Assembly: GCA_944380515.1 (NCBI GenBank)
Contig: CALWHT010000003.1
Span: 1 to 36,752, forward strand
Origin: an uncultured Roseburia sp.
Lineage (GTDB): Bacteria > Bacillota > Clostridia > Lachnospirales > Lachnospiraceae
Direction: 5' to 3'
DNA: 36,752 nt
Part shown: in pieces, positions 1-36,752 of the stretch
Numbering within the stretch: position 1 is the first letter of the stretch
Layout: every line of letters begins with the position of its first letter
Translations under genes and position numbers: made by a program
The notes under the pieces: model-generated
What the model saw: only the letters and a program-made list of their open reading frames with translations
The model's database searches: none
Told to the model about the DNA's origin: nothing

Positions 1-80
1 ACTGCCAGTACTGCAACGATGCAGACAGACGAGAGAATTGCTTTTTTCGGGGTTTCAAAAAATTTCTTTATTTTTATCAT
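1..80 (-). CDS. N-terminal fragment of a secreted or membrane protein (possibly PepSY-type)
   Basis: The first 27 codons of a gene are visible, running off the left edge. It begins MIKIKKFFETPKKA and continues into a hydrophobic stretch (ILSSVCIVAVLAV), which looks like a signal peptide or membrane anchor. A good AGGAAAGGAG ribosome binding site precedes the ATG at 80. It lies 83 nt downstream of the histidine kinase on the same strand and is probably the third gene of that operon. Short secreted PepSY-domain proteins often accompany such kinases in Clostridia and often start with a FF-x-TPKKA-like sequence. The PepSY identity is inferred from this context because no domain is visible. Confidence 0.5.
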   Translation of the reverse strand, partial: MIKIKKFFETPKKAILSSVCIVAVLA

Positions 81-163
81 AAGATATCTCCTTTCCTGAT
101 GTTTGAGTTTATTATAGCAGAGAAACATTAGGCGAAAATTAGAATCTCACGCGAAAACAGATT

Positions 164-1558
164 TTATCCGTGAAAGGTAAAAATAAAGCGGCTTCCCTTT
201 TGCAGTTCGCTTTCTACGCGGATGTTTCCGCCGTGAAACTGGGCGATTTCCGCCGCCATGGAGAGCCCGAGTCCGGTGCCGTTTCCGTAACGGGACGGAT
301 CCGCCTGATAAAATCTGCGGAAAATTTTTTCCTGATCTTCGGGGGCGATGCCGATGCCGTCGTCCGCAACCGACAACGTAATCTGCTCCTGCGTCCGTGT
401 GAGCGTCACAAAAATATGGCCGTTATCCTTCCCGTAACGGTATGCGTTGCTGATAAGGTTTACCAGCAGGCGGGAAAGCAAATCGCGGTTTCCGACGGCG
501 AGGATATCCGGCTCAAGCTCCGTGGTCAGTGTAATCCCGCGCTCGCCGATTAAGGACATGTCCTCACAGATGGAGGAAAAAAGCCCGGAGAGGTTCAGTC
601 TGTTTTTCGGGTAGGTGTCCGCCTTTAATTCCAGACGTGTAAAGTCCAGCATGTCATTGATAAGCTTTGACATGCGGCGTCCCTGCCGGTAAATGACACG
701 CAGCGCGTCTTCATATTCTTCGGGGCTGCGCGTCTTTTCGAGAGAAAGCTCACACTGCGCGAGAATGGCGGACATCGGCGTCCGCAATTCATGGGAGGCG
801 TCCGAGGTAAACCGGCGTTCCGCCTCAAAGGCCGCGTCAAGGCGTTCAAACATTTCGTTAAAGGTATCGGCGAGCGCGTGCAGCTCATCGCTCCCGCTGC
901 CGAGGTCAATGCGTTTTTTCAGGTCGCCTCCTTTGCCAATCTGGGAAGCGGTTTCGGAAATCTGCTGGATGGGACGCAGCGATTTTTTCGCAAGCAGATA
1001 GCCGCCCGTGGAGGAAAGGATGACAAACGCGGGGAGCAGGATGAGAGAGGCACGTGCGATGGCGGACATCTGCGCATTCCCCTGCTCCTCCGAGACGATT
1101 CCGCGAAGCCAGAGCCCGTCGAGCGCTTCGCCGGAAAGCAGGCGGTCATAGATGTAGTAGAGCGTTCCGTTTACTTTGAGCTGCTGAATGCCCGCATCCT
1201 GAAACTCCAAATCGGGGGTATATTTGGAAATCGGATTTTCCCCGTAGAGAAAGCTGCCGTCAGAGCGGTAGAGCGAGGTGTAAACATCATTTACCTCGTC
1301 GAGAAAATCGTCGTCAATTTCCAGATAGTCGTCCCCGTAAGGGAGATAATAGTCCGTATCGTTGGAGGGAGAGGCAGAGATAAAAAACTCGATTTCATCC
1401 ACATTATTTTCGACGGCTTCTATGAGAGTGTCCTGTATGGTTTTATGCAGGATCCGGTTGCTGACGGAAAGAACCGCAAAGTAGGACAGCGCAACGACCA
1501 GAATCAGGGCGGCAGTAAACCAGAGCGTGATTTTGAAACGTATGGATAAATGCTTCAT
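164..1558 (-). CDS. HAMP-domain sensor histidine kinase (OmpR-partner type)
   Basis: This is a membrane sensor kinase of about 464 aa that would autophosphorylate and pass phosphate to the adjacent response regulator. It has an N-terminal membrane helix (about residues 8-28), an extracytoplasmic sensor region of roughly 130 aa, and a second helix near 170-190. These are followed by HAMP, the HisKA box SDASHELRTPMSAIL containing the phospho-accepting His, and a HATPase_c domain with the N box (NLISNAYRYG), DDGIGI and GTGLGLS. The start is placed at the second ATG (1558), which has GGAGG five bases upstream, rather than at 1570. It sits 32 nt downstream of the regulator gene. The signal sensed is unknown. 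Confidence 0.93.
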   Translation of the reverse strand: MKHLSIRFKITLWFTAALILVVALSYFAVLSVSNRILHKTIQDTLIEAVENNVDEIEFFISASPSNDTDYYLPYGDDYLEIDDDFLDEVNDVYTSLYRSDGSFLYGENPISKYTPDLEFQDAGIQQLKVNGTLYYIYDRLLSGEALDGLWLRGIVSEEQGNAQMSAIARASLILLPAFVILSSTGGYLLAKKSLRPIQQISETASQIGKGGDLKKRIDLGSGSDELHALADTFNEMFERLDAAFEAERRFTSDASHELRTPMSAILAQCELSLEKTRSPEEYEDALRVIYRQGRRMSKLINDMLDFTRLELKADTYPKNRLNLSGLFSSICEDMSLIGERGITLTTELEPDILAVGNRDLLSRLLVNLISNAYRYGKDNGHIFVTLTRTQEQITLSVADDGIGIAPEDQEKIFRRFYQADPSRYGNGTGLGLSMAAEIAQFHGGNIRVESELQKGSRFIFTFHG

Positions 1559-1590
1559 TGTTTCCTCCATAAAGTATGATTGAGTGATTT

Positions 1591-2271
1591 TTAATTCCCG
1601 GAGTCGTCCCGCAGCACGTAGCCCCTTCCGCGGATTGTGTGAATCAGCTTTTTATCGTGGCCCTCGTCAATTTTTTTCCGAAGGTAGCTGATATAGACAT
1701 CCACCACATTTGTGCCGCCCTCATAGTCAAAATTCCAGATATGGTTCTCTATTTTTTCACGCGACAGCACGACACCCTGATTGTGCATGAGATATTCGAG
1801 CAGGGCAAATTCCCTGGCGGAAAGAGAAATATATTTTCCGTCCCGCGTCACGGTATGGGCGGCGCAATCAAGTGTAAGCCCGTCAACGGAGAGCGTGCTG
1901 CTGGCAACGCCGAACGAAACCCGCATCATAGCGCGCAGGCGGGCAGAAAGCTCATCAAAGGAAAACGGCTTGACCAGATAATCGTTCGCGCCGCTGTCTA
2001 AGCCGCGTACCCGGTCATTGACGGCATCACGCGCGGTCAGAAACAGCACCGGCGTCGTTTTTCCCGCATTCCGCAGGCTGGCGAGCACGGCGTAGCCGTC
2101 GGCTTTTGGCATCATAATATCAAGAATCACCGCGTCGTAGTCGGTGTAGGAGAGAATATCGATTGCTTCCTCCCCGTCAAAGCAGCAGTCGACGCTGTAA
2201 CCGTCCGCTGTCAGCTTCTGCGCAATAATATTGTTTAAATCCCGTTCGTCTTCGGCAAGTAAGATTCTCAT
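1591..2271 (-). CDS. OmpR/PhoB-family response regulator
   Basis: This is a DNA-binding response regulator of about 226 aa. The N-terminal receiver domain shows the acidic pair (LLAEDE), the phospho-acceptor Asp in AVILDIMMP, and the conserved Thr and Lys in FLTARD and YLVKPF. The C-terminal winged helix ends with the typical VVDVYISYLRKKID and IHTIRGRGYVL segments. The ATG at 2271 is preferred because GAGGAGGT lies about 10 nt upstream; the alternative start at 2295 has no ribosome binding site. It is the first gene of a leftward operon with its cognate kinase and probably the truncated gene at the window edge. Confidence 0.94.
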   Translation of the reverse strand: MRILLAEDERDLNNIIAQKLTADGYSVDCCFDGEEAIDILSYTDYDAVILDIMMPKADGYAVLASLRNAGKTTPVLFLTARDAVNDRVRGLDSGANDYLVKPFSFDELSARLRAMMRVSFGVASSTLSVDGLTLDCAAHTVTRDGKYISLSAREFALLEYLMHNQGVVLSREKIENHIWNFDYEGGTNVVDVYISYLRKKIDEGHDKKLIHTIRGRGYVLRDDSGN

Positions 2272-2307
2272 ATCAATTCGGACCTCCTCATTCAAAAGGT
2301 TTTCATT

Positions 2308-2336
2308 ATTATAATATAAATTGGGAAAAATGTGTA
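2308..2336 (-). promoter_or_regulatory. Sigma-A-like promoter of the two-component operon
   Basis: On the minus strand a perfect TATAAT (2313-2308) lies 17 nt from TACACA (2336-2331), a 4/6 match to TTGACA. It sits just upstream of the response-regulator ribosome binding site in the divergent gap with murL. No experiment supports it. Confidence 0.5.
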
Positions 2337-2481
2337 CGCGGAAGATATATATGGGTTAGAGTTTCCGTAAATTGCATTTTCAATGTGGCAAAACAACATT
2401 CGGGCGGTTTTCTTTTTCGGTCATCTGTGCTATGATAAAACGAGCGTGCCTGTGGAATCGGCGCGCCAGGAGGAAATAGCT

Positions 2482-3813
2482 ATGGGAAAATTTGAAGATT
2501 TGAGAGAAAAATACGATACCTTCCGATACAAAAATTACACGCTGAAGCGCGAAGGCGGGGAATATCACATCGAGTTTTCGTATGAAATTCCGGGACTTAG
2601 TACATTCTGTACGAAGTGGAGCTTTCCGGTGCAGCGTGAGGCGGATGAAACGATTCTGCGCGCGCTTGCGTTTCATCTGGGAATGGCGGAGAGTATCAGC
2701 TACTGGAAATGTGCCTGTCCCAAACGCCTGATTGTCGACTGCGGCAGTTTCAGCGAGGAACAGTGTGCATGGTGGGAAAAGCTCTACTATAACGGATTGG
2801 GAGAATTTATGTACCGCAACGGCATTGAGGCAGGCAGGGATGAGCTTGTCAACATAGAATGTGCGGGTACGGGCGCGGCCGCGCCGCTGCATGATGCGGC
2901 TGCATATGAGGGCTGTCTGGTTCCTGTGGGGGGCGGCAAGGATTCGGTCGTCTCGTTGGAGCTGCTGCGGGGCGAAAAAATGACTACCTACAGCATCAAC
3001 GGAAACAGCACCACGCGCAACGTCATTGATGCCTGCAGGCATAAGGACGGCGATTACGCTGCGAAGCGGATTTTAGATAAAAAGATACTGGAATTGAACA
3101 GTCAGGGGTATTTAAACGGACATATCCCGTTCTCGTCGGTGGTGGCGTTTTCCTCCGTGATCGCGGCTTATTTGAGCGGAAGGCGTTATATTATTCTCTC
3201 CAATGAGACGAGCGCCAACGAGACGACGGTGAAGGATTCCTTTGTCAATCACCAATATTCCAAGAGCTATGAGTTTGAAGGGGACTTTACTTCCTATATA
3301 AAAGAGGTTACGGATTCGGATATCCATTATTTCAGCCTGCTGCGCCCGCTCACGGAGCTGCAGATTGCATGGCTGTTTTCCGGGTGCACCGGATATCATG
3401 GAGTGTTTCGAAGCTGCAATGCCGGGAGCAAGCAGGGCATCTGGTGCTGTAACTGTCCCAAATGTCTGTTTGTCTACATTATTTTAACGCCGTTTTTAAG
3501 CCAGGAGGAGCTGGTCGGAATTTTCGGGGAGAATCTTCTGGAAAAGGATTCGCTCGATCTTGATTTCCGCGAGCTGACCGGCATTGAGGAAAATAAACCC
3601 TTTGAGTGTGTCGGCACGCGCAGTGAGGTGCTTGCGTCCTTAAAAGCGTTTGTGCAGCGCGGCGGCAAAAGCCTGCTGACGGAGCGTTACCGTGATGTCA
3701 TTTTGGGCGCGCAGGGAGACATCGAAGAAATGCTGGGCGAATGGGTCGACGAGAACAATGTCCCGGAGCAGTATCAGAAAATTTTAAAGGGACGGCTTTT
3801 TGGAGAGGCGTAA
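2482..3813 (+). CDS. murL: UDP-MurNAc-L-Ala-L-Glu epimerase (MurL)
   Basis: This protein of about 443 aa closely resembles Xanthomonas MurL, which uses ATP to epimerise the terminal L-Glu of UDP-MurNAc-L-Ala-L-Glu to D-Glu in cytoplasmic peptidoglycan synthesis. Family landmarks are NGLGEFMYRNG, the nucleotide-binding VPVGGGKDS (residues 147-155), ELNSQGYLNGHIPF, ILSNETSAN, FVNHQYSKSYEFE, YFSLLRPLTELQIA, the cysteine motif WCCNCPKCLF, and NKPFECVG. The ATG at 2482 is chosen because AGGAGGAAATAGCT precedes it; the frame is open upstream but has no better start. A MurD-type ligase follows after 6 nt, exactly the partner expected from the MurD2-MurL pathway. The epimerase assignment rests on family resemblance and this pairing. 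Confidence 0.9.
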   Translation: MGKFEDLREKYDTFRYKNYTLKREGGEYHIEFSYEIPGLSTFCTKWSFPVQREADETILRALAFHLGMAESISYWKCACPKRLIVDCGSFSEEQCAWWEKLYYNGLGEFMYRNGIEAGRDELVNIECAGTGAAAPLHDAAAYEGCLVPVGGGKDSVVSLELLRGEKMTTYSINGNSTTRNVIDACRHKDGDYAAKRILDKKILELNSQGYLNGHIPFSSVVAFSSVIAAYLSGRRYIILSNETSANETTVKDSFVNHQYSKSYEFEGDFTSYIKEVTDSDIHYFSLLRPLTELQIAWLFSGCTGYHGVFRSCNAGSKQGIWCCNCPKCLFVYIILTPFLSQEELVGIFGENLLEKDSLDLDFRELTGIEENKPFECVGTRSEVLASLKAFVQRGGKSLLTERYRDVILGAQGDIEEMLGEWVDENNVPEQYQKILKGRLFGEA

Positions 3814-3819
3814 GAGAAG

Positions 3820-5013
3820 ATGGATATTATAGATGAAATCAACGGAAAGAGAATTTTAATCTGGGGCTACGGGCGGGAAGGAAAATCCACGGAGCGTTTC
3901 TTAAAGCGCTGCTGTAAACCGGCTTCGGTGGCGGTTTATGAGGGAGGACGCGAGGGCATTTGCGAGGCGGATTACGATTACATCATAAAAAGCCCGGGCA
4001 TTGTCATGCGTGAGGACCATCCGAAATATACTTCACAGACGGAGCTTTTTTTAAAGCAGTTTCGCCGTAATGTCATCGGAATTACGGGAACCAAGGGAAA
4101 AAGTACGACGTCTTCCATGCTGTACCATGTACTCAGGGAGTGCGCCGACCGTCCGGTCTTTTTGGTCGGAAACATCGGGCAGCCGTGCCTTGACGATTTT
4201 GAGGAGATTTCCGGGGACACGATTGTCGTGTATGAAATGTCCTGTCATCAGCTTGCGCATACGAGGGTATCGCCGCACATTGCCGTATTTTTAAATCTCT
4301 TTGAGGAGCATCTTGATTATTACGGCACAATGGAGCGCTATTTTGAGGCGAAAAGCCATATTGCCGCGTATCAGGAGGCGGATGACATTTTCTTCGCGGG
4401 GGAAAACGTGCCCGGGATTTCCACGGCGGCTAAGACTGTTGTGATAAAGAAAGAGGAGGGGGAACCGTATGCGCTGAAGCTTGCCGGAGCACATAACCAG
4501 TACAATGCGCAGTTTGTTTATCGGATTGCAGTCGAGGTGTTCCACTGCGGCAGGCAGGAGGTTTTGCGGAGCATGGAGCGCTTTGCGGGGCTGCCCCACC
4601 GGCTTGAGTATGTCGGCACGGTAGGCGGTGTCCGTTACTATGACGATTCGATTTCCACCATCCCGGAGGCTTCCATCCGCGCGGCGGAGAGTATCCCGGA
4701 GGTACAGACGATGCTGCTCGGGGGTATGGACAGGCAGATTAATTACGACATTCTGGTAGATTTTATCCGGAAAAACAGGCAGATTCGCTTTATCTGCGCT
4801 TACGCTTCCGGCAAACGCATTTTTGCGGAGGCGGGGGACTGCACCAATTGCTGTTATGTGGAAGACTTAAAGCAGGCAGTAGCGATGGCAAAGCGCGTTA
4901 CGGAGCCGGGACGCGCCTGTATCTTGTCCCCTGCGGCGGCCTCCTACGGGTATTTTAAGAATTTTGAGGAGCGCGGGGAGGCGTTTGTGCAGTACCTTTT
5001 GGAGAATAGTTAA
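3820..5013 (+). CDS. murD2: MurD2-type UDP-MurNAc-L-Ala--L-Glu ligase
   Basis: This Mur-ligase family protein of 397 aa is shorter than a typical MurD (about 450 aa). It has the ATP-binding loop GITGTKGKST (residues 87-96), EMSCHQL, NLFEEHLDYYG, HNQYNAQF, the substrate-side GLPHRLEYVG and YYDDSIST, and LLGGMDRQINYD. It lies 6 nt after murL and is surely co-transcribed with it. In Xanthomonas the MurD2 partner of MurL attaches L-Glu, not D-Glu, to UDP-MurNAc-L-Ala, and MurL then epimerises the product. I infer the same L-Glu preference here from the pairing. A second MurD paralogue using D-Glu may exist elsewhere in the genome. Confidence 0.85.
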   Translation: MDIIDEINGKRILIWGYGREGKSTERFLKRCCKPASVAVYEGGREGICEADYDYIIKSPGIVMREDHPKYTSQTELFLKQFRRNVIGITGTKGKSTTSSMLYHVLRECADRPVFLVGNIGQPCLDDFEEISGDTIVVYEMSCHQLAHTRVSPHIAVFLNLFEEHLDYYGTMERYFEAKSHIAAYQEADDIFFAGENVPGISTAAKTVVIKKEEGEPYALKLAGAHNQYNAQFVYRIAVEVFHCGRQEVLRSMERFAGLPHRLEYVGTVGGVRYYDDSISTIPEASIRAAESIPEVQTMLLGGMDRQINYDILVDFIRKNRQIRFICAYASGKRIFAEAGDCTNCCYVEDLKQAVAMAKRVTEPGRACILSPAAASYGYFKNFEERGEAFVQYLLENS

Positions 5014-5025
5014 AATATGTATACT

Positions 5026-5198
5026 GTAACAGTTCAGCCATCAGGCCACAGACCCGTCGGCTGTGCCGACTGTCCGCTGCGTTTGCAGCTTCTGTCTGAG
5101 GCTTGATGGGCGTTTAGCCCATGTCAAAATGATAAAACAGCCTGTTGCAAGGATACTTGCACAGTCTGCCTTATCATTTTGCATGGCTGAACTGTTAC
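5026..5198. repeat. Structured inverted-repeat-bounded element (MITE-like)
   Basis: A perfect 16-bp terminal inverted repeat (GTAACAGTTCAGCCAT at 5026-5041, complement at 5183-5198) encloses several nested stems. These are GTCGGC/GCCGAC (5056-5061 with 5065-5070), GCTGC/GCAGC (5076-5080 with 5085-5089), ATGGGC/GCCCAT (5106-5111 with 5117-5122), AAAATGATAA/TTATCATTTT (5126-5135 with 5171-5180), and inside the last TGCAAG/CTTGCA (5146-5151 with 5156-5161). CAGAC (5049-5053) also pairs with GTCTG (5094-5098). The fold is a multi-branched cloverleaf. No credible protein is encoded. It could be a mobile miniature element, an intergenic repeat or a structured RNA; I saw no clear target-site duplication. 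Confidence 0.75.
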
Positions 5199-5445
5199 TT
5201 CACACTTTTGCACAGCAGTGTGACAGATTTTGGGAGAAAATCATGCAGAACAGAGAAAATCGAAATTTTGGGTTGTAAAAAACGATTATTTCATGTATGG
5301 TATTAGATGAATTATTCAGTGCAGAATCTGTCATATTTTTTAGATATAAAACGATAAATCAAAATGTTTTGTCTCTAAAATGCAAGTTGGAATTGTAAAA
5401 ATTTCAAAAAAGTCAGATGTATGCGACAGAAAGACAGGTTGTGCC
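5199..5445. other. Gene-free AT-rich spacer upstream of rarA
   Basis: I find no gene, convincing promoter hexamer pair or terminator here. The frame of rarA is open from 5380, but the upstream codons are lysine-rich and unlike the family, so this stretch is treated as leader sequence. Confidence 0.5.
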
Positions 5446-6780
5446 ATGGATTTATTCGAATATATGAGAGAACAGAACCAGAAAACGGAGGCTCCGCTGG
5501 CGTCAAGGCTCAGACCCGAAACGCTCGAGGAAATGGTGGGGCAGCAGCATATCATCGGAAAGGATAAGCTGCTTTACCGTGCGATTAAGGCGGATAAGCT
5601 GAGCTCGATTATTCTGTATGGTCCGCCGGGAACCGGAAAGACGACGCTTGCAAAGGTGATCGCCAAAACCACGAGCGCGGATTTTTTGCAGATTAACGCT
5701 ACCTCCGCCGGAAAAAAAGATATGGAGGAGGTCATCCGGCAGGCGAAGGACAGCCGCGGAATGTACGGTAAGAAAACCATTCTTTTTATTGATGAGATCC
5801 ACCGCTTCAATAAGGGACAGCAGGACTATCTGCTGCCGTTTGTGGAGGACGGCACGGTAATTTTAATCGGGGCGACGACGGAAAATCCGTATTTTGAGGT
5901 GAACGGGGCATTGCTTTCCCGCTCGGTTATCTTTGAACTGAAGAGCCTTTCGAAGGACGATTTAAAGAGCCTGATTCTGCGGGCCGTAAACGATACGGAA
6001 AAGGGCATGGGAGCGTTTCACGCGGTGATTGACGGGGAAGCACTCGAATTTCTGGCGGATATGGCAAACGGTGACGCAAGGGCGGCGCTGAATGCCGTCG
6101 AGCTTGGAATCCTTACAACCGAGCGCGGCCCGGACGGACTCATTCACATCACGCCCGCCGTTGCGGAGGAATGTATTCAAAAGCGGGCGGTGCGGTATGA
6201 CAAATCCGGGGATAATCATTATGATACGGTGTCGGCCTTTATCAAAAGCATGCGCGGCTCGGATCCGGACGCGGCGGTTTATTATCTGGCGAGGATGCTT
6301 TACGCGGGCGAGGATATCCGTTTTATTGCAAGAAGGATCATGATTTGCGCTTCGGAGGACGTGGGAAACGCGGACCCGATGGCGCTTGTGGTGGCAGCCT
6401 CGGCGGCGCAGGCCGTGGAGCGGATAGGGATGCCGGAGGCACAGATTATCCTGTCGCAGGCTGTGACCTATGTCGCGAGCGCGCCGAAAAGCAATGCTGC
6501 GGTCATGGCGGTGAGTGACGCGATGGACGCGGTGAAAAATACCATGACGGCGCCGATCCCGGTGCATCTTATGGACGCGCACTACAAATCCTCGGCAAAG
6601 CTGGGGCATGGCGCGGGGTATAAATACGCGCACGATTACCCAAACCATTATGTGGAGCAGCAGTATCTGCCGGACGGTCTGGTGGGCAGAAGATTTTACC
6701 ACCCGTCAGAGAACGGCTACGAGAGAAAGATTCGAGAATATTTCCGTCAGATCAAAGGGGAGTATTCCGATGAAATATAA
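5446..6780 (+). CDS. rarA: Replication-associated recombination protein A (RarA/MgsA AAA+ ATPase)
   Basis: This AAA+ ATPase of about 444 aa belongs to the clamp-loader-like RarA/MgsA/Mgs1 family, which acts at stalled replication forks. The N terminus SRLRPETLEEMVGQQHI is characteristic. Walker A is GPPGTGKTT (residues 59-67), Walker B is LFIDEIHRFNKGQQD, sensor 1 is IGATTENPYFEVN, and an arginine finger is likely in LLSRSVIFEL. The C-terminal RarA tetramerisation region includes YLARMLYAGEDIRFIARR and GYKYAHDYPNHYVEQQYLP. The start is the ATG beginning MDLFEYMREQ, where family similarity begins. Its ribosome binding site is weak, so the ATG at 5380 cannot be excluded. Confidence 0.93.
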   Translation: MDLFEYMREQNQKTEAPLASRLRPETLEEMVGQQHIIGKDKLLYRAIKADKLSSIILYGPPGTGKTTLAKVIAKTTSADFLQINATSAGKKDMEEVIRQAKDSRGMYGKKTILFIDEIHRFNKGQQDYLLPFVEDGTVILIGATTENPYFEVNGALLSRSVIFELKSLSKDDLKSLILRAVNDTEKGMGAFHAVIDGEALEFLADMANGDARAALNAVELGILTTERGPDGLIHITPAVAEECIQKRAVRYDKSGDNHYDTVSAFIKSMRGSDPDAAVYYLARMLYAGEDIRFIARRIMICASEDVGNADPMALVVAASAAQAVERIGMPEAQIILSQAVTYVASAPKSNAAVMAVSDAMDAVKNTMTAPIPVHLMDAHYKSSAKLGHGAGYKYAHDYPNHYVEQQYLPDGLVGRRFYHPSENGYERKIREYFRQIKGEYSDEI

Positions 6781-6815
6781 CTTTATGTACAGCAAACTAA
6801 GAGGAGGAGCAAAGA

Positions 6816-8105
6816 ATGCAATCTTATCAGGAAATGACGAAGGAAGAACTGTTAAGCGAGAAGAAGTCCCTTGAGGCGGTGTACAGGAAATTTCAGCAGC
6901 GCGGGCTTCAGCTTGATATGTCCCGCGGAAAGCCGTCTCAGGAGCAGCTCGATTTATCCATGGGGATGATGGATGTACTGGCGTCCTATGTGGATCTGAC
7001 CTGCGAGGACGGAACGGACTGCCGCAATTACGGTGTGCTCGACGGCATTCACGAGGCCAAGGTGCTTTTGGGGGATATGATTGAGTGCAACCCGGACAAT
7101 ATCATTATTTACGGCAATTCGAGCTTAAATATCATGTACGATACGATTTCACGCTCCATGACGCACGGTGTTATGGGAAGCACGCCCTGGTGCAAGCTTG
7201 ATAAGGTGAAATTCTTATGCCCGGTTCCGGGTTATGACAGACATTTCGCGATTACCGAATATTTCGGCATCGAGATGATTAACGTGCCGATGCTTTCGAC
7301 CGGACCGGATATGGATATGGTGGAGGAGTTGGTTTCAAAGGATGAAGCGATCAAGGGAATCTGGTGTGTGCCCAAATACTCCAATCCGCAGGGTATTACC
7401 TACTCCGACGAGACGGTGCGCCGTTTTGCGAGATTAAAGCCCGCCGCAAAGGATTTCCGTATTTACTGGGACAACGCGTACTGTGTACATCACCTGTACG
7501 ATATGGATCAGGATCATTTAATCGAGATTCTTGCCGAGTGTAAGCGTGCCGGAAATCCGGATCTGGTGTACAAATTCTGTTCTACCAGCAAAATCAGCTT
7601 CCCCGGCTCCGGTGTCGCTGCGATTGCGACCTCCGCGAACAACCTTGAGGATATCAAAAAGCAGTTGAAAATCCAGACCATCGGGCATGACAAGGTAAAT
7701 CAGCTCCGTCATGTGCGTTTCTTTAAGGACGTGCACGGCATCATGGAGCATATGAAAAAACATGCGGCTTCCATGCGCCCGAAGTTTGAGATGATTCTCG
7801 ATACCTTTGAAAAAGAACTCGGCGGACGTGAGGTCGGAAGCTGGTATAAGCCGAAGGGTGGCTATTTCATTACCTATGAGACACTGGAGGGGTGCGCGAA
7901 GGATGTTGTGGCGCGTGCAAAAAAAGCGGGGGTTGTCATGACTCCGGCAGGAGCGCCGTTCCCCTACGGAAAGGATCCGAAGGATTCCGTGATTCGTATT
8001 TCCCCGTCCTATCCGAGCCTTGAGGATTTGACGGTGGCAACGCAGATTTTCGTTGTCTGTGTGAAGCTGGCAAGCATTGATAAAATTCTTGCGGAAAAAG
8101 CATAA
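6816..8105 (+). CDS. Aspartate aminotransferase, Rv3722c/PF12897-like
   Basis: This PLP-dependent fold-type I aminotransferase of 429 aa resembles the family once called Aminotran_MocR, whose mycobacterial member Rv3722c is an aspartate aminotransferase. It would exchange amino groups between aspartate and 2-oxoglutarate. Visible motifs are LDMSRGKPSQEQLDLS, the YGNSSLNIMYD phosphate-side loop, VPKYSNPQGITYS, YWDNAY (Asp219) and the Schiff-base lysine K259 in STSKISFPGSG. A strong GAGGAGG precedes the ATG. It begins 35 nt after rarA and ends at a bidirectional terminator. The substrate is inferred from the family. Confidence 0.85.
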   Translation: MQSYQEMTKEELLSEKKSLEAVYRKFQQRGLQLDMSRGKPSQEQLDLSMGMMDVLASYVDLTCEDGTDCRNYGVLDGIHEAKVLLGDMIECNPDNIIIYGNSSLNIMYDTISRSMTHGVMGSTPWCKLDKVKFLCPVPGYDRHFAITEYFGIEMINVPMLSTGPDMDMVEELVSKDEAIKGIWCVPKYSNPQGITYSDETVRRFARLKPAAKDFRIYWDNAYCVHHLYDMDQDHLIEILAECKRAGNPDLVYKFCSTSKISFPGSGVAAIATSANNLEDIKKQLKIQTIGHDKVNQLRHVRFFKDVHGIMEHMKKHAASMRPKFEMILDTFEKELGGREVGSWYKPKGGYFITYETLEGCAKDVVARAKKAGVVMTPAGAPFPYGKDPKDSVIRISPSYPSLEDLTVATQIFVVCVKLASIDKILAEKA

Positions 8106-8114
8106 GAGCTGCTG

Positions 8115-8161
8115 CAAAAAAGCTGCACGGCCGGGGTAAACGGTCCGTGCAGCTTTTTTAA
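8115..8161. terminator. Bidirectional rho-independent terminator
   Basis: An A-tract leads into AGCTGCACGGCCG, a short loop, then CGGTCCGTGCAGCT and a run of T. The stem is GC-rich with U-tracts in both orientations. It lies between the convergent aminotransferase gene and the minus-strand orphan gene and can serve both. Confidence 0.9.
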
Positions 8162-8171
8162 ATAAGGCTTG

Positions 8172-8807
8172 TTATGCCTGTGTTCCGGCAGCCTCTGTTG
8201 TAGCGCTGTTTTTCCACTGCTCAAACTTCTCAACCACCGCGTCATAGGTGCGCTGTGAGATGTCCGGCAGCTCCTGACCCCAGGACTTTGTCGCTTCCTC
8301 AAAGCCCTGCTTAAAAGCGTCTAAAAGCAGATCAGCTTTTTCCGGGTCGTTTCCGGAGAGCGCCTTCGCAAAGTCTAAAATACGGTCCGAGGTCTGTTCT
8401 ACGCCCCAGTAGCCGTCCTCGGCAATGTCCGCCTGCGCCTGGGCTCTTGCAGCCTCGTCTACGGTATAATTGCCGCTTGCAAGAAAGCTCCAGATGGAGT
8501 CTGCCGTGCCGATGGCATTGCCCTGCTGGGTCATCATTTTTTCAACGAGACTGCGGAGCTGGGCGGTACGCTGTTCCGCGTCAGCCTTTAATTTGGCTAC
8601 GAGCGCGTAGTCTGTCTTCTTTGTTACGGTCTCGCTGGCTGTATCAGAGCTTTTCTCATAAATAACGCCGGTGTCGGCGGTGTCCGTTTTTTGCGCTGCT
8701 GCAGCAGTCTTTGCTGCCGCATCCTGTGACGCGCCTGACTGCGTCTTTGCGGTATAAGCGGACGAATAAGCAGAAGAAGTTACGTTTGAAATAAAGTTGG
8801 TATCCAT
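8172..8807 (-). CDS. Conserved hypothetical protein behind a sigma-D-like promoter
   Basis: This soluble, acidic protein of 211 aa has no signal peptide. The first 60 or so residues are Ser/Thr/Ala/Gln-rich and probably disordered (MDTNFISNVTSSAYSSAYT at the start). The rest is helical and charged, with the block EDGYWGVEQTSDRILDFAKA, then SGNDPEKADLLLDAFKQGF, and near the end ISQRTYDAVVEKFEQWKN. I believe similar proteins occur in other Lachnospiraceae but know no function. The ATG at 8807 is chosen because TGGAGGAATACAT precedes it. The upstream sequence matches the flagellar sigma factor consensus, which suggests expression with motility genes. It is monocistronic, divergent from ispE and convergent with the aminotransferase. 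Confidence 0.8.
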   Translation of the reverse strand: MDTNFISNVTSSAYSSAYTAKTQSGASQDAAAKTAAAAQKTDTADTGVIYEKSSDTASETVTKKTDYALVAKLKADAEQRTAQLRSLVEKMMTQQGNAIGTADSIWSFLASGNYTVDEAARAQAQADIAEDGYWGVEQTSDRILDFAKALSGNDPEKADLLLDAFKQGFEEATKSWGQELPDISQRTYDAVVEKFEQWKNSATTEAAGTQA

Positions 8808-8874
8808 ATGTATTCCTCCATTCCTTTGGAAATTTGTTTGTCTGCGTCCCTGCATGCTGTTTCTTTCGTTACCT

Positions 8875-8902
8875 ATATCGGTTTTTCTCCAAAAAAAATT
8901 TA
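8875..8902 (-). promoter_or_regulatory. Sigma-D (sigma-28) type promoter
   Basis: On the minus strand TAAA (8902-8899) is followed by a 16-nt spacer and ACCGATAT (8882-8875). The Bacillus sigma-D consensus is TAAA, 14-16 nt, GCCGATAT, so only one base of the -10 box differs. It lies about 68 nt upstream of the start codon of the 211-aa orphan gene. Confidence 0.65.
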
Positions 8903-9004
8903 GATGGAATTGACCTTTTTCGGATAAAATGGTAAGATTTATTTTGTATACAAAAAACAATGGAAATACAAAATAATATATTTTTGAACTTCCGCATTTT
9001 ATAG

Positions 9005-9026
9005 CGCCAAAAGTACTCTTTTGGCG
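9005..9026. repeat. Perfect 9-bp hairpin upstream of ispE
   Basis: CGCCAAAAG and CTTTTGGCG flank a TACT loop, followed by TTTC. It lies between two divergent genes, where no terminator is needed, so it may be an operator or a leader structure. Its role is unknown. Confidence 0.5.
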
Positions 9027-9079
9027 TTTCGAGAATGTAATTTGTGGAAACTCAAGTATATATTATATATTGAGGGATT

Positions 9080-9952
9080 ATGAAAGAAATATCAGTAAAA
9101 GCGCTGGCAAAAATTAACCTGGGACTCGATGTTGTGAGACGGAGAGAGGATGGCTACCACGAGGTTCGGATGATTATGCAGACCATCCATCTGTTTGACC
9201 GCCTCGAAATCAAAAAGACATCGTCCGGCGGTATTACCATGACGACGAACCTTTCTTTTTTGCCGACCAATGAAAATAATCTGGTCTATCAGGCGGCAAA
9301 GCTGCTGAAGGACGAATTCGGCATCCGGGACGGAATCGACATAAGGCTTCATAAGCATATTCCGGTTTCCGCCGGTATGGCGGGAGGGAGCACGGACGCG
9401 GCAGCCGTACTTTACGGTATGAACCGTATGTTTCAGCTCGGGTTAAAAAGGGACGAGCTGATGCGGCGCGGCGTAAAAATCGGCGCGGATGTGCCGTACT
9501 GCATTATGCGGGGTACGGCGCTTGCGGAGGGAATCGGTGAGAAGCTGACGGCGCTTCCGCCGATGGTAAAATGTCCCGTCCTCATCGCAAAGCCTCCGAT
9601 CAGTGTTTCGACGAAGTTTGTTTATGAGCATTTAAAGCTGGATGAGACGACGGTACATCCTGACATTGACCGCCTGGTGGAGGATATCCGGCAGAAGGAT
9701 TTGGCAAAAATCGCGGCTGATATGGGAAATGTGCTGGAAACTGTGACAATCCCGAATTATCCGGTAATTGCGGAAATAAAAGAGCATATGCTAAGGCACG
9801 GAGCTGTCAATGCCATGATGAGCGGAAGCGGCCCTACGGTGTTCGGGCTGTTTGAAGATACGGCGCAGGCGCGGGAGGCTTACGAATCGATGCAGGCATC
9901 GGGGCTTGCGAGACAGGTTTATCTGACCAGTATTTATAATAATGCAAGATAA
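9080..9952 (+). CDS. ispE: 4-diphosphocytidyl-2-C-methyl-D-erythritol kinase
   Basis: IspE phosphorylates CDP-methylerythritol with ATP in the non-mevalonate (MEP) isoprenoid pathway. The 290-aa length is normal for the family. It has the N-terminal AKINLGLDV with catalytic Lys11, the GHMP-kinase ATP loop PVSAGMAGGSTDAA (residues 95-108) with catalytic Asp106, IGADVPYCI, and the C-terminal MSGSGPTVFGLF. A GAGGG ribosome binding site precedes the ATG. A GntR-family regulator follows after 60 nt and is probably co-transcribed; ispE next to a GntR/FCD gene recurs in Clostridia. Confidence 0.95.
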   Translation: MKEISVKALAKINLGLDVVRRREDGYHEVRMIMQTIHLFDRLEIKKTSSGGITMTTNLSFLPTNENNLVYQAAKLLKDEFGIRDGIDIRLHKHIPVSAGMAGGSTDAAAVLYGMNRMFQLGLKRDELMRRGVKIGADVPYCIMRGTALAEGIGEKLTALPPMVKCPVLIAKPPISVSTKFVYEHLKLDETTVHPDIDRLVEDIRQKDLAKIAADMGNVLETVTIPNYPVIAEIKEHMLRHGAVNAMMSGSGPTVFGLFEDTAQAREAYESMQASGLARQVYLTSIYNNAR

Positions 9953-10012
9953 GCGTATGCAAAGGAGGCCGCGCGGGGCACGGAAGGAACGGAAAAGAAA
10001 TGGAGGAACAGA

Positions 10013-10687
10013 ATGACAGAGGATTTAAAGCTGAACATGGACGTATATCTTCCACTGCGGGATGTTGTTTTTAATACATTGCGGGAAGCCATTTTAAAGG
10101 GGGAATTAAAACCCGGAGAGCGGCTGATGGAGCTGCAGCTTGCCGCAAAGCTCGGAGTGAGCCGAACCCCGATCCGCGAGGCGATCCGTATGCTCGAGCA
10201 GGAGGGGCTTGCCGTCACGATTCCGAGAAAAGGGGCGGAGGTCGCGAAGATGACCGAAAAGGATATGGAGGATGTGCTGCAGATACGGGAGGCGCTTGAT
10301 GAGCTTGCGGCCTCGATTGCATGCGAGCAGATGACGAAAGAGCAGCTGGAGCTGCTCACGGAAACCATGCACGAGTTTGAGGAATCCACCAAGACCAGAC
10401 AGCTGAAAAAAATCGCGGAAGCGGACGTGAGGTTCCACGACATCATCTATCAGGCGACCGGCAATCCGAAGCTTGTGAATATGCTCAACAATCTGCGGGA
10501 ACAGATGTACCGCTATCGGGTGGAATATTTAAAGGACGAGAAGAACTACCCGACCCTGATGCGGGAACACAGCGAAATTGTTGAGGGTCTGAAGAAAAAA
10601 GATAAGCTGCGCGTGACAGAGGCGATGCACAAGCATGTGAAAAATCAGGTCACCGCGGTCAAGGAAATGATACGGGAGCAGGAATAG
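10013..10687 (+). CDS. GntR-family transcriptional regulator (FadR/FCD subfamily)
   Basis: This protein of 224 aa has an N-terminal winged helix (about residues 10-80) with LREAILKGELKPGERL, the recognition helix LGVSRTPIREAIRMLE, and the wing GLAVTIPRKGAEV. The all-helical FCD effector domain includes IREALDELAASIAC, the metal or ligand-site pattern ADVRFHDIIYQATGNPKL and a terminal H-rich helix (EAMHKHVKNQ). Ligands of this subfamily are usually organic acids; none can be named here. The start follows AAATGGAGGAACAG. Its last 29 nt overlap the convergent acetyltransferase gene. Confidence 0.92.
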   Translation: MTEDLKLNMDVYLPLRDVVFNTLREAILKGELKPGERLMELQLAAKLGVSRTPIREAIRMLEQEGLAVTIPRKGAEVAKMTEKDMEDVLQIREALDELAASIACEQMTKEQLELLTETMHEFEESTKTRQLKKIAEADVRFHDIIYQATGNPKLVNMLNNLREQMYRYRVEYLKDEKNYPTLMREHSEIVEGLKKKDKLRVTEAMHKHVKNQVTAVKEMIREQE

Positions 10688-11144
10688 AGGCCGGGAGCTG
10701 TTTTTCCATCACATAGTTGGTAAGGAATACGCCGCGTCTTTTTACCTGCTGTTCCGTTTTCACCCGGTACCCCCGCCGGGCAAAGAAGGGCTTTGCCGTT
10801 ATGGAGGCATGGGTGATGATTTTATCCGCGTCTGCGGTAGCTTCCAGGCTGTCGCAGAGGGCGGACGCAATTCCCTTTCTCTGATAGTCTTTATGGACAT
10901 ACAGTCTGTCTAAATATCCGGTTTTGTCAATATCCCCAAATCCCACGATGCTGCCGTCTGTGACAGCTACAAATGTAACATGCTCCAGAAACGATTGATT
11001 CCATTCCACAAGGTCAACGCTTCCCGTCGCCCAGGCATCTAATTGCTTTTGGGTATAGTCTTTTGCATTCACGGTATGCACGGTTTGATAAAACAGCTCC
11101 GCGAGATATTTGCAATCGGCTGGCTGGTATTTTCTGATAAGCAT
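10659..11144 (-). CDS. GNAT-family N-acetyltransferase
   Basis: This single-domain GNAT enzyme of 161 aa would transfer an acetyl group from acetyl-CoA to an amine. It starts MLIRKYQPADCKYLAELF, and has VGFGDIDKTGYLDRLYVH (motif A strand) followed by the CoA pyrophosphate loop YQRKGIASAL. It ends with AKPFFARRGY (motif B). The substrate is not predictable. The ATG at 11144 has AGGAGG upstream. A TATAAT on the minus strand (11195-11190) could be its -10 box, but no good -35 is seen. Its 3' end overlaps the regulator gene by 29 nt in convergent orientation. Confidence 0.9.
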   Translation of the reverse strand: MLIRKYQPADCKYLAELFYQTVHTVNAKDYTQKQLDAWATGSVDLVEWNQSFLEHVTFVAVTDGSIVGFGDIDKTGYLDRLYVHKDYQRKGIASALCDSLEATADADKIITHASITAKPFFARRGYRVKTEQQVKRRGVFLTNYVMEKQLPASIPAPVSFP

Positions 11145-11334
11145 ATGGTTCCTCCTGCGGCCCTTGGGCTTTGTGCCCGGGCTGTTTTTATTATAGCGTG
11201 TTTTCGGTGTACCGGCTACAAAATAATACCGGAAAATGGGAATAAAAAATCGAAACGGGCGCAGAATATATCCAGGATTGGGTGCCAAACGCACCCTGTT
11301 TTAGTCAGCAAATTACGCCGCGGGAGGCAGACAG

Positions 11335-12843
11335 ATGGAAAAGAAAACGCCCATTACCGGTTTATTAAGTGAAAATATTGCTCATATGGAGGAGTTGTTC
11401 CACGAATGTGCGGATATTAAGAAAAAGCAGTTTCAGCTCGGAAAGAATATGGATGTGCCGTGCTATCTGACCTTTATTGAGGTGTCTGTGGATACGGGAA
11501 CCTCGGCACTCGGTGAGCTCTTAAAATATCTGGGAAGCATCGATAAGCAGGAGCTTTACCGGGCACTTCAAAACAATGCGCTTGATATTTCGGATGCCAC
11601 CTACTTTGACACGATTGAGGATGCCGCGGCCGGGCTTCTGGCAGGGGAGGCGATTCTCTTTGTGGACGGCTTTGACCGGGCCGTAAAAATACCGGACGAC
11701 GGATACCCCAATATGGGTATCAGCGAAGCGGACTCGGAAAAGGTAATCCGCGGCTCCAATGAGGGCTTTTGTGACTCCGTAAAGCAGAACGCGGCCTTAA
11801 TCCGCAAGCGCATCCGTTCTCCGAAGGTAAAGGTGAAGCAGGTGAAAAAAGGAGTGCGATCCAATACGCTGATTTACCTGGTATATATGGAGGACCTTGT
11901 TTATCCGGACCTTGTGAGGGAAATCGAGCGCCGCATGGAGGGCTTTGAGATTGACGGTGTTCTTGACAGCGGGGTGTTAGAGCAGCTCACGGAGGAAAAA
12001 TGGTACTCCCCGTTTCCGCAGTTTCAGACGACGGAGCGGCCCGACCGGGCGGCAATGTCGCTTTTGGAGGGACGCGTCGTGCTGCTGTCGGATAATTCCC
12101 CGGTCGGGCTGATTCTGCCTACCGATTATAATTCCTTTATCCGAACGAGCGACGATTACTATAACCGCTGGGAAATCGCAAGCTTTGCGAGACTTCTGCG
12201 CTATGTGGCGTCCTTTTTCGCAATGACGCTGCCGGGGCTTTATCTGGCCGTCACTAATTTTCATACGCAAATCCTGCCTACCATGCTGCTGTTTTCGTTC
12301 GCGGACGCGAGAAGCGGCGTGCCCTTTCCGGCGGTCATTGAGGTGCTGATTATGGAGATTTCCTTTGAGCTTTTGCGCGAGGCGGGCGTGCGGCTGCCCG
12401 GGGCGATGGGAAATACCATCGGTATCGTGGGCGGACTGATTATCGGGCAGGCGGCGGTGGAGGCAAATCTTGTCAGCCCGATTGTGGTCATTGTCATCTC
12501 CTTTACGGCACTCTGCTCCTTTGCAATTCCAAACGAGGAATTTGCGACGGCCTTCCGGCTGCTCAAATTTTTGTTTATCGGGCTGTGTGCATGGCTCGGA
12601 TATTTCGGTATGCTGTTTGGGCTTCTGGCAGTCCTGATTCACCTTGCCCATCTAAAGAGCTTCGGTATCCCGTATCTGATGCCCTATGTGGGTGCGGATG
12701 TCAACGACTTTGAGGATGAGCGGGATTTTCTGTGGAGGCAGCCCATAAGAAAGCTGACCAGACGTCCCGTGTATGCCAGACGGGAAAAACGCACGAAGCT
12801 GACGTTTCCCGACAGGACCGCGGCCGGGGCGAAAAGGAGGTAG
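11335..12843 (+). CDS. gerAA: Spore germination protein, GerA family (A subunit)
   Basis: This A subunit of a germinant receptor in the spore inner membrane has 502 aa, near the usual length. The N-terminal soluble half includes ECADIKKKQFQLG and GEAILFVDGFDRA. Conserved family segments follow: KVKQVKKGVRSNTL, GRVVLLSDNSPVGLILP and TDYNSFIRTSDDYYNRWEIA. Several membrane helices lie after about residue 285. The start follows GCGGGAGGCAGACAG. The next gene begins 4 nt after its stop, with a ribosome binding site (AAGGAGG) that overlaps the stop region. It is probably expressed in the forespore, but I could not assign a confident sigma-G promoter. Confidence 0.93.
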   Translation: MEKKTPITGLLSENIAHMEELFHECADIKKKQFQLGKNMDVPCYLTFIEVSVDTGTSALGELLKYLGSIDKQELYRALQNNALDISDATYFDTIEDAAAGLLAGEAILFVDGFDRAVKIPDDGYPNMGISEADSEKVIRGSNEGFCDSVKQNAALIRKRIRSPKVKVKQVKKGVRSNTLIYLVYMEDLVYPDLVREIERRMEGFEIDGVLDSGVLEQLTEEKWYSPFPQFQTTERPDRAAMSLLEGRVVLLSDNSPVGLILPTDYNSFIRTSDDYYNRWEIASFARLLRYVASFFAMTLPGLYLAVTNFHTQILPTMLLFSFADARSGVPFPAVIEVLIMEISFELLREAGVRLPGAMGNTIGIVGGLIIGQAAVEANLVSPIVVIVISFTALCSFAIPNEEFATAFRLLKFLFIGLCAWLGYFGMLFGLLAVLIHLAHLKSFGIPYLMPYVGADVNDFEDERDFLWRQPIRKLTRRPVYARREKRTKLTFPDRTAAGAKRR

Positions 12844-12846
12844 CGC

Positions 12847-14901
12847 ATGTTTTCAGGGAACGGAAAAATTTCGGGGCGTCAGATGTTTCGGCTGCTCACG
12901 TTTGACCTTTTGGGCTTTGCCACGCTGGTAATCCCGGCGACGCTTGCGGGCTTTTGCGGCAGAGACGGTATTTTCTGCATTGCCGCAGGAATCCTGGCGG
13001 GGCTCATTTTTTTAAAGCTGATGGAGGGAAGCGTAAAGCAGATGACGGGGACCTACCCGGAATATTTAGAGGAACTGCTCGGCAAATTCGCGGGAAGGCT
13101 CATACAGGCATGCTATGTGGTATATCTGGTGCTGCTGGCGGGCTATACGGCGTATCTGTTTTCCGGAGCCGTGGTTAAAAGCCTGCTGAGGGAGGAATCC
13201 TACTGGCTGGTGCTTGTTTTGATTTTGCTTCTGGCATGGTACGGGCTTGCCAGCGGGATTGAGGGCCGGGCAAGGATTTATGAGCTGCTGTTCTGGCTTG
13301 TTTTGATTCCGCTGTTTCTGATGCTCGCGTCGGCGCTTGACGAGATTGACGCGGATTATTGGGCGCCGGTATTCATGTCGCCGCCGAAGGATGTGCTGGC
13401 GGGGAGCTATTATGTATTTGTGTGTATGTCTATCGTGTTTTTGATTCCGTTTGTGGGAGAATATGCAAAGCGGCGGGAGAGCCTTGTGCGCGCGGGCAGG
13501 GCGGCGCTGCTTTTTACCGGGGCGGTCTGCGCCGTTTTGTATCTGATTCTGCTCGGTATTTTCGGCTCGAATGCACTCGCTCAGATGGAATTTCCGGCGG
13601 TTACGCTGATGAGTACCGTAAAAATAACCGGCGGGTTTTTAAAACGGGCGGATGCCTTTATGTTCGGAATCTGGTTTTTTACGTTGTACGCACTTTTAAA
13701 CGGCTCCATTTTTTACGGTGAAATGATGCTTGGGCGTCTTTTGGGGCGCCCGGCGGAGCGTTTTATGAAAAAAAAGGGCGGGCAGGTACTGATTCTCGTG
13801 TGTGTGTTTGCCGTCGCCGCGATATTTTACCGCAATAGTCCGATGGCCGGACTCTATGAGAAATTTTTATGGTATGCCGGCGTGCCGTTTTTAGTGCTCG
13901 TTGCGTTGCTGCTCGCCGCGCGCCGTCTGTTTCTGCGGAAAAAGGGGGGAAAACGCGCGGGCCTGCTGCTGCTTGTGCTGTTTGCGGCGTCAGGACTTTC
14001 GGGATGCGCTTCCGCGGAGCTTGAGGAGCGCAATTTTCCGGTAGAGATGGCGGTAAGGAATACCGGGGACTTCACGGAGGCATGGCTTGATGTGGGGCAG
14101 TCCGGCAACCGGGTAATCGACTACAGCCACATGAAGGTCATTATTCTGGAACAGGAATTTGTGGAGAACGCGGGGAAAATGGAAGAATTTCTTGCGTTCC
14201 TCGAGGAAAAGAGCGATGTCCCGAGAAGTACCTACGTTGTGGTCGCGAAGGATGCCGAAAAGATTATGGAGCTTGGAGACGGCGCGGGCGAATCCGTCGG
14301 CACATATCTGGAGGATTTGTTTGAAAATGTGTCGGAAATCAAAAAGACGGCATATCCGACGCTTGGCATGCTTTATCAGGAGCAGGAAAACCGGCAGGAA
14401 ACGCTGTGGATTCCGTATGTGGCAGAGGAGGACGGGAAGCCGGCGGTGACGGATTATTATATCTGGAAGCGCGGAACCCCCGACGGCCGCGTAGAGAGCG
14501 GAGCGGCGCTTTTATCCTATTTTACGCAGAATGAACTGGATAATTATTATATCAAGCTGGATCAAAACTGCACATTGCGCCTGTTTTCACCCCACAACCG
14601 TATTTCGATTGAGGAGGACGGGAAAATCGCGGTAGAAATTGTTTGCAGCGGTGAATTGATGTATCAGCAGCCGGGAGAGGGAAAAAGCCAGGAAGAGCTT
14701 GAACAGATGGCGGAGGCTTATATGAACGCCGTGGCGGAGGAAACGCTTAAGGGCGGGGCACGGGCGGATGTCACAAACAGCTTTAAAAAGCTCGGAGGGG
14801 ACCGGCGGGAGTGGTACAGGTTTTATGAAAAGGAGCCGGAGCGCTTTGAGGAGGACATGGAAATCGAGTACCGCGCCGACATTACGTGGGTGAATCTGTG
14901 A
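12847..14901 (+). CDS. Fused GerAB permease and GerAC lipoprotein germinant-receptor subunit
   Basis: A single 684-aa frame contains two normally separate subunits. Residues 1 to about 365 are a GerAB-type APC-superfamily permease with about ten membrane helices, including FEVTFD-like start ISGRQMFRLLTFD, SVKQMTGTYPEYL and IPFVGEYAKRRE. A basic segment (RRLFLRKKGGKR) leads to a hydrophobic helix ending in the lipobox LSGC, with Cys387 at 14005-14007. The remainder is a GerAC-like domain, with AVRNTGDFTEAWLDVG, SHMKVIILEQEFVENAGKMEEF-type sequence and a C-terminal amphipathic region. The basic-hydrophobic-LSGC arrangement looks like an intact internal lipoprotein signal. It starts 4 nt after gerAA. 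The fusion is continuous with no frameshift, so it is not an assembly artefact in reading frame terms. Confidence 0.88.
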   Translation: MFSGNGKISGRQMFRLLTFDLLGFATLVIPATLAGFCGRDGIFCIAAGILAGLIFLKLMEGSVKQMTGTYPEYLEELLGKFAGRLIQACYVVYLVLLAGYTAYLFSGAVVKSLLREESYWLVLVLILLLAWYGLASGIEGRARIYELLFWLVLIPLFLMLASALDEIDADYWAPVFMSPPKDVLAGSYYVFVCMSIVFLIPFVGEYAKRRESLVRAGRAALLFTGAVCAVLYLILLGIFGSNALAQMEFPAVTLMSTVKITGGFLKRADAFMFGIWFFTLYALLNGSIFYGEMMLGRLLGRPAERFMKKKGGQVLILVCVFAVAAIFYRNSPMAGLYEKFLWYAGVPFLVLVALLLAARRLFLRKKGGKRAGLLLLVLFAASGLSGCASAELEERNFPVEMAVRNTGDFTEAWLDVGQSGNRVIDYSHMKVIILEQEFVENAGKMEEFLAFLEEKSDVPRSTYVVVAKDAEKIMELGDGAGESVGTYLEDLFENVSEIKKTAYPTLGMLYQEQENRQETLWIPYVAEEDGKPAVTDYYIWKRGTPDGRVESGAALLSYFTQNELDNYYIKLDQNCTLRLFSPHNRISIEEDGKIAVEIVCSGELMYQQPGEGKSQEELEQMAEAYMNAVAEETLKGGARADVTNSFKKLGGDRREWYRFYEKEPERFEEDMEIEYRADITWVNL

Positions 14902-14931
14902 TGGGCGGATGGAATTTTTTATCCTGGGTCT

Positions 14932-14959
14932 GAATAAAAGCTGAGCAATGGGAAATACT
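14932..14959 (+). promoter_or_regulatory. Sigma-F-like forespore promoter of spoIIR
   Basis: GAATA (14932-14936), a 14-nt spacer and GGAAATACT (14951-14959) match the sigma-F pattern GYATA / GGNNANANT. In Bacillus spoIIR is a sigma-F gene, so the match is where one is expected. Transcription would begin near 14966. Confidence 0.6.
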
Positions 14960-14992
14960 TCTGACTATCAAAGGAAAAGGAGTATTTCCCAT
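14948..14992 (+). promoter_or_regulatory. 12-bp inverted repeat enclosing the spoIIR ribosome binding site
   Basis: ATGGGAAATACT (14948-14959) and AGTATTTCCCAT (14981-14992) are perfectly complementary. The 21-nt loop carries the AAGGAAAAGG ribosome binding site and the right arm includes the first two bases of the start codon. The left arm coincides with the sigma-F-like -10 box, so only read-through transcripts from upstream would contain the whole hairpin. Confidence 0.75.
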
Positions 14993-15650
14993 GAAGCGAT
15001 GGAAAAACAGAAAAATGTTTGTTTACATAATGGTTGGTGCGGCCTGTCTGCTGGCTGCTTTCACAGGGGGGCAGTATGAAAAGCGGTTTCGGCTCCAGCG
15101 TCAGATTGCGGACAAGATTATCAGGTTTCATGTGATTGCCAACAGCGATACGGGGGAGGATCAGGAGCTGAAGCTTGCCGTGCGGGATGCCGTCGGAGCG
15201 GCGCTTGGAGAGCGTCTGGCGGGCGCGGACAGCAGGGAGGCCTCCGAGAAAATCCTGGAGCGGGAGATTCCGCGGATTGAACAGACAGCGCGGGAGGTCG
15301 TGGCCGAGGCCGGCTATGATTATGAGGTAACGGCGAGCCTGACAGAGACCGATTTCCCGGTAAAGACCTATGGCAGCTACACCTTTCCGGCGGGAGAGTA
15401 CGAGGCGCTTGAGATTGTCATCGGGGAAGGTGCGGGGCATAACTGGTGGTGTGTCATGTATCCGAATATGTGCTTTTCGGGGAGTGTTTATGAGGTCGTC
15501 GACGAAGCTGCGGAAAGTTCCTTAAAAGAAGTGCTCTCTGCGGAGGAATACGAGGAGGTGTTCTCGTCGGGAAATTACCGCGTCCGGTTTCGGTATCTGG
15601 ATTTTTTGAATGAGCTTTGCGGGCAAAATTTGACAGGCAATGAAGAATAG
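14991..15650 (+). CDS. spoIIR: Stage II sporulation protein R
   Basis: SpoIIR is made in the forespore and exported to the intermembrane space, where it triggers SpoIIGA to cleave pro-sigma-E in the mother cell. This 219-aa protein matches the family length. It has an N-terminal anchor (FVYIMVGAACLLAAF), the hallmark IIRFHVIANSDTGEDQELKL, VRDAV, FPAGEYEALEIVIGEGAGHN and WWCVMYPNMCF. It follows the germination operon by 89 nt, has its own sigma-F-like promoter, and its ribosome binding site lies in a potential hairpin. Confidence 0.95.
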   Translation: MKRWKNRKMFVYIMVGAACLLAAFTGGQYEKRFRLQRQIADKIIRFHVIANSDTGEDQELKLAVRDAVGAALGERLAGADSREASEKILEREIPRIEQTAREVVAEAGYDYEVTASLTETDFPVKTYGSYTFPAGEYEALEIVIGEGAGHNWWCVMYPNMCFSGSVYEVVDEAAESSLKEVLSAEEYEEVFSSGNYRVRFRYLDFLNELCGQNLTGNEE

Positions 15651-15658
15651 TATTGAAT
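15630..15658 (+). promoter_or_regulatory. Possible sigma-A promoter for the DUF1934 gene
   Basis: A perfect TTGACA (15630-15635) near the end of spoIIR is followed by a 17-nt spacer and TTGAAT (15653-15658), a 4/6 match to TATAAT. A better TATAAT at 15679-15684 lacks a well-spaced -35. The call is tentative. Confidence 0.35.
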
Positions 15659-15731
15659 CCTGAGAGAAAAGAGGTTAATATAATGCTGAATAAGACGGAC
15701 GGCGGATGCCGCGTTGGATATGGAGATTGCA

Positions 15732-16181
15732 ATGACAAAAGAGGTTTTGGTAAAAATCAGCGGACTTCAGTTTGCACCGGAAAATGATAATGAGCCAATC
15801 GAGCTTATTACCTCCGGAGATTATTATAAACGGAATGGAAAGCATTATATTGTCTACGAGGAGGTCATGGAGGGAGTGCCGGGAACCACGAAAAGTATCA
15901 TCAAGCTGAACGATGATTTTCTCGACATCACCAAAAAGGGAGCCACGAATGTACATATGATGTTTGAGAAAAACCGCAAGAACGTGACTTATTATTACAC
16001 GCCCTACGGGAGTCTTCTCATAGGGATAGACGCCAAAAGGGTCGAGATACAGGAGTCGGAGCATAACATTGATGTGAAAGTGGATTATGAGCTTGAGGTC
16101 AATTATGAGCATATGGCCGATTGCAGCATTACGATGAATATCAAGTCAAAGGATGCCGGGGACTTCCGTATCCAGGCGTAA
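15732..16181 (+). CDS. DUF1934 (YwiB-like) small beta-barrel protein
   Basis: This protein of about 149 aa belongs to the DUF1934/YwiB family, predicted to form a calycin-like beta barrel, with no established function. Strands rich in alternating residues run throughout, with the typical GDYYKRNGKHYIVYEE, a TKSIIKL turn, GSLLIGIDAKRVEI and a closing VDYELEVNYEHMADCSITMNI-type region. The ATG at 15732 is preferred because GGAG lies 6 nt upstream; in-frame starts at 15714 (TTG) and 15720 (ATG) are less well supported. It lies between spoIIR and an IMPase-family gene, possibly in an operon with the latter. Confidence 0.88.
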   Translation: MTKEVLVKISGLQFAPENDNEPIELITSGDYYKRNGKHYIVYEEVMEGVPGTTKSIIKLNDDFLDITKKGATNVHMMFEKNRKNVTYYYTPYGSLLIGIDAKRVEIQESEHNIDVKVDYELEVNYEHMADCSITMNIKSKDAGDFRIQA

Positions 16182-16219
16182 ATGCCCGCCAGGGCCGGCA
16201 GAACGAAGGAGAAAAAGAG

Positions 16220-16993
16220 ATGGGAATTGACACGGAGCGCATTGTAGAAGCGGTAAAACGGGTAAAGCCGCTGTTTATGGACAGAGAGCGTTCTGCACAG
16301 ATCACAGAAAAGGGGCTTGCGGATTACGTGACGCAGGTGGATATCAGGGTGCAGGAGCAGGTAAGGCAGGAGCTTTACGAGCTTTATCCCGGGGTACAGT
16401 TTATGGGGGAGGAAAAGGACAACAGCGGCATTGATTTTACGGGGGACGTTTGGATTTTAGACCCTGTGGACGGGACGACAAACCTGATTCATGATTTTGG
16501 GCACAGCACGCTTTCGCTTGCGCTTGCAAGGGGCGGGGAGCTGGTGCTTGGGATTGTGTATCACCCGTATACGGATGAACTGTTTTTGGCGGAAAAGGGG
16601 AAGGGAGCGCGGCTGAACGGAAGAAGGATTTCCGTCAGTGCAAGGACACAGATGAGGGAAAGCCTCATTTCCGTCGGGACTGCGCCTTATGATAAGCGAC
16701 AGGCCAGGGAAACGTTTCTCCTTTTTGCGGACGTGTTTGAAAAGTGTGCGGACATCCGCAGGCTTGGTTCCGCTGCGCTCGAGCTTGCCTATGTGGCGTG
16801 CGGGAGGATCGAGGCTTATTTTGAAAGAAATCTCAAGCCCTGGGATTATGCGGCCGGACTGCTTCTGATTGAGGAAGCGGGGGGAGCCGTTACGGATTTC
16901 GCAGGCGGAAAAATTGATTTTTCCGGGAAAGCGGACATTGTCGGAAGCAACGGGGCAATCGGAAGGCTTCTTGTGGATGAGTTTTTTTCATAG
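16220..16993 (+). CDS. Inositol monophosphatase family protein
   Basis: This Mg2+-dependent, Li+-sensitive-type phosphatase of 257 aa belongs to the IMPase/SuhB family and would hydrolyse inositol monophosphate or a related sugar phosphate. The metal-binding residues are in place: GEE at 63-65, DPVDGTT at 81-87 and WDYAAG with Asp209. It also has the family strand GIVYHPYTDELFLAEKGKGA. The start follows AAGGAGAAAAAGAG. It is the last gene before the IS256 remnant and the accessory island. The physiological substrate cannot be fixed from sequence. Confidence 0.92.
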   Translation: MGIDTERIVEAVKRVKPLFMDRERSAQITEKGLADYVTQVDIRVQEQVRQELYELYPGVQFMGEEKDNSGIDFTGDVWILDPVDGTTNLIHDFGHSTLSLALARGGELVLGIVYHPYTDELFLAEKGKGARLNGRRISVSARTQMRESLISVGTAPYDKRQARETFLLFADVFEKCADIRRLGSAALELAYVACGRIEAYFERNLKPWDYAAGLLLIEEAGGAVTDFAGGKIDFSGKADIVGSNGAIGRLLVDEFFS

Positions 16994-16998
16994 GATTT

Positions 16999-17175
16999 GG
17001 GAGTATCCCAAAGTTTGTGTAAACCTTCAAACTGATGTAAGATAAAATTACTCAGTTTGGAGGTTATTTTTATGGCGAAAAGAAAGCCCACAAAAAGCAG
17101 CAATGAGAGAAATGATGCGTGACATGATGTCTGTTTTTCTGAAAGGTGCTTTGGGTGAAGATTGGAATACCGTTT
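16999..17175 (+). mobile_element. Decayed 5' remnant of an IS256-family insertion sequence
   Basis: A terminal-repeat-like start (GAGTATCCCAAAGTTTGTGT) is followed by AGTTTGGAGG and an ATG at 17072 encoding MAKRKPTKS. After a +1 frame change, codons from 17097 read AAMREMMRDMMSVFLKGALG, which resembles the N terminus of IS256/Mutator-type transposases. The similarity ends near 17,170, so only the left end and about 30 transposase codons remain. The family name is from motif recognition only. Confidence 0.65.
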
Positions 17176-17186
17176 ATATCACTGTA

Positions 17187-17250
17187 TTTCACGCAGAAAA
17201 ATAAGCGTTTCACGCAGAAAAAAAATTTTGAAGAGGATTTTCCTTATAAT
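17187..17250 (+). promoter_or_regulatory. LytTR-type direct-repeat operator and promoter of block A
   Basis: Two TTTCACGCAGAAAAA copies start at 17187 and 17208, exactly 21 bp (two helical turns) apart, as in LytTR-regulator sites. A perfect TATAAT (17245-17250) begins 37 bp after the second copy starts. The -35 position (AAAATT) is poor, so activator dependence is likely. The same layout occurs at 32,188. Confidence 0.7.
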
Positions 17251-17300
17251 TAAAAAGACTTGCCGCAGTTACAATGAGGTACATAGGAGAACGGACTAGC

Positions 17301-19067
17301 ATGAACTATGCTTATACGAGAAATGAGAAGATTATAAAAAGTAAGACTAAAGAATTTTTGGGCATTGGTTCCGTGGTAACAGCCTCCACTTACCTGGATT
17401 ATGTGATTGACTTCCTGTTGGTAGGAGGCCTTCTGGGGGCGGACGCATTGGCAGCGGCGGGGTTGTGCGACAGCTTTGTCGATATTGCAGAGCTGCCGGG
17501 CTTTGTCATCTCATCAGGCGGGAGTATAGCGGCAGGCATTCTGTTGGGGAAACGGAAGTACGCCCAGGCAAACCGTGTGTTTACGCTTTCCTTTGTGCTG
17601 GCTCTGTTGGGCGGTCTTCTTTGCTGCTGCCTTTTGCCGTTCTGCGATATTTTCGGCAGATTGCTGACAAACAACGGGACAATTGCGAAGGATGTGGCAC
17701 AGTACACTTTTCTGACGATCGCCACCGCGCCCTTCATTGGAATCAATTTGAGTATCTCTGGCTTTGCCATTTTGGATAACCATTCAAAAGTGGCTATGGC
17801 ACAGGTATTGGCTACTAATGTAACGAATCTGGCACTGGACTACCTTTTTATGGGTCCGGTGGGTATGGGAGTGTCCGGAGCTGCTGCTGCCACTCTGGTG
17901 GGAACAGTTGTGGGGATCCTCGTCGGTTTGCGCTACCTGTTGTCATCCAAAAGAACCTTTCGTTTCATTGATTTACGGGGAAATCTGAAAGAGACGGTAA
18001 AGACGATCAGCTCCTCGTCCGGTTCCTTTGTCTTTGATAAAGGCTCCCGGATCGCATCAGGCCTGATAGTCAATGTGGTGCTGGTCTATTTTGTTGGGAA
18101 CATGGGGGTGGCACTGTACGCAATTTTTGGCCGTCTGAAATTCATCATCCGGATCCTCGTGGGCGGGGCTTCAAAGACCATCTCGTCTCTTGGCAGCATC
18201 CTCTACGGCGAGCGGGATTTTTATGGGATTCGTAAGATGATGTCTATCATCTTACGGTATACTTATGTGGTGGTAGCAGCGGTGGCCGTGGTGCTATTCC
18301 TGATTTCAGGACAGTTTTTGCAATTTTTCGGATTAGATGCCGCCGCTCCCGGCACGCATTTGGTAACGGCTTTTCGCCTGATGCTTTTCAGCCTGCCTGT
18401 ATTCTGGATGAATGACCTGCTGGCCATTTATTACCCCTGTGTCCGGAAGCAAAAGCTGTCGATCCTTCTGTTTGCGCTTCAAAACCTGGTGTTTAAGATT
18501 TTGCTCCTTTTGCCCTGCGTGGCGGCCGCCAGCCGGGGATTGGGGCAGATGCCGGCCGTGGCACTCTGGTGCTTGCTGGTGGAGGTGCTGTCGCTGACGG
18601 TAACCTTACTCTGGGAAAAGGTGAAGTATGGGCGGGTTTCCATATTACATGAAGAAGGTGCCGGACACCAGGAATGCCATTTCTTTTCGATTGCCGGGCA
18701 GCCGGAGAGCGTGGCGGATATTCATCAGGAGATCGGACGGTTCTGCCGGGAAAATAATATTCCGCCGAACAAGGGGAATTTGCTTTCTATTGCTTTTGAA
18801 GAGGCTGCGCTGAACATTATAAATCACAATGAAAAAGTAAACAGTATCGACATTTGTCTGCTGCTGGAAAAGGGGGATTTGATTGTGCGGATTCGGGACG
18901 ATGGGGCGCCATTTGACCCGCTGGAATATGAAGACGAACAGGATATTCTATACAGGAACAATATCCGGCTGCTGGAAAAGATTGCTGACAAAAAGGAGTA
19001 TACCCGCATCATGAACATGAATAATACCGTTCTGTCCATAAGACTTCAGGAGCAGGAGAGGGTATGA
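17301..19067 (+). CDS. MATE-family transporter fused to a C-terminal RsbW-like ATPase domain
   Basis: This protein is 588 aa from the ATG at 17301, which has AGGAG upstream; 17274 has no ribosome binding site. Residues 1 to about 445 are a MATE (NorM/DinF-like) multidrug-type exporter with 12 likely helices, including GFAILDNHSKVAMAQVL and GPVGMGVSGAAAATL. Residues 465-582 resemble HATPase_c_2, the fold of anti-sigma kinases such as RsbW and SpoIIAB. Its N box has Glu501 and Asn505 (FEEAALNII) and the G1-like RDDGAPFDP. The second glycine motif is replaced by NNIRLLEK, so catalysis is uncertain. It overlaps the next gene by 4 nt (ATGA). The transported substrate is unknown. Confidence 0.88.
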   Translation: MNYAYTRNEKIIKSKTKEFLGIGSVVTASTYLDYVIDFLLVGGLLGADALAAAGLCDSFVDIAELPGFVISSGGSIAAGILLGKRKYAQANRVFTLSFVLALLGGLLCCCLLPFCDIFGRLLTNNGTIAKDVAQYTFLTIATAPFIGINLSISGFAILDNHSKVAMAQVLATNVTNLALDYLFMGPVGMGVSGAAAATLVGTVVGILVGLRYLLSSKRTFRFIDLRGNLKETVKTISSSSGSFVFDKGSRIASGLIVNVVLVYFVGNMGVALYAIFGRLKFIIRILVGGASKTISSLGSILYGERDFYGIRKMMSIILRYTYVVVAAVAVVLFLISGQFLQFFGLDAAAPGTHLVTAFRLMLFSLPVFWMNDLLAIYYPCVRKQKLSILLFALQNLVFKILLLLPCVAAASRGLGQMPAVALWCLLVEVLSLTVTLLWEKVKYGRVSILHEEGAGHQECHFFSIAGQPESVADIHQEIGRFCRENNIPPNKGNLLSIAFEEAALNIINHNEKVNSIDICLLLEKGDLIVRIRDDGAPFDPLEYEDEQDILYRNNIRLLEKIADKKEYTRIMNMNNTVLSIRLQEQERV

Positions 19068-20422
19068 GCGAGCATCTGACAGCGCTGTGTGAAAAATACC
19101 CGGCGGTGAGGGCGCTGCTTGAGGAGTACGGTGGAGAACCTTTGCGGGTATATCTGGAACAGGCCGTCCACGAACCGCTGCCAAGTATTCTTCCGGCGGA
19201 AGAACTTCTGGAAGAGGTCAGGCACACAGTGGAACCGGTGTTTGGGGAAGAGATGGCAAAAGAGACGGCGGCGTTGATAGAACGGCAGCGTTGCATTTCC
19301 ACAGCCAATCATCACCATATGGCATTTGATTGGCGGATGGTTCAAAGCGTTTTGCTTTATGAGGAGTGGCTTCGGCTGCGTGGGGAGCAGAGAGGCGTGG
19401 TGCCTATATTTGCCACAGCCAATGTGAGCCTGAAAAGCACCGTGTACTCCCGGGGAGTGATCGTATACGACTGTAATCTTCCGGAAAAAATGCTGCGGAT
19501 ACCGGTGTTTCCCCGTTGGAAATCCTGCGTAATGGGTCTGGAGGGTATTGACTGCCAGAGAATTGAAGGCTTTCGGAAATGGCTGTTAAAAGAGAAGAGG
19601 GCTGCCGCCATATCTGACGGAATGTTTGATACCCTGTCTGACTTCTGCGAAGAGGTGTTGGAGAACAAACGAGTGCTCCAATACGGTGATTTTCGGCGGC
19701 AGACCATGGTGATAAACGATTTGCTGTCGCAGAGATATCATTTTGGGCGGAAGGTCCGGCACATCTGGATGGATATGGAAACCATAGCCGCAGGACTGCT
19801 TCTCAAAGATATTCAGCGTGAGAACGCTATCCCGTATCAAATCCTGTTTTGTCAGAAACTTCGGGAGCGCATTCTGGAAAAGCTGGACGGCGTGTCCGGC
19901 TGCTGGACGACACCCGGCGGCGGGACCCATTTCTTCTGGGGCCTGGACAAACGGGCGGTGCGGTTTCCTTTGCGGCTGCAGGAGGAGAGCGGTCAGTGGG
20001 CTCTGACGGGGAAAAATTCGGCTGGGGAGACGGTGCGATTTCCTTTGGAGGCAGATAGTTTGAAAGAAAGTTTAAAAGCCGGAAAGCTGTTCCCGTCTCT
20101 GTTTATCGTTTTTCTGGAACTGTATTTTCTTCGTGATTACACCGTGATGGGCGGACACTTTCAGCCTGCATATCTGCGGGCGATGCGAAAGGGGATGGTG
20201 GAGGCGTTTGAGGAACTGTGCCTTTTTTCTGAGGAAACAGAGATACTCAGACAAAAGGAAAGTCTCACCATACTGGGCATGGCTTATTTGATGAGAGATC
20301 GTGGAAACGGCCAATATTTTGTTTCTACGGCGGAGCTGTGGGAAGAGCCCATTACCCGGGAGGAAATGAGAAATGGACTGGAGACAAGCTTATCGGAAGC
20401 CTACGAGCAGAGCAATTTGTAG
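19064..20422 (+). CDS. Unrecognised 452-aa protein with an HHH motif
   Basis: I do not recognise this family. It is soluble, with no signal peptide or membrane helix, and is well within the codon usage of its neighbours. Features include an N-terminal helical region, STANHHHMAFDWRMVQ with three consecutive His at residues 83-85, a strand-rich central block (PIFATANVSLKSTVYSRGV, then VIVYDCNLPEKMLRIPVFP), and a Gly-rich loop (WTTPGGGTHFFWGL). The conserved-looking His, Asp and Gly clusters suggest an enzyme. It is translationally coupled to the MATE-ATPase gene and precedes a racemase-like gene, so it may act on the same metabolite. Confidence 0.8.
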   Translation: MSEHLTALCEKYPAVRALLEEYGGEPLRVYLEQAVHEPLPSILPAEELLEEVRHTVEPVFGEEMAKETAALIERQRCISTANHHHMAFDWRMVQSVLLYEEWLRLRGEQRGVVPIFATANVSLKSTVYSRGVIVYDCNLPEKMLRIPVFPRWKSCVMGLEGIDCQRIEGFRKWLLKEKRAAAISDGMFDTLSDFCEEVLENKRVLQYGDFRRQTMVINDLLSQRYHFGRKVRHIWMDMETIAAGLLLKDIQRENAIPYQILFCQKLRERILEKLDGVSGCWTTPGGGTHFFWGLDKRAVRFPLRLQEESGQWALTGKNSAGETVRFPLEADSLKESLKAGKLFPSLFIVFLELYFLRDYTVMGGHFQPAYLRAMRKGMVEAFEELCLFSEETEILRQKESLTILGMAYLMRDRGNGQYFVSTAELWEEPITREEMRNGLETSLSEAYEQSNL

Positions 20423-20456
20423 GGAAAGGCAGCTGTTCATATAGAGGTGGATGGAA

Positions 20457-21140
20457 ATGAGTATGCGGAAGAGTCAAAAAATTGCCGTTCTGGCCGGCAC
20501 ATTGGTGGATACCCAGATGGGAATAACATTGCTGGAGAATCATGGTTTGGCAGGCATGGCATTCCCTTTAGCAGAGAATCCCCGCAGGCAGGTGGAGTTC
20601 CAGCTTATGCCCTTGGAAGAGAAACTTGTGGCCGTGCGGATGGTTCTGGCGGCGGCAGTAAAGCAGGGCTGCTATCGTGTGCTGGTGTACTGCAATTCTT
20701 TGTCCGGGTCGGTGGATTTCCAGGCTCTAGAAGCAGAAATGGGATTGCGGATCGTCACTCCGATGGATACGTACCGTGAGATAGCATGGCAATACCAGCG
20801 AATAGGGGTGATCGCCGCCGACGCCCAGGGACTTTCGGGGATTGAACGGATCCTGTATGGGGTCAACCCGGAAATAGAGCTGCTGGAGAGTGGCCTGCTG
20901 ACGGTGGTTGAAGGAATTGAGGCCGGAGAATCTCCCGAAAAACTGGTAGAGCGTTTTCGGCTCACGGAGTTGGCCGCATGGTTCCGGGAATGCGGCGCCC
21001 AGGCCTTGTTGTTAGGCTGCACGCACTTTCCATATTTTAAAGCTGTTCTGGAGAAACGCACGGAGCTGCCTGTCCTGGAACCTTCGGAGAGAATGATTCG
21101 CCTTTTAACAGAGGATTATGACCAAAGCATTATCCGGTAG
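20457..21140 (+). CDS. Asp/Glu-racemase superfamily protein
   Basis: This protein is about 227 aa from the ATG at 20457, which has GAGG at a good distance; ATGs at 20451 and 20463 are alternatives. The two-cysteine architecture of cofactor-independent amino-acid racemases is present: Cys79 in VYCNSLSG and Cys188 in LLGCTHFPYF. The usual N-terminal DSG of MurI glutamate racemases is replaced by LAGTLVDTQMG, so it is not a typical MurI. Interconversion of D- and L-aspartate, glutamate or a related acid is the family expectation. It sits between the unrecognised enzyme and the STAS gene. Confidence 0.8.
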   Translation: MSMRKSQKIAVLAGTLVDTQMGITLLENHGLAGMAFPLAENPRRQVEFQLMPLEEKLVAVRMVLAAAVKQGCYRVLVYCNSLSGSVDFQALEAEMGLRIVTPMDTYREIAWQYQRIGVIAADAQGLSGIERILYGVNPEIELLESGLLTVVEGIEAGESPEKLVERFRLTELAAWFRECGAQALLLGCTHFPYFKAVLEKRTELPVLEPSERMIRLLTEDYDQSIIR

Positions 21141-21229
21141 ACTGGTAGCGGCCGATGCAAACGATACAAGTATTTAATAATGGTAGGCGATGGAAGACAG
21201 TGCCTATATATTTTTAGGAGGTATGGAAC

Positions 21230-21526
21230 ATGAATATTAACAAAGTTGTAGACGGATCGACGCTGCGCATCTCTCTGGAGGGACGGCTGGACACGACAAC
21301 AGCTCCTCAGCTGGAAGCAGAGTTCAAGCAATTCCTGTGCGGAATCACACTGTTAGAGCTGGATTTCGATAAGCTGGAATACCTGTCTTCCGCCGGGCTG
21401 CGGGTTATTCTGGCCGCACAGAAGACAATGAATAAACAGGGGAAAATGGTAATCCGCCATGTCAATGAAACCATTATGGAAGTGTTTGAAGTGACCGGAT
21501 TTATTGATATTCTCACCATCGAATGA
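21230..21526 (+). CDS. STAS-domain anti-anti-sigma-like protein
   Basis: This 98-aa single-domain protein is of the SpoIIAA/RsbV type, which switches binding partners according to serine phosphorylation. It contains the typical LEGRLDTTTAPQLE and, near residue 51, YLSSAGLRVIL, where Ser53 or Ser54 would be the phosphorylated residue. A strong TTAGGAGG precedes the ATG. Its stop overlaps the next gene by 4 nt (ATGA). The neighbouring PP2C phosphatase and transporter-linked ATPase domains are its probable partners; no sigma factor gene is seen in the window. Confidence 0.92.
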   Translation: MNINKVVDGSTLRISLEGRLDTTTAPQLEAEFKQFLCGITLLELDFDKLEYLSSAGLRVILAAQKTMNKQGKMVIRHVNETIMEVFEVTGFIDILTIE

Positions 21527-22926
21527 GGCAGGGAATGAAGCAGGTAGCGAGCATGAAACTGCTGGAGCAGGCAGCACAAGCGGCCAAAGCGGAAAAACAG
21601 CTGGAAGACATCGTCGTTTTACATATCAACCACTGTATGGACAACACCTTTTATTTTAACAATGTGTTGAAAGGTCTGTTCAACCATGTGACGCTTCTGA
21701 CTCCGCCTTATAGCAACCAGGATATCCCTGAAAACTATTCAGGACCATGCTATCACGGTGTGCGGAGGGACGGTGTCTATCACCTGATGAAAAACCGGGT
21801 GGAGTTAAGCTGCGGCAGCACGGAGTTTCTGGAGGCTACCCTGCTCCTGCTGGAGGAGGCTTTCCGCAGGGAACTGATTCCCCTGCTGCGCCAAGGGAAA
21901 AAGCTGTTGATTATTGAGGATGGAGGGTATCATTTTGAAGTGCTGTCCCGGGTGAAGCGGCTGTTCCCGGAGGTGAAGGACAGGATCATCGGCGTAGTGG
22001 AGCAAACTACTTCCGGAACCCGCAGGAGTATGAGTCCGCAAGGGTACCGGTACCCCTATCCTTGTGCCAGCATTGCCCGTTCAGATGTCAAAATGAATGT
22101 AGAATCTATCTTCATCGGGCAGCGGATCGTGGAGGAACTGGGATTGATGCTCTATGCTGCAGATGCATTTTATTCCTTCCACTCCGTACTGCTGGTGGGC
22201 TATGGTGTTGTGGGACGTAGCTGCTGCATGGCGCTGAAAGGGCGTTTCTGCCAGTTGGAGGCCTATGATACGAATCCACGGGTGCTGCAGGTTGCAAAAG
22301 ACGATGGCCTGCGGACTTATTCCCACCCATCCCCGGAGATGTTCTCGGGGGATACCATTGTCATCGGATGCGTGGGCAGGCCCTCCTTTGGAGAAGAACT
22401 GTTCCGTGCTTTTCTTGATGGACAGGGGACAAATCTCTATTTGGCCAGCGGTTCCTCAAAGGATGTGGAATTTTCCTACTTCTGCCGGTATCTGGCGGGA
22501 AAAGAGGCGGAGATTTCCGGTCTTGCACTTGAGGATCAGGAAGCAGCGGAGTGGCATACCTGTTACCGCTTTCGCTATAAAGGAGAAGAAAAGAATATAT
22601 ACTTAACAGCGGAAGGGAAACCGGTGAATTTTTACAGGGGAGGCGTGATCAGCCTGACCTATCGGGTGATTGATCTGGTATTCACAGAGATGCTTCAGAT
22701 GGCGCTGTACCTGTGTCGTAACCGGAATCTCCCTCCCCGGTTGTATGTGCTGGGAGAGGACAACCCCATCACGCGGGCAGTTTCTGAAAAGGAGCTGCTG
22801 GACTTGTGGTTTAAGGAAAATCATCTTTGGTATCAGGGAGAACTGGAAACATTCCTGCAGCCCCATCCTCTTGCCGCTGAGCTTAGGAAGATTGCATGGG
22901 AGAAGGATCATGGAGAAGATTATTAA
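21523..22926 (+). CDS. S-adenosylhomocysteine-hydrolase-like NAD-binding protein
   Basis: This 467-aa protein aligns by eye with S-adenosylhomocysteine hydrolase but is divergent. It has LLIIEDGGY (for DDGGD), GVVEQTTSGTRR (for EETTTGV), the NAD loop VGYGVVGRSCCMALKG and the following acidic strand end EAYDTNP. The catalytic-lysine region reads SDVKMNVES, keeping the Lys and with Glu where the enzyme has Asp. The active-site GHFDVEI region is replaced by GSSKDVEF, losing the His. It may therefore use NAD-dependent redox chemistry on another substrate or only bind an adenosine compound. It overlaps the STAS gene and the second MATE gene. Confidence 0.75.
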   Translation: MRQGMKQVASMKLLEQAAQAAKAEKQLEDIVVLHINHCMDNTFYFNNVLKGLFNHVTLLTPPYSNQDIPENYSGPCYHGVRRDGVYHLMKNRVELSCGSTEFLEATLLLLEEAFRRELIPLLRQGKKLLIIEDGGYHFEVLSRVKRLFPEVKDRIIGVVEQTTSGTRRSMSPQGYRYPYPCASIARSDVKMNVESIFIGQRIVEELGLMLYAADAFYSFHSVLLVGYGVVGRSCCMALKGRFCQLEAYDTNPRVLQVAKDDGLRTYSHPSPEMFSGDTIVIGCVGRPSFGEELFRAFLDGQGTNLYLASGSSKDVEFSYFCRYLAGKEAEISGLALEDQEAAEWHTCYRFRYKGEEKNIYLTAEGKPVNFYRGGVISLTYRVIDLVFTEMLQMALYLCRNRNLPPRLYVLGEDNPITRAVSEKELLDLWFKENHLWYQGELETFLQPHPLAAELRKIAWEKDHGEDY

Positions 22927-24682
22927 ACGGACATTTTTTAAATTTTACGGCCCCACCTTAGTGTCGTCACTGGCGTTGGCCGTTGTCTCTATGACTGATT
23001 TGATTGTGGCCGGCCAGCTTTTGGGCAGCAGCGCATTTACGGCCATCAGCCTTGCGCTGCCGGTGACCATCTTTGTGCAAATCATTGCCGCAATTTTCGG
23101 GAGCGGTGCGGGAATTGTGCTGTCAAACCTTTTAGGACAAGGAGAACGGGAGCGCTGTAATACGGTGTTTACCACGGCGTTTCTCTCGGCAGCGATCACA
23201 GGCGTGATAGCGGGGGTACTGGGATTGCTCTTTTTAAATCCGCTGATTCTGTTGTTAGGCGGCCAGCCCGGCGAAAGCATGCATGACGCACAGCAGTATA
23301 TCGGAATCCTGCTTTTGGGTATGCCGTTTTTGATTTTAGCGCCGGTTCAGCTCACCTTCCTGCGCAATGACAGCAATCCTCGCTACTCTATGTTTTGCGT
23401 GCTGGCGGGAGGTATATGGAACCTGATCGCCAACATTTTTCTGGTGCTTCTGTTTGACCTTGGAATTGCGGGCATTGCCATCGGTACCGTCACTTCCCAA
23501 ATGCTTAGCTGTGTGCTCTCCGGCCTGAAGCTTTGCCGTAAGGAAAGCAGCTTCCATCTGACGAAGAAGCGGTGCTGGTCCTTATCCGCCCTTATGGAGA
23601 TGGCCCGGCCCGGTCTGCCCGCCGCTATGATATTTTTCTTCCAGGTGGTGCTTACGGTGGTGATCAACCATACCCTGGCAGTAACCGGCGGCGACAGCGC
23701 TGTGGGAGTATATGCGGTGGTAAAGTACCTGATTACGTTCCTCTACGCTTTTTATGATGGCGTTACTGGTGCGATCCAGCCTATGTTAGGTGTCTACCGG
23801 GGTGGAGGGGAGATTGATAACCTGCGTCGTACAGTTTCCGTATCTTTTAAGATGATGATTCTGATGTCTGTGATCATCACACTGGTATTGGAATTGGGCG
23901 CCCCGCTGATCTGCATCATTTTCGGTGTAGAGGACAGTATGCTTAATATTATTATGACAGCCATCCGCATTCAGGCGCTGTTCTGCATTACAGCAGGGAT
24001 ACTGGCTTTTTTGGGTGCCTTTTACCGGTGTACCGGCCATGCAGGAGTGGCAATGGTCATTGCTGTGTGCAACAATCTGATTTTTCCGGTATCCATTATC
24101 TTACTTCTGGCGAATTTCACTCCACTTGGCAGTAACAGTGTTTATTGGGGGCTGGTGCTTACGGATTATGCCACTCTGCTGGTCCTGTTCTGCGCTTTGC
24201 GTATCCTGCGCAGGCAGGGTGAGTCTCCGATACTGCTGATCCCCACGCAGGATAATCAGGCCAACGGGTCGGTGTACCAGGTGCTGATTCAGGACAAATA
24301 TGAGGACATTCCCAGAATCTCAGAGGAAATTGACAATTTCTGCGAGGAACATGGCATTCCTATAAAGAAACGCTATTATATTTCACTGTGTATAGAGGAA
24401 CTGGTAGTCAACATTATTCGGTTGGGATTTCGCAAAGAGCAGGATAACTATATCGATATCCGGGTATCGGTGCTGACCGGCCAACAGGTGGCCCTGCGCA
24501 TTCGGGATGATGCGGTGGAGTTTGACCCGACCCAATCTCAGGAGGCGTCGTTGGACGATTTGATGGACGGTTCCTACCAGGAGGATCACAACGAGCTGGG
24601 GCTGCTTCTGGTAAAAAAAGTTGCCAGTTCTTATTCCTATAAGCGCACGGTGGGATTTAATGATTTTATGGTGGTGCTTTAG
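22910..24682 (+). CDS. Second MATE-family transporter with C-terminal RsbW-like ATPase domain
   Basis: This protein of 590 aa starts inside the preceding gene (17-nt overlap) with GAAGGATC upstream of the ATG at 22910. Residues 1 to about 445 are a MATE exporter (FYGPTLVSSLALAVVSMTD, LGIAGIAIGTVTSQML, FYRCTGHAGVAMV). Residues 454-590 are HATPase_c_2-like with N-box Glu497 and Asn501 (EELVVNII), RDDAVEFDP in place of the canonical DxGxG, and a good second glycine motif ELGLLLVKKVAS. It is only distantly similar to the first MATE fusion, with different positions of decay in the ATP site. The two could form a heterodimer or serve different substrates. Confidence 0.88.
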   Translation: MEKIIKRTFFKFYGPTLVSSLALAVVSMTDLIVAGQLLGSSAFTAISLALPVTIFVQIIAAIFGSGAGIVLSNLLGQGERERCNTVFTTAFLSAAITGVIAGVLGLLFLNPLILLLGGQPGESMHDAQQYIGILLLGMPFLILAPVQLTFLRNDSNPRYSMFCVLAGGIWNLIANIFLVLLFDLGIAGIAIGTVTSQMLSCVLSGLKLCRKESSFHLTKKRCWSLSALMEMARPGLPAAMIFFFQVVLTVVINHTLAVTGGDSAVGVYAVVKYLITFLYAFYDGVTGAIQPMLGVYRGGGEIDNLRRTVSVSFKMMILMSVIITLVLELGAPLICIIFGVEDSMLNIIMTAIRIQALFCITAGILAFLGAFYRCTGHAGVAMVIAVCNNLIFPVSIILLLANFTPLGSNSVYWGLVLTDYATLLVLFCALRILRRQGESPILLIPTQDNQANGSVYQVLIQDKYEDIPRISEEIDNFCEEHGIPIKKRYYISLCIEELVVNIIRLGFRKEQDNYIDIRVSVLTGQQVALRIRDDAVEFDPTQSQEASLDDLMDGSYQEDHNELGLLLVKKVASSYSYKRTVGFNDFMVVL

Positions 24683-24709
24683 CATGGCAGCCGGGAAGGA
24701 TGGAAAATT

Positions 24710-27085
24710 ATGAGGGAAATATTTACTGTTTTCCGTAAGAAAAGTGCATGGGGACATATGATACTCAGCGCCGTGGTATTTTTTGCCATAGCCCTGCCGT
24801 TTCGCAGCCTGTTCACCCTTTTGCCGGGTGTGACGGAGATTCGCCCGGCAAACATGGTGCCGCTGGTATTCGGCATTCAGTTTGGTCCCGCCGCCGCCTG
24901 GGGGATCTCTATAGGAAACCTGATTTCCGATATCCTGTCGGGGGCCAATGTATTTGTGTGTTTAACAGGATTTGTAGTCAACTTCTTTTACACCTATATC
25001 CCATACAAATTGTGGTACACGCTGCGTCTGGGGAAGGAGCCTATCCATCCGGTCCGGCTCAATACGGTTCTGGAGATTGTCAAGTATATTTTAGTGGTTC
25101 TGATTGATTCCTTTATCACCACCGTATCCCTGTCCCTGATTTTTGAGGCGGCGGGATTTCAATCATTTTTTTCTTCCTTCCCGCTGCTGTTTTTCAACAA
25201 TTTCGATTTTGCCATTATTCTGGGCATTCCGGTGCTTTCCTTCTGGAGCAAGACGCGTCTGCGTTCCGTGGTGCCGGAATACCGGGAAAATGAGAAGGTT
25301 CAACGCAGCGCCTGCTGGCTGGATTTGCCTTTGGTTATCATTGCTGTCATCGGCGTGGGGTATTTCCTTTACTCCATGTTCCAGGGGGGAACTGTGGTGA
25401 ACAGCCCCCTTGCTTTCGGATTTCTCTGCGCGGCGATAGCGGGACTGATAGTTTACACTTTTCGGCCTACTGGCGAGGTGGAATCTCTGCCTCCCCGTCG
25501 GGAGGGAATGAAGATCTCCATCAAGGCAAAGGTGACAATTGGTTTTTTGCTGCTGACGCTGGTATTCCTGGTCCTTTTAGTGGTGGTGTCTTATAACGCG
25601 TTAAAGGCAGGGGGCGAACTGAACCGTCTGGAGGTCTGGAATTATATCTACCTGGCACTGGGTATCACCATTAACCTGCTTTATGGTATCGCTATTCTGT
25701 TTTTGTGGTATGTAGAGCGGAATATCACTACCCCCATAGAGCGCCTTTCTAACCTGACGGAGCTGTACGCAAGGCAGGAACATAAGCATGAGGAGAGGCT
25801 GGCGCAAAGCCTGCAACAGCTGGCAGATACGATTCCACAGGGAGACGAGATTGGCGCACTGGCGGTTTCTTTCCGTAACATGGTGAGTGAACTGGACAGC
25901 TATATGGCGAACCTGGCGGCGGTCACCGCGGACAAGGAGCGCATTGCTACAGAGCTGAATGTAGCCACTCAGATCCAAGCGTCTATGCTGCCCTGCATTT
26001 TTCCGGCTTTTCCAGGGCGCAGGGAATTTGACGTCTACGCTACCATGACTCCGGCGAAGGAGGTAGGCGGCGACTTCTATGATTTTTTCCTGGTAGACGA
26101 TGATCATCTGGCGTTGGTAATTGCGGACGTGTCGGGAAAAGGGGTGCCGGCGGCGCTGTTCATGGTGATCGCCAAAACCCTGCTGAAAAATGCCGCGCAG
26201 ACCGGTCTGTCGCCAAAGGCGGTACTGGAGAAAGTCAATAACCAGCTATGTGAGAACAACGAAGCGGAGATGTTCGTTACCGTTTGGTTGGGGATTTATG
26301 AAATATCCACCGGAAAATTGACCGCAGCCAATGCGGGCCATGAATATCCGGCAGTAAAGCACGGGAACGGGAAATTTGAACTGTTTAAAGATAAGCACGG
26401 CTTTGTGCTGGCCGGCATGGATGGAGCCCATTACCGAGAATATGAAGTGGAGCTGAAGGCCGGCGATACGTTGTTTGTATACACAGACGGCGTGGCGGAA
26501 GCTACCGATGCAGCGAACACATTATACGGGACGGAGCGGATGTTGGAGGCGCTCAATTGCGAGGAGGAGGCCGACCCTGAAGAGCTTCTCCGTAATGTGA
26601 AGAAGAGTATCGATATGTTCGTGGGGGAGGCACCTCAGTTTGATGATATCACTATGCTGGCGCTCAAGATCAGGGATGTCCGGTTTGAGCGAATGAAAAA
26701 AATAAGTGTCACCCCGCAGTTGAACAGCATTGATGCCGTGACCGCTTTTTTTGAGGAGTGCCTTGCTCAGCAAAATGCCCCCGTGAAAGTGGTGTCCCAA
26801 ATCAATATTGCCGTAGACGAGATTTTCTCCAATATCGCCCGGTACAGCGGCGCAACCTCTGTTTCAATAGGCTGTGAGGCGCAGAAAGATCGTGTGGTGC
26901 TCCGCTTTGCGGATAATGGACGTCCCTATGACCCGACAGAAAAGGCTGATCCGGATATCACGCTTTCGGCGGAGGAACGGGACATTGGCGGTCTGGGCAT
27001 CTTTATGGTAAAAAGAACGATGGATGAGATCGCTTATGAGTATACCGACGGATTGAATATTCTAACCATTCAAAAGCGATGGTAA
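24710..27085 (+). CDS. Membrane PP2C/SpoIIE phosphatase with ECF-S-like, HAMP and RsbW-like domains
   Basis: This 791-aa protein combines four modules. The N terminus (about 1-260) has several helices and IRPANMVPLVFGIQFGPAAA followed by GNLISDILSG, resembling substrate-binding S components of ECF vitamin transporters. A further helix pair and HAMP region lie at about 275-395. The SpoIIE-type PP2C domain spans about 410-650 with all metal motifs: GGDFYDFF (about 453-460), DVSGKGVPAAL, FVYTDGVAEATD and FDDITMLAL. The C-terminal HATPase_c_2 domain (about 664-791) has an intact N box (DEIFSN), FADNGRPYDP and GGLGIFMVKRTMD. It would dephosphorylate the STAS protein in response to a ligand or membrane signal. 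Confidence 0.9.
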   Translation: MREIFTVFRKKSAWGHMILSAVVFFAIALPFRSLFTLLPGVTEIRPANMVPLVFGIQFGPAAAWGISIGNLISDILSGANVFVCLTGFVVNFFYTYIPYKLWYTLRLGKEPIHPVRLNTVLEIVKYILVVLIDSFITTVSLSLIFEAAGFQSFFSSFPLLFFNNFDFAIILGIPVLSFWSKTRLRSVVPEYRENEKVQRSACWLDLPLVIIAVIGVGYFLYSMFQGGTVVNSPLAFGFLCAAIAGLIVYTFRPTGEVESLPPRREGMKISIKAKVTIGFLLLTLVFLVLLVVVSYNALKAGGELNRLEVWNYIYLALGITINLLYGIAILFLWYVERNITTPIERLSNLTELYARQEHKHEERLAQSLQQLADTIPQGDEIGALAVSFRNMVSELDSYMANLAAVTADKERIATELNVATQIQASMLPCIFPAFPGRREFDVYATMTPAKEVGGDFYDFFLVDDDHLALVIADVSGKGVPAALFMVIAKTLLKNAAQTGLSPKAVLEKVNNQLCENNEAEMFVTVWLGIYEISTGKLTAANAGHEYPAVKHGNGKFELFKDKHGFVLAGMDGAHYREYEVELKAGDTLFVYTDGVAEATDAANTLYGTERMLEALNCEEEADPEELLRNVKKSIDMFVGEAPQFDDITMLALKIRDVRFERMKKISVTPQLNSIDAVTAFFEECLAQQNAPVKVVSQINIAVDEIFSNIARYSGATSVSIGCEAQKDRVVLRFADNGRPYDPTEKADPDITLSAEERDIGGLGIFMVKRTMDEIAYEYTDGLNILTIQKRW

Positions 27086-27103
27086 TGCGAGAAAAAAGGA
27101 AGT

Positions 27104-28786
27104 ATGACGAATATGATACGAAAAAAAGGGCTTTGCCGTCTGGGAACCTTGTTCCTTGCAATTGTATTCTTTTTGTTGGGTCTTGCAGGCTGCAACACGG
27201 AAAAACAAAGGGAAGATATTGTGATTCTCTATACCAACGACGTCCACTGTGCGGTGGACACCGACATTGGGTATGCGGGACTTGCGGCATATAAAACATG
27301 GGTTGAGGGAAAAACATCCTATGTCACCTTGGTGGACTGCGGAGACGCATTGCAGGGGGACGCCATCGGCACTGTATCCCAGGGAGAATATATAGTAGAC
27401 ATCATGAACCGAGTGGAATATGATTTTGCGGTGCTGGGTAACCATGAGTTTGATTACGGCATGGAACAGCTGGGGGCACTTCTTGAAAAATCGGAGGCGC
27501 AGTATCTGGGCTGTAATATCCGGTATACCGGGGAAGGAAACAGTGTGGTTTCGTCCCTTAAGCCCTACGAAATCGTGACCTACGGGGATGTGGAGGTTGC
27601 TTTTGTGGGCGTTTCCACCCCGGAGAGCATTAGCAAATCCACTCCTGCCTATTTCATGGATGAATCGGGCGCGTTTGTCTATGACTTTTACGGTGACAGT
27701 GGGGAAGGGCTGTATACGCAGGTGCAGAAAACGGTGGACGAATGCCGGGAGGAAGGCGCCGACTATGTAATAGCCCTGACGCATTTGGGGGACGATGAAT
27801 CTTCCGAGCCCTTCCGTTCCACGGATCTGATCGCCGGCACGACCGGCATTGACGCAGTACTGGATGGTCATTCCCACAGTGTGATACCCTGCGATGTTGT
27901 TAACAATAAAGAAGGAGAAAAGGTGCTGCTGTCCTCTACCGGCACAGGACTTGCGAACATCGGCCAGCTGGTGATTACCGCTGACGGTAACCTCACTGCC
28001 GGGCTGATTGGCGATTTCCCGGAAAAAGATGTACAAATGGATTCCTTTGTGAAAGAAATCCAAAGCCAGTATGAGGCGGAAATGGAGCAGGTGGTGGCCC
28101 GTACTGACGTGCCGTTGACCACGGTGTCGGAGTCCGGCATACGTCTGATACGCAGCCGGGAAACGAACTTGGGCGACTTCTGCGCCGATGCTTACCGGAC
28201 GATTTCTGGAGCGGATATTGCCATTGTCAACGGTGGGGGCATTCGAGCGGATATTGAGGCAGGCGATATCACCTATGGAGATATCATTGCCGTACATCCC
28301 TATGGGAATACGCTTTGCGTCGTTGAGGCAAACGGGCAGGAAATCCTGGATGCGCTGGAAATGGCCAGCCGCTCTACCATGCTGGAGATTAGCGACGGCG
28401 AAAACGCCGTGGGAGAAAACGGCGGATTTTTACAGGTATCGGGACTGAAATATACGATTGACACCTCGATCCCTTCTACAGTGGAAGTGGATGATGCCGG
28501 AATGTATGTTTCCTGTGGGGAAAACCGGCGGGTGAAAGATGTGCAGGTACTGCAGGAGGACGGCACCTATGCGCCGATAGACCCTGCGCAAACATATACC
28601 CTTGCCTCCCACAATTATCTGTTGAAGCAGGGTGGCGACGGGCTGAATATGTTTATGGACAACACGCTGATCATAAATGAAGGCATGTTGGATTATCAGG
28701 TGCTGATCACCTATATTGCCGATGACCTGTGCGGTACGGTGGGCAGCGATTATGTCCGGCCGCAGGGACGGATTACAGTTAAGTAG
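27104..28786 (+). CDS. 5'-nucleotidase / metallophosphatase lipoprotein
   Basis: This surface lipoprotein of 560 aa has lipobox LAGC with Cys30. The calcineurin-like metallophosphatase domain has ILYTNDVHC, VDCGDALQGD, LGNHEFDYG and LDGHSHS. The C-terminal 5'-nucleotidase domain shows RETNLGDFCADA, VNGGGIRADIEAGDITYGD and the substrate-stacking region QGGDGLNMF. It would release nucleosides from extracellular nucleotides. A second in-frame ATG at 27113 is possible. It is the last gene of block A, 18 nt after the phosphatase. A nucleoside product would fit the adenosine-binding fold of the SAHH-like neighbour, but that link is inference. Confidence 0.93.
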   Translation: MTNMIRKKGLCRLGTLFLAIVFFLLGLAGCNTEKQREDIVILYTNDVHCAVDTDIGYAGLAAYKTWVEGKTSYVTLVDCGDALQGDAIGTVSQGEYIVDIMNRVEYDFAVLGNHEFDYGMEQLGALLEKSEAQYLGCNIRYTGEGNSVVSSLKPYEIVTYGDVEVAFVGVSTPESISKSTPAYFMDESGAFVYDFYGDSGEGLYTQVQKTVDECREEGADYVIALTHLGDDESSEPFRSTDLIAGTTGIDAVLDGHSHSVIPCDVVNNKEGEKVLLSSTGTGLANIGQLVITADGNLTAGLIGDFPEKDVQMDSFVKEIQSQYEAEMEQVVARTDVPLTTVSESGIRLIRSRETNLGDFCADAYRTISGADIAIVNGGGIRADIEAGDITYGDIIAVHPYGNTLCVVEANGQEILDALEMASRSTMLEISDGENAVGENGGFLQVSGLKYTIDTSIPSTVEVDDAGMYVSCGENRRVKDVQVLQEDGTYAPIDPAQTYTLASHNYLLKQGGDGLNMFMDNTLIINEGMLDYQVLITYIADDLCGTVGSDYVRPQGRITVK

Positions 28787-28827
28787 GTGAAAAAGACAGC
28801 TCATATGCTGGAAATAAACAGGAAACG

Positions 28828-28868
28828 TTTGCCCGGAGATTGTGATTTCCGGGCAAATATGGTATATT
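28828..28868 (+). promoter_or_regulatory. Promoter with overlapping palindrome upstream of the GHKL kinase
   Basis: TTGTGA (28840-28845), a 17-nt spacer and TATATT (28863-28868) form a good sigma-A promoter. A perfect 10-bp inverted repeat, TTTGCCCGGA (28828-28837) and TCCGGGCAAA (28848-28857), straddles the -35 box. It has no T-tract, so an operator is more likely than a terminator. Confidence 0.55.
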
Positions 28869-28930
28869 AAATACAATATGATTTTTTTACGCTGTTCCGG
28901 GCAGACGGGATTGTTAGAAAGGGGAAAACT

Positions 28931-30229
28931 TTGCTGTATACAGAGCATTTTGTAATTGAGGGCATCCGCTTTGCAGCATTTGCATTTGTTTGCGGCTGCT
29001 TGCTGCAGCCCCGGTTTAAACGCAGAAATACCATCCTGATTGCCGTCGGATTTTTGGTCGGCATTCTGGGGATTCAGGCCGGTCTTCTTATAGCGGGCCA
29101 TGATGAGACACTTGTACTCACATTGCTGCCATTTACCGCCTATATCCCGGCCATTGTTGGCGTTCATGTGTTGTCGCGTTCCGGCTTTCCGCAGTCGGTT
29201 TCGGTATGGAGCTTCGGCGTGCTGATTAGTTTTCTGCTGCTGTTCTTTCAAAAGTTGCTGGGAACCGCATTTGTCCATACGACTGTGGCAGTATTGCTTG
29301 CAGCTGTGGCATTTTCCGGGGTGGTGTTTTTCTTTCTGCGTCGTCCGTACCGTGCCTATGTGCTGGAGAACCAGAGCGGCTGGCTGCTGATGAGTTTTCC
29401 TGTGGTGATGCTGTTTTTGCTGTTTTCCTACTGTGCCAACATGGTGACGAATCCGATGTTTCTGCTGCTCATCTTTCTGACGGCTCTATCGGTGATTGTC
29501 ACCATAATTTGGGCATTGACTTCTGCCGCTTCTCTCAGGCGGATGAAAGAAAACGAGCGGACGGTAATGATACAGCTGGAAAGCCAACGCAGGGAATATG
29601 AAGACCTTCGCCGGAAAATAGAGCAGGGGCGGAGATATCGCCATGATATGCGTCACCATTTTCGAGTATTGGCGGGGCTGTTTGACGAGGCAAAATCCGT
29701 GGAGGGGTTACAGTACCTCAGCACACTGAACGGGCAGCTTACGGAACTGGAGCAGGAAACCTGCTGTGAAAATGCAACGGTGAATGCCGTGCTCCGCTCC
29801 TATATAGCACGGGCCAGGGAAGAAAATTGTCAGGTTACAGTAAAGGCGGAGGTCCCACAGAACTGTCCGGTAGACGAAATCGACCTGTGCGTAATTTTGG
29901 CCAATGGAATGGAAAATTCGATTAACGCTTGCCGCAGCAATGTGCAGGAAACGGATAAGTGGATCCGGGTAAGCGTGCTGACGCATGAAAATGGCAACCT
30001 GTCTGTTAAAATTGAAAATCCCTTTGATCAACCCGTTATTTTCGGACAAGACGGCTTACCAAAGAGTCAGCTTGGAGAACAGCATGGTATTGGTCTGAAA
30101 AGTGTGGAAGTGGCCGTAAAAAAGTACGACGGCATTTTGCAATGTGAGGAAAATGATGGCGTGTTCAGTCTTCGGGCAGTTCTGTTCAAGCTGACGGATG
30201 TCCGTCATGGAAAAAAAGAAATTGTCTGA
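28931..30229 (+). CDS. AgrC-like GHKL sensor histidine kinase
   Basis: This 432-aa kinase appears to start at TTG (28931) behind AAAGGGG. About six hydrophobic helices fill residues 8-200. A coiled-coil-like linker is followed by the H box YRHDMRHHF with His238, typical of the AgrC/type-10 family that pairs with LytTR regulators. The HATPase_c_5 domain includes ILANGMENSINAC, SVKIENPFD and HGIGLKSVEVAVKKYDG. Signals of such kinases are often peptides, but none is encoded nearby. It overlaps the next gene by about 30 nt and lies two genes upstream of the LytTR regulator. Confidence 0.92.
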   Translation: MLYTEHFVIEGIRFAAFAFVCGCLLQPRFKRRNTILIAVGFLVGILGIQAGLLIAGHDETLVLTLLPFTAYIPAIVGVHVLSRSGFPQSVSVWSFGVLISFLLLFFQKLLGTAFVHTTVAVLLAAVAFSGVVFFFLRRPYRAYVLENQSGWLLMSFPVVMLFLLFSYCANMVTNPMFLLLIFLTALSVIVTIIWALTSAASLRRMKENERTVMIQLESQRREYEDLRRKIEQGRRYRHDMRHHFRVLAGLFDEAKSVEGLQYLSTLNGQLTELEQETCCENATVNAVLRSYIARAREENCQVTVKAEVPQNCPVDEIDLCVILANGMENSINACRSNVQETDKWIRVSVLTHENGNLSVKIENPFDQPVIFGQDGLPKSQLGEQHGIGLKSVEVAVKKYDGILQCEENDGVFSLRAVLFKLTDVRHGKKEIV

Positions 30230-30953
30230 TAAAACGGCGGTTTATCCGCTGATGACGGTACTGCTGGGATTGACTTTTATCAACTGTATGCCAGATGTGG
30301 CGCAAGCGTTGGAGAGAGTACCGGTTCTTGGCTCGGTGATCCGTTTGGTGGATGTACGTACCTATCAACTGGGGTGGGGCGATACGTCGTTTACGGCCGA
30401 GCTGCCGGTATTAGAAACTGCGTCATCTACCGCCGAAATCTCGCCACAGGAACCGTCACAATCCTCTCTCACTACTGAAGAGGCCATAGCTGAGCCGGAG
30501 GCTGCCCAAGAACCGACTACTGAAGCGGAGACATTCCAGTCTTCGCAAGAACCGACTTCTGAAACGGAGACATCCCAGTCTTCGCAAGAACCTGAATCTC
30601 AGCCATCTTCTCCCGTTGAGGAGGTTCCGGAGGAATCCCCACAGGAACCGTCACAATCCTCTCCTGCCACCGAAGAGGCCATAGCTGAGCCGGAGGCTGC
30701 TCAAGAACCGACCTCTGAAACGGAGACATCCCAGTCTTCACAAGAATCTGAATCTCAGTCATCTTCTCCCGTTGAGGAAGTTCCGGAGGAATCCTCACAG
30801 GAACCACCTTCGGATACAGAATCCGACCAGCCGTCTTTTACTGAACCGGTTATACCCAACGTCCCCGCTCCTTCCGATCCGTCCAACGGGGCAGACGATA
30901 TGAACCGGCAGATGGAAGAATATATCGTCAAGGTACGGGAGGCTTTCCTGTAG
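30198..30953 (+). CDS. Membrane-anchored repeat protein: N-terminal part of a split RsiV-like protein
   Basis: This 251-aa frame starts inside the kinase gene (ATG at 30198 or 30207, neither with a strong ribosome binding site). A short cytoplasmic tail and one helix (YPLMTVLLGLTFINC) are followed by ALERVPVLGSVIRLVDVRTY, resembling RsiV-type proteins just outside the membrane. Then comes a long Glu/Ser/Pro/Thr-rich tandem repeat. The frame ends in FL-TAG at 30951, immediately before sequence that continues the RsiV/DUF3298 similarity in the same frame. The cytoplasmic tail is too short for a classical anti-sigma domain. Confidence 0.75.
   Translation: MSVMEKKKLSDKTAVYPLMTVLLGLTFINCMPDVAQALERVPVLGSVIRLVDVRTYQLGWGDTSFTAELPVLETASSTAEISPQEPSQSSLTTEEAIAEPEAAQEPTTEAETFQSSQEPTSETETSQSSQEPESQPSSPVEEVPEESPQEPSQSSPATEEAIAEPEAAQEPTSETETSQSSQESESQSSSPVEEVPEESSQEPPSDTESDQPSFTEPVIPNVPAPSDPSNGADDMNRQMEEYIVKVREAFL
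30446..30830 (+). repeat. Tandem 195-bp / 156-bp coding repeats with 39-bp subunits
   Basis: ACAGGAACC recurs at 30446, 30641 and 30797. The first unit is 195 bp (65 codons) and the second 156 bp, shorter by 39 bp. That is one copy of a 13-codon subunit, which occurs twice in the first unit (EPTTEAETFQSSQ, EPTSETETSQSSQ). All lengths are multiples of three. They encode a flexible acidic stalk. Confidence 0.85.
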
Positions 30954-30956
30954 TAT

Positions 30957-31439
30957 GTGGCGCGGAAATATCAGGGCTATGTAGCGTCTGATACAGATTA
31001 TTATGTACTGCGTGATGACGATGAGATGCTGTCGCTGTGTTTTTACACGACCATCAATGCCGGTGGCTCAGGGGAGTACAGCCGGTGCTTCACCCTGTAC
31101 AAGCGGACAGGGCCGGTGCTCAAACTGTCGGATCTGTTTACGAAGGGCAGCGATTATGTAGGGGTTATTAGCGCCGATATCCTATCGCAGATGACCGAAC
31201 AGGTTGATGCTGGTGAAGGCGATTACTTTATACCCGGCGGCATTTGGTCGGAGGAAGAATGTTTTCAATCCATTGATGCCGATCAGAATTTCTATCTGGA
31301 TGAGGACAACCAATTGGTCATTCTTTTTGACGAATATGAGGTGGCGCCGGGATCTATGGGGATGCCGCGCTTTGTGATTGATGATCAGGTAATATCGGGA
31401 ATACTGGCGCCATGGATGGAGGACATGCAGGCGGAGTGA
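30957..31439 (+). CDS. RsiV/DUF3298-like extracellular domain, separated from its N terminus by TAG
   Basis: This 160-aa segment starts at a possible GTG (30957), three bases past the TAG that ends the preceding frame and in the same frame. It carries DUF3298-family features: YYVLRDDDEMLSLCFYTT, GPVLKLSDLFTKGSDYVGVI, NFYLDEDNQLVILFDEYE and VAPGSMGMPRFVI. In RsiV this region binds lysozyme. Alone it has no signal peptide or good ribosome binding site (a GGGAGG lies 14 nt upstream). It is either expressed by readthrough or reinitiation, or is the 3' part of a gene broken by a single CAG-to-TAG-type change. Confidence 0.65.
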   Translation: MARKYQGYVASDTDYYVLRDDDEMLSLCFYTTINAGGSGEYSRCFTLYKRTGPVLKLSDLFTKGSDYVGVISADILSQMTEQVDAGEGDYFIPGGIWSEEECFQSIDADQNFYLDEDNQLVILFDEYEVAPGSMGMPRFVIDDQVISGILAPWMEDMQAE

Positions 31440-31449
31440 GGTGAGAGGT

Positions 31450-32172
31450 ATGCTGCGCATAGGGATATGTGACGATAAACAAGAGGATATCGACTGGATC
31501 AAAGGCCTGGCCGATCGCTTTTCAGCGGATCATCCGGAGATGCCTGTGCAGATACAGGTCTATGACTTGCCATATGACCTGCTGGATGATATTGAAAAAA
31601 CGGGCGGATTTGATTTGTACCTGCTGGATGTCATTATGCCTCACATGACCGGCTTGGATCTGGCCAGACGGATCCGGGAGCGAAAAGAGCGGGCGGAGAT
31701 TCTGTTTCTGACCGTTTCCAGGGAATATGCGGTGGATGCTTTCAGCGTGAAGGCATCCGGCTATCTGATAAAGCCGGTGAAAAAATCGGATTTTGACGAG
31801 GCAGTGCTTGACTGTATCCGCCGACTGTCGCCGGAGGGAAGGCCGGCTCTTATACTGAAATTGAAAGATGGTTTTCAACGCGTACCGCTCCATGAACTGG
31901 TGTATATTGAGAGCTTTAATCATAACCAGGTCTGTACCCTGTCCGACGGTTCTGTGCTGGAAACGGCAGTTACCCTGTCGAAATTGATGAAGGAGCTGAA
32001 GGAGCACCCTGCATTTATCCGCCCCCACAGGGCGTATATTGTCAACATGGAATTTATCCGTAAACTGACCGGTTATGAGTTGCTGCTTACTAATGGTAAA
32101 CGCATTCCAGTTCCCCAGAGCGGATACGGAAAGCTGAAAAATGCCTATCTTACCTATATGACCCGTACATAA
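31450..32172 (+). CDS. LytTR-family response regulator
   Basis: This transcription regulator is about 240 aa from the ATG at 31450, preceded by GAGTGAGGTGAGAGGT; a GTG at 31441 is an alternative. The receiver domain has CDDKQED, the phospho-acceptor Asp60 in YLLDVIMP, LTVS and YLIKPVKKSDFD. The LytTR DNA-binding domain has VPLHELVYIESFNHNQV, FIRPHRAYIVNMEFI and GKRIPVPQSGYGKLKNAYL. LytTR proteins bind pairs of short direct repeats spaced about 21 bp, and such pairs occur upstream of blocks A and C. It is the third gene of the kinase operon. Confidence 0.94.
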   Translation: MLRIGICDDKQEDIDWIKGLADRFSADHPEMPVQIQVYDLPYDLLDDIEKTGGFDLYLLDVIMPHMTGLDLARRIRERKERAEILFLTVSREYAVDAFSVKASGYLIKPVKKSDFDEAVLDCIRRLSPEGRPALILKLKDGFQRVPLHELVYIESFNHNQVCTLSDGSVLETAVTLSKLMKELKEHPAFIRPHRAYIVNMEFIRKLTGYELLLTNGKRIPVPQSGYGKLKNAYLTYMTRT

Positions 32173-32187
32173 AAATTTGAACTGTCA

Positions 32188-32252
32188 TTTCACGCAGAAA
32201 AAGCGATGTTTCACGAAAGGGGACCGCTTTTTCTGCGTTTTTCTTTTATACT
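32188..32252 (+). promoter_or_regulatory. LytTR-type direct-repeat operator and promoter of block C
   Basis: TTTCACGCAG (32188-32197) and TTTCACGAAA (32209-32218) start exactly 21 bp apart. TATACT (32247-32252) begins 38 bp after the second copy starts, with no recognisable -35. The 16 nt ATTTCACGCAGAAAAA here are identical to the first copy at 17186-17201. Confidence 0.7.
32193..32246 (+). terminator. Terminator after the LytTR regulator, overlapping its putative operator
   Basis: CGCAGAAAAAGCG (32193-32205) and CGCTTTTTCTGCG (32225-32237) form a perfect 13-bp stem with a 19-nt loop, followed by TTTTTCTTTT. It ends the kinase-regulator transcript 21 nt after the stop codon. The left arm shares bases with the first LytTR-type repeat and the loop contains the second. 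Confidence 0.8.
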
Positions 32253-32281
32253 AACAAAAATAGAAAGGACGAGTAACAGCG

Positions 32282-33004
32282 ATGAAAAGACCGCGAATTT
32301 TGACGCTCGCTCTGGCGGCTTTGCTGCTGACGATATTAGCCGGATGCAAGGAAGCCGCTCCTGACAATAACGCACTGTGGAAGGCCGCAATGACAGATGC
32401 AGTGCTCAGCGATGATGAGGAAATACGTGAACTGGTGACGCTGACAAAAGAAGATGACCGGGTTGTATGGGATGAAGCGGGAGAACGGGTGCTGCTGCTG
32501 AGCTGGCATGACTATGACGATGCTTGTGCGCCCGGCGACTCCATCCGAACAGAATACGGGGATATCTGGGCCACATCCATTGGAGAAATGCAGGCGTGGT
32601 ATGCACAAAATTGCGACGAAGTGGAAGATTGGGAACTGCGGTTCGCACAGCTTTTGGGGGTTCACGAGGACGAGGGTTATACCCGCTTCACTGCGTTCTG
32701 GGTTTTCCCGGAGGACGTGATACGTCCGGCCTATGTCACTGATGTAACAAAACAGATGGAAAACGATTATGCGGTTGTGACGGATGAAGCATATAAAGAA
32801 TGGTTTGATAGCAATATCCTCTGGTCCTATTTTGAGAATGATTATCCCTGGACGCGGCTCGGATATACCTATGACTGGAGCGGCGGGAAATCGGAATACG
32901 GGCTGACCGAGTTTTTGGTTTTTGACGGCGGTAAAACAGAGATTGCCTTTACCTGTACCACTGCAGAATTTGTGGATTGGCTGGAAGAACACACGAAAAC
33001 ATAG
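32282..33004 (+). CDS. Hypothetical lipoprotein
   Basis: This 240-aa protein has a clear lipoprotein signal (MKRPRILTLALAALLLTILAG then Cys22 in LAGC). The mature part is rich in Asp, Glu, Trp and Tyr, with YDDACAPGDSIRTEYGDIWA, NCDEVEDWELRFAQLLG and YPWTRLGYTYDWS. I recognise no domain. It is the first gene of block C, 23 nt after the probable transcription start, and is followed by the DUF6485 gene. As a surface protein in an operon of two transporters it could bind substrate or regulate the sensor; this is a guess from position. Confidence 0.85.
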   Translation: MKRPRILTLALAALLLTILAGCKEAAPDNNALWKAAMTDAVLSDDEEIRELVTLTKEDDRVVWDEAGERVLLLSWHDYDDACAPGDSIRTEYGDIWATSIGEMQAWYAQNCDEVEDWELRFAQLLGVHEDEGYTRFTAFWVFPEDVIRPAYVTDVTKQMENDYAVVTDEAYKEWFDSNILWSYFENDYPWTRLGYTYDWSGGKSEYGLTEFLVFDGGKTEIAFTCTTAEFVDWLEEHTKT

Positions 33005-33032
33005 CGTATAATTGAAAAAGGAGAAATGAACT

Positions 33033-33230
33033 ATGGAGAACAAATGCGATAACAATAGGAACTGTCCCTGCACCTATGACTGCCCGCGGCACGGCAAATG
33101 CTGCGCCTGCGTGGCTCATCACCGTGACCACAACGAAGGAGTACCGGGCTGCTTCTTTTCCAAAGAGGCGGAAGCGACGTATGACCGGAGTATCGAGGCG
33201 CTGGCCAGGGATCATGGAATTATCAAATAG
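33033..33230 (+). CDS. Small Cys-rich DUF6485 protein
   Basis: This 65-aa protein begins MENKCDNNRNCPCTYDCPRH and contains GKCCACVAHH and VPGCFFSKEAEATYDRS. The eight cysteines and several histidines suggest metal binding. It fits the small DUF6485 family that is common in Clostridia, with unknown function. AAAGGAG precedes the ATG. The next gene starts 13 nt after its stop. Confidence 0.82.
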   Translation: MENKCDNNRNCPCTYDCPRHGKCCACVAHHRDHNEGVPGCFFSKEAEATYDRSIEALARDHGIIK

Positions 33231-33243
33231 GAAGTCATGCGGA

Positions 33244-34857
33244 ATGGAATGTAAAAGAGGGAAACTGGCCAAGCGCATAAAGCTGGTGACGCTGAACGCT
33301 GAAGGAATCGATCGTATTTCTGACCTGATTACGGAAGCGCTGACTGAGGCGGGAACGGATCGAAGAGACGTCATCCGTTTGCGTCTGGCCATCGAAGACA
33401 TTCTGATGCAGTGGTTCGATGTGTTGGGGGCGGACACGCACTGTATCTTCCGGTGCGGTTCCCGTTTGGGACGTATGTACATAGAAATTCTGGTCTCCGG
33501 AGAACGTTGTGATCCTGGAGAAACCGAGGAGGAAACGGGCGGGTTGCTGTATTCCAATCTGCTGGCGGAGGCAGGACTTTCACCGGTGTACAGCTACAGG
33601 GAGGGCCGGAATCGCCTGGCATTGTATTTGCCAAAGCCGCAGCGGATGAATCCGATGATACAACTCATTCTGGCGATGGCGGCGGCCGTATTGTGTGGTG
33701 CTCTCTGCCAGTTCCTCCCGCGGACGTTTCAAGCGGCGGCAGACGCTGTGGCAGAGCCGCTCTTTACTGCGCTGATGGGAATGATACAGGCATTGGCTGG
33801 TCCGATGATCTTTTTAAGCGTTTGCTGGGGAATCGTATGCATCGGCGATGTTCAAGTACTGGGCCGGATTGGACGGACGGTCATTTCGCGCTTCGTAACC
33901 GGCGTTTATCTGACAGCGGGGATTTCGGCCTTGTGTCTGGTCTGGTTGTTTCGTCCGGGTAATGGAACGGCTGTGGAAGGAGAAAACGCAGCTTCTCAAA
34001 TTTACAGCATGGTTCTGGGCATCATCCCCGACAATATCCTTTCTCCATTTCTGGAAGGAAACTCTCTGCAGATTATTTTTATGGCTGTCTGTGCAGGGCT
34101 GGTGCTGCTGCTTCTCAAGGAAAAGCTGCCGGCTCTCCATGCACTGGTAGAACAGATGAATACCGCTGTCCAGTTCATGATGGAGACTGTGAGCCGCTAC
34201 ATACCGGTCTTTACCTTTATCAGTCTCTTTACCTTAATATTATCAAACAACTTGAGTGGACTGAGTGGCGTTGCAAAGGGGCTCCTGCTGGCCGTGGCTG
34301 CCTGTATCCTTTGGCCGCTGATTTATGCACTGGCGGCGGCTCTGCGGTTAAAGGTATCCTATCCCCTGTTGCTGCGCAAGCTGCTTCCCACCTATTTGAT
34401 CGCACTGGCCACGGCGTCATCCTCTGCGGCGCTATCTACAAATCTGGATACCTGTGAAAATAAGCTGGGCATTTCCGAGCGCGTCAGCCGGTTTGCCGTG
34501 CCATTGGGACAGGTGATTTTTAAAACCGGAGGCGCAGTGGGTTTCTTCGTTCTGGCCATGGGGTTAGCGGAGTATTATGACGTGACCATGTCCATACTCT
34601 GGGTTGTCACAGGAGTGTTAACGGCCGGGTTGTTGGCCATTGCGACTCCGCCGGTTCCCGGTGGCAGCTTGACCTGTTACACTGTGCTGCTCGCTCAGCT
34701 GGGGATTCCTGAGGAGGCGGTCGCCCTGGCTATTGCAGGAAATGTGATACTGGATTTCTTTATGACATCCTGCGGGATATCCTGTCTGCAGTCGGAGCTG
34801 CTGCTGGCGTCAAACCGGCTGGGACTTTTAGATAAAGACAGGCTGGAAAAGTCTTAA
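33244..34857 (+). CDS. SLC1-family (dicarboxylate/amino-acid:cation) symporter with N-terminal ATPase-like domain
   Basis: This protein is about 537 aa from the ATG at 33244, preceded by AGGAAG; 33214 is an alternative. Residues 10-130 resemble HATPase_c_2 (NAEGIDRISDLITEALTEA, RLRLAIEDILMQW), but the N-box Asn is Met55 and no glycine motif is seen, so it is probably a non-catalytic binding domain. Residues 135-530 are a DAACS/SLC1 transporter with ILGIIPDNILSPFLEGN, the Ser-rich hairpin ATASSSAALSTNLDTCENK and TPPVPGGSLTC. NMDGT is replaced by FKTGG, and the DRFRT segment by LDFFMTSC, losing the Arg that binds acidic side chains in characterised homologues. The substrate may therefore differ from glutamate or aspartate. 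Confidence 0.85.
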   Translation: MECKRGKLAKRIKLVTLNAEGIDRISDLITEALTEAGTDRRDVIRLRLAIEDILMQWFDVLGADTHCIFRCGSRLGRMYIEILVSGERCDPGETEEETGGLLYSNLLAEAGLSPVYSYREGRNRLALYLPKPQRMNPMIQLILAMAAAVLCGALCQFLPRTFQAAADAVAEPLFTALMGMIQALAGPMIFLSVCWGIVCIGDVQVLGRIGRTVISRFVTGVYLTAGISALCLVWLFRPGNGTAVEGENAASQIYSMVLGIIPDNILSPFLEGNSLQIIFMAVCAGLVLLLLKEKLPALHALVEQMNTAVQFMMETVSRYIPVFTFISLFTLILSNNLSGLSGVAKGLLLAVAACILWPLIYALAAALRLKVSYPLLLRKLLPTYLIALATASSSAALSTNLDTCENKLGISERVSRFAVPLGQVIFKTGGAVGFFVLAMGLAEYYDVTMSILWVVTGVLTAGLLAIATPPVPGGSLTCYTVLLAQLGIPEEAVALAIAGNVILDFFMTSCGISCLQSELLLASNRLGLLDKDRLEKS

Positions 34858-34956
34858 GCCTTGTCGACCATGTTTTTAAAAATGAGCAGGGCGTAGCTCG
34901 GAAGCAAGCAGAAAGATAATCTTGTATCTAAAAATATTATACGAGGAGGAGACGAT

Positions 34957-36752
34957 ATGAAACGAACCGGAACGGCGGGACGCCGTCTCTGTGCAGTTTG
35001 GTTGCTGAGTATCCTGTGTATACTTCTGAGCGGCTGTAATACGGCGGAAACAGAAGCTATTACAAGTATTCGGCAGTTGGACGGACAAGCCATTGGTGTG
35101 ATGACAGGATCCAGTTTTGACGTTCATACTGACAATCTGATCCAAGATGCGGACAAGCAGTACTATGACCGGGTGCCGGATCTGGCACTGGCAGTGGAAC
35201 AGGAGAAAATCGCGGGCTTTTTGATTGACGAGCCAATTGCCCGCGTCTTATGTCAGGAAAATCAGGCGGTGACCTATCTTTCCGATGTGCTGGTGGAGGA
35301 AAGCTATGCCGCCGCCTTTTCCAAGACGGAACGCGGCGCGGCGCTGCGGGACGAATATAATGAATACTTGGCGCAGATCCGGGCGGACGGCACACTGGAA
35401 GAAATTGATGAGATCTGGCTGGGTGCAGACGAAAGCAAAAAAAACGTGGAGGATTGGACATCCTTTCCTGCCGAAAACGGCGTCATCCGGATGGCGGTGA
35501 AAACCGATGTGGCGCCCTTCAGCTATATCAAGGACGATCAAATCGTCGGATATGATATTGATATCATGGTTCGTTTCTGCAAAGCTTATGGCTACGGGTT
35601 GGAAATAATCAGTACGGAGATCACTTCCATTTTCGCGGGTCTTGCCACCGGGACATACGATGTATCGGCCGCTGGCCTGACCGTAACGGAGGAACGTGCG
35701 GAAAGCGTAAACTTTTCCGAACCCAATTACACCGGCGGTATTGTAGCGGTTGTGGCGAACGCCGGACAGAATTCGGTCCGTTTCCAGACGCTGCAGGATT
35801 TTGCCGGAAGCACGGTGGGGGCGGTGACGGGTACTATCCTTGACCAGCTTGTGAGCGGCGTTGTCAGCGGCTGTGAATTTCAGTATTATGATGATTTTTC
35901 CGCTTTGCTTCTGGCGCTGCAGTCGGGTACGCTGGATGCCGTGGTTACTGATATGCCCATTGCCCAGCTGGCAGTTGCGAGGCAGCCGGATCTGATGATA
36001 TTCCCTGAAACGGTGGCTCCCGACAGTTACGGCCTGGGACTGCAAAAAAACAGCCCGCTGACAGAACAGGTGAGCGCCATTATTCAGAGATATACGGAGG
36101 ATGGGACGCTGGACGCTCTGCGGCAGAAATGGCTGGGCGCCGACGAAAGTGTGAAAACCATTGACATAGGAGAATATGATGCGCCCAACGGTGTGCTGCG
36201 GTATGCGCATGACTCCACGCTAGAGCCCATGAGCTATGTGAGCGGCAGCGGCGAGTCGCTGGGATTTGAGGTAGAACTGGTGGCGCTCATCGCAAAAGAA
36301 TTGGGGATGGAGTTGGAAATTACACAATCCACCTTTAATGCGCTGATCACCATGCTGGGGAGCGGCAGAGCGGACATTGTGTCCGGCTCCATCAGCATCA
36401 CTGAGGAACGGAAAGAAAGCATTGATTTTGCCGACACTCATTATATCGGCGGCACAGTGCTGGTGGTACGGGCTGAAGATTTAGGACAGGGCTTTGCGGA
36501 TGCGGACGCTGAAACAAGCTTCTGGCAAGGACTGGCCGATAGTTTTTATAAGAACTTTATAGAGGAAGACCGATGGAAAATGATTCTGTCCGGCCTGGGC
36601 GTCACCTTTGTGATCTCGGCGTTTTCTGCCTTGTTTGGCACTGTCTTGGGCTTTGGGCTTTGTCTTCTGCGCCGCAGCCGAAACCGTGTTGTTTCCAAAG
36701 TGACCGCGGTTTTTAACCGCCTCATTCAGGGCATCCCTGTGCTGGTGCTGCT
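34957..36752 (+). CDS. Polar amino-acid ABC transporter: tandem substrate-binding segments fused to permease (3' end missing)
   Basis: The frame is open from ATG 34957 (GAGGAGGAGACGAT upstream) to the window edge, 598 codons. A lipoprotein-like signal ends at Cys27 (LLSGC). Three SBP_bac_3-related segments follow. Segment 1 (about 40-160) looks like lobe 2 only (LDGQAIGVMTGSSFD to LEEIDEIWLGADES). Segment 2 (about 170-398) is complete. Segment 3 (about 410-505) has lobe 1 only. Near residue 541 a HisM/GlnP-type permease begins (LSGLGVTFVISAFSALFGTVLG, then GIPVLVLL). Amino-acid import is expected. An ATP-binding partner should lie just outside the window. Confidence 0.88.
   Translation, partial: MKRTGTAGRRLCAVWLLSILCILLSGCNTAETEAITSIRQLDGQAIGVMTGSSFDVHTDNLIQDADKQYYDRVPDLALAVEQEKIAGFLIDEPIARVLCQENQAVTYLSDVLVEESYAAAFSKTERGAALRDEYNEYLAQIRADGTLEEIDEIWLGADESKKNVEDWTSFPAENGVIRMAVKTDVAPFSYIKDDQIVGYDIDIMVRFCKAYGYGLEIISTEITSIFAGLATGTYDVSAAGLTVTEERAESVNFSEPNYTGGIVAVVANAGQNSVRFQTLQDFAGSTVGAVTGTILDQLVSGVVSGCEFQYYDDFSALLLALQSGTLDAVVTDMPIAQLAVARQPDLMIFPETVAPDSYGLGLQKNSPLTEQVSAIIQRYTEDGTLDALRQKWLGADESVKTIDIGEYDAPNGVLRYAHDSTLEPMSYVSGSGESLGFEVELVALIAKELGMELEITQSTFNALITMLGSGRADIVSGSISITEERKESIDFADTHYIGGTVLVVRAEDLGQGFADADAETSFWQGLADSFYKNFIEEDRWKMILSGLGVTFVISAFSALFGTVLGFGLCLLRRSRNRVVSKVTAVFNRLIQGIPVLVL

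Follow-up and report, generated by a model that had tools for sequence, protein, structure and literature searches.

An island of an uncultured Roseburia genome combining RsbW-like domains on transporters with a STAS protein and a membrane PP2C phosphatase: a candidate partner-switching module acting on transport

Genes and domains of the island

The window analyzed here comprises 36,752 nucleotides from an uncultured Roseburia sp. (assembly GCA_944380515.1, contig CALWHT010000003.1, positions 1 to 36,752). It holds an island whose parts, as identified by Pfam, profile comparison, and structural modeling, are a STAS protein, a membrane PP2C phosphatase, two MATE exporters, and an SLC1 symporter (Table 1). 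The original prediction, made from the sequence, placed a STAS protein together with a PP2C phosphatase in this island, and Pfam searches bear this out (STAS, 3.9e-12; SpoIIE, 2.4e-52). The RsbW-like domains predicted on both exporters, the symporter, and the phosphatase were also recovered, three of them by Pfam and that of the symporter by a profile, hhalign, and a model. A sigma factor had been predicted to be missing, and none of the genome's 13 matches to Sigma70_r2, the one sigma profile used, lies on this contig, which ends at position 36752.

Table 1. Features of the island and their positions in the window
Feature	Positions	Strand	Details
MATE exporter 1 (MATE1) with C-terminal RsbW-like (HATPase_c_2) domain	17274..19067	+	Domain about 18696-19004
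452-aa protein, unknown family	19064..20422	+	4-base overlap with MATE1
Asp/Glu racemase-like protein	20451..21140	+	PF01177, E 1.3e-7, 32.1 bits (cut-off 31)
STAS protein (SpoIIAA/RsbV type)	21230..21526	+	Predicted phospho-acceptor Ser codon 21389-21391
467-aa protein, weakly AdoHcyase-like	21523..22926	+	Scores below NCBIfam cut-offs
MATE exporter 2 (MATE2) with C-terminal RsbW-like domain	22910..24682	+	Start probably 22910; domain about 24296-24652
Membrane phosphatase: QueT/ECF-S-like part, HAMP-like stretch, PP2C, RsbW-like domain	24710..27085	+	
PP2C domain of phosphatase, SpoIIE-type	26096-26671	+	
Intact RsbW-like domain of phosphatase	26714-27076	+	
5'-Nucleotidase-like phosphoesterase	27104..28786	+	Starts 18 bases after phosphatase gene
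SLC1/SDF symporter with degenerate N-terminal RsbW-like domain	33214..34857	+	Frame 33076-34857; start probably 33214 or 33244; domain about 33256-33660
Amino-acid-type ABC transporter ORF	34957..36752	+	Truncated by contig end

Both exporters matched MatE (PF01554; 77.1 and 115.1 bits; cut-off, 24.9) as well as HATPase_c_2, the latter with E values of 4.9e-8 for MATE1 and 4.7e-15 for the frame that holds MATE2. In the phosphatase, the PP2C domain scored 178.1 bits with PF07228 (cut-off, 25) and the HATPase_c_2 domain had an E value of 3.9e-19; the HAMP-like stretch, at 22.3 bits, fell below the cut-off of 25. The predicted model of the membrane part was poor (pLDDT, 60.3), with ECF S-components as its best matches at E values of at least 0.09, and the sensor is therefore a lead only, an ECF-S-like fold being weakly supported by the modeling. 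The protein does not qualify as the sporulation phosphatase SpoIIE, since it reached 38.5 bits with TIGR02865 against an equivalog cut-off of 490.8; a separate SpoIIE-family gene is present on another contig (C50) of the genome.

The symporter has a clear SDF domain (PF00375; 214.8 bits; cut-off, 27.9), and its N-terminal domain had no Pfam match. The resulting suspicion that this stretch is not RsbW-like was overturned by profile and structure comparison: a local RsbW-like profile found it at 4e-5, hhalign aligned it with the phosphatase-linked domains at a probability of 93.9, and its AlphaFold2 model (mean pLDDT, 81.9) had UsfX, RsbW, and SpoIIAB as best PDB matches. The ABC transporter open reading frame covers the solute-binding part and the start of the membrane part. 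A second copy elsewhere in the genome is 84% identical and 1,145 aa long and has a HATPase-like tail (local profile, 4e-8). Pfam does not recognize the tails of ABC proteins of this kind (1,137 to 1,164 aa); the local profile found them at 2e-8, 7e-12, and 1e-6, and hhalign aligned them with the phosphatase-linked domains at a probability of 90.5, in the C-terminal half only. The truncated frame thus probably encodes the N-terminal half of a tailed ABC transporter like this, and a fifth RsbW-like domain is likely in the island.

The STAS protein scored 60.4 bits with TIGR00377 (cut-off, 53.45). Motif alignment with RsbV Ser56 predicts the serine at codon 54 as the phospho-acceptor, and this residue is present in all 42 aligned STAS sequences. 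The whole genome contains only one other STAS match at an E value of ≤0.01, a SpoIIAA-like protein on contig C29 that adjoins a HATPase and a sigma match, forming a SpoIIAA/SpoIIAB/sigma-like trio.

As for the other genes, the 467-aa gene is conserved beside STAS and MATE-HATPase genes in two further loci (L197 and L188), with a dN/dS of 0.077 relative to L197, and in L197 a 5'-nucleotidase-like gene also directly follows the phosphatase gene. The GHKL/LytTR genes at 28931-32172 were kept out of the circuit discussed below because linkage evidence is lacking. A plasmid search with 17274-27085 gave no near matches, and promoter-like sites (21 versus 19.0 in shuffled sequence) and terminator-like sites (23 versus 20.2) were about as frequent as in shuffled sequence.

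Recurrence and linkage of the transporter fusions

The 452-aa protein had no Pfam or NCBIfam match, and searches of another 199 genomes of the family and 61 of the genus gave no relatives, nor did a pattern-based contig scan limited in reach to close relatives. Later searches therefore started from the phosphatase and MATE proteins. Among the matches listed, 45 of the 299 genomes of the family contain MATE fusions. The fusions are found in many genera of this one family and in Clostridia from gut and rumen, one of them the cultured strain Blautia schinkii DSM 10518 (L188). Co-occurrence across genomes, which the original prediction had proposed as a check, was found: at a presence threshold of E ≤ 1e-60, the phosphatase is encoded in 43 of the 45 listed MATE-fusion genomes (the exceptions being G014 and G273), compared with 46 of the 254 others (P = 1.7e-24, uncorrected for kinship), and in all 23 SLC1-fusion genomes, compared with 11 of 55 that have only plain SLC1 genes (P = 8e-12, likewise uncorrected).

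Gene linkage is seen in part of these loci. Of 65 fused MATE genes, 25 have a PP2C or STAS gene no more than 8 kb away, compared with 0 of 21 plain MATE controls, from which nine plain genes located in fused-gene stretches had been omitted; two of these nine are also near PP2C or STAS. For the other 40 fused genes, neither was found within 8 kb in the stretch examined. Of 80 named phosphatase loci, 24 contain a MATE-HATPase gene, 56 a STAS gene, and 16 both, and in one locus (L153), the SDF, ABC-HATPase, STAS, MATE-HATPase, and phosphatase genes form a single same-strand run. Since the fusions recur across genera, are nearly always accompanied by the phosphatase in the listed genomes, and in some cases adjoin STAS or PP2C genes, the transporters are likely to be outputs of a partner-switching circuit. 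In this respect, the original prediction that they are circuit targets is supported.

Nucleotide-site residues and a proposed circuit

The four RsbW-like domains of the original prediction are not alike. Only the phosphatase-fused domain keeps every motif checked. MATE1 retains the E, N, D, G, and P residues, and thus intact N and G1 boxes, with the GxG lid absent. In MATE2, the G1 glycine is replaced by alanine, and in the symporter domain, Asp stands in for the Glu, Gln replaces the N-box Asn, and the G1 Asp is lost. The same pattern is found among relatives: all four nucleotide-site residues are intact in 35/36 and 71/72 phosphatase-fused or free domains; among MATE tails, they are intact in 15/76 and 1/24, among SLC1 tails in 0/3 and 0/2, and among ABC, EamA, and AMP-binding tails in 0/6. 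One of five proteins classed as "other" keeps them, a STAS-bearing protein (L073) with no recognized transporter domain. The N-box Glu is retained by all 100 MATE tails (76/76 and 24/24). In RsbW, which forms dimers, Glu49 touches RsbV Ser56, the residue that becomes phosphorylated (PMC7340262), and by analogy, the Glu of the tails is presumed to be its counterpart facing the STAS serine.

The possibility that the tails are decaying, useless remnants was ruled out for MATE2 and the ABC tail, whose dN/dS values lie near 0.08. These estimates are rough, with dS at about 1 or more: 0.084 for the MATE2 tail versus 0.087 for its membrane part, 0.083 for the ABC tail, and a higher 0.25 for the symporter N-terminal domain. 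A mirror-tree comparison of STAS proteins with MATE tails at 30 loci gave a weak signal (partial r of 0.16, P = 0.047, with the membrane part controlled for; partial r of 0.13, P = 0.018, with PP2C controlled for), whereas the link between STAS and PP2C was much stronger (0.65).

In light of this, we favor, with moderate confidence, a partner-switching module whose output would be transport rather than transcription, with the transporter-fused domains serving as docking sites for the STAS protein. The PP2C domain of the membrane phosphatase would remove the phosphate from the STAS protein, and, most simply, the STAS kinase would be the intact RsbW-like domain on the same polypeptide. The original statement that there is no free kinase holds for the window, but the phosphatase carries this kinase-like domain. 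The ECF-S-like membrane part may detect a small ligand, shifting the kinase/phosphatase balance. The RsbW-like domains on the MATE, SLC1, and ABC proteins would mostly be degenerate pseudo-kinases retained for docking: the unphosphorylated STAS protein would bind them and thereby open or close the transporter, and the phosphorylated form would not dock.

It had also been suggested that the transporter tails phosphorylate the STAS protein. The transporters would then be the sensors, with flux altering kinase activity and the STAS state reporting elsewhere. The MATE1 copy, whose tail still has E, N, D, G, and P, may be a kinase, and a minority of MATE tails retain the four residues. We nevertheless consider this reading unlikely, as most tails examined have lost at least one of these residues, including every SLC1, ABC, EamA, and AMP-binding tail in the set, the sole keeper in the "other" class has no recognized transporter domain, the phosphatase already bears an intact kinase-like domain, and the operon shows no other evident output gene. 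Docking fits better with the loss of nucleotide-site residues in most transporter-fused domains examined. GHKL-type domains can dimerize and bind nucleotide, and the tails could instead be nucleotide sensors or dimerization domains that convey the energy state to the transporter, unrelated to STAS. The many fused MATE genes that are not near STAS or PP2C, in which the N-box Asn is frequently intact (31 of 39), would fit this reading, but we regard it as improbable given the co-occurrence with the phosphatase by genome, the gene linkage, and the loss of nucleotide-site residues from tails that still keep the Glu predicted to lie opposite the STAS serine. Very unlikely is a circuit directed at a sigma factor elsewhere, for instance through cross-talk with SpoIIAB and sigma F, with the transporters as passengers; the C29 trio and the genome's 13 Sigma70_r2 matches would provide partners, but this contig carries none of those matches, and the RsbW-like domains are joined to the transporters in one polypeptide and are under purifying selection.

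Extending the docking reading beyond this island, it is plausible, if tentative, that degenerate RsbW-like pseudo-kinases on the unrelated MATE, SLC1, amino-acid ABC, and EamA transporters and on adenylating enzymes are a general clip-on domain through which STAS proteins target them directly, forming a post-translational transport-control network of anaerobic gut Clostridia run by membrane-sensor phosphatase-kinases. If so, these bacteria could set many transporters at once, quickly and reversibly, without new transcription, and a kinase would have evolved to receive the protein that was its substrate. Since the fusions occur in many genera, including the cultured Blautia strain, the idea is open to direct testing.

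Relation to known systems

Partner switching is the textbook control of sigma factors. Like SigB/RsbU-RsbV-RsbW and SpoIIE-SpoIIAA-SpoIIAB, the island encodes a STAS protein with the conserved Ser, a PP2C phosphatase, and a HATPase_c_2 kinase-type domain. Unlike them, it has no sigma factor alongside, its kinase-type domain is fused to the phosphatase, and it adds mostly degenerate copies on transporters. In the literature, we found no description of a partner-switch module that acts on transporters via worn-down kinase domains.

Control of transport by STAS domains has precedents. MlaB contacts its ABC ATPase directly, and to our knowledge, neither an RsbW-like domain nor a PP2C phosphatase is involved, whereas the island has both. 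Regulation of an ABC transporter, MlaFB, by a STAS protein is described in PMC7367683. SLC26/SulP transporters, as presented in PMC8256260, bear STAS tails and thus resemble the island in that the transporter carries a domain of partner-switching type; however, there the STAS side is fused, and here it is the kinase side, with the STAS protein separate. The SiaABCD system of Pseudomonas aeruginosa, according to the account in PMC8457831, uses a phosphatase and a kinase to set a STAS-like protein, whose unphosphorylated form binds and activates a non-sigma effector. There, the STAS-like protein attaches to the stalk of a diguanylate cyclase, whereas the effectors presumed for the island are transporters with an RsbW-like domain; as in SiaABCD, the predicted non-sigma effectors are encoded with the module, both in the island and in its relatives.

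RsbW-like domains encoded in the window

The source genome (3.07 Mb, 66 contigs) contributes the window as the whole of contig C3 (36,752 bases). Eight consecutive genes with intergenic gaps of -17 to 89 bases are followed by a GHKL/LytTR block, then by one small gene, the SLC1/SDF symporter gene, and an amino acid ABC transporter open reading frame (ORF) truncated at the contig end. No recognizable relative of the 452-aa protein emerged from any search run for it. At 30198-30953, a repetitive Ser/Thr/Pro/Glu-rich protein is encoded, flanked by a GHKL histidine kinase on one side and a DUF3298 protein on the other; the latter is in turn followed by a LytTR regulator.

Layout of the eight-gene run and the adjoining block
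Feature	Position	Strand	Order
MATE1-HATPase	within 17274-28786	+	gene 1 of run
452-aa orphan	19064-20422	+	gene 2 of run
Racemase-like protein	within 17274-28786	+	gene 3 of run
STAS	within 17274-28786	+	gene 4 of run
467-aa protein, weakly AdoHcyase-like	within 17274-28786	+	gene 5 of run
MATE2-HATPase	within 17274-28786	+	gene 6 of run
QueT-like/HAMP-like/PP2C/HATPase phosphatase	within 17274-28786	+	gene 7 of run
5'-Nucleotidase-like protein	within 17274-28786	+	gene 8 of run
GHKL/LytTR block	28931-32172		3' of run

The original prediction placed four RsbW-like domains here, and three of them, in MATE1 (33.5 bits), MATE2 (56.1 bits), and the phosphatase (69.4 bits), exceed the Pfam cutoff for HATPase_c_2 (27.4 bits). 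The fourth, the N-terminal stretch of the symporter SDF, has no Pfam match but was recovered by a HATPase profile made within this analysis (the local profile; 4e-5), by hhalign against ten phosphatase-linked domains (probability, 93.9), and by an AlphaFold2 model built from four sequences (pLDDT, 81.9; pTM, 0.76), for which the best-matching solved structures were UsfX (Foldseek E value, 2.7e-6), RsbW, and SpoIIAB. The stretch thus has an RsbW-like fold despite the silence of Pfam.

A fifth RsbW-like domain, as a tail on the truncated ABC transporter, is probable, as judged from related proteins. Three other loci (L197, L188, and L153) each encode one protein of 1137 to 1164 aa that combines a solute-binding protein (SBP), a permease, and an ABC ATPase (Pfam). 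Pfam finds no HATPase in the last ~120 residues of these proteins, but the local profile recognizes the tails as HATPase-like, and hhalign backs this likeness over the C-terminal half (probability, 90.5). Two shorter tailed ABC ATPases match HATPase_c_2 weakly, below the cutoff (L065, 0.0058; L160, 9.8e-6). Contig C53 of the window's own genome (L233) carries a second copy, an SDF-HATPase gene followed by a gene for a 1145-aa SBP-permease-ABC protein with a HATPase-like tail, with DNA identities of 82% to window positions 33162-34851 and 84% to 34944-36752. The pair occurs twice in one genome (L233, 80-5109; window, 33162-36752). C53 starts and C3 stops inside this shared repeat, a probable reason for the truncation of the window ORF.

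Recurrence and gene neighborhood

Co-occurrence of the parts across genomes, expected if the predicted circuit exists, was found for both fusion types. Among 299 family genomes from 298 genera, with up to 3 candidates scored per genome, the phosphatase was present in 89 (E <= 1e-60). A MATE-HATPase profile built from 11 proteins (A1; up to 4 candidates scored per genome) gave at least 77 matches covering both parts, in at least 45 of the same genomes. The phosphatase was found in 43 of the 45 listed MATE-fusion genomes (the exceptions being G014 and G273) versus 46 of the 254 others (Fisher P = 1.7e-24, ignoring kinship between genomes). Matches to an SLC1 profile from 6 proteins (A6) were split into fusions beginning in the N-terminal domain and plain symporters, with one match that begins at a contig edge (G309) scored as plain; the phosphatase was present in 23/23 genomes with SLC1 fusions versus 11/55 with plain matches only (P = 8e-12, kinship again ignored). 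The window's version of the MATE fusion is rare within its genus: of 61 other genomes, just 1 had a fusion by a MATE2-only query (E <= 1e-40), which distant fusions escape.

The neighbors are also kept together elsewhere. Of the 75 listed MATE-HATPase matches beyond the window, 9 were seeds of A1, and 65 of the remaining 66 were examined in a total of 60 stretches, none longer than 19.5 kb. PP2C or STAS genes lay within 8 kb of 25/65 fused MATE genes and of 0/21 plain MATE controls (P = 2.5e-4). The counts are lowered where stretches stop at contig ends, and the A1 ranking favors relatives of the linked fusions from which this profile was derived. The controls came from 20 stretches of eight of the same genomes, drawn near the top of the PF01554 list, and excluded nine plain MATE genes inside fused-gene stretches, of which 2 had PP2C or STAS no more than 8 kb away. 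Among the best 80 of 578 confirmed loci from a phosphatase-alignment scan, MATE-HATPase was encoded in 24, STAS in 56, and both in 16, and in 17 cases the MATE-HATPase gene lay <1 kb upstream of the phosphatase gene on the same strand. Record titles of MATE-HATPase loci include Oscillospiraceae, Lachnospiraceae, and Blautia schinkii DSM 10518; among the phosphatase loci lacking this fusion, some also came from bins titled Treponema and Synergistaceae. L153 carries consecutive genes for SDF, ABC-HATPase, STAS, MATE-HATPase (in two frames), and the phosphatase, an arrangement that links the SDF and ABC genes of the window with the circuit.

Other proteins share these neighborhoods. At L041 (12216-14321, minus strand) and L193 (5099-7309, plus strand), AMP-binding adenylating enzymes that end in an RsbW-like domain (a HATPase_c_2 match under the Pfam cutoff) are encoded near STAS and phosphatase genes, and targets may therefore include enzymes besides transporters. 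L160 (6419-8221, plus strand) encodes an EamA-type transporter (Pfam), a further transporter superfamily, with a C-terminal domain in which only the local profile sees a likeness to HATPase. Next to the phosphatase, fusions of a STAS domain with an APH-like kinase occur at L034 (9743-10924), L036 (12016-13230), L051 (1-1458), and L200 (2506-4251), one adding an HD domain and one a HATPase; they are a possible second branch of the circuit. At L033, STAS and phosphatase-kinase genes flank a condensation-adenylation-carrier-reductase NRPS gene (3848-8077, plus strand), after which comes a MATE gene in which no tail was recognized.

Kinase or docking site

Four nucleotide-site residues were scored, namely, Glu and Asn of the N box and Asp and Gly of the G1 motif. 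In a first set (L033 to L132 and the window), all four were kept in 17/17 phosphatase-fused and 18/19 free domains, the lone exception being a frame cut at the stretch end, versus 15/76 MATE tails (35/36 versus 15/76; P = 5e-16). The tails keeping all four numbered 7/37 where the stretch also contains PP2C or STAS and 8/39 where it does not; the corresponding values were 0/3 for SDF domains and 1/5 for others, the single case being a protein that bears STAS. A second set (L153 to L232), possibly overlapping the first in species, gave 71/72 for phosphatase-fused and free domains versus 1/24 for MATE tails, 0/2 for SDF, and 0/6 for others (P = 7e-20). The N-box Glu was kept in all MATE tails (76/76 and 24/24), while the window SDF domain has Asp at this position; the STAS serine was kept in 42/42 sequences. 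In the window, E, N, D, G, and P are all present in the MATE1 tail but the lid glycines are missing, and in the MATE2 tail the G1 Gly is replaced by Ala.

In the RsbV-RsbW structure, RsbW Glu49 directly contacts RsbV Ser56, which RsbW phosphorylates (PMC7340262), and the N-box Glu is presumed to be the counterpart of Glu49. Purifying selection is equally strong on the MATE2 tail and on the membrane part of that protein (dN/dS versus L197, 0.084 and 0.087, respectively); the ABC tail gave 0.083 (C53 copy versus L197), and window SDF versus the C53 copy gave 0.25 for the N-terminal domain and 0.11 for the body. Most transporter tails thus have the look of pseudo-kinases that are being maintained. 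Where a stretch contains neither STAS nor PP2C, the MATE tail has the N-box Asn in 31/39 cases and Cys in place of the G1 Gly in 22/39, and these lone fusions perhaps form a separate subfamily.

A proposed circuit and its precedents

In the simplest circuit, the phosphatase protein, with its intact kinase-type and PP2C domains, could on its own set the phosphorylation state of STAS, and the transporter tails would be docking sites for unphosphorylated STAS, so opening or closing the transporters. The membrane part of the phosphatase matches QueT at the Pfam cutoff (33.7 bits) and has a weak likeness to ECF S-components, so its ligand may be a small molecule. Fused transporters distant from STAS and PP2C could be served in trans, as almost every fusion genome listed has the phosphatase. 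Given the racemase-like, 452-aa, and 467-aa proteins, the cell may produce and export a small compound, perhaps one derived from an amino acid, and uptake through SLC1 and ABC transporters would fall within the same scheme.

The original prediction knew of no such system, and among the titles and abstracts listed by searches of the open-licence PMC literature, which omits most subscription papers, none dealt with the fusion of an RsbW-like domain to a MATE or SLC1 transporter. The MATE-HATPase profile matched 23 solved sequences, and in none did the best stretch pass position 451 of 584 to reach the tail. In a review of STAS-only proteins, the passages on transporters deal with SLC26/SulP (PMC8256260), and MlaB is an example of a STAS protein able to regulate an ABC transporter (PMC7367683). 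The closest precedent is SiaABCD, whose SiaC, when unphosphorylated, acts directly on a diguanylate cyclase and activates it (PMC8457831). The parts of the proposed circuit are known, and its transport output and fused docking domains are apparently new.
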